Of a stretch of DNA of 63,447 nucleotides, positions 1-63,447 are shown piece after piece (positions within the stretch are counted from its first letter, which is position 1; every line of letters begins with the position of its first letter). The stretch comes from Chitinophagaceae bacterium (GTDB lineage Bacteria > Bacteroidota > Bacteroidia > Chitinophagales > Chitinophagaceae): NCBI GenBank assembly GCA_947447825.1, contig CANFLL010000011.1, forward strand, positions 1-63,447. Direction: 5' to 3'. Made by a program: the position numbers and the translations under genes. Under the pieces are notes generated by a model. The model had not been told where the DNA came from, did no database searches, and was given only the letters and a program-made list of their open reading frames with translations.

Positions 1-1626
1 AGGCATTCCCTGTAAATATAAAACCTATACTGGCAAATGGTTTCATTGAATTAATAGTCCTAAAGTAAGTTCTTTTGGTTCGATTTTTGCTAAAAGCGGG
101 GCATAATAATACGTATGTCTACTGTCATTCTTCTCGATTTTCCCAATTTATTGCATGAGCGTTTTTTACAAACCGATTTGGGACAATTACACCAATCCAT
201 TCCATTCAAAGCCATGGCTTCTACGATTCCTTTACCCAAACAACAACAAAGTGGCAAAGGCTGCAAACCTTGGTTTAAAGTTGAAGGAGGCATTGGTTTG
301 CTTGTTTTAAAGCATTACCTTAAACTAAGTGATGCCGATTTGATACAACGGATCAATACGGATTGGGCAATGCAGCATTTCTGTGGCATTAGCCTAAAGC
401 CAACAGAAGCAATAAAAGATATCAATTTGCCAAGTTATTGGCGTGGTTATATTGGTCAATATTTGGATATTGATAAACTACAGACTATAGCAGCTAATCA
501 CTGGAAACCCTATATGCAGGAAACCCATATTAGTACAGAAGATGCCACCTGTTATGAGAGTAACATCACCTTTCCGACACCTGTAAAAATAGTCTGGCAA
601 AGTTGTAATGAATTATATCTGGCAAAACAATCGATTCGGAAACGATTAAAACTTCGTGAGTCAAGATGTAACTATGACAAGCATAAGAAATTCTATTTGT
701 CCTACCAGAAATGTAAGAAAAAGTCAAAGCGTAAAGAGAAGAAACTCCTTAAATCCCTCCTTAAATTCTTAAAGCGACTACTTGATTCATACGTTGGATT
801 AATTCAGGAAAAAGAAGTTAAGTTGTCGAACAAGCAGTCTGTTAGGCTAAATACGATAACCACTGTTTATGAACAACAACGCATGAAAGTGTATGGCGAG
901 GTTGACAAGATAAAGGATAGGATAGTAAGCCTCAATAAACCTTACATACGTCCTATTGTAAGGGGTAAAGAGACCAAGGCAGTAGAGTTTGGAGCTAAGG
1001 TGAACAAACTTCAGGTGGATGGAATCAGCTTTATAGAACACTTTAGCTACGATGCCTTCAATGAGGGAACAAGGTTAGCGTCAGGCGTAAGTTTACATCG
1101 TACATTATTTGGCAAATGCACATTGCATGCCTCTGATAAGATTTATGCCACGAATGCCAATAGAACTTATTGTAAGCAAGAAAATATAGTCACCAATTTT
1201 ATTCCAAAGGGCAAACAGAAAGAAGCTCATATAGAACAGGGCAAGACAATGAGGGCAGTGTTGGACAAGGAAAGGGGAACAAGATTAGAAGGGAGTTTTG
1301 GCAATGAAAAGAACCATTACCTGTTGCAGAGGGTTAATGCAAGAAATGCCATAACAGAAAAATGCTGGATATTCTTTGGCATCTTTACTGCCAATGCCTC
1401 CATCATTACCAACAGAAGGGAAAAGGCAAAAGAAAAGGAGACTAAAAAGGCAGCCTAGTCAACCTGAAAAGGGAAACTGCTAGGAGAGGTATGCCCAATA
1501 AGAACATTAACCATCAAAAAATGATTGTTTTCAATAAAAGATGAACCTGTAACGTAAAATCCAGTTAAATCAAATATAAATATATTGCAATATCAAAAAG
1601 ATGCGCAGCAATTACAGGGAATGCCT
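1..1626 (+). mobile_element. Complete insertion sequence, IS5/IS1182-type
   Basis: The element is bounded by 15-bp perfect terminal inverted repeats, AGGCATTCCCTGTAA at 1-15 and its reverse complement at 1612-1626, and holds one transposase gene. The last 153 bases after the gene are non-coding. The same right end recurs in reverse orientation at 63304-63447 with no differences over 144 bases. The left flank is outside the window, so a target duplication cannot be checked. Because the window starts exactly at the left terminus and ends inside the second copy, its borders may be assembly breaks at this repeat. Family placement rests on the transposase only. Confidence 0.88.
115..1458 (+). CDS. 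IS5/IS1182-type DDE transposase
   Basis: This 447-residue protein cuts and joins the ends of the surrounding insertion sequence. The N-terminal part (about residues 50-105) looks like the DUF772-type domain of IS5/IS1182 transposases. The first catalytic aspartate lies in STEDATCYESN (Asp143). A late block with ASDKIYATNANRTYC, followed by LEGSFGNEKNHYLLQRVNARN near residue 400, matches the second Asp region and the Glu motif of the family. The middle is very lysine-rich (about residues 190-220). The frame is intact from the ATG to the TAG, so the enzyme may be active. It is the only gene inside the terminal repeats. Whether it is best called IS5 or IS1182 cannot be decided by eye. Confidence 0.88.
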   Translation: MSTVILLDFPNLLHERFLQTDLGQLHQSIPFKAMASTIPLPKQQQSGKGCKPWFKVEGGIGLLVLKHYLKLSDADLIQRINTDWAMQHFCGISLKPTEAIKDINLPSYWRGYIGQYLDIDKLQTIAANHWKPYMQETHISTEDATCYESNITFPTPVKIVWQSCNELYLAKQSIRKRLKLRESRCNYDKHKKFYLSYQKCKKKSKRKEKKLLKSLLKFLKRLLDSYVGLIQEKEVKLSNKQSVRLNTITTVYEQQRMKVYGEVDKIKDRIVSLNKPYIRPIVRGKETKAVEFGAKVNKLQVDGISFIEHFSYDAFNEGTRLASGVSLHRTLFGKCTLHASDKIYATNANRTYCKQENIVTNFIPKGKQKEAHIEQGKTMRAVLDKERGTRLEGSFGNEKNHYLLQRVNARNAITEKCWIFFGIFTANASIITNRREKAKEKETKKAA

Positions 1627-1876
1627 CAATAATCCCTACCATTTCATTCTCGAATAACAAATTGTTGAATTCCATCTTCCACTTCTTCGTGTTACAACGT
1701 AGTTCAATTGAACCGCAAATAAAGCTAAGTCATTTAACAACGAAGGGACAAAGTAAAAAGTAAAATTGCAATCTCGTCTAAGGGGTACTCATCAACCACG
1801 CAAAGGAGCAGAGTATAAAGGAACGATTGTTTAGTGGCGACTATTTACCGCTTTGTGTTTGACTCACAATTAAACC

Positions 1877-3037
1877 TTATCTATACTTGTACCAAGACCC
1901 TGTATTAAACAATAGTACAGTCTCGTCCTCCTTCACCCAATCTTTTTCAATTAGTTTCTTCAATCCTATGTATGTGGCACTACCTTCAGGAGAAAGCAAA
2001 ATGCCTTCAGATCCGGCTATATCTTCTATTCCACGTTCCATTTCCTCTTCCGAAACGCTGATGCCTATTCCATTACTAGCTCTAACGGCATCAATTATCA
2101 GATCTGTTGCAAAAGGTTTTGGCACTGCCAATCCTAATGCTTTTGTTGCCGAGGCAATATACGTTTCTGGTATAAAGCCACTGTTTAATGTCTGTATCAT
2201 TGGGTTACAATTTTCTGTTTGCACTACTACCATTCGGGGTAACTTACTGTTTATCCATCCCATTTCTTTCATTTCCTTAAAGGCTTTCCACATACCTATC
2301 AACCCTGTGCCTCCTCCTGTAGGATATATAATTACATCAGGCAATTGCCAGTTTAGTTGTTCGGCTATTTCGTAGCCAAGGGTCTTCTTACCTTCCAGTC
2401 TATAAGGTTCTTTCAAGGTACTCATATCAAAGTATCCTTTTTCTGCTTTTAGTTGTGCGGCTTTCTTGCCACAAGCATCTATCAATCCATCAAGCAATAT
2501 CAATTCTGCACCATACAATCTGCATTCTTCTTTCAGTGTTTCGCTAGTATGTCTTGGCATGATTACCGTAGCTTTAATATCAGCTTTGGCGGCATAAGCA
2601 CTCAATGCACCGCCAGCATTGCCAGCCGTAGGAATCACAATATGCTTTATGCCCAACTCTTTTGCTTTAGATACTGCTACACTAATGCCCCTAGCCTTAA
2701 ATGAACCAGTAGGATTAACGCCTTCATCTTTAAGATATATTTTATGAATATTTAGCGTAGAAGCAGCTTTTGAAAGAAGAAAGTTTGGAGTTCCGCCTTC
2801 TTGTAAGGAAACAAGATTGTCTTTATTGAATAATGGCAACAATTGCGCATATCTCCACATAGATGAATCTGTAGTATCGATAATGCTTTTAGAAACGTTT
2901 TTTATGTTGTAATTCGTTACTAAAGGTTGGTTGCAGCAAGTAGCAAAGTTTTGTATTGAATGAATGTTATACTCTTTTTTGCAAAAAGGACAGTATAAAG
3001 AAGTTGCCCTAGAATGTGTTAAATGCACCTGTTCCAT
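1877..3037 (-). CDS. thrC: Threonine synthase (PLP-dependent)
   Basis: Threonine synthase converts O-phosphohomoserine to threonine and phosphate in the cytoplasm. The 386-residue protein has the fold-type II PLP pattern: NPTGSFKARG with the Schiff-base lysine at Lys114, the TAGNAGGA loop for substrate phosphate, and the PTGGGTGLIG phosphate-binding loop. The N-terminus carries CPFC at residues 16-19 and a CC pair at 34-35, the short cysteine motif seen in many thrC products of this length class. The ATG at 3037 starts directly at the conserved N-terminus. It stands alone on the minus strand, 59 bases downstream of the LysR gene. Other PLP lyases such as diaminopropionate lyase are less likely because of the N-terminal cysteine motif. 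Confidence 0.88.
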   Translation of the reverse strand: MEQVHLTHSRATSLYCPFCKKEYNIHSIQNFATCCNQPLVTNYNIKNVSKSIIDTTDSSMWRYAQLLPLFNKDNLVSLQEGGTPNFLLSKAASTLNIHKIYLKDEGVNPTGSFKARGISVAVSKAKELGIKHIVIPTAGNAGGALSAYAAKADIKATVIMPRHTSETLKEECRLYGAELILLDGLIDACGKKAAQLKAEKGYFDMSTLKEPYRLEGKKTLGYEIAEQLNWQLPDVIIYPTGGGTGLIGMWKAFKEMKEMGWINSKLPRMVVVQTENCNPMIQTLNSGFIPETYIASATKALGLAVPKPFATDLIIDAVRASNGIGISVSEEEMERGIEDIAGSEGILLSPEGSATYIGLKKLIEKDWVKEDETVLLFNTGSWYKYR

Positions 3038-3096
3038 GCAGTAAATGTACAGACCGATAGATAACCTAAATGAGTCTTTTTGTTTATGGTCTATAA

Positions 3097-3996
3097 CTAT
3101 AAATTATAGATTGTCTTTGCTTTTTTAATAAACTCTTTATTAAGATTACTCGTTTCGCCTTGCCTTTGAATAAAATAAAAGCTTCGTTCTATCTTCAATC
3201 CTTCAAAATAGACTTCTACCAAATCTCCATATTTTATCTCTTTGATCACAGAGCGTTGTGGAAGAAAACCTAAGCAATCCGATTCAATAATAAAATTTTT
3301 CAACGCTTCTGTGCCACCAAGTTTCACTTTAACCAGTAGGTTGTTTTCTTTTATTCCTTGTTCTTCCAACATTATTTTCAGTGCAGCCAATGTGCCACTC
3401 CCTCTTTCCCTTAGGGCAATTGGAAGATTAACAATATCTGTAATCTTATACTTTTTCTTTTGGGCAATCGGGCTATTCCTACTGCACACAGCTATTACTC
3501 TATCGGTTATAAATGGAGTATAATCCACATTAGATAACTTGCTATGCCCTTCCACAATGCCAAGGTTAATCTCTTTGTTGATGAGTGCTTCTAAAACCGT
3601 TTCAGTGTTTCTGTTCAATAAAGTAATATCAATATTCGGATGCCACTTATGAAATAAGGACAATACTTTAGGTAATATATAGAGTGCCACCGTGGTGCTT
3701 GCCCCCAATTTTAACAAACCTTCTGCTTGTAAAGCTTTGGTTAAAATGGATAGATCATGAATGGTTTGTTCTTGAATGTTTTTTACTTCCAATAGCTTTT
3801 CATACAATAATTTGCCTGCATCGGTAAGCTCTATTTGCAATCCTTTTCGTTCAAATAGTTTGGTTTTATATTCTTGTTCCAATGCTTTTATGTGCTTACT
3901 GATGGCAGGTTGTGATATAAATAAAATTATTGCTGCCTTAGAGAAACTTTTCTCTGTAGCCACTTGATAAAATACTTCATGCCTTGTAGAAATCAT
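3097..3996 (-). CDS. LysR-family transcriptional regulator
   Basis: The 299-residue protein has the standard LysR layout: an N-terminal winged helix-turn-helix (residues 1-60, with the family pattern FSKAAIILFISQPAISKHIKALE) and a periplasmic-binding-protein-like effector domain from about residue 90 to the end. LysR proteins bind as tetramers upstream of target genes and respond to a small molecule. The gene is transcribed towards thrC, 59 bases away, and diverges from the small membrane protein and TonB receptor at 4144-7239. Either neighbour could be its target. The effector cannot be read from sequence. Confidence 0.92.
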   Translation of the reverse strand: MISTRHEVFYQVATEKSFSKAAIILFISQPAISKHIKALEQEYKTKLFERKGLQIELTDAGKLLYEKLLEVKNIQEQTIHDLSILTKALQAEGLLKLGASTTVALYILPKVLSLFHKWHPNIDITLLNRNTETVLEALINKEINLGIVEGHSKLSNVDYTPFITDRVIAVCSRNSPIAQKKKYKITDIVNLPIALRERGSGTLAALKIMLEEQGIKENNLLVKVKLGGTEALKNFIIESDCLGFLPQRSVIKEIKYGDLVEVYFEGLKIERSFYFIQRQGETSNLNKEFIKKAKTIYNL

Positions 3997-4095
3997 AAGT
4001 AAAAGTAATGAGATAGATAAATTAAAAAAACATTATGTTTAGTATCTGTTATCAAGCAACTGTTTTGTAACACTCATCTTTAACAATTGTTTTTT

Positions 4096-4128
4096 TTGAA
4101 ACAAAGTTGCAATTATTATATTTGCAAC
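4096..4128 (+). promoter_or_regulatory. Bacteroidota promoter with overlapping inverted-repeat operator
   Basis: TTG at 4096-4098 and TATATTTG at 4117-4124 are 18 bases apart, matching the TTG / TAnnTTTG promoter of Bacteroidota. A perfect inverted repeat, GTTGCAA at 4106-4112 and TTGCAAC at 4122-4128 (9-base spacer), covers the -7 box. This is the geometry of a repressor operator. It drives the small protein at 4144 and probably the TonB receptor. A metal-dependent repressor is a guess from the receptor type. Confidence 0.65.
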
Positions 4129-4143
4129 ATCACATACGACTCT

Positions 4144-4473
4144 ATGCGTGGATTTACAAGAAAAATTATTGCAATTCTGCTACTATTTCTATTTTTAGAA
4201 AAGGTAGGGCTTCGCTTATTCTTGCATACCATTTTGCATCAGGAAACGATTAGTATTGCTAATTCAAAACAAAAGAAAGCACATAAGCAATCTGTTTCGC
4301 AACAGGATTGTGGTTGTTTAGATGATTTCTTTATCCCCATAACAGATGTTGAAGACCCTAAATTACCCTTACCAACCCTTACTTACATTTTTACTATTGC
4401 ATCTTTCAAATACAATAGTATCTATTCATCTCCCACTTATTCCACTCGGTTACGGGGGCCACCATCTGCTTAA
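4144..4473 (+). CDS. Small membrane-anchored protein upstream of a TonB receptor
   Basis: The product is a 109-residue protein with one N-terminal hydrophobic segment (IIAILLLFLFLEKVGL), a lysine/histidine stretch, the motif QQDCGCLDDFFIPIT and a C-terminal end TRLRGPPS. Small proteins of this layout often precede TonB-dependent receptors in Bacteroidota, but I know of no assigned function. I place the start at the ATG 4144 and not at the in-frame TTG 4087, because the promoter -7 box lies at 4117-4124, downstream of the TTG. The cysteine and histidine content would fit metal binding, which is inference. The receptor gene starts 303 bases further on. Confidence 0.65.
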   Translation: MRGFTRKIIAILLLFLFLEKVGLRLFLHTILHQETISIANSKQKKAHKQSVSQQDCGCLDDFFIPITDVEDPKLPLPTLTYIFTIASFKYNSIYSSPTYSTRLRGPPSA

Positions 4474-4776
4474 ATTAAGCTCAATTAATGTTTTTGATCA
4501 AATTTGTTTTAATTAAGAAAAGAATTGCCACAGGGTCTCTAATGTAATTAACACAAAGAATCACTGAGAAGAAGATTATTGTATAATCAATAATAACAAA
4601 ATATCACTGGCTTCTTGAATGTTCAATTTACACCTCTATTAATTACTTCTTTTAAGAATCTTGTCAAAATAAATTGAGCAGCTTCTCATTCAATGCTATG
4701 TCTATTTGACTTATTACTTTCAACTTTCATTGCTATTGCACTAACTAATGCGATAGCTTACTATTAAATTTATAAA
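4474..4776. other. Intergenic stretch before the TonB receptor
   Basis: This 303-base AT-rich stretch holds no open frame of note. I see no clear terminator or promoter in it. The receptor may be co-transcribed with the small gene or have its own promoter here. Confidence 0.5.
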
Positions 4777-7239
4777 ATGAATAAATTATATTATTGCGTA
4801 CTCGCAATCTTGATTTCTATAGGTGGAATATCTCAAAACAATCCATCCCGCAAAGGCAATGCTTCTTTATCCGGTATTGTTACCGACAGCAAGAATAATG
4901 GTTTATATGGCGCAACAATCAGCATCATAGACCTAAAAAAAGGCCAAGCCACCGATTCCATTGGTCAATATATTTTTACTAATCTTCCTGCGGGCAAGTA
5001 TTTGGTAGAAGTGAAGCTGTTGGGTTTTAAATCTATAACCCAGAACATTAATCTTACACAAGGGGGACATTTCAATTTTAAATTGGTAGAAAGTTTTGTA
5101 GATGAAGGCGAGGTGGTTGTTACAGGCGTATCTAAAGCAACCCTTATAAAGCGAAATCCTGTGCCAATTGTTTCTGTTAGTCATGATTATTTGGTTACTA
5201 ATCTTGCCACCAATGCCATCGATGCGTTGGTTAAAATTCCAGGTGTACGTGCTGTAACTACTGGCCCCAATATTTCCAAGCCCTTTATTAGAGGTTTGGG
5301 TTATAACAGAATCCTTACTTTATATGATGGTGTGCGGCAAGAGGGGCAACAATGGGGCGATGAGCACGGCATAGAGGTTGACCAATATAGCGAGGAAAAG
5401 GTGGAGATAATAAAAGGGCCTGCCAGCTTGAGTTATGGCTCGGATGCATTGGCGGGTGTGGTAAACATTATTCCTACACAGCCTGCACCAGAGGGAAAGA
5501 TGGTGGGCAATGCTGTATTAGATTACCAAAGCAACAATAAATACATTGGTGGTTCTGCTTATTTAAGCCAAACCAAGAATGGTTTGGAATGGCAAGCACG
5601 AATCTCACACAAGCAAGCGGCTGATTATCAAAATAAATATGATGGTCGTGTATTTGGCACTGCTTTTAACGAAACGGATGCCAATGCCTCTGTTGGTATT
5701 CACCGTAATTGGGGCTTTTCTCATTTTAATGTTGTTCTCTATAATGATTTGCAAGAGATACCCGATGGCAGCAGGGATAGTGCTACACATCGGTTTACGA
5801 GACAGATTAGCGAAGCAGACTCCGTACACCAAATAGTTTCGGATGATGATTTAAAGAGTTATACCATCGAGAAACTACATCAGCATGTGCAGCATTTTAG
5901 GGTTTATTGGAGTAATGATTTGATAGTGGGCGATGGAAATCACATGTTAGTTAATCTAGGTTATCAAAACAGCATTCGTAGAGAGTATAGCCATCCTATC
6001 TTGAATGACATACCAGGATTGTATCTGCAACTAAACACCTTTAATTATGATATAAAATATTCTTTCAAGGAGTTGAACGATTGGAATATTACCGCAGGCG
6101 TTAATGGGATGAATCAGCATAATAAGGCAACTGATGGCACAGAGTTTATTGTGCCCAATTATCATCAGTTTGATATAGGCCCTTTTGTTACTGCAAAGAA
6201 ATCGTATGGCAAACTAGATGTGGCTGGCGGCGTTCGATTCGATGTGCGTTCTTTTAAAAACGATGAACTTTATTCTAAAACAAACCCTACCACAGGTTTC
6301 GATATGCCTGTTTATGGTGCGGATACGGTGGGCGGCACAAAGGTTTTTTCTAATTATACCAAAACTTTCTCTGGCTTTTCTGGTAGTCTCGGTGCTACTT
6401 ATAATTTTTCTTCTCGTCTTTCTATTAAAGCAAATATTGGTAGAGGTTATCGTGCGCCAAACATTGCAGAGGTTTCTGCCAATGGCGTTCATCCAGGAAC
6501 CAATATTTATCAGTTGGGCAATCCAGACTTTAAGCCAGAGTTTAGCTGGCAGCAAGATTTAGGCATTCTTTATTCTGGAAAATATGTGGTGGCTTCTCTT
6601 GATTTGTTTAATAATAATATTGAGAATTATATCTACAACCAAAAGCTTACCAATCCCGATGGTAGCGATTTGGAGCTTGTTCCAGGCAATCAGACTTTCC
6701 AATTTCAGTCAGCAAGGGCACATTTGTACGGGGGAGAATGTATTGTGGACATTCATCCTATAAAGTCACTTCATTTCGAAAACAGTATTTCTCTTGTTTA
6801 TGCAGAGAATAAAGGTGTGGCGGGCAAACCAGTTTCGGATAGTGCCAAATACCTACCACAAATTTCTCCTGCACATGGCACTACCGAGTTACGGTTAGAT
6901 TTTAGCAACAAAAAGCTACACATCGTAAAAGGATTTGTCAAGGCACAGCTAGAGTTTTTTGGTGCGCAAAACAGGGCTTATCAGGCTTACAATACCGAGA
7001 CACAAACGCCGGGCTATACCCTCTTTAATGCGGGTCTGGGTGGCAGCATTACCAATAAGGCCAACAAAACACTATTCAGTATTTACCTGATGGGCAACAA
7101 TTTGTTTAATGTGGCATACCAAGATCACCTCAGTAGGTTGAAATACTTTTATTCGTACCCCAATCCAAAAACGGGTGTTGATGGTATTTATAATATGGGC
7201 AGGAATATCAGTTTGAAACTAGATGTACCGTTTAATTGA
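4777..7239 (+). CDS. TonB-dependent outer-membrane receptor, probably for metal
   Basis: This 820-residue protein is an outer-membrane transporter energised by TonB. After a signal peptide (ending near the ISQNN region) come a carboxypeptidase-regulatory-like beta domain (about residues 30-105: GNASLSGIVTDS ... AGKYLVEV), a plug domain (about 125-230) with FIRGLGYNRILTLYDGV, QWGDEHGIEVD and EIIKGPASLSYGSDALAGVVNI, and a long beta-barrel ending in an aromatic-terminated strand. There is no SusD-like partner, which argues against glycan uptake. The plug motif around WGDEHGIEVD resembles receptors annotated for zinc or other metals, but the substrate is inference. The upstream operator at 4106-4128 is consistent with metal control. 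Confidence 0.88.
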   Translation: MNKLYYCVLAILISIGGISQNNPSRKGNASLSGIVTDSKNNGLYGATISIIDLKKGQATDSIGQYIFTNLPAGKYLVEVKLLGFKSITQNINLTQGGHFNFKLVESFVDEGEVVVTGVSKATLIKRNPVPIVSVSHDYLVTNLATNAIDALVKIPGVRAVTTGPNISKPFIRGLGYNRILTLYDGVRQEGQQWGDEHGIEVDQYSEEKVEIIKGPASLSYGSDALAGVVNIIPTQPAPEGKMVGNAVLDYQSNNKYIGGSAYLSQTKNGLEWQARISHKQAADYQNKYDGRVFGTAFNETDANASVGIHRNWGFSHFNVVLYNDLQEIPDGSRDSATHRFTRQISEADSVHQIVSDDDLKSYTIEKLHQHVQHFRVYWSNDLIVGDGNHMLVNLGYQNSIRREYSHPILNDIPGLYLQLNTFNYDIKYSFKELNDWNITAGVNGMNQHNKATDGTEFIVPNYHQFDIGPFVTAKKSYGKLDVAGGVRFDVRSFKNDELYSKTNPTTGFDMPVYGADTVGGTKVFSNYTKTFSGFSGSLGATYNFSSRLSIKANIGRGYRAPNIAEVSANGVHPGTNIYQLGNPDFKPEFSWQQDLGILYSGKYVVASLDLFNNNIENYIYNQKLTNPDGSDLELVPGNQTFQFQSARAHLYGGECIVDIHPIKSLHFENSISLVYAENKGVAGKPVSDSAKYLPQISPAHGTTELRLDFSNKKLHIVKGFVKAQLEFFGAQNRAYQAYNTETQTPGYTLFNAGLGGSITNKANKTLFSIYLMGNNLFNVAYQDHLSRLKYFYSYPNPKTGVDGIYNMGRNISLKLDVPFN

Positions 7240-7286
7240 TGGCTAAACTTAGACTTTACTTTTCATTGGTCTCTAAATAAGGCACT

Positions 7287-7324
7287 AATTATATGCCCTG
7301 TTCACGTGAACGGGGCATATAATT
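7287..7324. repeat. 38-bp near-perfect palindrome
   Basis: The sequence reads the same on both strands except for one position that forms a G-U pair in RNA. The centre is TTCACGTGAA and the arms contain ATATGCCC / GGGGCATAT. It lies 48 bases after the TonB receptor stop. It could be a hairpin ending that transcript, though no T-run follows, or a protein-binding palindrome. Confidence 0.7.
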
Positions 7325-7390
7325 GATCAAATATGTATGCCGAAATTGGCAATGAGTGAGATTTTGGAGGGGAAGGGGAATAGTAAATTA

Positions 7391-7548
7391 GGTTATGCTA
7401 AATTTAGTGTGAGAAGTTGATTTCTCTTTAATATTTTATGGTATGGAAAAGAACAAGTTTGTACGTTTTTTGCACTATAAACCAATAAATTGCCTCTTAT
7501 TCATGAATCTAAGCTTATAAACGATTCCACACTGAATTTAGTATAACC
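7391..7548. mobile_element. MITE-like element, 158 bp
   Basis: The element has 21-bp terminal inverted repeats that match at 19 positions (outer end GGTTAT, inner end CAGTGTG or TAGTGTG). The interior has no coding frame. Immediately to the right, from 7549, the reading frame of the ATPase remnant begins, so the element sits at the breakpoint of that gene. No clear target duplication is visible. No autonomous partner with these ends is present in the window. Confidence 0.55.
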
Positions 7549-7931
7549 GTAAAAATTATAATAGAGGTGTAGAAAAGGTTGTCAATAATGCTATTATATT
7601 CAATATCCCTTTTAATAAGCAAAGCCCCCCTGCTTTCTTTGCCATTGATAATATAGAAGCTTCTTTTCATCCTCGTCTGTGTGAGGAGTTAATTAAGAAC
7701 ATGGTGGAACTTGCAAAGAGGCATGACAAACAAATTGTCCTTACCTCGCATAACCCTTTCGTATTGGATGGATTGAACTTAGATGATAATGAACAACGTT
7801 TGTATGTGGTGAGACGTAATGCCGATGGAGAAACAATTACCGACATGATAGAAAAAGCTCCGCAAAATGTAAAGCTTTTCGAGGCTTGGATGCGTGGCTA
7901 TATTGGCGGACAACCTGAAACAATAAACTAA
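7542..7931 (+). pseudogene. C-terminal remnant of an AAA/OLD-type ATPase
   Basis: The frame is open from just after a TAG at 7539-7541 and encodes about 127 recognisable residues. They include a Walker-B-like strand FFAIDNIEASFHPRLC and the H-loop motif LTSHNPFVLDGL of SMC/ABC-like AAA ATPases of the AAA_21/OLD group. The Walker A half, about two thirds of such a protein, is absent. The first ATG in frame is at 7701, after the Walker B part. The 5' border coincides with the end of a MITE-like element. The stop codon TAA (7929-7931) overlaps the ATG of the next gene by one base, so the two were translated as a coupled pair. Confidence 0.75.
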
Positions 7932-8635
7932 TGAGATTTTTAATAGCAGGTGAAGGTTTAACAGATTTCATCGTTTTACAAAACCTGTTGCGAGGTTTCT
8001 TTAACGACAAGAATCTATCTGCCACGCGTTTATTGCCTAAAGATAAAGAACCAGTTGGTTGGGGAAACTTATTTAATTATCTTACAGCGGAAGAATTTAA
8101 ACAAGCTGTACCTTTTAGTGATTACACGATTGTTCAGATAGATACGGGTACTTCCCAAGAATGGAAGAAGGATATCACCTCTATTGATTCGAAAACAACT
8201 GATTTAATTCCTTTTATTGAAGCGATTAAAACTGTTTTAATAAATAAGATGGGATTTGATTTTTACAACGAAAATAAAGACAAAATATTATTTGCTATTT
8301 GTGTTCATGATATAGAGTGCTGGTTATTGCCTTTTAATGCCACACTTCCTGCGCATCAAAAGAAAATGGTTGGATGCGTTAATGCCATTGAGAAGCTTGC
8401 AAATGAAAAGGGATTTTCTATAAATGAAAAGAACTATGCTGGAGGAAAGCACTATGACATCTTATCCAAACCAATGCGAGGAAATGGGGAATTGATTACT
8501 AAGGGTAAGTTGAATGAAAGCCTCTCTTTTTCATTTATGAACTATCAAAAGTCATTAAAAAAGATAGATAATCCCCATTTTAGCATACCTATAAGAGAGA
8601 CACTACAAGCAAATAACCTATCTGTACAGGCTTAA
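7931..8635 (+). CDS. Toprim-like partner protein of the ATPase (DUF4276-like)
   Basis: The product is a 234-residue cytoplasmic protein. It opens with MRFLIAGEGLTDFIVLQNLL, the GEGxTD pattern at the start of Toprim-like nuclease domains, and carries IVQIDTGTSQEW near residue 70 and CVHDIECWLLP near residue 125. Proteins of this kind (DUF4276 and RloB relatives) are usually encoded directly after an AAA_21-type ATPase, as here, and several such pairs are anti-phage systems. That assignment comes from gene layout and motifs, not from a database hit. The gene itself is intact, while its ATPase partner is truncated. Confidence 0.68.
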   Translation: MRFLIAGEGLTDFIVLQNLLRGFFNDKNLSATRLLPKDKEPVGWGNLFNYLTAEEFKQAVPFSDYTIVQIDTGTSQEWKKDITSIDSKTTDLIPFIEAIKTVLINKMGFDFYNENKDKILFAICVHDIECWLLPFNATLPAHQKKMVGCVNAIEKLANEKGFSINEKNYAGGKHYDILSKPMRGNGELITKGKLNESLSFSFMNYQKSLKKIDNPHFSIPIRETLQANNLSVQA

Positions 8636-8770
8636 ATAAAACAATTGAAATATAATTTCAACTTACTTCCGCCGACTCGCCGACTATGAACCTTGATTTA
8701 CCCATGTTTAAATCCTCTTAACTTTTTGAGGAACAATAGCTGTTTAAGTTCGTTCATAAAAGAATCAGTT

Positions 8771-9448
8771 ATGAACAGGAAGTATGCATTATTAATCGTT
8801 TTAAGTAGTTTTTTTGTTAGTGCTTCTTATGCACAAGTAATTATTGGAGGTGGAAGTGGATTTGGTGGGAGATTTGGCAGAATTGGTTTCACGGGCGGTG
8901 GCGGAATGAGAAGACAAAGAAATGAAAATAAAGACAAGAACAAGGAATCAACTTTTAAACCAGAAATTAGTGTGAAAATTGGCTATGGTTTTCCTAATGT
9001 GGATACGTATCAATTTTCTGATTATGTAGGGCTTTATAAAGGAAGCATTTCACAAACAGGGCCAATTACAAGTTCAGTAGATTATAAATATAACAGCACA
9101 AACAGTATTGGCATAATGGCCACTTATGGCAAAGTGGCCATTCCTTACACAGATGGCAACAATAATTATGAAGGAAAAGTAAACCTAGAAACTTGGAGTG
9201 TGTTAGCTAATTTTATGCAATTCCGACCACTCACCAATTCTGCAACTTTTTATTTTCATGAAGCATTGGGTGCAAGCATCAATAATGTTAACTACCTAGG
9301 CAATGTTCCAGTTATTACTCCTGCTAGCTTTGCTTATCAATTAGGCGTTGGGGCAAAGTTTAAAATTTCAGAAAAGACCTCATTTTTTGCAGAAGCGGGC
9401 TATGGAAAATATGTTTTACATGGTGGGTTGAGTTATTGTATTAAATAA
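8771..9448 (+). CDS. Secreted/outer-membrane beta-barrel-like protein
   Basis: The 225-residue protein begins with a clear signal peptide (MNRKYALLIVLSSFFVSASYAQ), followed by a glycine/arginine-rich linker (GGGSGFGGRFGRIGFTGG) and a region of alternating strands ending in an aromatic-rich pattern typical of small porin-like barrels. An in-frame start at 8693 would add 26 residues ahead of the signal peptide and is rejected. I do not recognise a family. It stands alone between the ATPase/Toprim remnant and chrA. Confidence 0.72.
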   Translation: MNRKYALLIVLSSFFVSASYAQVIIGGGSGFGGRFGRIGFTGGGGMRRQRNENKDKNKESTFKPEISVKIGYGFPNVDTYQFSDYVGLYKGSISQTGPITSSVDYKYNSTNSIGIMATYGKVAIPYTDGNNNYEGKVNLETWSVLANFMQFRPLTNSATFYFHEALGASINNVNYLGNVPVITPASFAYQLGVGAKFKISEKTSFFAEAGYGKYVLHGGLSYCIK

Positions 9449-9607
9449 AAATACTTCAGTACATAATGCATTAGTAATTAGATATGGTTAAAAGCAATAA
9501 GTAAAAAGTTAACAATATGGGATATGTTAGAGATAAAAAATATTGATAAGCCTATTTGGCTCGAATTTCTTATTACAAAAAAGATTACTAATCCTTTTTA
9601 GAAACTT

Positions 9608-10867
9608 TTAGATTATCCAGCCAGCAATAAGACATGCAAATACAATAAATGGGGCTGGCAATTTGGAATACTGTAGAGTAAGAAAGGTGAGTATGATTAT
9701 AGAAATATTGGCAAAAACCATCACTATGCTTTGATTGGGTTTGATACTAATAATATCTTTTATTAAAAATAATGTCGCACCAACCATTAATCCCACCACT
9801 GCTGAATTTATACCTTCTAATGAGCGATAGATGACCGCATATTTTTTTAGGTTTTGCCAAACAGGGAAAAAGAAAAGAACCAAAAGCACACTCGGCATAA
9901 ATATGCCAATAGAACCAAGAATACACCCTAAAAGCTGAGTAGCAAAAGTATTATCCGACCGTAAAACCATTCCTCCTGTAAATGCACCAATAGAAAAAAC
10001 GGGCCCAGGAATAGCCCTCACCATACCCGAACCTGTAAGGAAATCTGTTTTATCCATACGCAAAACATCCCTTTTGGTTTCCAAAACATGCGGCGTAGTA
10101 GGACGAACCACATATTGTTCGTACATCATGGGCATCAATACATCGCCACCGCCAAAAACAAGGCTACCAAAACGATAACTACTCTCGAACACATTGAACG
10201 ATTTATGGTTCTTCCAGTTATTTTGGGTAGCCGTTTCGGATAAATAACCTGCAATACCAAAAATGGCAAGAAAAATTAGCATGTTTCCCCACTTAATTTG
10301 TTTTGGACGAACACCCTTTTGAGGTATACGCTTACTACTAAAGTTGGTGACAATTCCTGCCAAAATAATGATGGAAGGAAATACCCACGGACTTTTAAAA
10401 AGGGAGAAAGTAATGATGATGGTTGATGCAAGTATAATGCGGGTAATGGTATTGTTGATGGCAATTTTAAAAACTTTAAAAGCCGAAAATGCTATAAAGC
10501 CAATGGCCATTGGTTGTACAAAGTGAAATATTTTGGTGTTGATAGACCGATCATCGTAATAATCTAAAATAAAGGATAAGCAGCCCATTATGGTACAAGC
10601 TGGCGTTATCCAAATTAAAAGCGTGAGTAATGCCAATGGTATACCTCCCCTTTTGTAGCCAATTAGGGTGAGGGTTTGTGTGGACGAAGCACCAGGAAGC
10701 ATGTTGCAAAAGCTAACAAAGTCTATCAATTCCTCTTCGGTAATGTCTTTTCTTCCATTTACAAAAGTCTTCATCATCATACCATAGTGTCCCTGTGGCC
10801 CACCAAAAGCGGTGAGGCTATGCAGAAGAACAGCTTTTAAAAATGGTATATGACGGAGTAATTTCAT
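9608..10867 (-). CDS. chrA: Chromate transporter, ChrA family
   Basis: The 419-residue integral membrane protein has the two-repeat CHR architecture. The N-terminal half carries [11 protein letters not shown] and the [19 protein letters not shown] motif. The C-terminal half carries [11 protein letters not shown] and [22 protein letters not shown]. About ten to twelve hydrophobic helices can be traced. ChrA proteins export chromate, or exchange it with sulfate, across the inner membrane; long two-domain forms are the classical ones. Substrate in this organism is inferred from family. No chrB-like regulator is adjacent. A strong hairpin lies just upstream at 10926-10977. Confidence 0.9.
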
Positions 10868-10925
10868 TTGGGGTAACTAAAACAAATTTCAAATTAATGG
10901 CTTATCAACGCTTTACAAAAACTAA

Positions 10926-10977
10926 AAAAGCCAAGGCGAAAGTAAATGTTTAACATTAACCATCGTCCTTGGCTTTT
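10926..10977. terminator. Long hairpin with flanking A and T runs
   Basis: AAAAGCCAAGG at 10926-10936 pairs with CCTTGGCTTTT at 10967-10977. The 30-base loop contains a second short palindrome, AATGTTTAACATT. The T-run is short, so termination is only one possibility. It lies between the start of chrA and the end of the oxygenase gene, both on the minus strand. Confidence 0.5.
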
Positions 10978-10982
10978 GACCC

Positions 10983-11074
10983 GGGTGCATAAAAGATTTT
11001 CGCTTTTAAGACGCATTGATATGCGTCTCTACATTCGCAACATAATTTATAAAGCGAAAAACGTTTATGCGCCC
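10983..11074. repeat. Nested cruciform repeat
   Basis: An outer imperfect inverted repeat of about 24 bp (10983-11007 and 11051-11074, sharing GCATAAA and TTTCGCTTT) encloses an inner hairpin AGACGCAT / ATGCGTCT at 11009-11028. Together with the hairpin just to the left it fills the whole gap between two minus-strand genes. Confidence 0.6.
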
Positions 11075-11097
11075 TTTGACCCTTGACCTTATTTCAC

Positions 11098-12042
11098 TTA
11101 TTTTTTTAGACCAATCTCTCTCAATCTTTCATCAAGATATTCACCTGCCGTTACATCTGGATAAGCCTTAGGATGTGTTTCGTCTATACAATCTGGCAAA
11201 CAAGCCAAGCTCATTTCGCTTTTTGGATGCAAGAAGAAAGGCATAGAAAAACGAGGATTTCCCCAAAGTGCTTCAGGCGGATTTACCACTCTGTGCGTGC
11301 TGCTTCTTAGTTTATTGTTGGTAAGACGTTGAAGCATGTCGCCCACGTTTACCACAATTTGTTCTGGCAAAGCAGTAACGCCAATCCACTCACCTTTTTT
11401 ATTCAATATTTCCAACCCATCTGCGGACGCACCAACCAACAGCGTAATCAAATTAATATCCTCATGCTGTTCTGCACGCATGGCATTTTTAGGTGCTTGC
11501 TTTATGGGTGGATAATGGATGCAACGAAGAATAGAATTACCTTTTTCAATGTGGCTATCAAAATAAAATTCATCCAAACCTAAATAGAGGGCAATCGCTT
11601 GTAATAGTGCCTTACCTGTTTTTTCATAACTACGATAAGCTTCCTCTAGCGTAGGATTGAACTTAGGAATTTGCTTTACCTGAACATTGTCTGGGTAAAT
11701 TTCCTTCATCGGATCGCCAGCTTCCACCAACTGACCAAATTGAAAAAACTCCTTCAAATCTGGTGCATCACTTCCTTTTGCATGCTCTTTACCAAAACTG
11801 GTAAAACCTCTTTGTCCAGACAACTCTGGAATTTCATACTTTTTCTTCTCTTCTACAGGAAGCGCAAAGAACTCTTGCACATATTCGTAGATTTCTGCAA
11901 TCAGTGCATCTGGTAATCCATGGTTTTTTACAGAAACAAAACCCACTGTTTCGTATGCAGAACCCAATTTTTGTACAAAACTCTTCTTATGTGTTTCATC
12001 ACCACTTAAGAAATCAGATAAATCAACCACTGGTATTGCCAT
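11098..12042 (-). CDS. 2-oxoglutarate/Fe(II) oxygenase, isopenicillin-N-synthase-like
   Basis: The 314-residue protein has the two-part layout of this superfamily: an N-terminal DIOX_N region (residues 1-120; IPVVDLSDFL, GFVSVKNHGL, FFALPVEEKKKY) and a C-terminal jelly-roll oxygenase domain. The iron ligands are visible as the HED triad in AEQHEDINLITLL and the distal His in SSTHRVVNP. The 2-oxoglutarate-binding arginine is in RFSMPFF. Such enzymes hydroxylate or desaturate small molecules. The substrate is unknown. The N-terminal half resembles bacterial proteins annotated as isopenicillin N synthase, but nothing nearby suggests antibiotic synthesis. Confidence 0.85.
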   Translation of the reverse strand: MAIPVVDLSDFLSGDETHKKSFVQKLGSAYETVGFVSVKNHGLPDALIAEIYEYVQEFFALPVEEKKKYEIPELSGQRGFTSFGKEHAKGSDAPDLKEFFQFGQLVEAGDPMKEIYPDNVQVKQIPKFNPTLEEAYRSYEKTGKALLQAIALYLGLDEFYFDSHIEKGNSILRCIHYPPIKQAPKNAMRAEQHEDINLITLLVGASADGLEILNKKGEWIGVTALPEQIVVNVGDMLQRLTNNKLRSSTHRVVNPPEALWGNPRFSMPFFLHPKSEMSLACLPDCIDETHPKAYPDVTAGEYLDERLREIGLKK

Positions 12043-12147
12043 GCTAGCAATGTTTTAAATGTTAGAAAATAAAAATAAGGTCGAAAGATAATTGAATAAA
12101 CACAAAATTTGCATAAATAGGTTTATATATTCCCATTATAAACAAAA

Positions 12148-13299
12148 CTAATTAGTATCCTTTCTTCTAATTTTTATTTGAATTGCATTTTCCAGAGGTT
12201 TTTCAGAAACGAAAACAAGGTAACCACCACCACCTGCTCCACTCAATTTCCAACCTGCAACTTTATCTTTATAAGAGTCTATCTGAGATAAAATATCTAC
12301 GTTTACCATGTGGGGAAACATTTTAATTTGTGCTTCAAAAGAAGCTGTAAATGCTTTTCCAAAAGCAACAACATTCTTTTCAAGAATTGCTTTCCAGCAC
12401 TCTTCTGATGCTGTTGCTAATTCCTTTGCTCCTTCTTCAGAAATATTAGTATCATCAAGAACTGAATAACCGGAGTGTCTAGGACCAAGTGTAACTAAGA
12501 AAAGATGATTCTCTATCCAATTAATAGTATCCTCATCATCCACAGATTCTATTTCATAAGGCCAGTAGTCTCCATTGTAATTTAGTTTATTCAAGCAAGG
12601 CATAACAATTCCTAGTGCATCTTGGCTTCCTGCAATTATTTTAGTGCCAGGAGGATTTTCGAAAGTGAACAAAACTTTTGCCAATTTTTCTCTATCCCCT
12701 GTAGGTATTTCAGTTCTCCATAATTCAATCGCTTTGTTACGAGTGCTAGACGACATTCCGCTACGGTTATTAAACTCCATAGTTGGCTCAATTGAAACCG
12801 TAAGCACAGGGCCTGGATAAAATTTAGATACAAAAGGTTGATCTAACCAACCGCCTGCCAAGTCAATTCTAAATGGTATAAGACATTCAGTCCTTAAGCT
12901 TGTGGTTGAACGAACAGGTAAATCACCATGTGGTTCTCGATGAAATACCTTGTATTCAATACCCCTAGCTGCACAAATTTTTGCCTTTTCTGGCGTGGAA
13001 CCATCTTCATTCACCAAAAAAATGTCTGGTTTAATTTCATCAATTTCTTCTAAGAAATCAATAATGCCAAATCCTTTGTTTATTCGGCAATTTGTTACAG
13101 CAGATAAATTCTCTAACATATATTTCCGCTCATATTGGTGATTTACTGGGTAACGACCTTTCAACTGAAAAACATTTTCATCATTACCAATGCACGCATA
13201 AACATCGCCAATTTTTTTTGCCTCATTCATAAAAGCAACATGTCCGCTATGCATTAAATCGAAACAGCCCGTAACCATTACCTTTTTTTGACTTGCCAT
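12148..13299 (-). CDS. Bifunctional nucleotidyltransferase-GHMP sugar kinase
   Basis: The 383-residue protein joins two enzyme domains. Residues 1-135 are a cytidylyltransferase-fold domain with TGCFDLMHSGHV (HxGH at 17-20) and RSTTSLR at 130-136, the signature pair also found in the nucleotidyltransferase half of HldE. Residues 137-383 are a GHMP kinase: sugar-binding LAGGWLDQP (147-155), phosphate-binding SGMSSSTRNKA (180-190) and C-terminal LSGAGGGGYLVF (352-363). A kinase plus an NMP-transferase would turn a sugar, through its 1-phosphate, into a nucleotide sugar. The sugar is unknown; heptose is a candidate by analogy with HldE and HddA. No sugar gene lies next to it. Confidence 0.82.
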   Translation of the reverse strand: MASQKKVMVTGCFDLMHSGHVAFMNEAKKIGDVYACIGNDENVFQLKGRYPVNHQYERKYMLENLSAVTNCRINKGFGIIDFLEEIDEIKPDIFLVNEDGSTPEKAKICAARGIEYKVFHREPHGDLPVRSTTSLRTECLIPFRIDLAGGWLDQPFVSKFYPGPVLTVSIEPTMEFNNRSGMSSSTRNKAIELWRTEIPTGDREKLAKVLFTFENPPGTKIIAGSQDALGIVMPCLNKLNYNGDYWPYEIESVDDEDTINWIENHLFLVTLGPRHSGYSVLDDTNISEEGAKELATASEECWKAILEKNVVAFGKAFTASFEAQIKMFPHMVNVDILSQIDSYKDKVAGWKLSGAGGGGYLVFVSEKPLENAIQIKIRRKDTN

Positions 13300-13755
13300 C
13301 GTTATATTTTTTTGAAAGGCGAAAATAGCTATTAGATTTATAGATATTTCAGAAATTTATAACAATCCTTAATAAACTTCATTTTAAAACTTTGCTCTTT
13401 CTGAATCATTTAATGGTTACAATTATTGGGGATGTCGCTTTTTAATTTACCATAACATAAAGTAGTTGGTTTTTATTCTTTTCTCCTTTGTTTATCTTAC
13501 ACCGAAACTTGAAAACTTACGCCTATTTCTATTTAGCTTTTTTCTCCAACATTAATATCTAAAACCAAAATGATGCACTAAATCAAGTTTCTCCTTGGGG
13601 GTATTTTACCACTAGGTACAAATTTTTCCAAGAATAAAAAGATTGTAAGGTATTCATGTTGATGCAGAATTTACAGAATAGCCATAGACCATTTTCTCCT
13701 TTGTTTTCTATTGTAATTACTAGTGTGCTTAAGGTTAGTAACAGATTGTATAAAC
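13300..13755. other. Intergenic region without genes
   Basis: I see no open frame, RNA gene or strong repeat in these 456 bases. It presumably contains the promoter of the nucleotidyltransferase-kinase gene near its left edge. Confidence 0.5.
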
Positions 13756-13790
13756 AAAAAAAGAGGCTAACTATTCGCTAACCTCTTTTT
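13756..13790 (-). terminator. Terminator of the Kelch/DUF4907 operon
   Basis: On the minus strand a stem formed by GAGGTTAGC and GTTAGCCTC (with G-U pairs, 5-base loop) is followed by a run of seven T. It begins directly after the DUF4907 stop codon. The flanking A-run would let it work from the other side too. Confidence 0.75.
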
Positions 13791-13791
13791 G

Positions 13792-14115
13792 CTATTTTGT
13801 TATACCTAAACTATCCAAATCATGAATGGTTAAGGTAGGTCTTGCATGCTTTTGTTTTAGTTTGCTTATTACTAGTTCAGCTACTTTATTTGCTTGTTCT
13901 TCGCTAACAAATTGTTTAGTACCAGCAATAGCAGGTATTACTCTTTGGGTAATTAAAATTTTTTTTCCTACATATATTTCATATCCCCATCCAGATCCTG
14001 ATTTTATTACTTTCGATTCAATGTCGTAACTGTTTTTCCAAGAGATGTAGGCTGATGTAAAATAGACAATTACAGAGAATCCAAAAAGTAGGTATATCCA
14101 GTTTTTCTTAATCAT
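13792..14115 (-). CDS. DUF4907 protein, membrane-anchored
   Basis: This 107-residue protein has one N-terminal transmembrane segment (YLLFGFSVIVYFTSAYI) and a short periplasmic domain with SGWGYEIYVGKKILITQRVIPAIAG followed by FVSEEQANKVAELVISKL, the pattern I associate with DUF4907. Function is unknown. Its ATG overlaps the TAA of the Kelch gene by eight bases, so the two are translationally coupled. DUF4907, Kelch and DUF4270 genes tend to occur together in Bacteroidota, to my knowledge, which suggests a shared envelope role. A terminator follows at once. Confidence 0.72.
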   Translation of the reverse strand: MIKKNWIYLLFGFSVIVYFTSAYISWKNSYDIESKVIKSGSGWGYEIYVGKKILITQRVIPAIAGTKQFVSEEQANKVAELVISKLKQKHARPTLTIHDLDSLGITK

Positions 14116-15196
14116 TTGTATTCAACGTTACATTAGGTTTCCACTCCTCTAAATCATCAAAATAAGTGGTACTGGCTCTTCCCATAGAAACATAACTTCT
14201 TGATCCTAATGTAAAGGCAACTGCACCTTCACGACCAGATCGCTCGAAGCTTGATTTACGAGTCCAAGTATCATTTTTAAAATCATATTGCCAAGTTTTT
14301 TGAGTGTAACCACCATTAACCCCAACAGTTAAGTAAGCATAGTCTCCCAAAACAAACGAAACTGCACTATTACGAACAATATCAGTGTAATCATCATCAT
14401 AGCTAGCCGTACTAACATTAGAAAGCTGTCTTAATGGGGTCCATTTGTCAGTTGTTGGATCATACTTCCAGAAATCTGAAAGATTTGTTCCTCCGCTACC
14501 AAGACCAGATGCTAAATAAGCTTGATTGTTATAAACAAAAGTAGTTGCTAGCATTCTTTTAAAACCACCTTTACTATATCCTTCTCCAGGATTAGGAACA
14601 CCACCACCACCAACACTTTGTTTTGCAATCCATTTGTCTGTTGATGGGTCATATTGCCACAAATCTTTCAAATAACTATTGTCATAACCGCAAGTAACAT
14701 AACCATAACTCCCAATTGAAAAAGCAGAAGCAGCATAACGTCCAGCTAATGTGCCATTTGCAAAATCAGCTTTTCTAGTCCATTTATTATCGTCAACATT
14801 ATAAGCCCAAGTGTCTGTTAACTTAATATTTCCATCTGTTCCAGTAGTTATATAACCGTTTCTGCCTATTGAAAAAGCAACTGCACCATTTCTAGAAGGG
14901 GCAGAGTCGGTATGAGTTTGCGGCATACTTGCTAATTGTTGACCCCATGTTCCTGTTGAGTCTACAGACCAAAGGTCATTGTATCTAAGGTTATTGTTTT
15001 CACTGTTGTATCCTGTACCTATGTAAGCAATGTTACCAATTACAAAAGAAACAGGTTGATATCTTGCATTTGCAGGACTTTCGGCACTGGTTATCCAGTT
15101 GCCCTCAGTTAAAGGATTGGTAGAGGAAGAGTTACAAGCAAGTAACAAAAGAACCACACTTGCAGGTAAGAAAAATAAGTACTTAACTAGTTTCAT
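14108..15196 (-). CDS. Kelch-repeat lipoprotein
   Basis: The 362-residue protein starts with a lipoprotein signal (MKLVKYLFFLPASVVLLLLAC) followed by a serine-rich stretch, so it should be lipid-anchored. About six repeats of the Kelch type follow (AAFSIGSYGYVTCGYD ... LKDLWQYDPSTDKW, and TFVYNNQAYLASGLG ... LSDFWKYDPTTDKWT), giving a beta-propeller probably exposed in the periplasm or on the surface. The start at 15196 is chosen because the longer frame from 15268 would put 24 residues ahead of the signal sequence. It is the first gene of an operon with DUF4907 and diverges from the DUF4270 operon. Confidence 0.85.
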   Translation of the reverse strand: MKLVKYLFFLPASVVLLLLACNSSSTNPLTEGNWITSAESPANARYQPVSFVIGNIAYIGTGYNSENNNLRYNDLWSVDSTGTWGQQLASMPQTHTDSAPSRNGAVAFSIGRNGYITTGTDGNIKLTDTWAYNVDDNKWTRKADFANGTLAGRYAASAFSIGSYGYVTCGYDNSYLKDLWQYDPSTDKWIAKQSVGGGGVPNPGEGYSKGGFKRMLATTFVYNNQAYLASGLGSGGTNLSDFWKYDPTTDKWTPLRQLSNVSTASYDDDYTDIVRNSAVSFVLGDYAYLTVGVNGGYTQKTWQYDFKNDTWTRKSSFERSGREGAVAFTLGSRSYVSMGRASTTYFDDLEEWKPNVTLNTND

Positions 15197-15510
15197 TATT
15201 AAAAAATTTTCGCTGAAATTATAAGCGGCAATGTTAGGCAAATAGTTAAAATGGATTTTCATATACATTTCAATGATTAATAGCCAAAAATTATCTATGA
15301 AACGGTAATTTCGTCTACTAAAACAATGCTGAAATTTAGTATGTACTTTCTTATAGCGATAATTACATAGTTAGCCGACAAATATTGTTTAATTGTCGGT
15401 AGAATATCACTATTCGTCCAAAGTAACAATTCTGTAACAGCCAGTAATTATAGTATTGCCAAACCTAAAAGGTATTCTTTTACTTTTACGGCTTCAATTA
15501 ATATATTCTT
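15197..15510. other. Divergent promoter region between two envelope operons
   Basis: These 314 bases separate the Kelch/DUF4907 genes (minus) from the DUF4270 genes (plus). No gene is visible. I could not fix a promoter with confidence on either side. Confidence 0.5.
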
Positions 15511-16851
15511 ATGCGTTTAAGGCAGTTTCTTTTGTTTTCTTTACTCATTTCAATTTATATCACTGCTTGTGAAAAAGTAGATATACAATATGGAACTCAA
15601 TATGTGGATAATCAATATACACAAATAGTTAAGGTTGATACATTCACTACAGATTTATCAACTGTGTTCATCGACTCTTTTCAAACGTCTGCATCTGGGG
15701 TTACGCTTCTGGGAGGGTACACAGATACATCATTTGGAAGAATTGATACAAAATGTTATTTCGAACTATCTCCCCCAACTTATACAAAAGGTTATGACAG
15801 TGCACGCTTCGATTCTTTGCGCTTAATACTAAAACTTAATAAAAATTATTATGGAGATACCACAAAACCCCTTCATATTGATGTAAATAGACTTTCGCAA
15901 CAAATCATCTTCAAAGAAAATCAAAATGGATTTTCTAATAACCAAGAGTTTTCTGTTTTTCCCACTGCAATTGGTTCTGGAGACTTTTTAGTAAAACCTA
16001 CATTCTACACAGATTCTATCAGCATAAAACTTGATGATAAATTGGGTCGTGAGTTTCTTACAAAACTTAAGAATGCTTCCGACCTAGACTTGCAAAATGA
16101 GAATAGTTTTCTTTATTATTTTAACGGTTTGAGATTAAGCAGCAATTCATCTGCTAATTTGACGCTTGGTTGTAAAGACGATATAGTCATGAGGTTAAGT
16201 TATTCAATGCCCGGATCTGATACTTTGGAAAAACGCCATGTTGATTTTACTATGAGTAACAAACAACATCATTTCAATAACATTAAAGTAGATAGAAGTA
16301 ATCTTAACACCAATTTAAAAAACATAAGCCATTACAATAACATAATCACTAGTGCTTCTGCTGGAAACCAAGCGTTTTCTCAGTATGCCTCTGGTGTAAT
16401 GGCACGAATTAAGTTTCCTTCCATCAAAGAATTACCTAAACTACCTAAATATGTAAAAATTCTGTCTGCAACATTGAAAATAGTTCCTGTTCGGGGTACT
16501 TACAACACTTACCAATTTCTTCCTCCGTCACTAAATTTGTTTACAACGGATCTAACAAATAATCAAGGAACAGCACTAATTGCAAGTGGAACAAATACTG
16601 CTGAAACTGGTAACCTTTATTGGGATAAATTTTATGACGATAACACCGTTTACACTTACGATGTATCTAACTACTTGAAGAGCCTTGTTGAAAATCCGTT
16701 GAGCAATAATTATGGCTTATTGTTAATTCCTCCTTCACCCGCAAATTCTACAGAATTCACAAGAATTGTAGTTGGCAACAGGAACTTACTTCCAGAAAAT
16801 AAGAATACTACCAAACTAGAGATTTATTACTTAACAATACAGCCTCAATAA
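15511..16851 (+). CDS. DUF4270 lipoprotein
   Basis: The 446-residue product has a lipoprotein signal ending in ITAC (Cys20) and then an all-beta protein with the opening VDTFTTDLSTVFIDSFQTSASGV and LLGGYTDTSFGRIDTKCYFEL. This is the pattern of DUF4270, a Bacteroidota family of outer-membrane lipoproteins of unknown function. It is the first gene of a three-gene run with the next protein 10 bases away. Divergence from a Kelch/DUF4907 operon suggests common regulation and perhaps a common surface complex, which is inference. Confidence 0.82.
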   Translation: MRLRQFLLFSLLISIYITACEKVDIQYGTQYVDNQYTQIVKVDTFTTDLSTVFIDSFQTSASGVTLLGGYTDTSFGRIDTKCYFELSPPTYTKGYDSARFDSLRLILKLNKNYYGDTTKPLHIDVNRLSQQIIFKENQNGFSNNQEFSVFPTAIGSGDFLVKPTFYTDSISIKLDDKLGREFLTKLKNASDLDLQNENSFLYYFNGLRLSSNSSANLTLGCKDDIVMRLSYSMPGSDTLEKRHVDFTMSNKQHHFNNIKVDRSNLNTNLKNISHYNNIITSASAGNQAFSQYASGVMARIKFPSIKELPKLPKYVKILSATLKIVPVRGTYNTYQFLPPSLNLFTTDLTNNQGTALIASGTNTAETGNLYWDKFYDDNTVYTYDVSNYLKSLVENPLSNNYGLLLIPPSPANSTEFTRIVVGNRNLLPENKNTTKLEIYYLTIQPQ

Positions 16852-16861
16852 GCAAAGAATA

Positions 16862-18121
16862 ATGATTACTAAGAAATTTATTTTAAATGTTGCTGCTATT
16901 ATTTGCTTCAATGGTGTTGTGTTTGGACAGAATAATAACGACCCTTTTTCGATAATAGGGATTGGCTCAATAGATCATAGCAGCTACGACAGAACTTCTG
17001 GCATGGGACACGCAGGAATGGCCTTATCCTCCAATCGTTTTTTGTATAACGCAAATGCGGCATCCTTAAGTGCATTAGATGACAAGTTTTTTAATGTTGA
17101 AATGGCAGCCACTACAAAATTTATTGGTTATTCGGGAACACCAATAAACTCAAGTTCTAGCTCCTCCTCTGATTTGCAGTTCAAAAAAATATCACTAGCA
17201 ATTAAAGTGAAGCCAAAATGGGGTATCGGCTTTGGCTTATTGCCATACAGCAATACTAGCTACTCATTTTATGGAGATAAATATATTTTAGGAAGTAGTA
17301 GTATTACAAGTGCATACTATCAAGGTTCAGGACATGTTAGCCAATTGTATCTATCTAATGGATATAAGCTAACAAAAAATCTATCATTAGGTCTTCAGGC
17401 ATCTTACCTGTTCGGGCAACTTAATCAATCAGAAAATATTGCACCAGGTTACGGAATTGACAGCGCGATAATAACTACGAGGAAAATAAATGTAGGAGCA
17501 CCCTATTTTAAACCCAGTTTTCAATATAACCTAAGGGTTAACAAAAACTTGGAGTTATTAGTAGGAGGAACGGCTACTTTTAAAAAACAACTTGTTGCTA
17601 AATATAGTCTCTCCGTTACTGATGGAAATACTACTTTGCCTGAGTATACCGACTATAAAGGTCAAGATATAACTCTTCCAGCACAATATTCTGGTAGTAT
17701 AGCAGCCAAACTAAAAGACAAATACACTTTTGCCATTGATTACTCCTATCAAAACTGGAGCGATTTAAAACAACAAGGAATAAATTACAGAACAGTTGAT
17801 AGTAGATTTATAGGCGCAGGTTTTGAATTGTCTAAAAAACAAAACTTCCGAGATATTACTTTTGAACGTCATTTTTTTCAAGCAGGTGTGTTCTATAATG
17901 ACTCTTATTTACAGATTAATGGTCAACAAATATCCAGTTATGGACTTACGTTTGGAGGAGGTAAAAACCTTTTGCGAAGCAATTTAGGTGTTCAGCTAAA
18001 TATGGAACTTGGAATTCATGGAACAACAAACTACGGCTTGATACAAGAACGTTATGCACAAATTAATGTGATCTTAAGCTACAGAGATTTCTGGTTTGTG
18101 AAAGTTAAGAAATTTGATTAG
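16862..18121 (+). CDS. Outer-membrane beta-barrel protein
   Basis: This 419-residue protein has a signal peptide (ILNVAAIICFNGVVFGQ) and then a helix-poor, glycine/aromatic-alternating sequence that reads as a barrel. The early section DPFSIIGIGSIDHSSYDRTSGMGHAGMALSSNRFLYNANAASLSALDD resembles the N-terminal hatch of FadL/PorV-like Bacteroidota outer-membrane proteins. It follows the DUF4270 gene by 10 bases and precedes the SurA-like chaperone, which would assist its folding. Transport substrate is unknown. Confidence 0.75.
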   Translation: MITKKFILNVAAIICFNGVVFGQNNNDPFSIIGIGSIDHSSYDRTSGMGHAGMALSSNRFLYNANAASLSALDDKFFNVEMAATTKFIGYSGTPINSSSSSSSDLQFKKISLAIKVKPKWGIGFGLLPYSNTSYSFYGDKYILGSSSITSAYYQGSGHVSQLYLSNGYKLTKNLSLGLQASYLFGQLNQSENIAPGYGIDSAIITTRKINVGAPYFKPSFQYNLRVNKNLELLVGGTATFKKQLVAKYSLSVTDGNTTLPEYTDYKGQDITLPAQYSGSIAAKLKDKYTFAIDYSYQNWSDLKQQGINYRTVDSRFIGAGFELSKKQNFRDITFERHFFQAGVFYNDSYLQINGQQISSYGLTFGGGKNLLRSNLGVQLNMELGIHGTTNYGLIQERYAQINVILSYRDFWFVKVKKFD

Positions 18122-18164
18122 TGGAACTTGTTTCTATCATTTCTTAACAAGAAAATACATCAAT

Positions 18165-19526
18165 ATGAAAAAAAACATTTTAAGCATATCATTACTTTCC
18201 CTTTGTTTGGCAGTAACAGCTCAAACAAAGAAAGTAACAGCAGATAAGATTGTAGGACAGGTTGGAGACAAAATTGTTTTATTATCCGACATTAACAATG
18301 CCATTGCCGATTACAAAAGGCAAGGACAAGAAGCTCAATTGCCACCAAACGCAGAATGTGCTTTTCTGGAAGGACAACTAATTCAAAAAGCATTGGTACT
18401 TCAGGCCGAAAAGGATTCTCTTGTGGTTAGTGAAGATGATATTGAAGCTGGTTTAGACAACCAAATTAGAGGCTTCATCAATGCTTATGGCTCTAAAGAA
18501 GTTTTAGAAGAAGTGGCTGGCAGAACAGTTTACCAAATTAAAGAGGATTTTAGAATTCCTTTCAAAGAGCGTAAACTTGCTGACCAGATGAGGGGCAAAA
18601 TTTTAGAAAATATAAAGATTTCACCGGTAGAGGTTAAAGCTTATTATGATAAAATACCAAAAGACAGCCTCCCTTTCTATGAAAGCGAAATTCAAATAAA
18701 CCAAGTGCTTTCTCAGCCAAAAGCTAGTAAAGAAATTGAAGAATATTGTGTTAAGCAACTATACGAATACAAACGCCAGGCTGAAAGTGGTGTGAAAAAG
18801 TTTGATCAATTGTGTAAACTATATTCCGAAGATCCAGGAAGCAAGGATAATGGTGGTCAATATAACTTAAACCGTACCAGCAAGGAGTTTGATCCTACGT
18901 TTACCTCTTCCGCTTTTAGGCTTAAAGAAGGTCAAATTTCTAATGTAGTCAAAACAAAATTTGGCTATCACCTAATTCAAATGGTTAGCAGATCTGGTGA
19001 TGATGCTGTGGTGCGACATCTACTTAAAATACCTCAGGTTACAGAAGATGAGATTAAAATATCTGTAAAAAAATTGGACTCCGCTAGAACACTTATTCAA
19101 AATGGATATATCGGTTTTGGAGAAGCGGTAGACAAGTTTAGTGATGATGAGAGTAGTAAATTTAATGGCGGAAGTATTACCGCAAGAGATGGTTCTTCGT
19201 TTTTAAATATTGACCAATTGGATAAAGACTTAGTGTTAACGCTTAAAAACTTAAAGCCGGGAGATATTTCAAGACCAAATGTATACACCGATGAAAGAGG
19301 GCGGAAGATGGTTCGACTTATCTACTTGAAAAATAGGACTCAACCACACCGTGAAAATTTGAAGGAAGATTATAATCGTGTTGCCGACAGAGCTTTGGAA
19401 GAGAAGAAAAGGAATGCACTTTCTAAATGGTTTCAAGAGCATTTGCCTACCTATTACATTAACATTGATGAAGCTTATAAAGATTGTAGCAGCTTGAGTA
19501 ACTGGTGGAAATATTCATCGAAATAG
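18165..19526 (+). CDS. SurA-like periplasmic peptidyl-prolyl isomerase
   Basis: The 453-residue protein has a signal peptide, a SurA-type N-terminal chaperone region (VTADKIVGQVGDKIVLLSDI ... then a helical block to about residue 165) and two parvulin (PpiC) domains. The first, around residues 175-285, has QINQVLSQP and FDQLCKLYSEDPGSKDNGG; the second, around 290-400, has VRHLLKIPQ and AVDKFSDDESSKFNGGSI. SurA escorts outer-membrane proteins to the BAM complex. I chose the ATG at 18165 since the signal peptide begins there; a frame from 18114 would add an unlikely 17-residue head. It sits 43 bases after a barrel protein gene, in keeping with its role. Confidence 0.85.
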   Translation: MKKNILSISLLSLCLAVTAQTKKVTADKIVGQVGDKIVLLSDINNAIADYKRQGQEAQLPPNAECAFLEGQLIQKALVLQAEKDSLVVSEDDIEAGLDNQIRGFINAYGSKEVLEEVAGRTVYQIKEDFRIPFKERKLADQMRGKILENIKISPVEVKAYYDKIPKDSLPFYESEIQINQVLSQPKASKEIEEYCVKQLYEYKRQAESGVKKFDQLCKLYSEDPGSKDNGGQYNLNRTSKEFDPTFTSSAFRLKEGQISNVVKTKFGYHLIQMVSRSGDDAVVRHLLKIPQVTEDEIKISVKKLDSARTLIQNGYIGFGEAVDKFSDDESSKFNGGSITARDGSSFLNIDQLDKDLVLTLKNLKPGDISRPNVYTDERGRKMVRLIYLKNRTQPHRENLKEDYNRVADRALEEKKRNALSKWFQEHLPTYYINIDEAYKDCSSLSNWWKYSSK

Positions 19527-19661
19527 GTTTTTGAGAAACATTAGGGAACTTATTGATAAAAATCAGTTTTTTAACTGTCATTAAATCTTAACTATGAGGC
19601 TGAAATTTTCGGCAGATATTAAAAATTTATTTTTATTTCAGCAATTCATTTTACGAAACCG

Positions 19662-19688
19662 TTGTATGATTACAATCCTTTAACTTCG
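19662..19688 (+). promoter_or_regulatory. Probable gapA promoter
   Basis: TTG at 19662-19664 and TAACTTCG at 19681-19688 (one mismatch to TAnnTTTG) are 16 bases apart and lie about 45 bases before the gapA start. The spacing is slightly short for the group, so the call is moderate. Confidence 0.4.
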
Positions 19689-19731
19689 CGGCGATAAAAA
19701 ACAAGTATTTAATAATTTAAAATGTATAATT

Positions 19732-20736
19732 ATGGTAAAGGTTGCAATTAATGGTTTCGGACGTATTGGTAGATTAGTATATCGTCAAATATTCAATATA
19801 GAAGGTATTGAAGTAGTAGCTATCAATGATCTTACTAGCCCTAAGGCTTTGGCTCACCTATTAAAATATGATAGTGCACAAGGTCGTTTCGATCAAGAAG
19901 TAACGCACACTGATAGTTCTATCATTGTTAACGGTCATGAAGTAAAAATTTATGCACAAAGAGATCCATCTCAAATTCCTTGGGGTCAACATGATGTTGA
20001 TGTGGTTATTGAAAGTACAGGTTTCTTTACAGACAAAGCTAAAGCTGAATTACACATCCAAGCTGGTGCTAAAAGAGTAGTAATTTCTGCTCCTGCAACT
20101 GGCGAAATGAAAACAGTAGTATTTAATGTTAACCATAGCATTCTTGATGGTAGCGAAACAGTTATTAGTGCTGCTTCTTGCACCACAAACTGTCTTGCTC
20201 CAATGGCACAAGCACTAAACAATGCTTTCACCATCGAAGCTGGAAGCATGACAACTATTCACGCTTACACAAACGATCAAAACACCCTAGATGCTCCTCA
20301 TGCTAAAGGCGATTTGCGTAGGGCTCGTGCAGCCGCTGCTAACATTGTTCCTAACAGTACAGGTGCTGCAAAAGCTATTGGTTTAGTATTGCCTGAGTTG
20401 AAAGGTAAATTAGATGGTAGTGCTCAACGTGTTCCTGTAATTACTGGTTCAGTAACCGAATTAACTGCTATTGTTGCTAAAAAAACAACTGCAGATGAAG
20501 TTAATGCAGTAATGAAAGCAGCAAGCAATGAAAGTTTTGGTTACACAGAAGATGAAATTGTTAGCAGTGATGTTATCGGTATTTCTTTTGGTTCATTGTT
20601 CGATGCTACTCAAACTAAAGTTATCTCTGTTGGCGACAAACAATTAGTAAAAGTTGTTAGCTGGTATGATAATGAAATGAGCTATGTTAGTCAATTGGTT
20701 CGTACAGTTAAATTCTTTGCTGGTTTAATAGCTTAA
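19732..20736 (+). CDS. gapA: Glyceraldehyde-3-phosphate dehydrogenase, type I
   Basis: GAPDH oxidises glyceraldehyde-3-phosphate to 1,3-bisphosphoglycerate with NAD in glycolysis. The 334-residue protein has the NAD-binding [13 protein letters not shown] start, the catalytic motif [12 protein letters not shown] with the nucleophilic cysteine near residue 150, the phosphate-site block [17 protein letters not shown], and the C-terminal [15 protein letters not shown]. It is full length and highly conserved. It is a single-gene unit with its own promoter and a strong terminator at 20779-20826. Confidence 0.97.
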
Positions 20737-20778
20737 TCTAACATTTTTAGAGAATAGTAATCTTCTTTATTAATACAT

Positions 20779-20826
20779 AACCATCATTCATTGCTTTCAA
20801 AAGTTTTGAATGATGGTTTTTTTTTC
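20779..20826 (+). terminator. Intrinsic terminator after gapA
   Basis: AACCATCATTCA at 20779-20790 pairs with TGAATGATGGTT at 20807-20818 and is followed by a run of T to 20825. This is a textbook stem plus T-run. Confidence 0.85.
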
Positions 20827-20846
20827 ATCATCTTCAATACAACAAC

Positions 20847-21104
20847 ATGCTCAGTAACATTACTATCATCAGTTTGATAGCAGCATCCTGCACCACTGTT
20901 TCTTTTTTGCCACAAGCCTTGCAAACCATCAAAACAAAAAACACAAAAGGCATCTCCTTGCCTATGTATTCCCTCTTTACTTTTGGCACTACCTTATGGT
21001 TCATTTTTGGACTAATGATAGAAAACTATCCAATAGTATTAGCCAATGGAATCACCACCCTTTTAGCACTCATTATTCTTATTTGCAAGATTAAATACAA
21101 ATAA
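20847..21104 (+). CDS. SemiSWEET sugar transporter
   Basis: The 85-residue protein has three transmembrane helices and the PQ-type signature: TVSFLPQALQTIKTKNTKGISLPMYSLFTFGTTLW. This is the single triple-helix bundle of bacterial SemiSWEETs, which dimerise to form a passive sugar pore (glucose or sucrose in studied members). It lies just after gapA but beyond a terminator, so it is probably separately expressed. Length and motif agree with the family. Confidence 0.87.
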   Translation: MLSNITIISLIAASCTTVSFLPQALQTIKTKNTKGISLPMYSLFTFGTTLWFIFGLMIENYPIVLANGITTLLALIILICKIKYK

Positions 21105-21396
21105 AACCTCCACTAAAATTCCAAATTATTCAGATTGGATTAAACTTCTAGAATTATTGGTTTCATATAAGATAATGGCAAGAATTCCAGAATATTTTCT
21201 GCCCTTAAACCCCTTTCTCCATCAATCCAAAATCTATTTTCAATTTAATTAGGTAGTGTCAATCTTTTAATTGAACATTCACCGAGTGTATAAACATATT
21301 GTAGTTGCCCCTGACAAAAACCTTCCCGTGGCGATCAAAACTACCAAGCCCTCCTTGCTACCAAGATTTACCCATTTTTGCTTCCTAAAACTGATT
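21105..21396. other. Non-coding stretch between SemiSWEET and array A
   Basis: No gene or hairpin of note is visible. The stretch leads directly into the 21-bp repeat array. Confidence 0.45.
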
Positions 21397-21597
21397 TCTA
21401 GCCTCCAAGAAGTTACCTCTAGCCTCCAAGAAGTCACTTCTAGCCTCCGAAAAGTTACCTCTAACCTCCGAAAAGTTACTTCTAACCTCCGAAAAGTCAT
21501 CTCTAGCCTCCAAGAAGTCACTTCTAGCCTCCAAGAAGTCATCTCTAGCCTCCAAGAAGTAGTCTCTAGCCGACAAATTGTTACCTCTAGCCTTCTA
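21397..21597. repeat. 21-bp tandem repeat array A (about 9.5 units)
   Basis: Nine units of exactly 21 bp, each starting TCTARCCTCCRARAAGT, run from 21397 to 21585, and a decayed tenth unit follows. Within units the last four to five bases vary (TACC, CACT, CATC, AGTC) and two central positions switch together between CAAG and CGAA. There are no indels. Because 21 is a multiple of three, several frames are open across it and spell heptads such as LEARSDF on the minus strand. I see no start or ribosome site that would make these real genes. It ends 73 bases before the unknown gene at 21671. Confidence 0.93.
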
Positions 21598-21670
21598 ATG
21601 ATAAAAAATAGCCCATCTCTTACAAGGGTTCTACATAGTATTATTTTTTCACAGTTTAAATTTTACGATT

Positions 21671-22354
21671 ATGTCAGTTTATTTTATTGAAGGAAATGTG
21701 TCTGCTTTTAGTACACAGCTTACCAAGTTTTCGGTTAAATTACCAACTTATGCCGCCGATTTGGGGTTTTCTGTTGATGAGAAAAAAGAAGCTGTTGACG
21801 ATGCCGCCTATATGGCGTGGATTGTGAAAACGGATGAAGATTCGGCTACCAGTAAGCTAGCATGGAAGGCTTACGAATTGTTGGCAAGGGAAGGTTCTGT
21901 GGATGTGACGGTGTTGATTCCGCCTGGCGCATTTGTAATTACTGTTTCGCCAACACTTGTGGAGCCAGGTATTCAGCGCCGTTTTGCTGAAAAAGCAGCA
22001 AAGGCGAAGGCAAACCCGAAATGCTCGGAAGCCATCCAGAAAGATTTAGGCATCTACTCTGCACCAGATGCGGCGGTTACGATTACCCCCGATTTGAAGG
22101 TGGCTTCACAGGCGGGTCATCCAGAGCTCATTTTTACTAAACATGGTTTCTTGGTCATTAATCTGTATCGCGATGCTGGTACTGGTTATGGCACTGCTCC
22201 GTATAAAACATTGACGAAAAGCCATTTTGTAGACTACGATTTGCCAGCAGTAGGCGTTACGGCTCATTATAAATACAAGATAGTTTTTGTGGAAAATGAT
22301 GTAGAAGTAGGCAATTTTAGCTCCGAAGTAAGCATTAATGTGATAGGGCGATAA
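21671..22354 (+). CDS. Unrecognised 227-residue protein behind array A
   Basis: The protein has no signal peptide. The first half is probably helical (FSVKLPTYAADLGFSVDEKKEAVDDAAYMAWIV, then KLAWKAYELLAREG), followed by a proline-rich connector. The C-terminal 90 residues read like one fibronectin-III-type beta domain (PELIFTKHGFLVINLYRDAG ... YKYKIVFVENDVEVGNFSSEVSINV). I do not recognise a family. The only comparable gene in the window is at 41427-42080: similar length, a similar helical half with the block AxW(I/V)V, a C-terminal domain ending GN(F/W)S..xSxNV, and also behind a 21-bp array. A terminator follows at 22391. Confidence 0.75.
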   Translation: MSVYFIEGNVSAFSTQLTKFSVKLPTYAADLGFSVDEKKEAVDDAAYMAWIVKTDEDSATSKLAWKAYELLAREGSVDVTVLIPPGAFVITVSPTLVEPGIQRRFAEKAAKAKANPKCSEAIQKDLGIYSAPDAAVTITPDLKVASQAGHPELIFTKHGFLVINLYRDAGTGYGTAPYKTLTKSHFVDYDLPAVGVTAHYKYKIVFVENDVEVGNFSSEVSINVIGR

Positions 22355-22390
22355 TTAGTTACTAGTGATTATTTGTTAGGTGTTAGATAG

Positions 22391-22433
22391 AAAAAAGTCC
22401 CTTGAAGTGATTGCTTCAAGGGACTTTTTATTT
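22391..22433 (+). terminator. Intrinsic terminator
   Basis: AAAAAAGTCCCTTGAAG pairs with CTTCAAGGGACTTTTTA around a 6-base loop. The A and T runs on both sides would allow it to act in either direction. It ends the gene at 21671-22354. Confidence 0.88.
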
Positions 22434-22578
22434 AATGGACCTACGCTATACCTTTTTTGAAAAGCAGGATAATGTTTATTGGTCACTAGTTAAAACGAAT
22501 AAAACACATTCGTGTTTGTTAATTGAATCAGAGGCAACTCAATTCGCTTTATTTGTGCAAAAACTGCGGCGTAATTTT

Positions 22579-22890
22579 TTAATACACCAAATCTTCGTAT
22601 GCAGCTTGCAATTCATTATAGGCATGATTATCCTTTGCTTTTTTAGCTGCTGCCATACCCTTTTCGTACCATTCAATGGCAAGGTCTCTGTGGGTTAGTT
22701 TCTCTAAAAGTTTTGCCAGATGATAATATGAGCCTACATAATCTGGACTCTCCGTTAGTATTTCTTCAAATAAAATCCTTGCTTTAAAGTCGTCACCAAT
22801 CTTAATGTATTCCAATGCCAAAGCATGCCTAAGAAAATTGTCTTTTGGTGAAGCCTTCAAAAACTCATTCAACTTTTCTATCCTATCCAT
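22579..22890 (-). CDS. TPR-type protein, short
   Basis: The 103-residue protein consists of about two and a half tetratricopeptide-like helical hairpins (NFLRHALALEYIKIGDDFKARILFEEILTESPDYVGSYYHLAKLLEKLTHRDLAIEWYEKGMAAA). There is no signal peptide or membrane segment, so it should be a cytoplasmic adaptor. It stands alone and faces the previous gene. Partners are unknown. The frame on the opposite strand here is judged a shadow. Confidence 0.78.
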   Translation of the reverse strand: MDRIEKLNEFLKASPKDNFLRHALALEYIKIGDDFKARILFEEILTESPDYVGSYYHLAKLLEKLTHRDLAIEWYEKGMAAAKKAKDNHAYNELQAAYEDLVY

Positions 22891-23078
22891 AATAAATTAT
22901 TGCCACAAAGAAACAGCATAGGAAGTTAAAAGTAATAGGTAATAAGTAAAAAAGACACTGCACTGCAATGCAAGTTTCTCTATTTATTTTTGCTAGATTC
23001 CAATGATGTAAGAAAAGAAAGTAGAAATATAGTTTGCAAAAAGTAATAACACGCCTAAATTTGGTTACAATTTATTTT

Positions 23079-23276
23079 ATGCAAGGAAGAATAATAAATA
23101 TTGACCCGGAAATACTAGGAGGCACTCCCGTATTTTATGGAACGAGGGTGCCTATTAAAAATCTTTTTGATTATTTGGAAAGCGGCGATTCAATAGAAAT
23201 ATTTTTAGACGATTTTGATGGTGTTACCAAAAGCCAAGTAATAAAACTTATAGAATACACACAATTTAAAAAATGA
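23079..23276 (+). CDS. DUF433 (VapB-like) protein, orphan antitoxin
   Basis: This 65-residue protein carries RIINIDPEILGGTPVFYGTRVPIKNLFDYLESG followed by a short helix-turn-helix-like tail, the signature of DUF433. These proteins are usually antitoxins encoded before a PIN-like DUF5615 toxin. Here the next gene, overlapping by four bases (ATGA), is instead an LprI-like secreted protein, so the toxin is missing. The ATG at 23079 opens exactly at the conserved region; 15 extra residues from 23034 have no support. Confidence 0.82.
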   Translation: MQGRIINIDPEILGGTPVFYGTRVPIKNLFDYLESGDSIEIFLDDFDGVTKSQVIKLIEYTQFKK

Positions 23277-23683
23277 ATACAAAAAAATTTATTTTACTCT
23301 TATTGTTTGGCTTGTCATCTCTCAATTTGTTTTCTCAAACAAAAAAATCACTTGAAATAATTGAGAAAAAATACCAAGATAAACTAGATACAGGAAACGA
23401 TATGTATGGTTCTACAATTATTTATTACAATCAAATGGACAGTATGCTAAATGTTGTTTACAGAATGGCTAAATTAAAATTGAATACAAATCGGGCTTCC
23501 ATCCTAAAAGCACAACAATTAAAGTGGCTAAAGCAAAGAGACAATTATTTTAAAACAGTCGATAAAGAACAGAATGAAAGTGGACTTAATTCAATAGATA
23601 ATAAAATGACTAAACTCCATGAAAAAGCGGCATTTATAAATGATAGAATCCTTACAATATTAAAAACATACCAGTTAAATTAA
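23273..23683 (+). CDS. Secreted LprI/DUF1311-like protein
   Basis: The 136-residue product begins with a signal peptide (FILLLLFGLSSLNLFSQ). It then contains QMDSMLNVVYRMAKLKLNTN and ILKAQQLKWLKQRDNYF, the paired helices characteristic of the DUF1311/LprI fold (lysozyme-inhibitor-like). The usual conserved cysteines of the family are absent, so inhibition of lysozyme should not be assumed. Its ATG overlaps the stop of the DUF433 gene, an unusual pairing that suggests coupling after a rearrangement. Confidence 0.68.
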   Translation: MNTKKFILLLLFGLSSLNLFSQTKKSLEIIEKKYQDKLDTGNDMYGSTIIYYNQMDSMLNVVYRMAKLKLNTNRASILKAQQLKWLKQRDNYFKTVDKEQNESGLNSIDNKMTKLHEKAAFINDRILTILKTYQLN

Positions 23684-23762
23684 TCCCTACAAGTTGTCTT
23701 GCGTACTCTTTTCCTCTTTGCCTATCTCCTACTTCCCTTTTCTTTGTGGCTCAACTTAATAT

Positions 23763-24887
23763 ATGGCAGGCATCTACATTCACATACCCTTTTGCAGGAA
23801 AGCCTGCCACTATTGCAACTTTCATTTTTCCACAACGCATAGTCTGCTGCCACAAATGGTGGATAGTATTGTGCAGGAAATTAAGCTTAGGAAAAACTAC
23901 TTGTCATCCTCCGTTTCCACTATCTATTTTGGTGGTGGTACGCCTAGCATCTGTAGTAATATGCAATTATCTTCTTTACTTGATGAACTAAAATCGGCTT
24001 TCCATCTCGCCCCTTATGTAGAAATGACGCTCGAAGCCAACCCCGATGATATCACTGCCGAGAAACTTTCTCATTGGAAATCTATTGGCATCAATAGGCT
24101 AAGTATTGGGGTGCAGTCTTTTAGAGAAGAAGATTTACAATGGATGAATCGTGCACACAATGCCACTCAGGCCACCGATGCCATCCAGTTGGCCAAGCAG
24201 TATGGGTTCAATAACATTAGCATAGATCTAATTTATGGAACACCTACTTTATCAGATGAACAATGGCAGCAAAATGTGCAAACGGCCATCAATTTGCAAG
24301 TGCCGCACCTTAGTTGTTATGCGCTAACAGTGGAATCTAGGACGGCTTTGGACAAGATGATTGAGCGAAAAAAGATGCAGGCACCCGACCCAGAAAAGCA
24401 AGCCCGCCATTTTGAATTGCTGATGCAGTGGATGGAAGCCGCTGGCTACGAACACTACGAGATAAGCAATTTTGCCAAGCCCAACATGCGCAGTAAACAC
24501 AATAGCAGCTACTGGCAAGGCGAACATTATGTGGGTTTGGGACCAGCAGCGCACTCGTTTAATGGACTTAGCCGCCAATGGAACTTGGCTAATAATGCCT
24601 TGTACATAAAGAATATTGCCGAGGGAATAGTGCCTTTTGAAATGGAAACACTTACGCCCACTCAAGCATTGAACGAATACATCATGACGAGCCTTAGAAC
24701 AAGCGAAGGCTTATCTTTTACCTATTTAAAGGAAAATTGGGGCGAACAGAAAGTAATGGATATAAGGAAGAATGCTGCTGATTTTATACTGCAAGGCAAT
24801 GCATTGATTATTGATGAACACTTACAACTAACCAAAAAGGGTAAATTATTGGCGGATGGCATTGCTGCCGATTTGTTTTTTGAATAG
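23763..24887 (+). CDS. hemW: Radical-SAM heme chaperone HemW
   Basis: HemW delivers heme to target proteins and resembles oxygen-independent coproporphyrinogen oxidase. The 374-residue protein starts with GIYIHIPFCRKACHYCNFHF, the CxxxCxxC iron-sulfur site, then FGGGTPS for S-adenosylmethionine and the Glu motif LEANPDD. The C-terminal HNSSYW motif followed by GLGPAAHSF is typical of HemW. True HemN has a longer N-terminus and CxxxCxxCxC; the fourth cysteine is absent here, supporting HemW. The start follows the stop of the LprI-like gene by 79 bases. Confidence 0.92.
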   Translation: MAGIYIHIPFCRKACHYCNFHFSTTHSLLPQMVDSIVQEIKLRKNYLSSSVSTIYFGGGTPSICSNMQLSSLLDELKSAFHLAPYVEMTLEANPDDITAEKLSHWKSIGINRLSIGVQSFREEDLQWMNRAHNATQATDAIQLAKQYGFNNISIDLIYGTPTLSDEQWQQNVQTAINLQVPHLSCYALTVESRTALDKMIERKKMQAPDPEKQARHFELLMQWMEAAGYEHYEISNFAKPNMRSKHNSSYWQGEHYVGLGPAAHSFNGLSRQWNLANNALYIKNIAEGIVPFEMETLTPTQALNEYIMTSLRTSEGLSFTYLKENWGEQKVMDIRKNAADFILQGNALIIDEHLQLTKKGKLLADGIAADLFFE

Positions 24888-24901
24888 AATCAGAGATGAT
24901 A

Positions 24902-25465
24902 CTAAAAATGGTACATCACCAGTATCATTCCTACTGAACCAACATTTATTCTGAAATATTGTGTTCTTTTTTGAGATTCGAAAGTAGTTGGATTGTATTC
25001 ATAAAATTGATAGAAGTTGAGGTTCTCTTCTGTTAAAATGGATACATGCTTGTTAAAATAGTATTCTACTCCTAATAATGGACTGACACCAATTCTGGTA
25101 GACGTAGATGGATTGGCGGTAGATTTAAAGTAAGAGAAAGACAAATCAACGCCATGATATAAATTCCATCTTTCGGTGGTTCTGTTTTTTTGAATGCCTA
25201 ATCGAATATCAGGGTAATATCCCGCAGCATTACCATTGCTTACATCCAAATTTATTCCCAATCTTACCGTCTTCCTTTTTTTTAAATTATATCTAAAATT
25301 TAATAAGCACGACTCGGGCTTTTTCTGTAAAAATGTTAACACATTAACTACATCAACTCCTGATGAAATATTTTTCAAAATAGAGTCCGCAATAACTTGG
25401 GAATAAATCTGGTTTGCAAGAAGCAAATTAAAAAATATAAAAAATATTATTTTCCTTTTATACAT
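24902..25465 (-). CDS. Secreted barrel-like protein, unknown
   Basis: The 187-residue protein has a signal peptide (IIFFIFFNLLLANQIYSQ) and a body of alternating strands (TVRLGINLDVSN, YHGVDLSFSYFKS, SPLLGVEYYFNKHVSI, QYFRINVGSVGMILVMYHF), ending in Phe as outer-membrane barrels do. The family is not recognised. It follows the lipoprotein gene at 25493-26584 on the same strand by 27 bases and probably shares its transcript. Confidence 0.68.
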   Translation of the reverse strand: MYKRKIIFFIFFNLLLANQIYSQVIADSILKNISSGVDVVNVLTFLQKKPESCLLNFRYNLKKRKTVRLGINLDVSNGNAAGYYPDIRLGIQKNRTTERWNLYHGVDLSFSYFKSTANPSTSTRIGVSPLLGVEYYFNKHVSILTEENLNFYQFYEYNPTTFESQKRTQYFRINVGSVGMILVMYHF

Positions 25466-25492
25466 TCAATTGATAGATTGATAACTTTTAAA

Positions 25493-26584
25493 TTAAAACC
25501 AATCATCAACTCCATTACCGAAGTAGGGTCTAAAAATGTTTTTAACGTTTGTAAGGAATGGGTTATAGTCAATAGAAGTATTTGCTGTTGTACCATCTTT
25601 ATAAACCACAAACAACTCGCGACCACCACCTGCTACATCAACAAATTTTAAATCCCCAATTTTCGAACTGCCGTTGTTTACAGTTAGGTTCAATGTGGTG
25701 TTTATATCTTTAGTGTTAGGATTGTTAAGCCCATTGAATGTTTTTGCATCCCAATTGCCTTTGATGATAAAGTTGTCTTTTGTATAAGAAAATATAATGT
25801 TGTCAAGATATGTCTTTGCATTAAAGTTTTTATAATCTGAATTATTGAAAGTTAACTTTGCATTCAAAACAGATGCACAACCTAAATTAGCAGTAAACTG
25901 AAATTGAGTTGAATTAATTTGAGTTACCTTAATGCTGTAGTCGTAAGGGGCAAGGTTAATGGAAAAAGAAATGTCCTGTGGAGTAGGAAAGTCTCCTGTG
26001 CTAAAAGTTCCAGAATAATTTACTCCAGCTATTTTACTACCATTTTTTGTTATATTAATAACAGCTGAAGTAGGAAAATAATTATCCTGAGAATTTACTT
26101 GATATTTTTTTTCGGTGTAAGATTGAAAAGTTGCAACGATGTCATTGTTACTTAAGGTTGAATCGGAAGGAAACTCAATACTGATAGTGTTAGATTGTTT
26201 TCTAGAGAATGTTTGTGTTTTATGATTCCAAGTATAAGTGCCTGTGTAAGCGGCAAAATCGAATGTGCCATCTTGTTTTGTTGATTGAGGGAATATACTA
26301 TCCAATGCATCAGACATTTTATTTATCCAATCATCATTGCTTGTAGTGCCATTAGAAAGTTTAATAAAATTAATTAGGCTCTGAGCTCCATTGCCTTTCA
26401 CAATATCATTAATACACGCACTTGTGCTATTGAATGATGATGTGATAAATTGTTTGTCTTCGGCTACTGTTGTTAGCGAAACAGACGATGGTGATTTTGT
26501 ACAAGAATAAATTAATACACTTGATAAAAGAAAAATTGATACTATTGGTAAAATAGCATACTTGAGTTTAATTGTCTTTTTCAT
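25493..26584 (-). CDS. Lipoprotein of unknown function
   Basis: The 363-residue product has a long hydrophobic leader ending in the lipobox LIYSC and a serine/threonine-rich mature part. Strand-rich repeats such as YTGTYTWNHKTQTFSRKQ and LNVNNG-like turns suggest a beta-rich surface or periplasmic domain. I do not recognise the family. It is the first gene of a two-gene unit with a small barrel-like protein, a common arrangement for paired outer-membrane components. Confidence 0.72.
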   Translation of the reverse strand: MKKTIKLKYAILPIVSIFLLSSVLIYSCTKSPSSVSLTTVAEDKQFITSSFNSTSACINDIVKGNGAQSLINFIKLSNGTTSNDDWINKMSDALDSIFPQSTKQDGTFDFAAYTGTYTWNHKTQTFSRKQSNTISIEFPSDSTLSNNDIVATFQSYTEKKYQVNSQDNYFPTSAVINITKNGSKIAGVNYSGTFSTGDFPTPQDISFSINLAPYDYSIKVTQINSTQFQFTANLGCASVLNAKLTFNNSDYKNFNAKTYLDNIIFSYTKDNFIIKGNWDAKTFNGLNNPNTKDINTTLNLTVNNGSSKIGDLKFVDVAGGGRELFVVYKDGTTANTSIDYNPFLTNVKNIFRPYFGNGVDDWF

Positions 26585-26943
26585 TTTTAATTGTTTTGTT
26601 AGCTTACTTTAATTTTAACAGGTTTCAGCAATCCTGATTGTTTATTATTTTACAAAGAAAGGGGATTTTATACTTAAACAATACGATTCCCCCAAAATAA
26701 TATAAATCTGAAAGTTACTACCCAGAGCTTTAAAGCATTCTAGACTAAGATTTTGAGGTTCGTAGGTAATTCTATTCAAATATCACCAAACACTATCCTT
26801 ATGTTCTTGGTAAAAATTAAGTGTTCCTTGAAACAAAACCAAAACCGATTTGCAGAAAAATTAATTTAAAAACTCCAGCAAACTACAACTATAATATCTT
26901 TTCTGTACTTTTATCAGATTAATATGATTAATAAAGTAAAATA
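26585..26943. other. Divergent intergenic region
   Basis: These 359 bases lie between the lipoprotein gene (minus) and the AraC regulator (plus). No gene or strong repeat is visible. It must hold both promoters, which I could not pin down. Confidence 0.5.
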
Positions 26944-27813
26944 ATGAAGCCTTTAGTAGAGAAATTGCCATTAGCAGATGACAAGTCATTTGTTGCCAAT
27001 ATTCACACCACACCCAATTTTGAGGTTCCATGGCATCAGCATATTGAGTATGAATTAATACTTTTCATAAAAGGTGCAGGTCATAGCTACATTGGTAATT
27101 ATGTAGGCGAATTTGTTGTGGATGACATTTACTTTTTGGGCAGTAACTTACCGCACACATTCCAAAAGGCTTCACCAGATCTTGTTACTAGTGCTATTGT
27201 AATTCATTTTAAAGAAAACTTTTGGGGCGATACTTTTTTAGCACTACCAGAACTAACCCAAATTAAAAAGTTGTTCGATAAATCGGTTCAAGGTTTATAC
27301 ATAGAAGGTCCTTCTAAAATTGAGTTAGGAAAAATTATTAAACAATTAGTTGAGGCGAGGGGCTTTGAACGGATTGTATTGCTTTGTCAGGCATTGCATC
27401 TTTTGGCAAAAAGACAAGAATATAAAGCCCTCTCTACTCAGGAGGTAAAAGAGTTTAATACTAAAAATAAGAATAGACTAGACACAATATTTCAATTTAC
27501 ACTCTCTAATTTTCAGGAAAGCATCAAAATTGAAAAAGTGGCCGAAAGTGTTCACATGAGTATTCCTGCATTTTGTAGCTACTTTAAAAAGAGTACAAAG
27601 AAGACTTATATTGACTTTCTGAATGAAATTCGCGTTGGATATGCTTGCAAACAATTAGTAGACTCTCAAAAAAACATTGAGACTATTTGCTATGAAAGTG
27701 GTTTTAATACGCTTGCTAACTTCAATAAACAATTTTTAAAGGTTAAGAAATTGACTCCCTCTAAATTTAGGAAACAATTCCTTGAAAGATTAGGAGCAGA
27801 CACTAATCCTTAG
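26944..27813 (+). CDS. AraC-family transcriptional regulator
   Basis: The 289-residue protein has an N-terminal cupin-like sensing domain (residues 15-100: FEVPWHQHIEYELILFIKGAGHSYIGNYVGEF) and a C-terminal double helix-turn-helix (about 190-285: IEKVAESVHMSIPAFCSYFKKSTKKTYIDFLNEIR ... CYESGFNTLANFNKQFLKVKKLTPSKFR). Such regulators respond to small ligands, often sugars. Its 3' end overlaps the convergent exosortase gene by 11 bases. Targets are not evident; the divergent lipoprotein is one candidate. Confidence 0.92.
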   Translation: MKPLVEKLPLADDKSFVANIHTTPNFEVPWHQHIEYELILFIKGAGHSYIGNYVGEFVVDDIYFLGSNLPHTFQKASPDLVTSAIVIHFKENFWGDTFLALPELTQIKKLFDKSVQGLYIEGPSKIELGKIIKQLVEARGFERIVLLCQALHLLAKRQEYKALSTQEVKEFNTKNKNRLDTIFQFTLSNFQESIKIEKVAESVHMSIPAFCSYFKKSTKKTYIDFLNEIRVGYACKQLVDSQKNIETICYESGFNTLANFNKQFLKVKKLTPSKFRKQFLERLGADTNP

Positions 27814-28363
27814 TTTTATTAGTGCGGATGTACACATAAATCATTGCTAAAAGAAAGCAATAAGAAATAATATTAAAAAGTGTGTGGTGGTCGATAAAAC
27901 CGCTTATAGGCCAATTGTTGCTAAGGGCTATCATCAATGTTGTAACTCGCACACAATTAATAACCCAAGTGAGTAAGCAACCTATAACTGTCCAGCAAAG
28001 TTTTGGTTTCCACGGCTGATTATTTGCCACAACAAATGCTGTCCAAAAGCTCATCACACCGTAACCAATACAATCATACCCCATGTGTAATGCCTTATCA
28101 GTTTTAAAGCTTCTCAATAGTATTCTGTCTTGAATGAAGCATTCTATGCCCATTAGCTTACACAAAAGTTTGCTAACACTAAGAACTGAATAGCGGATCC
28201 AGTCTATAAAGTTCAGATAATCTCTTAAAAAAATAGTAAAGCCATTACTCCCCTTTGTGGTGATGCTTATAAAAAATAAACAGAAAAAATAGAGTAGCCC
28301 AAACAAACAAAGGAATTTGATAATAAACAAAAAGCCCTCATTCTTAAAAATTCCCTTTAGCAT
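27803..28363 (-). CDS. Exosortase/archaeosortase-family membrane protease
   Basis: The 186-residue protein has about six hydrophobic helices and the catalytic layout of exosortases: Cys98 in MGYDCIGYGVMSFWTAF, Arg139 in INCVRVTTLM and His159/160 in DHHTLFNIISY. Exosortases cut and re-anchor proteins bearing a C-terminal PEP-CTERM-like tripartite signal. Bacteroidota have short solo forms such as XrtX, and this one resembles them in size; the subtype is inference. I see no protein with a matching sorting tail nearby. The ATG at 28363 is preferred to a TTG at 28393, which lies in the flanking repeat. Confidence 0.82.
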   Translation of the reverse strand: MLKGIFKNEGFLFIIKFLCLFGLLYFFCLFFISITTKGSNGFTIFLRDYLNFIDWIRYSVLSVSKLLCKLMGIECFIQDRILLRSFKTDKALHMGYDCIGYGVMSFWTAFVVANNQPWKPKLCWTVIGCLLTWVINCVRVTTLMIALSNNWPISGFIDHHTLFNIISYCFLLAMIYVYIRTNKTKD

Positions 28364-28370
28364 AGAAGTG

Positions 28371-28490
28371 AAAAGTCGAAAGTGATTTGTCAAAAGTAAG
28401 GAGTCAAATGTTGAAAGTAAGGTCTAGAATGTAAAAAGCCGAAAGTAAAAGTTTTTCACTTTCAACTTTCGACTTTCAATTATAAACTAG
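28371..28490. repeat. Word-like intergenic palindrome
   Basis: The stretch is built from variants of GAAAGT / ACTTTC words and folds into a long imperfect hairpin; CGAAAGTAAAAG and CTTTCAACTTTCG lie next to each other at the left base of fumC. It lies between the fumC 3' end and the exosortase start, both on the minus strand. Other members of this class are at 32999, 38003, 43552, 57021 and 62196. Confidence 0.6.
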
Positions 28491-28498
28491 TAGTCTTA

Positions 28499-29896
28499 TT
28501 AAATTTCTCCAACCATCTCCACAGGAACAACCCATGCGTCAAACTCTTCGGCAGTAAGGTAGCCAAGCTTTATAGCTGTTTCTTTTAGTGTACTGTGATT
28601 TTTGTGTGCTGTTTGAGCAATTTCTGCCGCTTTGTAATAACCAATTTTGGTGTTTAGTGCAGTAACAAGCATCAAACTATTGTCAACGTGCTTTTTAATA
28701 TTTGCTTCTAAGGGTGCAATACCAACAGCACATTTATCATTAAAGCTCACACAACCATCGCCAATTAAACGAGCACTATGCAAGAAATTATAAATCATTA
28801 CTGGTTTAAATACATTCAACTCAAAGTGTCCCAAACTTCCTCCAATGTTTATAGCTACATCATTACCCAAAACTTGTGCAGCAATCATTGTTAAAGCTTC
28901 ACATTGAGTAGGATTTACTTTACCCGGCATAATAGAAGATCCTGGTTCATTATCAGGAATAAACAATTCACCAATTCCACTTCTTGGCCCACTACTCAAC
29001 ATGCGCACATCATTTGCAATTTTCATTAAGCTAGCAGCAACTGTTTTCAAAGCACCATGCGATTCAACAATTGCATCATGAGCAGCTAAAGCTTCAAACT
29101 TATTTTCGGCAGTAATGAACGGCAATCCAGTTAAATTAGCAATGTGTTTTGCAACATTTTCAGAATATCCTTTTGGCGTGTTAATCCCTGTTCCTACGGC
29201 AGTTCCTCCCAAAGCAAGCTCGCTTAAATGTTCAAGTGTGTTTTTAATAGCTTTTAAACCATGGTTCAATTGGCTTACATATCCACTTAGTTCTTGCCCA
29301 ACAGTAAGTGGAGTTGCATCCATAAAGTGAGTACGACCAATTTTAACTACGTGCATAAACTCTTTGCTTTTTGCTTGTAGTGTGTCTCGAAGTTTTTCTA
29401 TACCAGGAATGGTTACTTCTGTCAAAATTTTGTAAGCCGCAATGTGCATGGCTGTAGGAAAAGTGTCATTACTAGATTGAGACTTATTAACGTCATCATT
29501 TGGGTGAATGAATTTTTCTTTATCTGTTAGTGCGCCACCTTTAATTACATGAGCACGATAAGCAACAACTTCGTTCACATTCATATTGCTCTGTGTGCCG
29601 CTACCTGTTTGCCAAACCACCAATGGGAAACAATCGTCCAATTTACCTTCCAAAATCTCATCGCAAACCTGGCCAATTAGGTCACTTTTTTCTTGGCTCA
29701 AAACACCCGCATCAAGGTTGGTTAGTGCAGCAGCTTTTTTAAGGTATGCAAAAGCCTTTATAATTTCTTTTGGCATACGATTAATGTCTTGGGCAATCTT
29801 AAAATTCTCGATAGAACGTTGTGTTTGCGCACCCCATAACGCATTAATAGGCACTTTCACTTCACCCATTGTATCTTTTTCAATTCTAAATTCCAT
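28499..29896 (-). CDS. fumC: Fumarate hydratase, class II
   Basis: FumC interconverts fumarate and malate in the TCA cycle. The 465-residue protein is full length, with the superfamily signature [19 protein letters not shown], the substrate block [27 protein letters not shown] and the catalytic region [14 protein letters not shown]. Residues are conserved throughout, so class II fumarase is preferred over aspartase. It is transcribed alone on the minus strand; array B lies about 370 bases upstream of its start. Confidence 0.95.
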
Positions 29897-30269
29897 AACT
29901 TTTGTTTTATTATTATTTATTTTTATTTCGGTCGCAAAAGTAGGAGTCTAAAGGGTGTTTTTTTATGAGTAACATCAAAGTTTTTGCGCTGAAATGAAAC
30001 TCGGTCTGGAGTTTAAACAACGAAAATGATTTAGTAGAATGAATAAAAGAATTTAAAGCCTTCATTTTAGCAATACATTTACTTCTACTTTGACAGATTA
30101 AAACGATTGTTATCCCTCAGGAGCTCTACCGCTAATTTCATGAGTAAAAGCGATAAAGTTTTATGCACCCGCTCCAACTCTCTTAAAGTTCTAAACTTTC
30201 TCGAAGCTTATCCCAAACACGCAGCTTGTCAAAATGAGTACTTTCTTTTGTCCTCTATCTTCCATTTAT
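29897..30269. other. Region upstream of fumC, no genes
   Basis: I see no coding frame or hairpin in these 373 bases. The fumC promoter must lie in it. Array B begins at 30270. Confidence 0.45.
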
Positions 30270-30468
30270 TCAACTGAGTCACACTTAAATTCACTTGAGT
30301 CAGCCAAAGATTCACCTGAGTCAGAAAAAGATTCACCTGAGTCAGAAAAAGATTCACCTGAGTCAGTCGACGACTCACTTGAGTCAGACAAAGATTCAGT
30401 TGAACGAGTCGACGACTCACCTGAGTCAGCCAAGGACTCACCTGAGTCGTGGACTGACTCAAGTGAAT
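30270..30468. repeat. 21-bp tandem repeat array B (about 9.5 units)
   Basis: Nine full units of exactly 21 bp run from 30270 to 30458 and a decayed tenth follows. The constant core is TCACCTGAGTCA, with TCANNTGA present in every unit; the remaining nine bases vary among sets such as GAAAAAGAT, GTCGACGAC and GCCAAAGAT. There are no indels. Heptads such as LTQVNLF can be read on the minus strand, but no translation start is credible. The same core recurs in array C 12 kb away. Confidence 0.93.
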
Positions 30469-30801
30469 AAATGACGTTTTTTGATGCTAAAATTGCTAAA
30501 TCAATTGATGTATTCATTGACAGCAAAGGATTTTAAAGGTTTTATAGATTATACTCAACAGAATTTGGTTTGCGAAATGAGAGAAGCTTCCTTCTTTTGA
30601 AATCAAAGGAATTAATCATTTCTTTCGGTCAAATCAATTATCACAAGTGTATCTAACCTCAATATTTTGTTCTTACAATACATGGGTTTGCCTGTTGAAA
30701 TAAAGATTTTAATAAAAAACGAATGCTTAACTTCAAAATATTACACACAAACATTATGAAATCTAACCTGTCAAAGTAGAATTACTTAATCTCAACTTAA
30801 T
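30469..30801. other. Non-coding stretch after array B
   Basis: These 333 bases contain no gene that I can support. The methyltransferase gene ends at 30802. Confidence 0.45.
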
Positions 30802-31443
30802 TTAATTTAGTTGTAAAACCAAGATACTTATCGGTATTGAAGAGTTTTGTTTATGAACATCTATCTCTTCTTTCAGCTTGCACCATGGCATCAATTGTTC
30901 TACAAATGATTTTGCCATCAGCCTTTGCGGGGTAGATAGAATTAAAGTTGCTCCTTTTGAAAGAAAGTTTTTAAACACTTCCAATAAGGTTCTAAAGTCT
31001 GTTGGATTATAATTCACATCACTCATCAACACTACTTCCGCAGAAAAGAATGAAGAATGAATGTTGTTCCAATCCAAGACTTCGCATTTCACATTTGATA
31101 GGTTATTATGTATCACCGATTTTTCTAGTACCGTCACAATTTCTGGAAGATAATCCGTACAAACAATCTGTTTTGCCCATTGTGAAGCCACAAACGATGG
31201 CAGCCCTAATCCAGCAGCAAGTTCTAACACTTCCTTATCCTGAATGTAATGTGGTTGCTTCTCAATGAACTGTGCCAAAGCAGTAGCCGCAGGCCATATT
31301 TGAGACCAATACGGAAAAGGTGTTTTAGGGTTTGCATCTGTTTCTGCCTCATATTGGGCTTTGATAAAATGAGGGTCTGGCACAAACAATTCAATTGTTT
31401 TACTGCCATATTGTACGCTCTCTACCAATGGTTCATTGTTCAT
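30802..31443 (-). CDS. Class I methyltransferase, METTL21/Nnt1-like
   Basis: The 213-residue protein carries the SAM-binding motif LELAAGLGLPSFVASQWA, motif II VCTDYLPEIVTVLEKSVIHNN and a post-II DWNNI block, the layout of Methyltransf_16-type protein-lysine methyltransferases. The N-terminus (PFPYWSQIWPAATALAQFI) matches the family's WPAA motif. The target is unknown. It begins one base after the stop of the upstream glycosyltransferase-like gene, so the two form an operon. Confidence 0.8.
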   Translation of the reverse strand: MNNEPLVESVQYGSKTIELFVPDPHFIKAQYEAETDANPKTPFPYWSQIWPAATALAQFIEKQPHYIQDKEVLELAAGLGLPSFVASQWAKQIVCTDYLPEIVTVLEKSVIHNNLSNVKCEVLDWNNIHSSFFSAEVVLMSDVNYNPTDFRTLLEVFKNFLSKGATLILSTPQRLMAKSFVEQLMPWCKLKEEIDVHKQNSSIPISILVLQLN

Positions 31444-31444
31444 G

Positions 31445-32527
31445 TTATATATATTGTTGAATGATACTGCCCAATAATTCAGTTGAAATATCGGGTAGTT
31501 GATAGGTGAAATTGCTTGCGTGCTTCAAACTATCCATCAAATTAAAATCTTTTTGATCAATACACCAAGCCCATTGTTGCTGCATCAGTTGTTTTGCCAA
31601 ATATTCTTGCTCCGTTTGACCAGGTGTAGGGATTAGAATCATTCTTTTTTGCAAATTCAACAGTTCCATTACAGATGTATAGCCACTTCTGGTAATGATA
31701 AATTCTGAAGCTTGTATGGAAGCATTTAATTCAATTCCTCTCAGGTGGTTTTTAATGGTAACATTGGGCAAATCTACATCAATAGATTTCGCATCCATTT
31801 TGCCTCTCACTAACAAACAGTTGGCAGATACAAAAGGCAATTGTTGCAGCAGAATATTCTCCAGCATAGTTCTTTGTGGTTCGGGTCCAGAGAGAAGGAT
31901 ACAGAACTGATACTTTATTTTAGAAGTAGCCTCTTTTTTAAACCTAGCCAGTACCCCAATGTAATGAACTGGTATTGCGGGAAGCTTTTTGGGATGCGAC
32001 AACACACCTGCAATATTTTTTTCTCCTTCAAAATCTGGCACCCAGCAATGGCTAAAACGATTGATGTAGTTGTAGTTTATCTCCTGCAATAAATATTCCT
32101 GCCACGCAAAAGGTGCTTTAATGTTTAGTTGATGAGTAATAATGATACAAGGGACTTTTTTAGTGTATAAACCATACCTATTATCACTAATCACTACATC
32201 GATATTGAATTGATCAATCGTTTTCTGTAGCCATCGATGTTCTTTTGCTATTCTAAAAAGTATTTTAGGTAATTGAAATAATAAAACAATCGCAAACAAA
32301 AGTGGGCTTTTTGAATAGGTAATTTCATAGCCTTGAAGCGATATAAACTTAATTTGGGGAAACTCTTGTTTTAGTAATAGTTTCTGTTTTTCATTACATG
32401 CAACAATAACCGAAACATCTGTGTCTAGTAGAATTCTAATGATGGAAATACATCTAGTCGTATGACCTAACCCCCAGTCGAGAGGAGAGAGTAGGACTGT
32501 TTTTTTGTTAATATTTTGTAGAAACAT
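31445..32527 (-). CDS. MurG-like glycosyltransferase (GT-B fold)
   Basis: The 360-residue protein begins with LLSPLDWGLGHTTRCISIIRILL, the glycine-rich loop of GT28/MurG-type enzymes, and has the C-terminal nucleotide-sugar site ASEFIITRSGYTSVMELLNLQKRMILIPTPGQTEQEYLAKQL. Enzymes of this type add sugars to lipid or protein acceptors; donor and acceptor here are unknown. It is too divergent to be the essential MurG. It is co-transcribed with the methyltransferase, separated by a single base. Confidence 0.82.
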   Translation of the reverse strand: MFLQNINKKTVLLSPLDWGLGHTTRCISIIRILLDTDVSVIVACNEKQKLLLKQEFPQIKFISLQGYEITYSKSPLLFAIVLLFQLPKILFRIAKEHRWLQKTIDQFNIDVVISDNRYGLYTKKVPCIIITHQLNIKAPFAWQEYLLQEINYNYINRFSHCWVPDFEGEKNIAGVLSHPKKLPAIPVHYIGVLARFKKEATSKIKYQFCILLSGPEPQRTMLENILLQQLPFVSANCLLVRGKMDAKSIDVDLPNVTIKNHLRGIELNASIQASEFIITRSGYTSVMELLNLQKRMILIPTPGQTEQEYLAKQLMQQQWAWCIDQKDFNLMDSLKHASNFTYQLPDISTELLGSIIQQYI

Positions 32528-32580
32528 TTTAAACTGATGAGACGTTACGTGATAGACTTTAATTTCCGCAAAAAGTAATT

Positions 32581-32712
32581 ATGAATAAGTACGCCCATTC
32601 GAACAGATTTATTATTTTATTGTTACTTCTTTCATTTGCCTTTGGTTCTTGCAGTGTATTCTCAAAACCTCACGACAAACAATGTATGTGCCCTGTTAGA
32701 AAAATAAACTAA
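32581..32712 (+). CDS. Very small lipoprotein, 43 residues
   Basis: An ATG-led frame encodes a 43-residue protein with a basic N-terminus, a hydrophobic core IILLLLLLSFAF and the lipobox FGSC at residues 21-24, followed by about 20 polar residues with two further cysteines (CMCPVRK). This is a complete lipoprotein signal in a short frame. Function is unknown. It diverges from the glycosyltransferase gene and is followed after 34 bases by another small frame. Confidence 0.6.
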   Translation: MNKYAHSNRFIILLLLLSFAFGSCSVFSKPHDKQCMCPVRKIN

Positions 32713-32746
32713 TAGGGAAGTTATTAAAAATTTTACCCTTTTATGT

Positions 32747-32995
32747 ATGAACAAAAGTAATCGTGATTTGCTGTTGCTTACAAAATATGAATCCTCTGAT
32801 GCTGCTGCCATGCAACTTGAATTGAAGTTTCTGAATGACTTGCTTTACAAAGTGGAGAGTCTTCATCATTATTGCATCGTAAACGAAATCATAGATATTA
32901 ATAAGTACAAGATTTTCATGAAGCCTTATCAAATACACAAAATCACTCGCGAAAGAAATATGAAACCTTTCGTTTTTATTTTTAATAAGAACTAA
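32747..32995 (+). CDS. Small hypothetical protein, 82 residues
   Basis: The 82-residue frame has a plausible amphipathic N-terminal half (AAAMQLELKFLNDLLYKVESLHHYCIVNEIIDINKY) and a basic C-terminus. It has no signal or membrane segment. I do not recognise it. A shorter frame lies on the opposite strand; this strand is preferred because of the codon make-up and the adjacent small lipoprotein, but the call is uncertain. Confidence 0.45.
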   Translation: MNKSNRDLLLLTKYESSDAAAMQLELKFLNDLLYKVESLHHYCIVNEIIDINKYKIFMKPYQIHKITRERNMKPFVFIFNKN

Positions 32996-32998
32996 TTT

Positions 32999-33064
32999 TC
33001 TAGTAGTTAGTAATTAGTGGCCATAAATTAAACAAAATACTAATTAATAACTAACCACTAACAA
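32999..33064. repeat. Intergenic palindrome of TTAGT/ACTAA words
   Basis: TAGTAGTTAGTAATTAGTGG on the left can pair with CCACTAACAACTACT on the right, with an AT-rich loop containing further ACTAA words. It lies between convergent genes and may serve as a bidirectional terminator. Confidence 0.6.
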
Positions 33065-34009
33065 CTACTCCATCACCTTTTTCCATAATTCTGGTAAACG
33101 CCTCATCCACACTGACTCTTTTTGTTTTTCTCTCGCATCAATAGCAGGAGTACCCCAATATGTTTTATCGCCAGCTATCGATTTCGAAACGCCTGTTTGT
33201 CCTAATACTACCGCACCTTTTCCAATGGTCAATGTTTTATTAATGCCAGCTTGACCCCAAACAGTCACACCATCTTCCAGCGTTGTTGCACCAGCAATGC
33301 CCACCTGCGAAGCAATTAAACAGTTTTTTCCTATCACTACATCATGCCCAATCTGTATTAGATTATCCAAAATGCTTCCCCTGCCAATAACTGTTTCAGC
33401 ACTTACACCCCTATCGATTGTACAGTTGCAACCAATCTCCACATTATCTTCTATCACTACATTTCCACAACTATTCATGCGTTTAAACCATACTTCACGG
33501 TTCTTTTTAGTGTTATAATAAAAAGCGTTTCCGCCTATTACGGTGCCAGACTGAATCACCACATTATTGCCAATGATACTATGATCTAGGATGGTAACAT
33601 TTGGGTAAATTACGCAATCATTCCCTATCACCACATTATTACCTATGAAAGTATTGGGCATAACCACTGTTCCTTCACCAATGATGGCACTATCGCTGAT
33701 GCTTTTTGTGGAGGGAACAAATGGCCTGAAATAGTCAGTAATTTTTTGATAAGCATCAAAAGGCGCATCCACCAATAGCAAGGCTTTTCCTTCGGGAATT
33801 GTTACTTCTTTATTATTAATGATGATAAAAGTAGCCGCACTTTGCAAACATTTATCATAATATTTTGGATGATCCACAAAAACAAGGTCACCTGATTGTA
33901 CCTTATGAATTTCATTAATCCCAGTAGCTTGTGCATTAGCATCGCCAATAATTTCGGCATCAATCAAAGCAGCTACCCACGACAAAGAAACGGGAGAAGG
34001 AAATTTCAT
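33065..34009 (-). CDS. lpxD: UDP-3-O-acylglucosamine N-acyltransferase-like (LpxD)
   Basis: LpxD adds the second acyl chain in lipid A synthesis. The 314-residue protein has an N-terminal uridine-binding-like domain (residues 1-100) and a left-handed beta-helix built of hexapeptide repeats ([32 protein letters not shown] ...). The family motif NAFYYN and the catalytic-region [13 protein letters not shown] with its histidine are present. The C-terminus is helical. Bacteroidota often carry more than one LpxD-like protein, so this could be a paralogue. Confidence 0.82.
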
Positions 34010-34671
34010 ATCTAATTATTTAAGGCCGTAAAGATAAATGTAGGCATCTCTGAAAGTTCAATGATAAACAAAATCCAAAGAGGAGCTGTTAAGCGGCAAT
34101 AAAAAAGATAATTTGATGTCTAGAATTAGTAATATGAACACTACATTTGGTTAAAAATCACTCTTTAACCATCAATACGGATGTAGATGATGCATGACTT
34201 AGAAACCAATTCCAAAATGGAGTAGCTATCAGTTTAATATAGCGTCTATTTAGCTTATAACTTCCTCTGACGTTACTGAATACAACAATTTATTCAAATG
34301 ATTATGTATATTTTTACTGACACTTTAGGAATGTTACTTATGCATAGTTTGAGGTTTAAACTAATATGAACTTTACTACAAAACAACTTGAATATTCAAC
34401 AATTTTTTTTGTTTTTTTTTGCACAAAGAATTGTTAGCATCTCTGTGTAAAAAGCGTAAAACTTTTATAAAATGTTAGTATGTATACTATTCACTGTGGA
34501 TAACTTACTATTCAATGTGGGCTTAGGGTTCATTACCTGTGGAATAAAAATAAGAAAACAAATGTGTTTACTTTGGAAATCTTGACTCATATTCGTCGCC
34601 CAATTAATAAATAGGAAGTTGAAATTTAGTGATTGGGGAAGTAATTTTTTACCCTAACTAGCAATAATAAG
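34010..34671. other. Divergent region between lpxD and dnaB
   Basis: These 662 AT-rich bases contain no gene. At 34495-34503 there is one exact DnaA box (TTATCCACA on the minus strand), with a weaker TGTGGAATA at about 34539. That is not enough to call an origin. The promoters of lpxD and dnaB must lie here. Confidence 0.5.
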
Positions 34672-36291
34672 ATGGATTTTACCAGTTTAAGCAAAGACAG
34701 AAAAAGAAGGAAGAGTGTAGTAGATTTAGGCAGTTTGTCTTATGGTAAAATACCACCACAAGCCAGAGAACTAGAGGAAGCCGTGCTAGGCGCTATCATG
34801 CTAGAAAAAGGCGCCTTTGACATTGTGAGCGAAATTTTGCTGCCCGAATGTTTTTATGTAGAAGCCCATGAAAACATTTTTAGGTGCATGATGAGCCTTC
34901 AACAAAAGAGCCAACCTATAGATATATTAACCGTTGTAGAAGAACTTCGCTTTAGAGAATTTTTGGAAGGAGTTGGTGGCCCGTATGCCGTTACCAAACT
35001 AACCAATGCGGTTGTTAGTACAGCCAACATTGATGCCCACGCAAGAATCATTTTGCAGAAGTTTATCCAACGTGAACTAATAAGAATTAGTGGGGAAGTT
35101 ATTGGCGAAGCTTATGAAGACAGTACCGATGTTTTCGATTTATTAAATTCTACCGAAGAAAAAATATTTAACGTAACAAAGAATTTCCTTAAACAAGATT
35201 ACAAGGAAATGACGACGGCTTTGGCACAGGCGGTAACACGTATTGACCATTTACGTACCCAAACAGAAGATATTTCGGGTGTACCGAGTGGCTTTATCTC
35301 GTTGGATAGGGTTACTTATGGATGGCAGCCTACCGATTTAATTATCCTTGCGGCTCGTCCTTCTGTGGGTAAAACAGCCTTTGCCCTAAACCTTGCCCGT
35401 AATGCGGCTTTGCATCCTACAAAGCCTACTGCTGTTGGCTTCTTTAGTTTGGAAATGAGTGCTGCCCAGTTGGTGCAGCGTATATTGAGTGCAGAAAGTG
35501 AGATACCATTGGAAAAGATTAGCCGTGGTAAAATGGAAGATTACGAATACCAACAGCTACACACAAAGGGTATTAAGCGACTAGAAACTGCCCCCATCTT
35601 TATAGATGATACGGCCGCACTGAACATATTTGAGTTTAGAGCGAAGGCAAGAAGGTTGGTGAATAAGCACAATGTGGGCATCATCATTATAGATTACCTG
35701 CAATTGATGAGCGGTAGTGCCGATAAAAACAGTAACCGTGAGCAAGAGATAAGTACCATTTCGAGAAACTTGAAAGCGCTGGCAAAGGAGTTGAGCATCC
35801 CAATTATTGCGCTGAGCCAGTTGAGTAGGGCCGTAGAAACCAGAAAAGAAAGTAAGGTGCCACAGTTGAGCGATTTGCGTGAATCGGGAGCTATTGAGCA
35901 AGATGCCGACATGGTAATGTTCATCTACCGTCCAGAATACTATGAGGTAAACAGTAACGAGCAAGGCGAAAGTACCAAGGGCGAAACGCATATCCGTATT
36001 GCAAAACACCGGAATGGGTCGCTTGAAAACATTGTATTGCAAGCACACTTACACATACAACGCTTTGAAGAAATGGATAGCAATAAGTTTGGCGGCAGTG
36101 GCGGTGGTTTCCCTAGTGGCGGCAACTTTAAACCTATTCCTTCTGGCCCGTTGAGTCCGTTGGGAGGTAGCCCAAGCGGTACAAGTGCAGCAGGCGGTGG
36201 AGATAATAGCGGTGGACGCTTCTTTGTGCAAGGCAGTAAAATGAACACCAGCAACTTTGATGACGGTGTGGATGGAGAACAACCTTTTTAG
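34672..36291 (+). CDS. dnaB: Replicative DNA helicase DnaB
   Basis: DnaB is the hexameric helicase of the replication fork. The 539-residue protein has the N-terminal primase-interaction domain (PPQARELEEAVLGAIMLEKGAF, residues 25-130) and the RecA-like C-terminal domain with Walker A AARPSVGKTAFALN, Walker B IIIIDYLQLM and GAIEQDADMVMFIYRPEYY. A 60-residue glycine/serine/proline-rich tail follows, longer than in E. coli; such tails are disordered and may bind partners. There is no intein. The 3' end faces nadB across a hairpin. Confidence 0.97.
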   Translation: MDFTSLSKDRKRRKSVVDLGSLSYGKIPPQARELEEAVLGAIMLEKGAFDIVSEILLPECFYVEAHENIFRCMMSLQQKSQPIDILTVVEELRFREFLEGVGGPYAVTKLTNAVVSTANIDAHARIILQKFIQRELIRISGEVIGEAYEDSTDVFDLLNSTEEKIFNVTKNFLKQDYKEMTTALAQAVTRIDHLRTQTEDISGVPSGFISLDRVTYGWQPTDLIILAARPSVGKTAFALNLARNAALHPTKPTAVGFFSLEMSAAQLVQRILSAESEIPLEKISRGKMEDYEYQQLHTKGIKRLETAPIFIDDTAALNIFEFRAKARRLVNKHNVGIIIIDYLQLMSGSADKNSNREQEISTISRNLKALAKELSIPIIALSQLSRAVETRKESKVPQLSDLRESGAIEQDADMVMFIYRPEYYEVNSNEQGESTKGETHIRIAKHRNGSLENIVLQAHLHIQRFEEMDSNKFGGSGGGFPSGGNFKPIPSGPLSPLGGSPSGTSAAGGGDNSGGRFFVQGSKMNTSNFDDGVDGEQPF

Positions 36292-36310
36292 GATTTAGAA
36301 AGATAAATGA

Positions 36311-36349
36311 GTTAAGGTCAACAAACTTCCAAAGGTTGTTGACCTCAAC
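36311..36349. terminator. Bidirectional hairpin between dnaB and nadB
   Basis: GTTAAGGTCAACAAAC pairs with GGTTGTTGACCTCAAC across a 7-base loop, giving a stem of 16 with a few wobbles. It lies between convergent genes. No long T-run is present. Confidence 0.65.
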
Positions 36350-36385
36350 TTCCGATTCCCGTTATTACTGACGGCTCCCGTTGTT

Positions 36386-37993
36386 TTACAACACTATATT
36401 CTGCAACAAATCACTCTTATCCAGATGGTCGGTATTGTAATGCAATCCACGGCTTTCCTTTCTGAACTCAGCACCTTTTACTATTAGATAGCCAACAGTA
36501 ATCAAGTTACGCAGCTCACATAACTGTGGAGAAACCTTGGTGGCACGGTATAGTTCTTCGGTTTCTTCGTACAATAAATCTAATCGTCGCATAGCCCTCG
36601 TTAAACGGACATCGGTACGCACAATTCCCACATAGTCGCTCATTATTTGTTCCAGTTCCTTGCGAGTTTGGGTTATCAGAATCATTTCCTTTGGCTCGGT
36701 AGTTCCTTTTGCTTTCCAGTCTGGCAATTCTGCAGGTAGGTTATTTTCTTTATTAATCGTTTCAATTAGCTCAAGACTATCCAAAAAGCAACGCTCACCA
36801 AACACCATTGCTTCCAATAAACTATTACTAGCTAAACGGTTGGCACCATGCAAGCCTGTGCTGGCACATTCCCCGCAGGCATACAAATGCTTGATGGAAG
36901 TTCGCCCCATTTCATCCGTTTTAATTCCGCCACAACTATAGTGGGCGGCTGGCGCAACAGGGATGAACTGTTTGGAAACGTCAATACCGATGCTTAAACA
37001 CTTCTCATAAATATTAGGGAAATGATGGATAAACTTCTGCTGATCCATGTGGGTGCAATCGAGATATACATGTTCGGTACCATTCTTTTTCATCTCATTA
37101 TCTATCGCTCTCGCCACAATATCACGAGGGGCAAGATCTTTTCGATGGTCGTAATGCTCCATAAAAGCCTCGCCATTCTTATTGCGAAGAATGCCACCAT
37201 CTCCACGAACTGCTTCGGTGATCAAGAATGAAGGCGAAACACCTGGCTCGAACAAAGCCGTGGGATGAAACTGGATAAACTCCATATTTTCTATCCTGCC
37301 TTTAGCACGGTAAACCATTGCCACGCCATCGCCAGTTGCAATACGCGGATTGGTGGTGGTGCGATAAACCTGACCATTGCCACCTGTAGCCAACAAGGTA
37401 ATCTTTGAAGTGATTTTTTCTACCTGATTAGAATTTACATTCAACACATAAACGCCATAACAAGTAATGTCGGTAGTGGATTTGGTAACCAAATAACCCA
37501 AATGATGCTGCGTAATAATATCTATCACAAAGCAATGTTTGATTAGATTGATGTTGGGTAATTTATCCAACTCGCTCAATAAAGCCCTTTCAATCTCTAA
37601 TCCGGTTACATCTTTATGGTGCAATATTCTGTTTTCGCTATGTCCGCCTTCTTTGCCTAGCGAATATTCGCCAGATTCGTCCTTATCAAACCTTGCACCG
37701 TATTCAATAATTTCTTTAATGCGCTCAGGACCTTCCTTCACAACAATTTCCACAATCTTTTCGTTGCAAAGACCATCGCCAGCAATCAAGGTGTCTTCAA
37801 TATGTTTGTCGTAGCTATCTTTCTCATCATCCCACACGCCAGCAATACCTCCTTGGGCATACTTGGTATTTGTTTCGTCGGCACTGGTTTTAGTAATTAC
37901 TACCACCTGCTTTTCAGGAAAATGTTTAGCCATCTTCAGGGCATAAGTCAATCCTGCAACACCACTTCCTATCACCAAAAAATCTGTTTCCAT
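36386..37993 (-). CDS. nadB: L-aspartate oxidase
   Basis: NadB oxidises aspartate to iminoaspartate, the first step of de novo NAD synthesis. The 535-residue flavoprotein has the FAD-binding start VIGSGVAGLTYALKMA, the TNTKYAQGGIAGV block and the substrate/catalytic region FIQFHPTALFEPG and GGIKTDEMGRTSIKHLYACGECASTGLHGANRLASNSLLEA. The helical C-terminal domain is complete. nadA and nadC are not in the window. It is followed by dnaB in convergent orientation. Confidence 0.94.
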   Translation of the reverse strand: METDFLVIGSGVAGLTYALKMAKHFPEKQVVVITKTSADETNTKYAQGGIAGVWDDEKDSYDKHIEDTLIAGDGLCNEKIVEIVVKEGPERIKEIIEYGARFDKDESGEYSLGKEGGHSENRILHHKDVTGLEIERALLSELDKLPNINLIKHCFVIDIITQHHLGYLVTKSTTDITCYGVYVLNVNSNQVEKITSKITLLATGGNGQVYRTTTNPRIATGDGVAMVYRAKGRIENMEFIQFHPTALFEPGVSPSFLITEAVRGDGGILRNKNGEAFMEHYDHRKDLAPRDIVARAIDNEMKKNGTEHVYLDCTHMDQQKFIHHFPNIYEKCLSIGIDVSKQFIPVAPAAHYSCGGIKTDEMGRTSIKHLYACGECASTGLHGANRLASNSLLEAMVFGERCFLDSLELIETINKENNLPAELPDWKAKGTTEPKEMILITQTRKELEQIMSDYVGIVRTDVRLTRAMRRLDLLYEETEELYRATKVSPQLCELRNLITVGYLIVKGAEFRKESRGLHYNTDHLDKSDLLQNIVL

Positions 37994-38002
37994 ATATTAT
38001 GT

Positions 38003-38156
38003 TTTAGTTGCGAGGGGAAGAGGAGATAGGATAAGAGGAAAAGAGTGGAAGAGGATAGAAGTAGTCTTAGTAAAAAAATAAATTACTCATTTCCTATCCC
38101 CTCTTTTACTCCTTCCCTCTTTGCCTCTTCTCCTATCCCCTCTTTCCCTCCTCTTC
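38003..38156. repeat. Purine-rich intergenic palindrome
   Basis: GAGGGGAAGAGGAGATAGGATAAGAGG near the nadB start is mirrored by CCTATCCCCTCTTT and TCTTCTCCTATCCCCTC around 38092-38146. The right arm runs into the last codons of ispG (EEEGKRG then stop at 38133). Like the other members of this class, it is made of a few repeated short words. Confidence 0.6.
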
Positions 38157-40193
38157 CACCCAAGCTTCGTTTTCTTTCAATAAATTTATCAATTCATCTA
38201 CCGCAATGCCACTATCTATGTTTTTCTTCACCACTTCCTTGCCTTTGTATAGGGTAATCTTACCAACGCCACTGCCTACATAACCAAAGTCGGCATCAGC
38301 CATTTCGCCAGGACCATTCACAATGCAACCCATAATGGCAATCTTCACGCCTTTCAAATGATTGGTAACGCTTCGTATTTTGGCAGTGGTTTCTTGCAAA
38401 TCGAACAATGTTCTGCCGCAACTAGGACAACTGATATATTCTGTTTTAGAGATACGCACCCTCGTTGCTTGAAGGATGGTAAACGCCGTAGAATTTATAA
38501 ACTGTTCGGGCGAAGTATTACTGGTATAAGTTCTACCCTCCGTGTTCTGTAAACCAGCAGCCTGTAGCCTGTAAGCTTCTTCACTCATTCCCAAGCAAAT
38601 ACCATCTCCAAAACCATCCAATAACAAAGCACCAGCTTCTGTAGCATAATGAATCAAATGTTCATCGGCAGTTTGCCAATTGCTACCCACAATTAGGATT
38701 ACAGGGTTTTCAATGCCATTATCCTTCAACTCCATTACCATACGGCGCACACTTTGCATGGCATTTTTATTGGTAGAAGATAGACATAGCACAGCAGTCT
38801 TATCAGTCTTTATCTTGGCTAATAAACTTTCCAATGAAGGTTGACTAACATTCTCTGAGAAACAATCAATCATCACAAAGTTTAGTTCTGATGATTTCTC
38901 AATGCTTGCATCCAGGTATTTATTACCATCGTAAATCGGGAAGAGCTTGGTTTTATCCTCAGCATTTTGCCAAGTAGCATAATTACTTATCACCTTCAAT
39001 GTACCCGGCAAAGCAAAATCCACTGTTTTATCAGCAGTAAAAATATAATCCGCCGCACCATCACTGATGTTCCATTTATCGCTTACTTCATTATAAGTAT
39101 AACCCACACTTTGCAAACTTTCTGGGGTAATAGTTTCCAGTTTACTAAGGTCTGCAACTACCACTGGCACATGATGCCCACCAATATTGTCAATAGCAAA
39201 AGTCTTTCTTCTAGAATAAGAAAATGGGTTGTAAGGAACCTTCTCAATAAGAGGAACCAAGTTACTGGTTGCTGGTTGCTGGTTACTGGTAACTGGTAAC
39301 CTGTAACCTGTATCTGTATAACGTTTCACCAAATCCCTACAAACTGGTATTTCCAATTCAGGATCTTCGGTTAAGCTTACACGTATCGTATCGCCAATAC
39401 CATCTTCTAATAATGTTCCAATACCAACTGCACTCTTCACACGTCCATCTTCACCATCACCCGCTTCGGTAACGCCCAAATGCAAGGGATAACTTTCTCC
39501 AAACTCCGCATCCATCTGTTCAATCAACAATCTATAAGCCTGCACCATCACCTGCGTATTACTTGCCTTCATACTTAGGATGATGTTATGATAACTCTCG
39601 CCGCGAGCAATCCGTAAAAACTCCATTGCACTTTCCACCATGCCCATCGGCGTATCGCCATATCGGCTCATAATTCGGTCGCTTAAGCTTCCGTGATTGG
39701 TACCAATGCGCATGGCAGTGCCATATTCCCTACAAATCTTCACCAACGGCGTAAACCTTTCCCGTATTCTATCAATCTCCTCAGCATATTCCGCATCGGT
39801 ATAATCTATTTGTTCAAACTTCTTTTTATCAACGTAATTACCTGGGTTCACCCGCACTTTCTCTACAATTCTGGCAGCTATTTCGGCAGCGTTTGGCGTA
39901 AAATGAATATCGGCAATCAAAGGCGTATTGTAACCACGCTTGCGCAGTTCATTCTTTATATTCAATAAGTTCTCCGCTTCCTTTTTACTAGGGGCAGTAA
40001 TGCGCACCAACTCCGAGCCCGCTTCTATGCAACGAATGGTTTGCTCCACTGTTGCCAATGTATCCATCGTGTCGGTGGTGGTCATTGTTTGCACACGAAT
40101 GGGGTGACCATTGCCAAGCAACAGATCGCCAATTTTTACTTCTTTCGTAATTAAACGGTTGTATTCGGTAAGAGAATTACAATAAAGCTGCAT
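38133..40193 (-). CDS. ispG: 4-hydroxy-3-methylbut-2-enyl diphosphate synthase, long form
   Basis: IspG makes HMBPP in the MEP isoprenoid pathway. The 686-residue protein is the long three-domain form: an N-terminal TIM barrel (RVQTMTTTDTMDTLATVEQ ... ADIHFTPNAAEIAARIVEKVRVNPGN), a middle domain of about 270 residues, and the C-terminal iron-sulfur domain with CPSCGRTLF and the later CIVNGPGEMADADFGYVG. Residues 293-312 (YRLPVTSNQQPATSN) are encoded by a palindromic repeat that also occurs outside genes; see the entry at 39258. The C-terminus EEEGKRG also runs into a repeat. It is transcribed in the same direction as nadB. Confidence 0.95.
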   Translation of the reverse strand: MQLYCNSLTEYNRLITKEVKIGDLLLGNGHPIRVQTMTTTDTMDTLATVEQTIRCIEAGSELVRITAPSKKEAENLLNIKNELRKRGYNTPLIADIHFTPNAAEIAARIVEKVRVNPGNYVDKKKFEQIDYTDAEYAEEIDRIRERFTPLVKICREYGTAMRIGTNHGSLSDRIMSRYGDTPMGMVESAMEFLRIARGESYHNIILSMKASNTQVMVQAYRLLIEQMDAEFGESYPLHLGVTEAGDGEDGRVKSAVGIGTLLEDGIGDTIRVSLTEDPELEIPVCRDLVKRYTDTGYRLPVTSNQQPATSNLVPLIEKVPYNPFSYSRRKTFAIDNIGGHHVPVVVADLSKLETITPESLQSVGYTYNEVSDKWNISDGAADYIFTADKTVDFALPGTLKVISNYATWQNAEDKTKLFPIYDGNKYLDASIEKSSELNFVMIDCFSENVSQPSLESLLAKIKTDKTAVLCLSSTNKNAMQSVRRMVMELKDNGIENPVILIVGSNWQTADEHLIHYATEAGALLLDGFGDGICLGMSEEAYRLQAAGLQNTEGRTYTSNTSPEQFINSTAFTILQATRVRISKTEYISCPSCGRTLFDLQETTAKIRSVTNHLKGVKIAIMGCIVNGPGEMADADFGYVGSGVGKITLYKGKEVVKKNIDSGIAVDELINLLKENEAWVEEEGKRG
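39258..39315. repeat. Palindromic repeat captured inside ispG
   Basis: This 58-bp stretch of GGTTACTGG / AACTGGTAACC words starts CAAGTTACTGGTTGCT and ends TAACCTGTATCT. The same start and end words bound the intergenic repeat at 57842-57892. It lies within the linker after the TIM barrel of IspG and keeps the frame open. Confidence 0.7.
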
Positions 40194-40309
40194 AATATTT
40201 TGCTGCGCCCGATGATAGGCTGATTATTAAAAGTACAATAGCTGCAAATAAACAACGTTTTTTGGAGTAAACGGTTTAGACGAGACGATAAGACCAACTA
40301 AGCAGTACA

Positions 40310-40756
40310 TCAGAATTGGGTTAAATTTTTATTTAAGAGATTCAACATAAAAACAGAACCATTCTCGTTATGAATAAACAAATTGTCGCATTTTAATACA
40401 AGCGAATCAATATAACAATCTTGTACATCCGTTTCCAAATTCATATCGTAAGATATTCTGTAAATTTTTTTCTTCCAAATGACGGAATCGTTTGACAAGT
40501 CCTTAGCTATTATAAATCCGATACATCCGACTGAATCCTCAAAGTCTTTATCATATAAAGGTGCACTGTATTCAATATTATTGTGAATTAAAGGCTGAAC
40601 GTCTTTTGGCATACCTCTTTTTGCATAGTAAAACTTAAACCCATTATTATCAGCTGATACAAATGGATTTAAGTCACATTCAGGATTTTTACTTTTATCA
40701 GCGCAGCTAATAGTAAATAGAATCCAAATAGAAATTATTAAAGTCCTTTGTATCAT
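40310..40756 (-). CDS. Small lipoprotein, unknown
   Basis: The 148-residue product has a short leader ending in the lipobox TISC and a polar mature domain with four more cysteines (CDLN, VGCIGF, QDCYID, LKCDN) that could form disulphides in the periplasm. I do not recognise the family. It stands alone upstream of ispG on the same strand, with 116 bases between them. Confidence 0.65.
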   Translation of the reverse strand: MIQRTLIISIWILFTISCADKSKNPECDLNPFVSADNNGFKFYYAKRGMPKDVQPLIHNNIEYSAPLYDKDFEDSVGCIGFIIAKDLSNDSVIWKKKIYRISYDMNLETDVQDCYIDSLVLKCDNLFIHNENGSVFMLNLLNKNLTQF

Positions 40757-40906
40757 TTCATTTATTTATAATTATAGATAATCTTCCCTCCCAAACTACC
40801 ATTCCTTGTTTTCTCACTACAGTATAAGGAAGGCTTTATAATGAAGGCTTCGCTAAAAGTGAAACCTTCATTATAAACGAATACATTCACCCCTCTTTGC
40901 CAATTC

Positions 40907-41290
40907 CTAATTACTCACCATTTCTTGTTTTGATTCTACCCAATTAATTATTTTCTCTGCCTCCTTCAATCCCTCACTAGCTATCACAGCACTCAAATCG
41001 CCATCGTATCCCATCCCTAGATGTAAAATTTCATAGGCATTCAAAAAACTGTTAAGTATCTTTTTGTCTGTTTTAGCTAGTTGTTCCTGATACCATTCTA
41101 CCTTTTTTCTGCCTTTTTTCTTCACCCCAAAATAACCATCTAGTGCCACTAAAATCGCTAAATAGGCTGTATGCCCTGCCATTCGAACATATTTTCTATC
41201 ATTATAACGGCTATCTTCCTTCTTTGCTTTATCCCTCAGAATTTCCTTTGCATTGTTGATATATCGATGTGCTTCTGAAATATTTTCCAT
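40907..41290 (-). CDS. DUF5618-like helical protein
   Basis: The 127-residue cytoplasmic protein is almost entirely helical: AHRYINNAKEILRDKAKKEDSRYNDRKYVRMAGHTAYLAILVALDGYF, then a lysine patch and ILNSFLNAYEILHLGMGYDGD. This matches my memory of DUF5618, a Bacteroidota family with a HEPN-like appearance. HEPN proteins include nucleases and toxins, but I see no RxxxxH motif here, so no activity is claimed. No partner gene is adjacent. Confidence 0.65.
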   Translation of the reverse strand: MENISEAHRYINNAKEILRDKAKKEDSRYNDRKYVRMAGHTAYLAILVALDGYFGVKKKGRKKVEWYQEQLAKTDKKILNSFLNAYEILHLGMGYDGDLSAVIASEGLKEAEKIINWVESKQEMVSN

Positions 41291-41426
41291 TTTGTAAATA
41301 TACTTTTATTAGCCCCCTTCAATAAAAAAAGGTCAAAAACATTCAGTTTCTCAACCTCCTGCTTTCAACCTCTTTAGTAATTTCCCTTCAACTAATAAAT
41401 AACCACTAACCACTAATCGCTAACCA

Positions 41427-42080
41427 CTATGCTTGCACATTAGCCGAAAACACAGGGCTCCAATTGCCTTTTTCGTTGCGGCTATTCACCCAGCGTATCC
41501 AGTAATACACTAATTTTCCAGCATCTGCTCCCAAAAAATTAGTAGCAAAAACTGCATTACTTGTGGCACCAATGTACATTAATTCACTCGCTTCCACAGG
41601 TGTAGTGCCGCCTATTTTTTGCCACACTTCGCAAGCACTTGTGCCGTGCGGATGGGCATGTTTGTTAGATACACTGTCCAAAAGGGTTATCACATGATGC
41701 AATCTTGCTCCACCATTTACCTGCCCAATCGGTGTACTTACAGGCATCGGAACATGCGGATGCGAACCACCCACTACCGGAATATTGAAAGTATCCCTAT
41801 CTACAGCCGTTAACACACTATCAGGCATATCGGCATAAATGCCCCTCAAAATCACCTTCATTTTCGCTTCCACCAAATCTTTTGTAGCCACATTGGTATG
41901 TGTTTGGGTGGCGGCTGTGGTGGCCAATGGATAATCAACAACCCATAGGGCGTACTCATCTGTCAACAATGTTTTATTGGCAGGCGTAATTAATAGACGC
42001 GCAAAATTTAGTCCAATATAAGCTACTACTACTTGAAAATACAGACTCAATGTTGCTTCTTTATCTGAAAAATGTGCCAT
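41427..42080 (-). CDS. Unrecognised 217-residue protein behind array C
   Basis: The protein lacks a signal peptide. Its first half is probably helical (FQVVVAYIGLNFARLLI; TDEYALWVVDYPLATTAATQTHTNVATKDLVEAKMKVILRGIYADMP). A histidine-rich stretch follows (GGSHPHVPMP, NKHAHPHG), and the end reads like one beta-sandwich domain (VYYWIRWVNSRNEKGNWSPVFSANV). The layout parallels the protein at 21671-22354, and both lie just downstream of a 21-bp repeat array. Array C starts 123 bases before this gene. The family is unknown to me. The histidines could bind metal, which is only a suggestion. Confidence 0.74.
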   Translation of the reverse strand: MAHFSDKEATLSLYFQVVVAYIGLNFARLLITPANKTLLTDEYALWVVDYPLATTAATQTHTNVATKDLVEAKMKVILRGIYADMPDSVLTAVDRDTFNIPVVGGSHPHVPMPVSTPIGQVNGGARLHHVITLLDSVSNKHAHPHGTSACEVWQKIGGTTPVEASELMYIGATSNAVFATNFLGADAGKLVYYWIRWVNSRNEKGNWSPVFSANVQA

Positions 42081-42202
42081 TATTTAGTTGATTTAATTGT
42101 TTATAAACAGGCTTCGCAATTGTAGCTAACCTCTGAAATCCTTTTGCATAAAGCATTGTAGCTTTTTAACCCTCATTTCTATCTCCCAAAACACCCAATA
42201 AT

Positions 42203-42391
42203 TCACGTGAGCGGAAGATAAGTTCACCTGAGTCATGACGTGACTCAGGTGAGTCAGCGTATGACTCACTTGAGCCGTGTCATGACTCAAGCTTGTTACA
42301 CCATGACTCAGTTGAACTTATCTTCCGCTCACCTGAGTCGCATCACGACTCAAGTGAGTCATGAGCTGACTCAGGTGAGGGATTTGCCCAA
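42203..42391. repeat. 21-bp tandem repeat array C (about 9 units)
   Basis: Eight full units of 21 bp plus a partial ninth share the core TCANNTGA followed by GTC. The central NN takes complementary values in different units (CC and GG, CT and AG), as though some units were flipped. Variable segments include ATGACGTGAC and GCATCACGAC. There are no indels apart from one degenerate unit at 42287. It is related by its core to array B. Heptads such as MTQVSQR are readable on the plus strand but I do not regard them as a gene. Confidence 0.9.
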
Positions 42392-42957
42392 AAACTACGG
42401 TGGTTCCACCAAACCGGTGGCAAAAAACAATTTGAGAGCTGAAGGAAAAGTAGTTTTATCTAATGGTAGCGATGTGTTGTGCAAAAAGGTGGAAAGATGG
42501 CTACGGCAAGCTATTTTGGAAACGAAGTAGTGTAGGTGTGGCGTTAAAGAAAGGAAAATAGGTATGAAAATCAGAAAAACAAAGCGAAGTGTGGTGTGCG
42601 GACAAAAACCCGTCCACCAATAAATGGGTGGTGGTGTGGAAGCTATTTGTGGTATTTTTTTGCGGTGAAACATAATTTAGCAATACTACAGAATGCATTA
42701 TTGGCAGGGCAATAAGGTTGTACACATTGCTGCAAATGCCAAGAACTGAGATGTGAGATATGAAGTACGAGTCGGTGCAATTAAGGTATTAGTAAAAATA
42801 AACCTCACATTTTACTCTACACCTATGCTTTCTTTTTTTATTCTCCATCTTAGTGGAACAACATTGCGGTTTTTGCGGTTAAAAAAACCTCCATAGTTCA
42901 ATTACAGTAGATGAGTTTATATGTAGAAACATTACCTACAACCCTATTACTTAAAAC
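42392..42957. other. Non-coding stretch between array C and the pseudouridine synthase
   Basis: Short frames here overlap one another on both strands and none has a credible start or a recognisable product. I see no RNA gene or strong hairpin in the 566 bases. Confidence 0.45.
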
Positions 42958-43539
42958 TTATTTAAACAATAGCTTATAAATATCCATTTGATCGATGGAA
43001 ATCATCTCACCAGGCTGTAACGCATCGAGGGATAGATTCTCCATTCGATGCCTTACCAATCGCAAAGTAGGATACCCAACCGATGCCGTCATCTTGCGGA
43101 CTTGCCTGTTTTTTCCTTCTTTCAAAATTAGTTGTAGCCACGGCGCAGGTATCTCTTTTCGAAAACGAATGGGCGGGTTTCTATCTGGCACAACGGGCGG
43201 TTTGGCAAAAAGCATTGCCTTACATGGTTTGGTGCGGTATTGTTTGCCATCAATATTTATGGAAGTTCCTTTTTGCAATTTTGCAACGGCTTCGGGTGTT
43301 ATGGCCCCATCTACCTGCACCCAATATTCTCTTTCATGGGCAAACAGCGGATTCAGCAGCCGATTATTCAACTGTTTATCATTGGTTAAAATTAATAAAC
43401 CCTCACTATCATAGTCTAATCTTCCCACCGGATAAACGTCTTTAGGTACATCAAAATAGTCGGCAAGAGTCTGCTTTCCCTCCATCGCCGAAAATTGCGA
43501 AAGCACCAAATAGGGTTTGTAGATGATGAAATAATCCAT
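42958..43539 (-). CDS. Pseudouridine synthase, RluE/RsuA type
   Basis: The enzyme isomerises a specific uridine of rRNA. The 193-residue protein lacks an S4 domain and is the short RluE-like form. It starts MDYFIIYKPYLVLSQ, carries the catalytic aspartate in PVGRLDYDSEGLLILTND, and ends with the RsuA-family signature LILKEGKNRQVRKMTASVGYPTLRLVR. Substrate position is not predictable with certainty; 23S rRNA (RluE) is favoured by the length. It is followed by a palindromic repeat. Confidence 0.88.
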   Translation of the reverse strand: MDYFIIYKPYLVLSQFSAMEGKQTLADYFDVPKDVYPVGRLDYDSEGLLILTNDKQLNNRLLNPLFAHEREYWVQVDGAITPEAVAKLQKGTSINIDGKQYRTKPCKAMLFAKPPVVPDRNPPIRFRKEIPAPWLQLILKEGKNRQVRKMTASVGYPTLRLVRHRMENLSLDALQPGEMISIDQMDIYKLLFK

Positions 43540-43551
43540 TATAATGGTTGG

Positions 43552-43618
43552 TTATTAGTTGTTAGTTATTAGTGGTTAGAGGCAGTCTAACAACTAACCA
43601 CTAATAACTAACAACTAA
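43552..43618. repeat. Strong palindrome of TTAGTGG/CCACTAA words
   Basis: TTAGTTGTTAGTTATTAGTG and the following GTTAG at 43556-43579 pair almost perfectly with CTAACAACTAACCACTAATA onwards at 43587-43618 across a 7-base loop. The right arm includes the TAG stop codon of the dismutase gene (43615-43617), so the repeat touches coding sequence. Confidence 0.75.
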
Positions 43619-44352
43619 GCTTCGAATCTTTTTGCGACTACTTCCCAGTTTACGATGCTCCAGAAAGCGTTGATGTAATCGGGGCGTTTGTTTTGATATT
43701 TTAAATAATAAGCATGTTCCCAAACATCCAATCCTAATAGTGGCGTGCCTTTTAGCTCACTCACATCCATCAATGGATTATCCTGATTGGCCGTTGAACC
43801 GATTACTAATTTATTGTTTTTATCTAATACTAACCATGCCCAACCACTACCAAAACGTGTTTTGCCAGCATCAGCAAACTTGGTTTTGAAAGTATCGAAT
43901 GAGCCAAAATCTTTTTCTATCTGAGCTAACAACTTGCCTTCTGGTTTTTGAGAAGACTTAGGCGTAAGGCTCTGCCAAAACAATTCGTGGTTAAAATGAC
44001 CACCACCATTATTGCGCATCTTGGTAGAATACTTTGAAATATTGCCCATCAAGCTTTCTAATGAAACGGAATTAGTATCCACCTTTTCGGCAATAACTGC
44101 TTCGCCGAGGTTTTTGGCATAAGCAGCAGCGTGCTTGGTGTAATGAATTTCCATGGTTGTTGCATCGATAGCAATTTCCAAATCAGCATATCCATACAAC
44201 AACGGACGCTGTTTGTAGGGGATAGAACTACTGTTTTTTTCGCCAAACTTATTGGCAAAAGAAGGCAAAACGGTAGCAGATAAAGCTATGGCCGCAGTTG
44301 TTTTTGCAGCATCAGTAATGAACGCCCTGCGACTTGTGTTTTTCGTTGTCAT
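43615..44352 (-). CDS. Iron/manganese superoxide dismutase with Tat-type leader
   Basis: The enzyme dismutates superoxide. The 245-residue protein has the Fe/Mn-SOD ligands: His in MEIHYTKHAAAY, His in GGHFNHELFW, Asp and His in GLDVWEHAYYLKY. The start at 44352 gives MTTKNTSRRAFITDAAKTTAAIALSATVLP: a twin-arginine motif followed by a hydrophobic stretch, which points to folded export to the periplasm. A longer frame from 44409 would bury the leader. Export is inferred from the leader alone; metal choice cannot be read. Confidence 0.88.
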   Translation of the reverse strand: MTTKNTSRRAFITDAAKTTAAIALSATVLPSFANKFGEKNSSSIPYKQRPLLYGYADLEIAIDATTMEIHYTKHAAAYAKNLGEAVIAEKVDTNSVSLESLMGNISKYSTKMRNNGGGHFNHELFWQSLTPKSSQKPEGKLLAQIEKDFGSFDTFKTKFADAGKTRFGSGWAWLVLDKNNKLVIGSTANQDNPLMDVSELKGTPLLGLDVWEHAYYLKYQNKRPDYINAFWSIVNWEVVAKRFEA

Positions 44353-44571
44353 TTTATTTAAATTTATTTTATTCTTTTTTTCCACAAAGTCTGAAATTAG
44401 TGACCTCATGTTTCCAACTTATTTTATTTACCCGGAGAATCAATTTGTCACTAATTGCACTAATAAAAAAAATAAAAAACATTAGCGTTTATATGTGCTA
44501 TTTGTGGCAAATGAACTTTATCAACCTCTTTTTAAAAGTAGTTGTAAAGTAGCCCACAAAGATTTCATACC

Positions 44572-44619
44572 AAGAACACTAAGATTAACAGGGAATAACA
44601 GCTAGAACTTAGTGTTCCT
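44572..44619. terminator. Hairpin at the LptF/G 3' end
   Basis: AAGAACACTAAG at 44572-44583 pairs with CTTAGTGTTCCTT at 44608-44620 across a 24-base loop. It lies directly after the permease stop codon (minus strand). No T-run of note follows, so confidence is moderate. Confidence 0.5.
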
Positions 44620-44624
44620 TGTGG

Positions 44625-46067
44625 TTATTTCTTCGATGGTAATGAAAAACGAAAGGTAATAACAAATTTTTTCAGCTTTGAAAAAATTCGGTAATACGCC
44701 TCCTGATTAAACAATTGTGAATCGTCCATTGCCTTATAGGTAAGAAAAATTCCCACCGGAATCAAAATAATAGTTGAAAGCCACATGCCCATAAACACAC
44801 TTAGCACACCCTCGTGCGCTAACCGTTCTCCAAAAGTGTTTAGCAAATGGAACACAACAAAAAAGCCAATGGCAAAAACCAATGGTGCGCCCAAACCACC
44901 CTTTCGGATAATGGCACCTAATGGTGCACCAATTAAAAACAATACTAAACAAGCCACAGACAACGTGAACTTTCTGTGCCACTCAATTTTGTGCGCCCCA
45001 AGAATTTCTATTTTATGTTTCTGATCTTCATTGATGAGCGAAATGCTGTTTTTAACATTATTTATCTGGGCAATACTTCTTTCAAAAACAAATCTTTTAA
45101 TAGAATCTGGTATCTGCGCATCGAAAGTTCTTTTAGATTTTATTGGCGTCGATTTAACCCAACCTGTATCTGCATATTTGGTGAAATCAAAATAGGGATG
45201 CACTTCAGTGATAAATCTTTTCACATAAAAACTATCCTCTTTATGCAAAGAATCTATCATTGTATTCAGTTGCCGAATACTCAGCATTTTCGGGTCGTAC
45301 TTAAAAGCACTATCACTGGTTTTGTTCATGCCAAAGCTTTTAAGGTCGAACATTTTCGAATATCGCTTAAAGCCAAGACGCACAAATTCAGTGTTGGCAT
45401 TCATGTGCATTCCTTTTTCGGTATAGCGAACGCCATTGTTTAGCACAAACTCCAAAAATTGTTTGTCGGGCGTAACACGCATAATACCATCCTGAGCAAT
45501 AAGCAGGTTATCTTGAAGGTTATAGTTTTTTTCGTAGATCACAATATCATGAATTGTGCTATCATCAGGGTCTTTTTTGCCTAGTTTAATTACATAGCCT
45601 TCTATTTTATCATAGAAAACGCCCTCTTTTATATCGAATGAAGGTTTAGAAACAATGATGTTATACTTGATGGTGGCTAGCCTGAGCTGGGCAATGGGAA
45701 TGATATTGTTTGAAAAAAGAAATGCCACACCACTAATAAACATCGTAACGATGAGTAATGGCTGCATAAAACGCAGTAATGGAATGCCAGCAGATTTGAT
45801 GGCAACTATCTCAAATGTTTCGCCCAGATTTCCAAAAGTCATTATAGATGAAAGCAAAAGGGCAATGGGCAAAGCAAGCGGAATTACGTTAGCAGCCACA
45901 TACACAATCAGTTGCATAATAACCATAAAATCGAGCCCCTTTCCTACTAAGTCATCAATGTAGAGCCAAAAGAATTGCATGATTAATACAAATAGCGCAA
46001 TAAGAAACGTTGCCAAGAATGGACCTATGAACGACTTGACAATTAAAATATCTAATTTCTTTATCAC
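44625..46067 (-). CDS. LptF/LptG-family permease
   Basis: LptF and LptG are the inner-membrane subunits that pull lipopolysaccharide towards the cell surface. The 480-residue protein has three N-terminal helices (FIGPFLATFLIALFVLIMQFFWLY ...), a central periplasmic domain of about 230 residues, and three C-terminal helices (FTLSVACLVLFLIGAPLGAIIRKGGLG ...). The motif GAPLGAIIRKGG is typical. Which of F or G it is cannot be decided. The start codon is GTG. It diverges from fabG, 129 bases apart. Confidence 0.88.
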   Translation of the reverse strand: MIKKLDILIVKSFIGPFLATFLIALFVLIMQFFWLYIDDLVGKGLDFMVIMQLIVYVAANVIPLALPIALLLSSIMTFGNLGETFEIVAIKSAGIPLLRFMQPLLIVTMFISGVAFLFSNNIIPIAQLRLATIKYNIIVSKPSFDIKEGVFYDKIEGYVIKLGKKDPDDSTIHDIVIYEKNYNLQDNLLIAQDGIMRVTPDKQFLEFVLNNGVRYTEKGMHMNANTEFVRLGFKRYSKMFDLKSFGMNKTSDSAFKYDPKMLSIRQLNTMIDSLHKEDSFYVKRFITEVHPYFDFTKYADTGWVKSTPIKSKRTFDAQIPDSIKRFVFERSIAQINNVKNSISLINEDQKHKIEILGAHKIEWHRKFTLSVACLVLFLIGAPLGAIIRKGGLGAPLVFAIGFFVVFHLLNTFGERLAHEGVLSVFMGMWLSTIILIPVGIFLTYKAMDDSQLFNQEAYYRIFSKLKKFVITFRFSLPSKK

Positions 46068-46196
46068 CTGCTATCTAATGAATGAACGTGCCAAAAGTAA
46101 AGCTTTCGAAGGCACAAAAAATGTTACTTCTTGAGCGTATTTATTACAAACAAGCATGAAGCATTATATTTGACCCCTTAATAAAAGATTCATTAT

Positions 46197-46952
46197 ATGA
46201 AATTATTAGAAAATAAGGTTGCCATAGTAACAGGTGCGGCTAGAGGAATTGGTGAAGCTATTGCTTTAAAATTGGCAGAACAAGGAGCTTCTATTGCCTT
46301 TACTTATGTTAGTGATAGTAGTGCAGAAAAAGCAGCATCTCTAGTAGATAAGTTGCAGGAGTTGGGCGTAAAGGCAAAAGCTTACAAGAGTAATGCGGCT
46401 GTTTTTACGGAAGCAGAGTCTTTTGTAAACGATGTATTGGCCGAGTTTGGTAAAATTGATATTTGTGTAAACAATGCAGGCATTAGTAAAGACAACCTTT
46501 TACTCCGTATGACCGAACAACAATGGGATGAAGTAATTGATGTTAACTTGAAGAGTGTTTTTAACATAACCAAGCAAGTTATTAAACCAATGATGAAGGC
46601 AAAAGCAGGAACAATAATCAATATGAGTTCTATTATTGGTATTCGTGGCAATGCGGGTCAGAGTAGTTATGCAGCAAGCAAAGCGGGTATAATAGGTTTC
46701 ACAAAATCTATAGCTGCCGAATTAGGAAGCCGCAATATTCGTTGCAATGCCATTGCGCCAGGATTCGTGGAAACTGATATGACGCATTATTTGCAGGACG
46801 GTGCAGGTGCTGCCGACTTTTTAAAGAAGATTCCTTTGGGACGTTTTGGTAAAGCAGAAGAAATAGCAAATACTACTTTATTCTTAGCCAGCGATTTAAG
46901 TAGTTACTTTACTGGTCAAGTATTGAGTGCTTGTGGAGGTTTGAATATTTAG
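46197..46952 (+). CDS. fabG: 3-oxoacyl-ACP reductase
   Basis: FabG reduces 3-oxoacyl-ACP with NADPH in fatty-acid synthesis. The 251-residue short-chain dehydrogenase has the cofactor motif TGAARGIGEAIA, NNAGISKDNLLLRM, the catalytic Ser (INMSSIIGIRGNAGQ) and YAASKAG with Tyr and Lys, and ends AIAPGFVETDMT ... LSACGGLNI, typical of FabG. A TATATTTG box at 46165-46172 lies just before the start, but a matching -33 element is not clear. Confidence 0.93.
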   Translation: MKLLENKVAIVTGAARGIGEAIALKLAEQGASIAFTYVSDSSAEKAASLVDKLQELGVKAKAYKSNAAVFTEAESFVNDVLAEFGKIDICVNNAGISKDNLLLRMTEQQWDEVIDVNLKSVFNITKQVIKPMMKAKAGTIINMSSIIGIRGNAGQSSYAASKAGIIGFTKSIAAELGSRNIRCNAIAPGFVETDMTHYLQDGAGAADFLKKIPLGRFGKAEEIANTTLFLASDLSSYFTGQVLSACGGLNI

Positions 46953-47095
46953 TTTTGAGAAAAAATAACCGCAAAGCAACCAGAGCCTTTTCCACATAGA
47001 GCTGCAGAGAGGAGCGTCTTAATCATTATAAAACAGGTTTTATAATAAGAACGCAGAGGTGGTGTGTACTAAACTATACGGCTTTCTTGAGTCAT

Positions 47096-47132
47096 AAAAA
47101 AAGAGCAGGGAATAATTCTCTGCTCTTTTTTT
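47096..47132 (+). terminator. Intrinsic terminator, bidirectional
   Basis: AGAGCAGGGA at 47102-47111 pairs with TCTCTGCTCT at 47117-47126, flanked by A and T runs. It separates fabG from the convergent lipoprotein gene and can serve both. A second hairpin, TTATAAAAC / GTTTTATAA, lies upstream at about 47020-47046. Confidence 0.82.
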
Positions 47133-47161
47133 ATGTGGATTAAAATTCTTTGCTATATCAA

Positions 47162-47686
47162 CTAAAAATTAGCCTTGAATCTACCAGTAATTGTACGTGG
47201 ATTGGTATTAGTAAGAGGATAAGTGAGGTTTAAAACTTTAGAACTATAGGTTCCTGTAACATAAATTTTTCCAATAGTTTCAATAGTAATTGATGTTGGA
47301 TATACACTAGTTGATTGATAAGTTATTCCATTTGCCTGAAAGGTTCCAAGAACATTTGAACTGGCTGAATAAGTAGTTTGAGAAACTGTATTATTTGAAT
47401 TAACAAGAAGAAGCAGGTAATTTGTAGATTTTGGGACATTGCTAATACTCGATATATTTTTAACTACCGAACTATCAGTGGCATCTGTATTGATAATAAT
47501 CAAACTGTCATTACTATAATCGGATGCATAAAATGCTTTAGATACTCCATTTAATAGTATTGCTGCGGAATCATTAACCGTAATGTTTGGATTAGGATTC
47601 GAAGACACTGTATTTGTTGTTTTTGTGCAAGCAACCACTCCAAGCAAGAAAGCAGAAGTGAGCAATAGTGTTAATTTACTTTTCAT
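47162..47686 (-). CDS. Small lipoprotein, unknown
   Basis: The 174-residue protein has a leader ending in the lipobox GVVAC, then a threonine/serine/asparagine-rich mature part with beta-strand patterns (SITIETIGKIYVTGTYSSKVLNLTYPL). No family is recognised with confidence. It is a single gene on the minus strand, terminated by the bidirectional hairpin at 47096. Confidence 0.7.
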   Translation of the reverse strand: MKSKLTLLLTSAFLLGVVACTKTTNTVSSNPNPNITVNDSAAILLNGVSKAFYASDYSNDSLIIINTDATDSSVVKNISSISNVPKSTNYLLLLVNSNNTVSQTTYSASSNVLGTFQANGITYQSTSVYPTSITIETIGKIYVTGTYSSKVLNLTYPLTNTNPRTITGRFKANF

Positions 47687-47825
47687 ATTTTTTATTTTGT
47701 AGCTGCGAAGTAAACGATTTTAGATTGATTTAATGGTTGTTATTATTCCTTCAAAGCTTATGTATTTATTTCCTTTCTAACATTTTTTATAGCTTCAAAC
47801 GATGCCGTAACTTATTTTCGTTGTT

Positions 47826-48818
47826 ATGAACCTACTAGAAGTAATTGGGATAGAGAAAAATGAAGTGCGTGGCAATGGATTAGTCGACATAAATTTTACC
47901 CAGAAAAGATTCGAAAAAATAGCCATAGCTGGAGAAACAGGCTCAGGAAAAAGCACATTATTAAAAATTATTGCAGGATTAATTCAACCTGATGCTGGAA
48001 ACACTTTTTTTGAAGGCACTAGGGTTAAAGGTCCCAACGAAGAACTGATTCCGGGACATAAAGGCATTGCCTATCTGGTTCAAAACTTCGACATTCCACA
48101 TTTTCTCACAGTGGAACAAGTACTTATTTATGCTAATCCTCTTTCGGATGCAGACGCAGAGAAAGACCCTTTTGCACAATCATTATATAAAACCTGCCGA
48201 ATAACGCATCTTCTTAAACGCCGTACTGATCAACTTTCAGGAGGTGAAAAGCAACGAGTGGCTTTAACTAGGTTATTAATTACGCAGCCCAAACTTCTTT
48301 TACTTGACGAGCCTTTTTCGAACCTCGACATGATTCATAAAAACATTTTGAAAGAAGTAATTGCCGAAATAAGCGACAAATTACAAACAACTTGCCTCTT
48401 GGTTTCTCACGACCCAATGGATACGCTTTCATGGGCTGACAACATTATCGTGATGAAGGAAGGCAAAATTGTTCAGAAAGGTACACCAGAAGATATTTAC
48501 AAAAAACCAGACAATGAATATGTGGCTGGGTTGTTTGGCAAGTATAATTTGTTGCCACCACCGTTGTCTAAACTATTGTTAGGGTCAAAATATAAATCGA
48601 GCGATAAGGAAGGCCTTTTTATTAGGCCAGAACATTTAATTGTCACTAAGTCCGAAAAAGATTTATCTATAAAAGGGATTGTTTACCAAAATTTCTTTTA
48701 CGGAAGCTATTCTGAGTTAGCCATTCGTGTTGAAAAAGGATTAATCATTACTGTAAAAACCACTCATTCGCATTCTTTTGAGCGTGGTCATGTGGTTTTT
48801 ATCTCATTATCGCAATAA
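47826..48818 (+). CDS. ABC transporter ATPase with TOBE-like tail, orphan
   Basis: The 330-residue protein has Walker A AGETGSGKST, the ABC signature LSGGEKQRVALTR, Walker B LLLLDEPFSNLD and the H-loop LLVSHDPMD. After residue 240 a C-terminal regulatory domain follows (GLFIRPEHLIV ... GIVYQNFFYGSYSELAIRVEKG), like the TOBE domain of PotA/FbpC-type importers for polyamines, iron or sulfate. No permease or binding protein is nearby, so the partner membrane component must lie elsewhere. The substrate is unknown. Confidence 0.87.
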   Translation: MNLLEVIGIEKNEVRGNGLVDINFTQKRFEKIAIAGETGSGKSTLLKIIAGLIQPDAGNTFFEGTRVKGPNEELIPGHKGIAYLVQNFDIPHFLTVEQVLIYANPLSDADAEKDPFAQSLYKTCRITHLLKRRTDQLSGGEKQRVALTRLLITQPKLLLLDEPFSNLDMIHKNILKEVIAEISDKLQTTCLLVSHDPMDTLSWADNIIVMKEGKIVQKGTPEDIYKKPDNEYVAGLFGKYNLLPPPLSKLLLGSKYKSSDKEGLFIRPEHLIVTKSEKDLSIKGIVYQNFFYGSYSELAIRVEKGLIITVKTTHSHSFERGHVVFISLSQ

Positions 48819-48822
48819 GGGT

Positions 48823-49965
48823 TTACCTAACGGTTCTGTCTTTCCATTTGTATGTGCCAAACATGCCAAAAAATCCTGCGGCACAGGTGTAAACTATGTG
48901 CGGAATTTGCAGAATCACACTTTTCCAATGAAGTTCAATGGAAAAGAATTTGGCAATATGAACGGCAAAGCTTGCTTCAATAGCGGTTTTTAGTATTAAT
49001 AGCATCAACCAATATAAAAAAAGTGGATGATAGATAATAGCTAGAAAAGGTAAAACTAAAAAACCCACATTCAATAGCAACACAAACCAAAGCACCACTT
49101 TAACGCTTACGTCTTTGTATTTTGTTGCCTTACTAGCCCACCTAATCCGCTGGTTTAAAAACCCAGCAACAGTCAGCATGGGTTCGGTTCTAATGATGGC
49201 TTCCGGACTAAGCACATAGCCCATCTTTTTGGGATAAGCTTCTTTAATCTTGTTCATTAATAGCATGTCATCACCACTAGCAATGTTGTCAATGTCTTTA
49301 AAACCATTTACCGCATAAAAAGCTTCTTTTTTATACGCCAAATTTGCGCCATTACACATAGCATGTAAGCCTACCGAAACCGAAGCGGCTGTAATGCCTT
49401 GCAAAGCCATAAAATCTATGCACTGAAAAGATTGAAGCATACTGCCATCATTGGTAAAAGCAACAGGCGCACCCACAAAAACAGGATCTTTCTCCTGAAT
49501 GTAGGCATCAATAGTTTTCAACCAATTCTTTTCGGCTATGCAATCAGCATCTGTAGTCACAATCCACTCATGAGTCGCCATGCCTATGCCCGTTTCAATA
49601 GCTTTCTTTTTATACGCATTCAATTTTTTTCCATCCAATACTTTTGATAGCTCAACGATGTGTATGTTGGAATAAGTAAGTCCATATTCCCTTACAATCA
49701 TAGGAGTGGCATCAATAGAAAAGTCATCAATCACAAATACTTCCCATAAGCTAGCGGGATAATTTTGTTGGATAATAGATTGAAGTAGGTTACCAATGTT
49801 ATCAGCTTCATTGCGGGCAGGAATAATGATACTAAATGTGGTCTTGGCAGAAAGTTCTTGGTTCAGAATGAAAGGTTTTAATTGGATGAACCAATGCCTA
49901 TAAACAAGCATGATAGCGGCATAAACCACAAACAATAGCGAAACAATGCCTATAATTACATACAT
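48823..49965 (-). CDS. Membrane glycosyltransferase, family 2
   Basis: The 380-residue protein has one N-terminal helix (YVIIGIVSLLFVVYAAIML), a GT-A domain with FSIIIPARNEADNIGNLLQSI, the metal-binding TTDADC and GGxDD-like ASGDDMLLMNKI blocks and the QRIRWASK motif (QxxRW), then three C-terminal helices. This is the processive or membrane GT2 layout. Donor and acceptor are unknown. The ATG at 49965 is preferred to a TTG at 50007. Its stop lies four bases from the end of the convergent ABC ATPase. Confidence 0.86.
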   Translation of the reverse strand: MYVIIGIVSLLFVVYAAIMLVYRHWFIQLKPFILNQELSAKTTFSIIIPARNEADNIGNLLQSIIQQNYPASLWEVFVIDDFSIDATPMIVREYGLTYSNIHIVELSKVLDGKKLNAYKKKAIETGIGMATHEWIVTTDADCIAEKNWLKTIDAYIQEKDPVFVGAPVAFTNDGSMLQSFQCIDFMALQGITAASVSVGLHAMCNGANLAYKKEAFYAVNGFKDIDNIASGDDMLLMNKIKEAYPKKMGYVLSPEAIIRTEPMLTVAGFLNQRIRWASKATKYKDVSVKVVLWFVLLLNVGFLVLPFLAIIYHPLFLYWLMLLILKTAIEASFAVHIAKFFSIELHWKSVILQIPHIVYTCAAGFFGMFGTYKWKDRTVR

Positions 49966-50092
49966 AAAGCACAAAGAAACAACTAACCATCTAATTATAT
50001 TTGTCAATACCTTAAAAAGATATATTTATTTGACGCAGATAAAGGATGGCAAGTTTTTATATTTGCACCCCTTACCGTTAATCCTTCGTTGA

Positions 50093-50119
50093 AAAGAAGG
50101 TGTTTTTTTGTTGAAAGGA
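50093..50119 (+). promoter_or_regulatory. Terminator-like hairpin in the ffh leader
   Basis: CCTTC at 50093-50097 pairs with GAAGG at 50106-50110 and is followed by TGTTTTTTTG. It lies between a TATATTTG -7 box (50058-50065) and the ffh start, so an attenuator is possible. The stem is only five pairs. Confidence 0.4.
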
Positions 50120-50133
50120 TAAATTTTTATTAG

Positions 50134-51471
50134 ATGTTCAATTCATTAAGTGATAAGTTAGAAACCGCGTTTAAGAACCTGAAGGGTCAGGGACGCATCA
50201 ACGACCTCAACGTTTCTAATACCATTAAAGACATTCGCAGGGCTTTGATTGATGCCGATGTGAACTTTAAAATTGCCAAAGAGTTTACAGATAAGGTGAA
50301 AGAAAAGGCTGCTGGCGAAAAAGTAATCAATGCAATTAGCCCTGGGCAATTGATGGTTAAGATTGTGAAAGACGAACTTACCGAATTGATGGGTGGCAAG
50401 GAAGCTCCTTTTAACATTACGGGCAATCCTGCCATCATTTTGATTGCTGGATTGCAGGGTAGTGGTAAAACAACTTTTACTGGTAAGTTGGCCAATTATC
50501 TAAAAACCAAAAAAGGCAAGAGTCCGTTATTGGTTGCGGCGGATGTTTATCGTCCGGCGGCAATTGATCAGTTAACGGTGTTGGCGGGGCAGATAGGTGT
50601 TCCAATTTATGCTGAAAGGGAAAGTAAAGATGTGGTCACCATTGCATTGAACGCCATAAAAGAGGCTCGATCCACTAATAAAAATGTGGTAATTATAGAT
50701 ACTGCTGGTCGTTTGGCTGTTGATGAGGTAATGATGACCGAGGTTGCCAACATTAAAGCTGCTGTGAATCCTACCGAAATATTATTTGTTGTAGATGCAA
50801 TGACAGGGCAAGATGCAGTAAACACTGCCAAAGCATTTAATGACCGTTTAGATTTTGATGGCGTAGTACTTACAAAATTGGATGGTGACACAAGAGGTGG
50901 TGCAGCGTTAACCATTAAATACACTGTGAATAAACCAATCAAGTTTATGAGCAGTGGCGAGAAGATGGATACGTTGGATATTTTTTATCCTGAACGTATG
51001 GCTCAACGTATCCTTGGCATGGGAGACATAACGAGTTTGGTTGAAAGAGCACAAGAACAATTTGATGAAGCCCAATCGAAGAGGTTAGAATCTAAGATTA
51101 GAAAGAACCAGTTTGATTTCCAAGACTTTTTAGACCAACTTCAGCAAATTAAGAAGATGGGAAACATTAAAGATTTGGTGGGAATGATTCCTGGTGTTGG
51201 CAAAGCCATTAAAGATGTGGATATTGATAATGATAGCTTCAAAGGTTTTGAAAGTATGATTTTCAGTATGACCCCAAAAGAAAGGGCTAATCCAGATTTA
51301 ATTAATCAAAGCAGAAAAATGCGGATTGCAAAAGGCTGTGGAAAGAATATTGCCGAAGTTAATGCCTTCATTAAGCAGTTTGAACAAATGAAAAGTATGA
51401 TGGCCATGATGAATAAGAGTGGCGGCATGATGCCAAAGATGCCTCCAATGATGCCTAAGTTTAGACGATAG
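50134..51471 (+). CDS. ffh: Signal recognition particle protein Ffh
   Basis: Ffh binds 4.5S RNA and signal sequences and delivers membrane proteins to FtsY. The 445-residue protein has the helical N domain (1-85), the SRP-type GTPase with AGLQGSGKTTFTGKLA, DTAGRL and TKLDGDTRGGAA, and a methionine-rich M domain at the end (MKSMMAMMNKSGGMMPKMPPMMPK). All parts are complete. The gene is followed by a clear terminator. No SRP RNA gene is seen nearby. Confidence 0.97.
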   Translation: MFNSLSDKLETAFKNLKGQGRINDLNVSNTIKDIRRALIDADVNFKIAKEFTDKVKEKAAGEKVINAISPGQLMVKIVKDELTELMGGKEAPFNITGNPAIILIAGLQGSGKTTFTGKLANYLKTKKGKSPLLVAADVYRPAAIDQLTVLAGQIGVPIYAERESKDVVTIALNAIKEARSTNKNVVIIDTAGRLAVDEVMMTEVANIKAAVNPTEILFVVDAMTGQDAVNTAKAFNDRLDFDGVVLTKLDGDTRGGAALTIKYTVNKPIKFMSSGEKMDTLDIFYPERMAQRILGMGDITSLVERAQEQFDEAQSKRLESKIRKNQFDFQDFLDQLQQIKKMGNIKDLVGMIPGVGKAIKDVDIDNDSFKGFESMIFSMTPKERANPDLINQSRKMRIAKGCGKNIAEVNAFIKQFEQMKSMMAMMNKSGGMMPKMPPMMPKFRR

Positions 51472-51537
51472 GGCTTTTGTTATTTTAAGTATTAAGATTA
51501 GGTTTTACGTTATAAGTTACTTGTTTTAGATTATAAA

Positions 51538-51575
51538 AGAGGGTGAAAGCAGTAAGCCTTCACCCTCTTTTTTTT
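51538..51575 (+). terminator. Intrinsic terminator after ffh
   Basis: AGAGGGTGAA at 51538-51547 pairs with TTCACCCTCT at 51559-51568, followed by a run of T. The stem is ten pairs and perfect. Confidence 0.88.
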
Positions 51576-51736
51576 GGATAATGAAGACACAAAGGTTTAT
51601 TGTTCTTTTAAAATTGAATCTTGGCGGCTTCAGTAAAAAATAGAAAATTATAATGATACAAGCAGTGGTTTACGGTAGGGTCTCTATAAATATTCAATCC
51701 CATATAATGTCAAAAAATCTCGAAGAAGGAAAATAA

Positions 51737-51764
51737 AAAAGGGTTTCAAGCAATTGAAACCCTT
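51737..51764 (-). terminator. Intrinsic terminator after the tRNA
   Basis: On the minus strand, GGGTTTCAA and TTGAAACCC form a perfect nine-pair stem with a 4-base loop, followed by six T. It lies 13 bases after the 3' end of the tRNA. Confidence 0.85.
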
Positions 51765-51777
51765 TGTCTGTAAAGTG

Positions 51778-51851
51778 TGGGCCCACCAGGGCATGATCCT
51801 GGGACCCCCTGATTATGAGTCAGGTGCTCTAACCAACTGAGCTATAGGCCC
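51778..51851 (-). tRNA. tRNA with CAU anticodon (Met or Ile2)
   Basis: The 74-nt gene folds into a complete cloverleaf: acceptor GGGCCTA/TGGGCCC, D-arm GCTC...GAGC, anticodon arm CCTGA-CTCATAA-TCAGG with anticodon CAT, and T-stem CCAGG/CCTGG. CCA is not encoded. The T-loop reads ATCATGC instead of the usual TTCRANY form: positions 54 and 58 are A and T, reversed from the standard T-A pair. A CAU anticodon may be elongator Met or lysidine-modified Ile2; the body does not decide it by eye. A terminator follows. Confidence 0.93.
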
Positions 51852-52296
51852 GGACTGAAAAGTATTCCCTCCCAGCTTTTTTCGGACTGCAAATATAGAT
51901 GTTTGATTATACTAACCAAATGGCAGAATAATATTTTTTAATTTATCTTATTTTTTTTCCGCATTTTACCAGTAAAAAACAGCAAGTAAAGCATTTAGTC
52001 TGACGAAAACAACATTCGACCTTTTTTGTAGGAATGGCCAAAATAAAAACTCGACTCTAAATATTGAAGAATGAAAGGTTAACTATCGTAAAATGAAAGG
52101 AAAGGAAAATGATGACATAACTAGCAAAAAAAGTTGGGTAAACAATATTATTGCACACTAATAATATATTTGTGACTAAATTAGTTATTGCACTATACGG
52201 TTGATGAGATGCATAACAAAGTGAAGGAATCAATAAATAGTTATTGCTAATGAATTTTAAAGTATTGGCGTTTGGAAAAATTAATCCCCACCACTT
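51852..52296. other. Intergenic region upstream of the tRNA
   Basis: These 445 bases lie between divergent transcripts and contain no gene. A TATATTTG box at 52165-52172 might belong to the gene at 52297, but no well-spaced -33 element is visible. Confidence 0.45.
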
Positions 52297-53229
52297 ATGA
52301 TTAGAAATAATATTTTAATTTTTATCTTAGTGTCAATATTAAACAGTCCTTCGCTTTTTGCTCAACAGACTAAAGGATTTGATTATTATTACCAATCTGG
52401 TATTCACCTCTTATCATTAAGAGACTCTTCAAAGCACGCAATAGCCATGTTTGATAGTGCCATCAAAATAAATCCAAAAGAGGCAGAGGCTTACAAGGAA
52501 CGGGGCAATGCCAAAATAAATTGTGGACTACCTGTCGAAGGCATAAAAGATTTTGACAGTGCTATTTTAATGGCTGATAATAAGGATAAAATAAAATACT
52601 TAGAATTTAAAGAGGAGAAACTTACTGACGGAAAATTTATTCCAGTAATGAATCGCTTGGTAAATAACAACAATGGAGACTTGTTTCCCAATGGAGAAAA
52701 AAAACTTAATGGTTTCAACATAATTCACCCATCTGTTAGCGTTAAAAAGTATTTCACGAAGGAACAGATAAAGGATGTATTTGATGAAGCAATAAAACTA
52801 TTTCCCGACACAGACATTGTATATATAGACAGATCAAATTATTTTCATAAGAACAAAGATTTTGCAAGTGCCATTAAAGACATAAAGAAAGCTATACATT
52901 TAAAAAGCAATCCCAAAAATTATATGCTATTAGCTTGCACTATGTACAACTCTGGCGAATATTCGGATAGAAAAATTGAAAATATACTCAATCAATGTAT
53001 TAAGAAGAACCCTACTGATTGGTATAGTTATAACTACAGAGCCATGTTGTTTTCTTTTAGGAACTTACCACAAAAAGCGATAAAGGACTATGACAAAGCC
53101 ATTGAAATATATCCCAATGCTGCTAGTTACTACAATAGAGCAGAAGCAAAAAAGTTATTGAAACAAAAATACTCAGACCAAGATATTCAAGCCGATTATA
53201 GCAATGCAATGCTTTACAAGGACAAATAA
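52297..53229 (+). CDS. Secreted TPR-repeat protein
   Basis: The 310-residue protein has a signal peptide (ILIFILVSILNSPSLFAQ) and tetratricopeptide repeats in two groups: near residues 25-90 (HAIAMFDSAIKINPKEAEAYKERGNAKINCGLPVEGIKDFDSAI) and about 170-300 (DFASAIKDIKKAIHLKS ... PQKAIKDYDKAIEIYPNAASYYNRAEAKKLL). Such proteins act as scaffolds in the periplasm. Partners are unknown. It faces lolD, with 20 bases between the two stop codons. Confidence 0.82.
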   Translation: MIRNNILIFILVSILNSPSLFAQQTKGFDYYYQSGIHLLSLRDSSKHAIAMFDSAIKINPKEAEAYKERGNAKINCGLPVEGIKDFDSAILMADNKDKIKYLEFKEEKLTDGKFIPVMNRLVNNNNGDLFPNGEKKLNGFNIIHPSVSVKKYFTKEQIKDVFDEAIKLFPDTDIVYIDRSNYFHKNKDFASAIKDIKKAIHLKSNPKNYMLLACTMYNSGEYSDRKIENILNQCIKKNPTDWYSYNYRAMLFSFRNLPQKAIKDYDKAIEIYPNAASYYNRAEAKKLLKQKYSDQDIQADYSNAMLYKDK

Positions 53230-53249
53230 TAATATTTGCGAGTTATAAC

Positions 53250-53903
53250 TCATGACATTATATTTCCATCTCTCATATGAATAGTACGGTCGCTCATGGC
53301 AGCAAGATCCTCATTGTGTGTAACTATTAAAAATGTTTGTTGCAAAGTATTTCTCAATTCCAAAAAAAGGTGGTGTAAGGCTGCTGCATTTGCACTATCA
53401 AGATTACCTGTTGGTTCATCTGCAAACACAATACTAGGATTGTTTATGAGTGCCCTTGCTACTGCAACACGTTGTTGTTCGCCACCACTCATCTCATTTG
53501 GTTTATTTTCTATCCGATGCCCCAAACCCAAAAGGTCTAATAATTTTACTGCTTCATCTCTCACTTGTTTTTTACTTTTGCCGGCTATCCAGCCAGGAAT
53601 ACAAACATTTTCTATTGCATTAAATTCTGGAAGTAAATGATGAAACTGAAATACAAAACCAATATTTCTATTTCTAAAATTGGCCAACTTTCTTCCTTTA
53701 AGGGAATGAACAGCTATATCATTCATCATTATTGAGCCAGCATCAGGCGTATCTAGAGAGCCAAGGATGTGCAACAATGTACTTTTTCCCGCACCGGAAC
53801 TACCCACTATCGATACAATTTCACCTTTTTCAACACCTATATCCACTCCTTTCAATACTGAAAGAGAACCATAACTTTTTATGATGCCTTTTGCTTGTAA
53901 CAT
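53250..53903 (-). CDS. lolD: Lipoprotein-releasing ABC ATPase LolD
   Basis: LolD drives release of lipoproteins from the inner membrane together with LolC/E. The 217-residue ATPase has Walker A VGSSGAGKST, the MacB/LolD-type stretch NIGFVFQFHHLLPEFNAIENV, the signature MSGGEQQRVAVARAL, Walker B IVFADEPTGNLDS and the H-loop LIVTHN. The permease is not adjacent. The high number of lipoproteins in this window fits a need for it. Other members of the MacB-type family cannot be fully excluded. Confidence 0.88.
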   Translation of the reverse strand: MLQAKGIIKSYGSLSVLKGVDIGVEKGEIVSIVGSSGAGKSTLLHILGSLDTPDAGSIMMNDIAVHSLKGRKLANFRNRNIGFVFQFHHLLPEFNAIENVCIPGWIAGKSKKQVRDEAVKLLDLLGLGHRIENKPNEMSGGEQQRVAVARALINNPSIVFADEPTGNLDSANAAALHHLFLELRNTLQQTFLIVTHNEDLAAMSDRTIHMRDGNIMS

Positions 53904-54051
53904 GTTGCAAACTTAATAGAGACGGTTGACAATCTGAATATAAACAAAACATGAAATGTAATCTTGCCTCTTTTAATTGACATTTCGATATGATTCTTTC
54001 ACGTTAATAATTGAACTAGATTTGCTCAACAAATTCATCCCTATTAATTTA

Positions 54052-54714
54052 ATGAATATGCTTTTAAAAACTCATCCACTACACAGATTATTATTAAGTT
54101 TAGCAATGGCAATCATTCTCCATTTTTCTATTATTAGTTTTCATTTTACCGCTGTATTGCATATTATGGTTCTTTGGGATGTGTTTGCTCTCACAATGGT
54201 TGCCTCTAGTTGGTTAATAATTTTTACACGTACTCCACAAGAAATAAGACATCTTGCCAAAAATGAAGATGGAAGCTTATTATATGTTTACACAATAATA
54301 CTCACAGCTTCCTTTGCAAGTATGATAGCTGTTTTAATGCTGATGATTACACACGAATCGGGGGGAATTTCTAAAATTGTTTATTTACCACTTTCTATCG
54401 GAGGACTAATGCTTTCGTGGGTTTTGGTTCATACTACTTTTACGTTCCATTATGCAAGGGTTTATTATGGCAATGACGAGAAAGATAATTCCCAACACAA
54501 GGGTGGTCTTGACTTCCCTAATGAGAAATGCCCTGACTACGTGGACTTTGCTTATTATGCTTTTGTTATAGGTATGACATTTCAGGTGTCTGATGTGGAA
54601 ACAAGAACACGCAAACTTAGGCGCATCACATTATTTCATAGTTTACTATCGTTTAGCCTAAATACGTTTGTTATTGCATTGACCATCAATTTGATTGCTA
54701 GCCTAAAAGCATAA
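54052..54714 (+). CDS. DUF1345 membrane protein
   Basis: The 220-residue protein has about five transmembrane helices and the DUF1345 pattern: DVFALTMVASSWLIIFTRTPQEIRHLAKNEDG, then SWVLVHTTFTFHYARVYY, GGLDFPNEKCPDYVDFAYYAFVIGMTFQVSDVE and a final helix. Function is unknown; it is a common inner-membrane protein. The start is placed at the ATG 54052, since the preceding frame is not membrane-like and lacks conservation signs. A second ATG two codons on is equally possible. Confidence 0.85.
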   Translation: MNMLLKTHPLHRLLLSLAMAIILHFSIISFHFTAVLHIMVLWDVFALTMVASSWLIIFTRTPQEIRHLAKNEDGSLLYVYTIILTASFASMIAVLMLMITHESGGISKIVYLPLSIGGLMLSWVLVHTTFTFHYARVYYGNDEKDNSQHKGGLDFPNEKCPDYVDFAYYAFVIGMTFQVSDVETRTRKLRRITLFHSLLSFSLNTFVIALTINLIASLKA

Positions 54715-54773
54715 CATTCTATTTTTTTCAACCGAAGACTTTTTACTCTCGAATTTATAATTTCTATTCTTCT

Positions 54774-55979
54774 CTACACACTTTCAGACTGGAACAAAGC
54801 AGGTATTGTTTTAAGTATCAACCGAATATCATTAGCAAAACTGTGATTTTCTGCATATTTATTATCTAGCATCAATCGTTCATCTTCACTCATTTCTCCT
54901 TTACCACGTTTTTCCACTTGCCATAAACCTGTAATTCCAGCAGGAGCCATAAAACGGAGAGAGTATCTATCTGTGGTCAATTTCTCTGCCTCATACAATG
55001 GCAATGGTCTGTTGCCCACAATACTCATATCTCCTATCAAAACATTCCAAAGCTGTGGCAATTCATCAATACTAGTATTTCGAAGAACTTTACCTACTTT
55101 AGTTATACGTGGGTCATCTTTTAATTTAAAGAAAGCAGAACCAGCATTTGCTTTCTTAAACTCACTAAAACTCTTTTCGCACCATTGGTTATCATCAGCA
55201 AAAAAAGGCTTCTGACATTTTGTTCCTGCCCTCAAGCATTCTTCACACAATAGTAGGGCATCAATTTCTGAGGTTGTTTCTTCTTCTATTTCATCTGAAG
55301 TTGAAGCATATTGGTTTAAGTGTTGTAAGTCTTTCAATCGTTTATCAGCATTTACAAACATTGACCTAAACTTATAAAATTTAAAAATTTTATATCCCGT
55401 TCCTACTCGAAGTGAATAGTAAAAAACAGGCCCCTTAGATTCTAGTTTTAAAAGTATTATTACAATCAATATAACTGGAGATAATGCTAATAATGCAAAA
55501 CTTGCAAATGTTACGTCAAAAACTCTTTTTATAAGCGGTGTTTTAAAAACAGTTACTTTATTAATTTTCTCTGTTTTATGGAGCGACGTCCAACTATCCA
55601 TTAAAAAATTAACCCTTGTTTCCAACACTTTAGGCTTGACAGGAATTCTGAACACATCTGCCACTCCGAATTTCAAAGCTACTCCCAATGGACTGCCTGC
55701 AAGGTTTCTTGTAACAATAAAATAAGGAACATTATCAAAATGTTTGTTTTGAAGTGTTTGCAAAAGCGTAACGCCATTAGGGCCAAGAATTTCACTTTCT
55801 ACCAATACTGCTTTTACATTCAATTTCTCCCTTTCCCAAGTTGAAAAGAATTCAATACCTGTAGAAAATGTTCGTAATTGGCAACCTTTAAAGTTACAAG
55901 ACCTTATTACTTCGATGTTTTCTTTATGAAAAGCTATCAATGCAATATATGCTATGCCATTTTCGTGGGTACTACTCAT
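54774..55979 (-). CDS. Sugar phosphotransferase with degenerate receiver domain
   Basis: The 401-residue protein joins two parts. Residues 1-125 fold like a receiver domain, but the phospho-acceptor position reads VLVESEIL with Glu instead of Asp, while PVKPK keeps the lysine. Residues 150-400 are a WbaP/WcaJ-type sugar-1-phosphate transferase: KRVFDVTFASFALLALSPV, KIFKFYKFRSM, DPRITKVGKVLRNTSIDELPQLWNVLIGDMSIVGNRP and PAGITGLWQVEKRG. An insert (about 215-285) has four cysteines at 245, 248, 255 and 267. It starts capsule or O-antigen-like repeat synthesis on undecaprenyl phosphate. The gene for an intact response regulator lies 7 bases upstream. Confidence 0.86.
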   Translation of the reverse strand: MSSTHENGIAYIALIAFHKENIEVIRSCNFKGCQLRTFSTGIEFFSTWEREKLNVKAVLVESEILGPNGVTLLQTLQNKHFDNVPYFIVTRNLAGSPLGVALKFGVADVFRIPVKPKVLETRVNFLMDSWTSLHKTEKINKVTVFKTPLIKRVFDVTFASFALLALSPVILIVIILLKLESKGPVFYYSLRVGTGYKIFKFYKFRSMFVNADKRLKDLQHLNQYASTSDEIEEETTSEIDALLLCEECLRAGTKCQKPFFADDNQWCEKSFSEFKKANAGSAFFKLKDDPRITKVGKVLRNTSIDELPQLWNVLIGDMSIVGNRPLPLYEAEKLTTDRYSLRFMAPAGITGLWQVEKRGKGEMSEDERLMLDNKYAENHSFANDIRLILKTIPALFQSESV

Positions 55980-55986
55980 ACGATTA

Positions 55987-56400
55987 TTAAATAGTTGAAA
56001 TTTTTCCTGTTCTTCTCAAAATTGCATTTAACCTAGCCATTAATTCTCTAGGATTAAACGGCTTAACTAAATAATCATCAGCTCCGCCCTCCAAACACTT
56101 AATTTTGGTATCTGTACTTTCTTCACCAGATAAAACGATGACAGGAATGGAGCTAAAAAAACCACTAGCTCTCAATTGATCTAACATATCAAAACCACTC
56201 ATCCTAGGTGTGTTCAAATCTGAAATAATTATATCCACAATATGCCCTTCATGCAAATATGCCATTGCTTCAAAGCAGTCTTCAAAAATTGTCACTTTAA
56301 ACTTAGTATTCAAATGATGACTTAAAACCAATTGCATAGGTTTATTATCTTCTATAACCATTACTTTTAACGCCGTATTAGATTCTTGAGGAGTAGTCAT
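55987..56400 (-). CDS. Stand-alone response regulator receiver
   Basis: The 137-residue protein is a single CheY-like receiver domain with all active-site residues: the acidic pair in VMVIEDNKPMQ, the phospho-acceptor in DIIISDLNTPRMSG, the Ser/Thr in VIVLSGEES and the lysine in DYLVKPFNPRE. There is no output domain. It precedes the receiver-sugar transferase gene by 7 bases, so it likely passes a signal to exopolysaccharide synthesis. The cognate kinase is not in the window. Confidence 0.92.
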   Translation of the reverse strand: MTTPQESNTALKVMVIEDNKPMQLVLSHHLNTKFKVTIFEDCFEAMAYLHEGHIVDIIISDLNTPRMSGFDMLDQLRASGFFSSIPVIVLSGEESTDTKIKCLEGGADDYLVKPFNPRELMARLNAILRRTGKISTI

Positions 56401-56472
56401 CTTATTTCACTTTAAGGGTTATTTAGTAGCAGGTATTTAAAATCGATCAATAATGTTCCAAAAATATAAACT

Positions 56473-56502
56473 TTGCAACAGAATTCTATAATTATATTTT
56501 TG
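56473..56502 (+). promoter_or_regulatory. Promoter of mgsA
   Basis: TTG at 56473-56475 and TATTTTTG at 56495-56502 are separated by 19 bases, an exact match to the TTG / TAnnTTTG consensus of Bacteroidota. The gene starts 52 bases downstream. Confidence 0.65.
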
Positions 56503-56553
56503 TAATACAACGAATTTTTAAAAAGAAACATATTTTTTACTAAAATTTAGACA

Positions 56554-57015
56554 ATGAACATAACAAAAAAGTTACCCGAAAGGAAATGTATTGCATTAAT
56601 TGCACATGATCACAAAAAAGAAGACATGGTTCAATGGGCTACACACAATAAGCAAATACTTTCTAAACATGAGTTGTACGCCACAGGAACCACAGGTAGA
56701 CTGGTGGAAGAAGCCTTAGATAGACAGGTGAAAAAGTTTTTGAGTGGACCACTTGGTGGCGATCAGCAGATAGGAAGCCTGATTGCTACAGGTGATATTG
56801 ATATAGTAATTTTCTTTTGGGACCCGATGGAAGCACAGCCACATGATACTGATGTAAAAGCATTGCTACGTTTATGTGCAGTTTGGAATATCCCGATGGC
56901 GTGCGATCGTTCTACTGCCGACTTTATTATTACTTCTCCATTTATGTACGAAGATTATGAAGCTATCATTCCTGATTATAATGCTTATTTGAAGAGGAAT
57001 ATTGTAAGTCAATAG
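56554..57015 (+). CDS. mgsA: Methylglyoxal synthase
   Basis: MgsA converts dihydroxyacetone phosphate to methylglyoxal and phosphate, a bypass of glycolysis under phosphate limitation. The 153-residue protein has CIALIAHDHKKEDMVQW, LYATGTTGRLV, the catalytic aspartate in SGPLGGDQQIGSLIATGDID, and the family signature FFWDPMEAQPHDTDVKALLRLC. Length and motifs are exact for the family. It has a clear promoter and is closed by a hairpin at 57021. Confidence 0.96.
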   Translation: MNITKKLPERKCIALIAHDHKKEDMVQWATHNKQILSKHELYATGTTGRLVEEALDRQVKKFLSGPLGGDQQIGSLIATGDIDIVIFFWDPMEAQPHDTDVKALLRLCAVWNIPMACDRSTADFIITSPFMYEDYEAIIPDYNAYLKRNIVSQ

Positions 57016-57020
57016 TTAAT

Positions 57021-57079
57021 CGTATTACCGTTTACCGTCAACCGAAGTTCCCGCACGGTTAACGGTAAACGGTAATACG
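57021..57079. repeat. Strong palindrome between convergent genes
   Basis: Arms of 24 bp at 57021-57044 and 57056-57079 pair with one G-U wobble; the words TACCGTTTACCGT and ACGGTAAACGGTA make up most of them, with an 11-base loop. It is the cleanest member of the word-like palindrome class and lies between mgsA and the nucleotidyltransferase, where it could terminate both. Confidence 0.82.
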
Positions 57080-57086
57080 GTAAACC

Positions 57087-57821
57087 TCAAAAAAACAGCC
57101 CCTTTGCTTTCACAATGCTTTCTGGTTTGCCTACATCTATCAATAAACTATCCGAATGATTGAAGCCTTCAATGGTGTGGTTGCAGCAAAGACTCATATA
57201 AACATCTATCAAAGAAAACTTTCCTTGTTGTTCAATTAGGTTGAATATTTTGGTATTAATAACGTGAATACCACTAAACGCTTTTGCCACTAAGGCTAGT
57301 TTCTGCGTTTCGGTATAACTAAGTACTGCCCCTTTTTCTTCTTGCGTAGCCGTATTTTTCCAGCCACATAGTTTATTAGTGGCATCAAAAAGTAAGTAAC
57401 GGCTACTAGTTCTGTCGGTAATGGCTAGCGTTGCCAATGGATTATTTTCCTCATGTTTCTGTATCATTTTGGTTAGGGGCAAAGTAGTTAGCATATCTAC
57501 ATTCATCACCACAAAACTCTCTTCTTTGTCAAAATACCAAGCTGCCTTTTGCAATCCTCCTCCGGTTTCTAGAACAGCATCCGTTTCATCGGAAATAGAA
57601 ATCTTACTCCCCCATCCATTATTTGTTTCTATGGCATTAATAATCTGATCCGGAAAATGGTGCACATTCACTATCAGTTCCGTAATGCCTTGTTGTTGCA
57701 GGTATTCCACATTTCTTTGAAGCAATGTTTTTCCATTCACCACTGCCAAAGCCTTTGGATGATGCAATGTAAAAGGTTGCAACCTCGTTCCTAATCCTGC
57801 TGCAAGAAGTAATGCTTTCAT
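57087..57821 (-). CDS. Nucleotidyltransferase, MurU-like
   Basis: The 244-residue protein has the nucleotidyltransferase start LLAAGLGTRLQPFTLHHPKALAVVNGKTLLQ, the ETGGGLQKAAW loop and the metal-binding aspartate in VVMNVDMLT, then SGIHVINTKIF. MurU-type enzymes form UDP-MurNAc from MurNAc-1-phosphate. The role is supported by the neighbour at 57897, an AmgK-like kinase, since amgK-murU pairs form a peptidoglycan recycling route. Sequence alone would also allow other sugar-1-phosphate nucleotidyltransferases. The two genes are 75 bases apart. Confidence 0.82.
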   Translation of the reverse strand: MKALLLAAGLGTRLQPFTLHHPKALAVVNGKTLLQRNVEYLQQQGITELIVNVHHFPDQIINAIETNNGWGSKISISDETDAVLETGGGLQKAAWYFDKEESFVVMNVDMLTTLPLTKMIQKHEENNPLATLAITDRTSSRYLLFDATNKLCGWKNTATQEEKGAVLSYTETQKLALVAKAFSGIHVINTKIFNLIEQQGKFSLIDVYMSLCCNHTIEGFNHSDSLLIDVGKPESIVKAKGLFF

Positions 57822-57841
57822 AAATTTAAGTTCAATGGTTT

Positions 57842-57892
57842 CAAGTTACTGGTTGCTAGTTACAGGTAACCAGAAACCAGTAACCTGTATCT
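57842..57892. repeat. Palindromic repeat, same family as the one inside ispG
   Basis: This 51-bp stretch begins CAAGTTACTGGTTGCT and ends TAACCTGTATCT, the same words that bound 39258-39315 inside ispG. Its inner part forms a hairpin of TACTGGTT and AACCAGTA. Confidence 0.7.
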
Positions 57893-57896
57893 TTCT

Positions 57897-59336
57897 TTAC
57901 CTCACCCAGTTCTCCTGATTCGTATGCGATAAAACTACTTTTACCTTGTATTTATTGCGCAGATGCCTTGCTGTTTGTTCTGCCGCATAAACGCTTCTAT
58001 GTTGACCGCCCGTACAGCCAAAGTTGATGGATAAATGTTCAAAATCACGCTCCAGATAATTCTCAATTGACACATCTATTAAGTCCCACACACTATTTAA
58101 AAATGTATTCATCTTTGTTCTTTGCTCCAAAAAGTCTTGCACAGGCTTATCTTCCCCACTCAGTTTCTTGTATTCATCAAACCTTCCTGGATTATAAATG
58201 GCACGCATATCAAACACATATCCCCCGCCCGATTCATTATCACACGCAGGAATACCCTTTCTGTAGCTAAAACTATTTATCACTACGGTCAATGGGGTAG
58301 TTTCAATTGCTTGGATTGGCGTAAACCTTTTTACAATTTCATCGCTAGTTATTTGTTGTAGCAATGCCTCAAACACAGGCATTTCCAATCCAATCGTTTT
58401 ATTGTTTACAAAGAATTGTACATTCTTTAGAGCCAATGGAATGCTTGTTAAAAAGTGTGCCTTCCGCTCAAATAATCCCCTGAAGCCATACGCACCAAGC
58501 ACTTGCAGCAAACGTATCAATACATATCCATTGTATTGGCTCACAAATGCCGGCCTATCCAGTTTCTTTTCCAGCAATGCCTCAACTTCATTCATGTAAT
58601 ATTCCAAGAGGCTATCTTTCCATTCGTTACTCAACTCTGCTTTTGCTTGCCAAAGCAGACTAGCCACATCATATTGCAACGCCCCTTTCATGCCGCCCTG
58701 ATAGTCTATAAAATAAACTTCCTCGTCTTTAATCAGGATATTACGCCCCTGAAAATCGCGAAACATAAAATACTGATGCGCTGTTTGTCCCAGATAATTG
58801 CCCAATATTTCAAACTCATCCAGCAAAGCTTGTTTGTCATAAGGGATGTGGAGGGTATCTAGAAAGTAGTATTTAAAATAAAGCAAATCGCTGATGATGG
58901 CTTGCTTACCAAAAGCTTTTGCTGTGAGGCACCAATTATAATCGAAGTTTCTATCGCCCAAAACCTGCATCCTTACCAGTTGTTGCAGGCTTTTTTTATA
59001 CAGGCCGTACACATAATCATCCTTTCCGTGCTGCGTTATCTTATCCAGCAAGCTTTCTGCCCCTTTGTCTTCCTGTATATAAATGGTGTGCTCCTCGTTT
59101 ATACAATACACGGTAGGCACGGGCAAACCGGCCGCAATAAAATGATTGGTGAAGCTAAAAAAAGCATTATTCTCCTTCACATTCAGGTTGTAAGTGGCAA
59201 TGTACGAAGCGGAGTTTGTGTAAATGCGGAAGTATTGCCTATCGCTACCACTTTGTGGCAGCATCTCCAAACGAGAGATGGTTTCGTGTTTATAACTGGT
59301 AAATAGTTGTTCAATAGCTGTTGTAATCAATTCCAT
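57897..59336 (-). CDS. AmgK-like sugar kinase fused to a RapZ C-terminal domain
   Basis: The 479-residue protein has two parts. Residues 1-335 are an aminoglycoside-phosphotransferase-fold kinase like AmgK, with SGSDRQYFRIY, a catalytic loop FMFRDFQGRNILIKDEEVYFIDYQGG (Asp and Asn kept, the usual His replaced by Phe) and a helical lobe. Residues 345-479 match the C-terminal domain of RapZ: VINSFSYRKGIP, YVFDMRAIYNPGRFDEYK, SINFGCTGGQHRSVYAAEQ. AmgK phosphorylates MurNAc/GlcNAc at C1; in E. coli RapZ this domain senses glucosamine-6-phosphate. The pairing with a MurU-like gene points to cell-wall recycling with built-in sensing, which is inference. Confidence 0.85.
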   Translation of the reverse strand: MELITTAIEQLFTSYKHETISRLEMLPQSGSDRQYFRIYTNSASYIATYNLNVKENNAFFSFTNHFIAAGLPVPTVYCINEEHTIYIQEDKGAESLLDKITQHGKDDYVYGLYKKSLQQLVRMQVLGDRNFDYNWCLTAKAFGKQAIISDLLYFKYYFLDTLHIPYDKQALLDEFEILGNYLGQTAHQYFMFRDFQGRNILIKDEEVYFIDYQGGMKGALQYDVASLLWQAKAELSNEWKDSLLEYYMNEVEALLEKKLDRPAFVSQYNGYVLIRLLQVLGAYGFRGLFERKAHFLTSIPLALKNVQFFVNNKTIGLEMPVFEALLQQITSDEIVKRFTPIQAIETTPLTVVINSFSYRKGIPACDNESGGGYVFDMRAIYNPGRFDEYKKLSGEDKPVQDFLEQRTKMNTFLNSVWDLIDVSIENYLERDFEHLSINFGCTGGQHRSVYAAEQTARHLRNKYKVKVVLSHTNQENWVR

Positions 59337-59477
59337 TCGTCTGTTTAATTTAAAAAAACGAAAGTAACCCTATCTGATTATTGTTTTTGCATTATGGAGA
59401 ATATGTGGGGAAAGTGGAGGGGAAGTTTTTATTGGTATCAGGCTTGGAGAGTAAATTTCTAATTAGTGAATAGCTTA

Positions 59478-59801
59478 TTATTTTTTCAAATAAACCATAA
59501 TCAAACCAACGGTAACTGCTACTTGTCCTATCCAAAAGATAAACATCCACTTAATCATTTCAGATTTTGTCTCTACTATTTTAACCTCTAAGCTAGCTAT
59601 ATCTTTTTTGGTTGCAAATAAATTGTGCATTTCGTTTCTTAATATTTCCATGTCTTTATTTTGCAACGATTGGTATGATTGTCCTTTTTCCTCTATAACT
59701 TCTTTGGCTTTTACTTCAAAGTATTCAATTACAGTAGCAGCTTCTTGCTCTGAGAACTTCGATTTGAATATTTCATAAACCTTTAATTCCAGAGTACTCA
59801 T
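59478..59801 (-). CDS. Coiled-coil membrane protein, DUF1640-like
   Basis: The 107-residue protein is helical, with a central coiled coil (NKDMEILRNEMHNLFATKKDIASLEVKIVETKSEMIKW) and one C-terminal transmembrane helix (MFIFWIGQVAVTVGLIMVYL). This layout is that of DUF1640/CCDC90-type small proteins, usually of unknown function. It is a single gene on the minus strand. Confidence in the family is moderate, in the topology good. Confidence 0.72.
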   Translation of the reverse strand: MSTLELKVYEIFKSKFSEQEAATVIEYFEVKAKEVIEEKGQSYQSLQNKDMEILRNEMHNLFATKKDIASLEVKIVETKSEMIKWMFIFWIGQVAVTVGLIMVYLKK

Positions 59802-59939
59802 ATATTTCTATTTGAAACGAAACTAACCATTTTTATTTATAAGTGTTTTTTAAATACTAAGTTAAGATCAATAGTCAGCAAAATATCAAAGCTATTTAAC
59901 TACAATCCACAGTTTTTGCCATGGAATTCTTACGCCCAT

Positions 59940-60287
59940 TCAATTCGTGACAATTGGATCAAATTCTATAATTCCTTTACTTGGCATTCTTTCAAACACC
60001 CATTTTAAATCCGAACAAATTGTATCTAAATTACATGATACTCCTTTCGTCCCAGAAAGACCCCAACAACCAGTAGGATAAGCTGTGTAAGATTTAATTT
60101 TTGCCCATGAAAAACTAGTCCGCAATCTTGTTAGTTTTAATAAATCCTCTTGGCTTATAATAATAGTACTCGAATCTGAGAATGGTCGATCATCAAAAGT
60201 TAGTTTACAATCTTTTAGAGTTAATTCTTGAGAAGAAGATTTCAATGATATAATGAGGAATAATAGTAGATAAACAAGGTATTTCAT
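59940..60287 (-). CDS. Small secreted protein, unknown
   Basis: The 115-residue protein has a signal peptide (YLVYLLLFLIISLKSSSQ) and a mature part of about 95 residues with three cysteines (TGCWGLSG, VSCNLDTICSD and one near LKDCKLTF). No family is recognised. It stands alone between two other small envelope genes on the same strand. Confidence 0.65.
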   Translation of the reverse strand: MKYLVYLLLFLIISLKSSSQELTLKDCKLTFDDRPFSDSSTIIISQEDLLKLTRLRTSFSWAKIKSYTAYPTGCWGLSGTKGVSCNLDTICSDLKWVFERMPSKGIIEFDPIVTN

Positions 60288-60405
60288 GTTGAGTGTTTAA
60301 AATGTTAGACTTTGCTTGAAGTTAATTTAATATCTACCGTCAATCAATTTTTTCTTCCTTAAAAATAAATACAATCAACCCAAATAACACCCCACTTCCT
60401 TCCCA

Positions 60406-60437
60406 AACCCTTCTAGGATTTCAAATCCTTCTGGGTT
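60406..60437. repeat. REP-like hairpin, copy 1
   Basis: AACCC and GGGTT form the outer stem and AGGATTT / AAATCCT the inner stem around a single-base loop. Two further copies lie at 60946-60977 and 61276-61305. This one is just after the stop of the gene at 60448. Confidence 0.72.
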
Positions 60438-60447
60438 GTACAAAAAT

Positions 60448-60873
60448 TTATTTCTTATCTAAATCCCAATAATCAAATCTACCAACCCCTAATCTATCCT
60501 CATCCTTATTCATGTAAACAATAAAAGCATCACCACCAGTTTCGTAATGCCAATCGCCAACCTCTAATATTTTCGAACTATCCTTTACTTCATAAGTATT
60601 TCCTTCCTTTAAGGTTAACGTACAATACTTACAATTGGGATAATGTTTTAAATGATAGGAGCCAACATATTCTAATTGTTGTTTCTTGTACCCATCTTTC
60701 ATGCTCTTAAAGTAAAGAATAAAAAGTACTCCCGAAATTATAGAGACTAACAGATGAATAATCTTTTTTTTCTCAACAAAAAGAAATGCCAGTAGGTATA
60801 TAATTGCACCAAAACCAAGAGCAAAATATATAAAATAAATAAAAAGCTCTGTAAATGCGCTTGAATTACCCAT
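60448..60873 (-). CDS. Small inner-membrane protein, unknown
   Basis: The 141-residue protein has two hydrophobic segments (TELFIYFIYFALGFGAIIYLLAFLFV and IIHLLVSIISGVLFILYF) and a C-terminal beta-like domain with CKYCTLTLKEGNTYEVKDSSKILEVGDWHYETGG. The start is put at the ATG 60873, as the extra 27 residues from 60954 run into a REP-like repeat. I do not recognise a family. Confidence 0.65.
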   Translation of the reverse strand: MGNSSAFTELFIYFIYFALGFGAIIYLLAFLFVEKKKIIHLLVSIISGVLFILYFKSMKDGYKKQQLEYVGSYHLKHYPNCKYCTLTLKEGNTYEVKDSSKILEVGDWHYETGGDAFIVYMNKDEDRLGVGRFDYWDLDKK

Positions 60874-60945
60874 ACCTAATTTTTTTATTATTCCTCTAAT
60901 TTCTTCACCCACAAATCTACTTTCTTTCGCTATACTACCCCCGCA

Positions 60946-60977
60946 AACCCTCATAGAATTTCAAATCCTTTTGGGTT
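60946..60977. repeat. REP-like hairpin, copy 2
   Basis: This is the same hairpin as at 60406, with AACCC / GGGTT outer arms and a TCAAATCCTTTTGGG core. It lies at the left edge of the region holding array D. Confidence 0.7.
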
Positions 60978-61052
60978 GTTCATCGCAAAACTGCCCTTTT
61001 GCACAAATAAACAGATAAGTCGGGTTATAAAAGGGATACAGTATGCGACAGA

Positions 61053-61283
61053 AGTTCAAACTTATGCCACGGAAGTTCAAGCTTTTGTCACGAAAGTTCA
61101 AGCTTTTGTCACGGAAGTTCAAGCTTTTGCGACGGAAGTTCAAGCTTATGTCACAGAAGTTCAAGCTTTTGCGGCGGAAGTTCAAGCTTTTGTCACGGAA
61201 GTTCAAGCTTTTGCGACGAAAGTTCAAGCTTTTGCGACGGAAGTTTAAACTTATACGATAAAAGTTCAAACTTTTGCCCTGAA
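61053..61283. repeat. 21-bp tandem repeat array D (11 units)
   Basis: Eleven units of exactly 21 bp share AGTTCAARCTTWTG; the last seven bases vary (TCACGGA, CGACGGA, CCACGGA, TCACAGA). The two outermost units on the right are more decayed. There are no indels. Heptads such as KFKLLSR are readable on the plus strand and SLNFRRK on the minus strand, but no start is credible. REP-like hairpins flank the array on both sides, and it lies between divergent genes. Confidence 0.93.
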
Positions 61284-61305
61284 GGATTTCAAATCCTATA
61301 AGGGT
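61276..61305. repeat. REP-like hairpin, copy 3
   Basis: GCCCT / AGGGT form the outer stem and AGGATTT / AAATCCT the inner stem. It overlaps the last unit of array D and closes the right side of the region. Confidence 0.7.
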
Positions 61306-61752
61306 TGTGCATACCCCAAAGGCAATGCGCAAGCCTAGGTAAATTTTAGCGAGTGGAGTGGACTAGGTGGGGCATTTCATTTTTCTTCGTAGTCATTTTT
61401 CTTGCTTTAAACCTTTAAGGTAGTCTCGTTACAAGTAAATAACTTGTAATACTAATCTTTTAGATTGGCAGCAGAATCTAAAACCTTCGTTCACCACAAT
61501 AAGAGGCTTTGTTGTAATGACTATCCACAGTGTATGTGGTATTTATGAGAGAAACCCTTTTATTAAAAAACATTAGTGGTTTTAAAATAGTTTAATTCTT
61601 CAACTTTCAATCAATACGCTTAAATCATTTTGTTAGAGACTGAATGATTTTGTTACAAAAGAAAAATATTTAGTTGCTATTTAAATACAGTCTATATTTT
61701 TACCCACATATACATTATTAACTAACTAACATTTGATAAGTAGAAGTTGCGA
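61306..61752. other. Intergenic region after array D
   Basis: No gene is visible in these 447 bases. A TTG at 61674 with TATATTTT at 61693-61700 is a possible weak promoter for the lipoprotein at 61753. Confidence 0.45.
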
Positions 61753-62172
61753 ATGAAAAAGCTAATTATACCATTTTGCATATTAATTTTTTCGATGGGT
61801 TTATTTAGCTGCAAAGAAGAAATGGCAAAACAGACACTAGGATCGGACTATTACTTAATGGGTTATAAAGACAATCCTGCAAGTATCAGAATTGTGCATA
61901 GTGTGGGCGATAACTTTGAAGATGTTATTCTGGGCGAAATAGTGGATTATGACACTGACCCTTACTTTATTCTGATACATAGAAAAATAACGGATAAAGC
62001 AAAAGTACTTTTTGAAGAACACAAATTGTGGCAGAAACAATTGCAGGGCAATGACCAATATTGGATCATCGAAAAACGCTTTGATGGCATAACTGGTCCA
62101 TTGACATATCAAGAATATCTCTCAAAAAGAAAACAGCTTCAAGTTTCTGATGGCGTAAAAATTAGACAATAG
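61753..62172 (+). CDS. Small lipoprotein, unknown
   Basis: The 139-residue product has a leader ending in the lipobox GLFSC and a soluble domain of about 115 residues (SDYYLMGYKDNPASIRIVHSVGDNFEDVILGEIVDYDTDPYFILIHRK) of mixed alpha/beta type. I do not recognise the family. A TTG two codons upstream is in frame, but the ATG is the better start. Confidence 0.72.
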   Translation: MKKLIIPFCILIFSMGLFSCKEEMAKQTLGSDYYLMGYKDNPASIRIVHSVGDNFEDVILGEIVDYDTDPYFILIHRKITDKAKVLFEEHKLWQKQLQGNDQYWIIEKRFDGITGPLTYQEYLSKRKQLQVSDGVKIRQ

Positions 62173-62195
62173 GCTTTTTAAACATGAAATTAGAA

Positions 62196-62281
62196 GTATG
62201 AAATGTGAAATACAATCATACATATTTACTTTTCATACTATTTTAAATCTGATTTAATACCTCAAACTTCACATTTCATAC
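62196..62281. repeat. Word-like intergenic palindrome
   Basis: GTATGAAATGTGAA at 62196-62209 pairs perfectly with TTCACATTTCATAC at 62268-62281. The arms continue with weaker matches outward and the loop of about 58 bases has similar words. It lies between tandem genes. Confidence 0.68.
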
Positions 62282-62295
62282 CTCATAACTAAATT

Positions 62296-62829
62296 ATGGC
62301 TTACATACTTCCCCTTCTTGGCAAAACGCCTCAATTTGGCAATAATTGTTTCATTGCCCCAAATGCAACAATCGTAGGTGATGTTACGATGGGCGACGAA
62401 GGAAGTGTGTGGTTTAATGCGGTTATTAGGGGCGATGTAAACAGCATTACGATGGGCAATAGAGTTAATGTTCAGGATGGCGCAGTGATACATTGCACTT
62501 ACCAAAAAAACGCTACTATTATTGGCAATAATGTTTCGATAGGGCATAATGCATTGGTGCACGGCTGCACCATTAAAGACAATGTGCTTATTGGAATGGG
62601 GGCCATTGTGATGGATAGATGCGTGGTGAACAGTAATTCCATTGTTGCTGCCGGAGCTGTTGTATTGGAAGGGACAATCATTGAAGCGGGAAGCATTTGG
62701 GCTGGAGTGCCTGCAAAAAAGGTAAAAGATATATCTGAAGAGAAGATTAGTGGAGAGATTAATAGGATTGCAAATAATTATGTGAAATATTCTAGCTGGT
62801 TTGAGGAATATAATGATGCAAATAAATAG
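62296..62829 (+). CDS. Gamma-class carbonic anhydrase-like protein
   Basis: The 177-residue protein is a left-handed beta-helix of hexapeptide repeats. It has VWFNAVIRGDVNSITMGNRVNVQDGAVIHCTYQ, and the zinc-ligand pattern with His in VIHC and His in SIGHNALVHGCTI, and ends with a C-terminal helix typical of the CamH/YrdA group. Enzymatic activity cannot be assumed, since many YrdA-like members are inactive as carbonic anhydrases. A lipoprotein gene follows 12 bases later and is probably co-transcribed. Confidence 0.88.
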   Translation: MAYILPLLGKTPQFGNNCFIAPNATIVGDVTMGDEGSVWFNAVIRGDVNSITMGNRVNVQDGAVIHCTYQKNATIIGNNVSIGHNALVHGCTIKDNVLIGMGAIVMDRCVVNSNSIVAAGAVVLEGTIIEAGSIWAGVPAKKVKDISEEKISGEINRIANNYVKYSSWFEEYNDANK

Positions 62830-62841
62830 TACATTTGATTT

Positions 62842-63249
62842 ATGAAAAAAATACTTTTCTATATATTAATACTTGGCAGCTTAACTGGTTGTAGCCTATT
62901 TGGTCATTCAAAATCGCAAACAAGCTGCCCTGCAAATGTTAGCAATGATGATATTTATTTACGTCCTAGAAGTGGATGTCCTCCTGCAGCATTTGGTGCT
63001 GAAAAGATAAATGAGTTTCTAGATAAAAAAGCAAAAGCTGCACCTCACCCTACCGCTAAAGGTGATCCTATTACTGGCAAGAAAACATCTCAAAAGAAAG
63101 GAATAAGAACAGGTGAAATTGAAAAGCCAGCTAAATTGACCAAAGAACAAAAAGCTGCAAAAAAGAAAGAAGAAGAAATGGATAGAGCCTTGGTGAGACA
63201 ACTAAAGCGTGACCAAAAGCTTGCAAGACAACAACAGTTGCCATATTAG
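62842..63249 (+). CDS. Lysine-rich lipoprotein
   Basis: The 135-residue protein has a lipoprotein signal ending LTGC, a short cysteine-containing domain (TSCPANVSNDDIYLRPRSGCPPAAFG) and a long, highly basic, probably helical tail (KPAKLTKEQKAAKKKEEEMDRALVRQLKRDQKLARQQ). The tail could bind nucleic acid or acidic polymers at the cell envelope, which is speculation. It lies behind the carbonic anhydrase-like gene. Family unknown. Confidence 0.72.
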   Translation: MKKILFYILILGSLTGCSLFGHSKSQTSCPANVSNDDIYLRPRSGCPPAAFGAEKINEFLDKKAKAAPHPTAKGDPITGKKTSQKKGIRTGEIEKPAKLTKEQKAAKKKEEEMDRALVRQLKRDQKLARQQQLPY

Positions 63250-63303
63250 TAATTAGTGGAAAGTGGAAAGTAGAAAGTCAAAAGTTAAAAGTGGAGAGTT
63301 AAA
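63250..63303. repeat. Low-complexity stretch before the second IS copy
   Basis: The 54 bases consist of GGAAAGT / AGAAAGT / AAAAGT words like those at 28371. It abuts the left end of the second insertion-sequence copy, so that copy sits inside or next to a member of the palindrome class. Confidence 0.5.
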
Positions 63304-63447
63304 AGGCATTCCCTGTAATTGCTGCGCATCTTTTTGATATTGCAATATATTTATATTTGATTTAACTGGATTTTACGTTACAGGTTCATCTTTTATTGAA
63401 AACAATCATTTTTTGATGGTTAATGTTCTTATTGGGCATACCTCTCC
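63304..63447 (-). mobile_element. Second copy of the insertion sequence, partial at window end
   Basis: The first 144 bases of this element are the exact reverse complement of 1483-1626, starting with the terminal repeat AGGCATTCCCTGTAA. It runs out of the window before the transposase gene. Its orientation is opposite to the copy at 1-1626. Confidence 0.95.

What the first reader, a model, noticed from the sequence alone, without database searches (positions are those of the whole stretch)
21397..61283. Four arrays, one period, all 5' of genes
Seen: arrays A, B, C and D have the same 21-bp period, 8 to 11 units, no indels, a constant 12-17 bp part and a variable remainder, and each lies 5' of at least one gene; none lies between two convergent genes. 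Because 21 is a multiple of three they look like heptad-repeat genes in several frames, so databases may hide them as hypothetical proteins.
Basis: partly seen in the sequence, partly recalled or inferred. Interest (0 to 1): 0.8.

Follow-up and report, generated by a model that had tools for sequence, protein, structure and literature searches.

The report
Genome-wide 21-base phased repeat arrays
A group of little-known bacteria carries between its genes an estimated few hundred short repeat arrays with many different sequences but mostly the same step of 21 bases or a multiple of it (two turns of the DNA helix), which suggests rows of protein-docking sites, one family of them inside what looks like a small jumping element.

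Summary
The window holds four 21-bp arrays (A-D). In 463 kb of this genome, 31 arrays pass a TRF cut-off with period 21 or 41-43 (about 300 per genome by extrapolation). Ten of 12 sister genomes show such arrays in the parts seen; 85 loci from elsewhere (1.43 Mb) gave one. 34 of 42 periods lie at 21, 41-43 or 81-85, which fits helical turns (2, 4, 8) better than codons. Array C has stops in all six frames.

"5' of genes" is not informative: 4 of 24 classifiable arrays lie between convergent genes, as spacer frequencies predict. Array B is the middle of a ~706-bp element with terminal inverted repeats at about 40 loci, a MITE-like carrier of a minisatellite, like Porphyromonas BrickBuilt. A, C and D show no such ends.

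Best functional evidence: array C has 9 units here and 9 in a sister genome, in the same register to the conserved flank; the TCANNTGA core is 93% identical, the 7-bp spacers 29%. Arms do not covary overall, which speaks against RNA hairpins. I favour helically phased rows of dimer-binding sites; the binding protein is unknown, and neutral minisatellite spread is a serious rival.

The parts
21397..21593 (+). Array A, ~9.4 units of TCTAGCCTCCAAGAAGTCACC
   Evidence: related arrays at C112, C5 and C59 of the same genome; C112 is a 722-bp duplicate at 91%
21671..22354 (+). 227-aa ORF of no Pfam family just downstream of array A
30079..30784 (.). Dispersed ~706-bp element containing array B (about 40 loci in the genome)
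30083..30100 (+). Left terminal inverted repeat TTCTACTTTGACAGATTA
30764..30781 (-). Right terminal inverted repeat TTCTACTTTGACAGGTTA (read on - strand)
30268..30448 (.). Array B, ~8.6 units, GACTCANNTGAGTC-like dyad units with core TCANNTGA
28499..29896 (-). Fumarase class II gene; array B lies upstream of it
42200..42388 (.). Array C, 9 units with core TCANNTGA; a 9-unit array stands in the same place in sister genome G003
41427..42080 (-). 217-aa ORF of no Pfam family downstream of array C; three homologues at 80-83% in two sister genomes also have a TCANNTGA array just upstream
42958..43539 (-). RNA pseudouridine synthase gene on the other side of array C, syntenic marker
61044..61278 (+). 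Array D, ~11.2 units of TGCCACGGAAGTTCAAGCTTT, between divergent ORFs
   Evidence: a related array at C35 shares the array only

Best explanation
These are intergenic minisatellites built on a 21-bp quantum, that is two turns of B-DNA. Inferred mechanism: each unit is a binding site about the size of a protein dimer, so that about 9 (4-13) dimers bind side by side on one face of the helix and form a nucleoprotein cluster of roughly 80-280 bp; different array families would have different unit specificities. Shown here: the 21/42/84 spacing, its occurrence in most genomes held of one genus, the many different units, the conserved core with drifted spacers and equal unit number at orthologous array C, and the carriage of one family (B) by a MITE-like element. 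Not shown: any binding protein, any effect on transcription, or how new arrays arise.
For: Periods in 463 kb of the own genome (42 TRF clusters): 21 x16, 41-43 x15, 81/84/85 x3, 7 x3, 51 x1, 153 x4 (the 51-bp cluster and at least one 153-bp cluster lie in long ORFs). Sisters (31 clusters): 21 x9, 40-43 x11, 63 x1, 82-84 x3, and 7 of period 7, 9 or 14. Periods 41, 43 and 85 are multiples of neither 3 nor 7 but fit 4 or 8 turns. Array C versus G003: 9 and 9 units, same distance to a conserved flank, core identity 0.93, spacer 0.29; within the own array core 0.89, spacer 0.25. 15 of 50 array consensus units are self-complementary at z>2 against shuffles. Unit numbers of orthologous arrays differ by a whole unit (9 and 10). 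Arms pair no more than within-array shuffles predict (812 of 1104 pairs against 821.5), as expected for two half-sites read separately by a protein rather than a stem.
Against: No binding protein was identified. The units of A, B and D are not self-complementary beyond z 2 (1.44, 1.16, -0.73), and a first, local dyad test reached p<0.05 in only 6 of 50. The core/spacer pattern is significant alone only in C. One core position does show a pairing excess (147 pairs against 139.8, 10 of 1000 shuffles reach it). Placement follows spacer frequency. TCANNTGA arrays sit beside very different genes, and five of six G003 stretches lie between neighbours on the same strand, so no regulon emerges. The core/spacer contrast is strong in one locus pair; two other pairs show 0.82-0.83 against 0.60-0.65 and a fourth, nearly identical pair shows none. 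Independent origin of the two 9-unit arrays cannot be excluded.
Confidence: 0.42

Rival explanations
1. Neutral or selfish minisatellites: slippage or template switching makes arrays in spacers, and MITEs trap and spread some of them, as proposed for BrickBuilt. Solitary arrays are relics or local expansions without function.
For: Array B is inside a ~706-bp element with terminal inverted repeats at about 40 loci whose leader and tail were not found in 713 kb from sister genomes. Placement follows spacer frequency. Array identity ranges widely, as if arrays are born and decay. Within-array spacer copies occur in direct and inverted orientation (47 and 18 of 529 pairs at >=11 of 13; chance not calibrated; several exact), as template switching at palindromes could give. 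The spacer upstream of fumarase has arrays in 5 of 13 genomes, all with different units.
Against: Neutral slippage does not obviously predict that 34 of 42 clusters fall near 21, 42 or 84, nor a core kept at 0.93 while spacers fall to 0.29 with equal unit number.
Confidence: 0.35
2. Only the periodicity matters: any sequence repeated every two turns adds up its bends, and arrays serve as sequence-independent curved DNA near genes.
For: Predicted curvature is higher in 31 arrays than in 147 array-free spacers (p 0.0045; wedge values recalled from memory). It would explain why units differ so much.
Against: Column-permuted arrays are equally curved (p 0.94), so curvature is a by-product of the period; it does not explain core conservation in C.
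Confidence: 0.1
3. RNA-level elements: arrays are transcribed and fold as rows of hairpins.
For: Many units are inverted repeats (15 of 50 at z>2); one arm position shows a small pairing excess.
Against: No overall arm-to-arm covariation in 184 units of 23 arrays; core arms are short with a 2-nt centre and AT-rich in G003; no Rfam match at gathering score in the window except a tRNA. I folded no array.
Confidence: 0.06
4. Heptad-repeat coding genes.
For: A, B and D have 3 open frames each; one frame is free of stops in all four A-type arrays read.
Against: Open frames are expected when a 7-codon unit lacks a stop; C has stops in all six frames; periods 40, 41, 43, 82, 83 and 85 break the frame; only 2 of 31 arrays lie in an ORF of at least 150 aa.
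Confidence: 0.04

Closest known systems
BrickBuilt MITE of Porphyromonas gingivalis (PMC4596501; abstract, outline, passages and section 5 read)
   Same: Intergenic tandem array inside a MITE with leader, tail and terminal inverted repeats; repeat units have conserved and non-conserved sites; 3 of 19 copies have neither leader nor tail; same phylum.
   Different: 23-nt unit, 19 copies, one family; here 21 bp, about 40 loci for B, plus many solitary array families with the same step in a whole genus. I did not compare the sequences.
464/MITEPgRS elements of P. gingivalis with 41-nt tandem repeats (described in PMC4596501, passages)
   Same: MITE with a ~41-nt array, close to the 41-43-bp class here; the same passages mention 22-nt repeats too.
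   Different: Reported there for one species; no genome-wide 21-bp class in the passages I saw.
REP / CGTC- and GTAG-tagged palindromes (PMC3733652, passages)
   Same: Short dispersed palindromes; CGTC type reported in Bacteroidetes; some clustered.
   Different: Described mainly as single elements or dimers, not rows of ~9 at a fixed 21-bp step; the tag is not a constant feature here by eye.
TAACTGA heptamer repeats (PMC4679880, passages)
   Same: Intergenic short tandem repeats, also in a few Bacteroidetes.
   Different: 7-bp units; resembles the separate 7-bp arrays in this window, not the 21-bp class.
Plasmid iterons (recalled)
   Same: Direct repeats of about two helical turns bound side by side by a protein.
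   Different: One array per replicon near a rep gene; here many, dispersed.

Membership tests
Minisatellite-bearing MITE (BrickBuilt-like), array B | Terminal inverted repeats at both ends | tested here: met
   TTCTACTTTGACANATTA: 29 + and 28 - matches at <=2 mismatches against 3 and 2 for the reversed pattern; 22 of 30 fetched loci have both ends 450-850 bp apart
Minisatellite-bearing MITE (BrickBuilt-like), array B | Many dispersed copies with common leader and tail | tested here: met
   About 40 loci at 74-94% identity (window copy aside), counted by hand; some at contig ends, so some may be halves of one copy
Minisatellite-bearing MITE (BrickBuilt-like), array B | No transposase gene inside | tested here: met
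   Longest complete ORF in 30079-30784 is 83 aa
Minisatellite-bearing MITE (BrickBuilt-like), array B | Target-site duplication | tested here: inconclusive
   The 4-mers beside the two ends are equal in 12 of 22 copies (shuffles mean 7.0, maximum 10), but they are mostly the palindrome TTAA and may belong to the inverted repeat
Minisatellite-bearing MITE (BrickBuilt-like), array B | Inverted repeats shared with an autonomous IS in the genome | tested here: inconclusive
   In the list I see no inwardly facing pair framing a transposase-sized segment; the draft has 187 contigs
Minisatellite-bearing MITE, arrays A, C, D | Terminal inverted repeats around the array | tested here: not met
   Best inverted match within 400 bp scores 9, 8 and 11; control pairs reach 16 even leaving aside four high ones that probably pair two B elements
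REP element | GTAG or CGTC tag beside each palindrome | tested here: inconclusive
   Not searched systematically; CGTC or GTCATT is seen outside some ends of TCANNTGA arrays
Heptad-coding gene | Open, conserved frame through the array | tested here: not met
   C has stops in all six frames; frame-breaking periods occur; A, B and D keep open frames
Operator array for a DNA-binding protein | A protein that binds the units | not testable with these tools
   No candidate identified

The most novel reading that the evidence does not exclude
A genus-specific chromatin-like or regulatory system: several hundred helically phased operator arrays per genome, with dozens of unit specificities, read by an expanded family of dimeric DNA-binding proteins that coevolve with their arrays, with MITEs spreading arrays to new sites.
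Probability: 0.2. Interest if true: 0.88.

Novelty: new variant of a known kind. Interest (0 to 1): 0.62.

Why it matters
Bacterial minisatellites are usually treated as slippage noise with varied periods (recalled). A genus in which many different arrays keep a two-turn step, and in which one orthologous array keeps its core and unit number while its spacers are randomised, makes it testable whether bacterial minisatellites can be selected protein-binding scaffolds. It also warns annotators: some arrays mimic heptad-repeat proteins, and the B element sits at several contig ends of this draft.

Tried and rejected
Promoter-position idea: tested against spacer background, no enrichment. RNA hairpins: no overall arm covariation; no Rfam match in the window except a tRNA. 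Curvature as the selected property: equal in column-permuted arrays. Coding. TIRs around non-B arrays: none above control. A shared array-linked gene family: the homologues of the gene beside C that I saw carry arrays upstream, but all three were reached through arrays or the syntenic locus, so this is biased; the one distant homologue of array A's gene has no array upstream. A first local dyad test was weak (6 of 50 at p<0.05, combined p 0.03); a whole-unit test gave 15 of 50 at z>2; both are reported. Between-genome spacer sharing (96 direct, 104 inverted of 9930 pairs) is about what conserved core-flanking bases would give by my rough estimate (no call) and was not used. One search used a pattern with a wrong 19-bp step; its zeros are ignored. 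A second dispersed element with a 42-bp array (four copies) has no TIR that I could see. Paper searches gave BrickBuilt as the nearest precedent and no paper on 21-bp arrays in Chitinophagaceae among the listings; that is only about this library and these terms.

Rows dropped and biases: the 24 classified arrays leave out 7 at stretch edges, 2 inside ORFs and 5 heptamer arrays, and two of the four convergent ones share a spacer, arrays within 450 bp of a stretch end, arrays below 4.5 copies or with indels, while C was added by hand; C is not in the 31 because TRF misses it. The 20 stretches of the 463-kb sample come from contigs that searches had not listed, so the sample is biased against B-type arrays. 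Gene calls behind searches come from a simple ORF caller of mine. One search, whose places were mostly chosen for arrays, gave 29 tandem, 18 divergent, 7 convergent, 10 edge, 1 inside.
Full report
WHAT IS THERE. The window is contig C11 of a 4.65-Mb draft genome in 187 contigs; its closest named relatives by fumarase are Chitinophagaceae MAGs. It holds three 21-bp arrays that TRF calls, A 21397-21593, B 30268-30448 and D 61044-61278, all with 0% indels, and a fourth, C, which TRF misses but which reads as nine units in register from 42200 to 42388. Neighbours: A follows a GAPDH gene (with a small ORF between) and precedes a 227-aa ORF of no Pfam family; B lies upstream of fumarase; C lies between an RNA pseudouridine synthase and a 217-aa ORF of no Pfam family; D lies between divergent ORFs of 168 and 139 aa.

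HOW COMMON. I used the window and 20 stretches of 20 kb of the own genome (13, 7), 463,447 bases. The stretches come from contigs not listed, so B-type arrays are under-represented. TRF at score 100 gives 42 clusters: period 21 x16, 41 x3, 42 x11, 43 x1, 81, 84 and 85 one each, 7 x3, 51 x1, 153 x4. The 31 arrays of period 21 or 41-43 cover 4,934 bp, median 149 bp, longest 279 bp; scaled by length this is about 310 per genome. A lag scan of base-shuffled copies of the window and 13 of the stretches gives none. Sister genomes of the genus (as grouped by the tool): 31 clusters in 487 kb, 21 x9, 40-43 x11, 63 x1, 82-84 x3 and seven of period 7, 9 or 14; 10 of 12 sister genomes have at least one array of 21 or 40-43 bp in the 24-49 kb seen of each, G005 and G008 none (part of that DNA was chosen for fumarase, pseudouridine synthase or transferase genes). 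Outside the 13 held genomes of the genus: 85 loci, 1.43 Mb (8 from other genera of the family, 77 whose genus I did not check), 11 clusters, one of period 42 (L014, a Chitinophagaceae MAG), others of 6, 7, 10, 18, 22, 23, 144, 172 and 195.

THE STEP. In the own sample 34 of 42 clusters have periods 21, 41-43 or 81-85; the rest are 7, 51 and 153, and the 51-bp cluster and at least one 153-bp cluster lie in long ORFs. The values 40, 41, 43, 82, 83 and 85 are multiples of neither 3 nor 7, so neither codons nor heptamers explain the step; whole even numbers of helical turns do. No 31-32 or 52-53 class passed the cut-off.

ARRAY B IS IN A MITE-LIKE ELEMENT. The pattern GACTCANNTGAGTC occurs 198 times per strand at <=1 mismatch against 3 for the reversed control. 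A 706-bp segment, window 30079-30784, recurs at about 40 loci, counted by hand, some at contig ends. Its ends are TTCTACTTTGACANATTA inverted repeats (29 and 28 matches against 3 and 2 for the control); 22 of 30 fetched loci have both ends 450-850 bp apart, the flanking 4-mers are equal in 12 of 22 (shuffles mean 7.0, maximum 10) but mostly TTAA, and the longest complete ORF inside is 83 aa. Its leader and tail have no match in 713 kb of sister DNA. By anatomy this is a minisatellite-bearing MITE; movement was not shown. A, C and D have no terminal inverted repeats above control. A-type arrays also occur at C112 (722-bp duplicate at 91%), C59 and C5; D-type at C35; apart from the C112 duplicate these share only the array.

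POSITION. With a simple ORF caller, 24 arrays could be classified: 11 tandem, 9 divergent, 4 convergent (two of these in one spacer); among 194 spacers of at least 100 bp, 126, 39 and 29. There is no depletion from convergent spacers (Fisher p 0.77; length-weighted 0.71). The window's 4-of-4 is therefore unremarkable.

SAME PLACES, DIFFERENT UNITS. Upstream of fumarase, 5 of 13 genomes of the genus have an array, each with a different unit, and the upstream genes differ. Beside the pseudouridine synthase, 5 of 12 genomes examined have one: G000, G003 and G004 with TCANNTGA cores, G006 and G011 with unrelated units (only 1.2-1.3 kb could be seen in G001 and G002, and G010 was not looked at). 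At the D locus no comparable array was found in the sister stretches read.

ARRAY C ACROSS SPECIES. In G003 the same two genes flank a nine-unit array in the same register to the conserved flank. Unit by unit against G000, the TCA..TGA core is 93% identical, the bases beside it 43%, the 7-bp spacer 29%; the flank next to the array aligns at 79% over 358 bp. G003 against G004 (nine units each): core 0.98, spacer 0.79. Two further orthologous pairs, with 9 and 10 or 10 and 9 units, show core 0.82-0.83 against spacer 0.60-0.65 when compared without allowing for the extra unit; a fourth pair is nearly identical throughout (0.98 and 0.99). So cores outlast spacers at the most diverged pair, and unit numbers differ by whole units. 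Seven of 12 sister genomes have this core in at least two consecutive units (G004 and G001, with 19 and 15 matches, also have 4 and 2 control matches). I read 20 such stretches: 14 have 8-11 units in register, the others 3-7; their neighbours are diverse.

DYADS, NOT STEMS. In 184 units of 23 arrays the two arms pair no more often than when arms are shuffled within arrays (812 of 1104 against 821.5); one position shows an excess (147 against 139.8, reached by 10 of 1000 shuffles). Two half-sites fixed separately, as for a dimeric protein, fit this better than a stem. Over all array families 15 of 50 consensus units are self-complementary at z>2 (5 of 25 with period 21, 10 of 25 with period 41-43); a stricter local test reached p<0.05 in 6 of 50. 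A, B and D are below z 2.

OTHER TESTS. Predicted curvature is raised in arrays but equally in column-permuted arrays. Conserved columns cluster along the unit in array C (p 0.002) and weakly overall (9 of 500, C included). Spacers within an array recur in direct and inverted orientation, for example an exact 13-bp inverted pair in array C, which points to copying through palindromes. Coding: C has stops in all six frames; A, B and D have three open frames, as expected for a stop-free 7-codon unit; 2 of 31 arrays lie in an ORF of at least 150 aa.

READING. I favour helically phased rows of dimer-sized binding sites. The spacing, the C comparison and the lack of overall arm coupling support it; the binding factor and any function are inferred. 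Neutral minisatellites spread by MITEs explain B, the placement and the unit diversity, and come close in weight. The nearest precedent is BrickBuilt and the 41-nt PgRS elements of Porphyromonas gingivalis, in the same phylum (PMC4596501; abstract, outline, passages and section 5). What differs here is the number of families, the spread through a genus and the narrow 21-bp quantum.

Noticed in passing
window 39240-39337, 43545-43618, 63235-63308: 7-bp tandem arrays (for example GTTACTG, GTTAGTT/CTAACAA, AGTGGAA), a separate class from the 21-bp arrays; heptamer arrays recur in sampled stretches of the genome.
   Followed up: partly
L155:3200-3921 and window 21207-21906: A 722-bp duplicate carries array A together with the first part of the 227-aa gene; in the copy only 79 residues align, at 97%.
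   Followed up: partly
L163:6350-6723, L310, L312, L313: A second dispersed element of up to ~375 bp with 42-bp phased inverted repeats (ATGTCGTACG...CGTACGACAT), four copies, no visible terminal inverted repeats.
   Followed up: partly
L289, L292, L293 (G003 TCANNTGA arrays): Some spacers repeat at a distance of four units (84 bp), a higher-order repeat that recalls the separate 81-85-bp arrays.
   Followed up: no
L292:4834-5487, L303:5269-5922, L253:698-1351: Three homologues (80-83%) of the 217-aa ORF beside array C have a TCANNTGA array about 70-115 bp upstream; they were reached through arrays or synteny, so this is biased.
   Followed up: partly
contigs C40, C134, C38, C79, C17 of the own genome: These contigs begin or end in or within 14 bases of a B-element copy, so the element probably breaks the assembly.
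   Followed up: no
L173:8658-16070: Three tandem paralogous large ORFs (846, 846 and 658 aa) with short 7-bp-based arrays between them.
   Followed up: no
window 115-1458: 447-aa ORF that looks like a transposase by its reading (my impression, not searched).
   Followed up: no
L014:4169-4448: The only 42-bp array in the 85 loci from outside the held genomes of the genus, in a Chitinophagaceae MAG.
   Followed up: no
L206 (G008 fumarase): The fumarase match of G008 has one TAA inside; it may be an assembly error or a broken gene.
   Followed up: no
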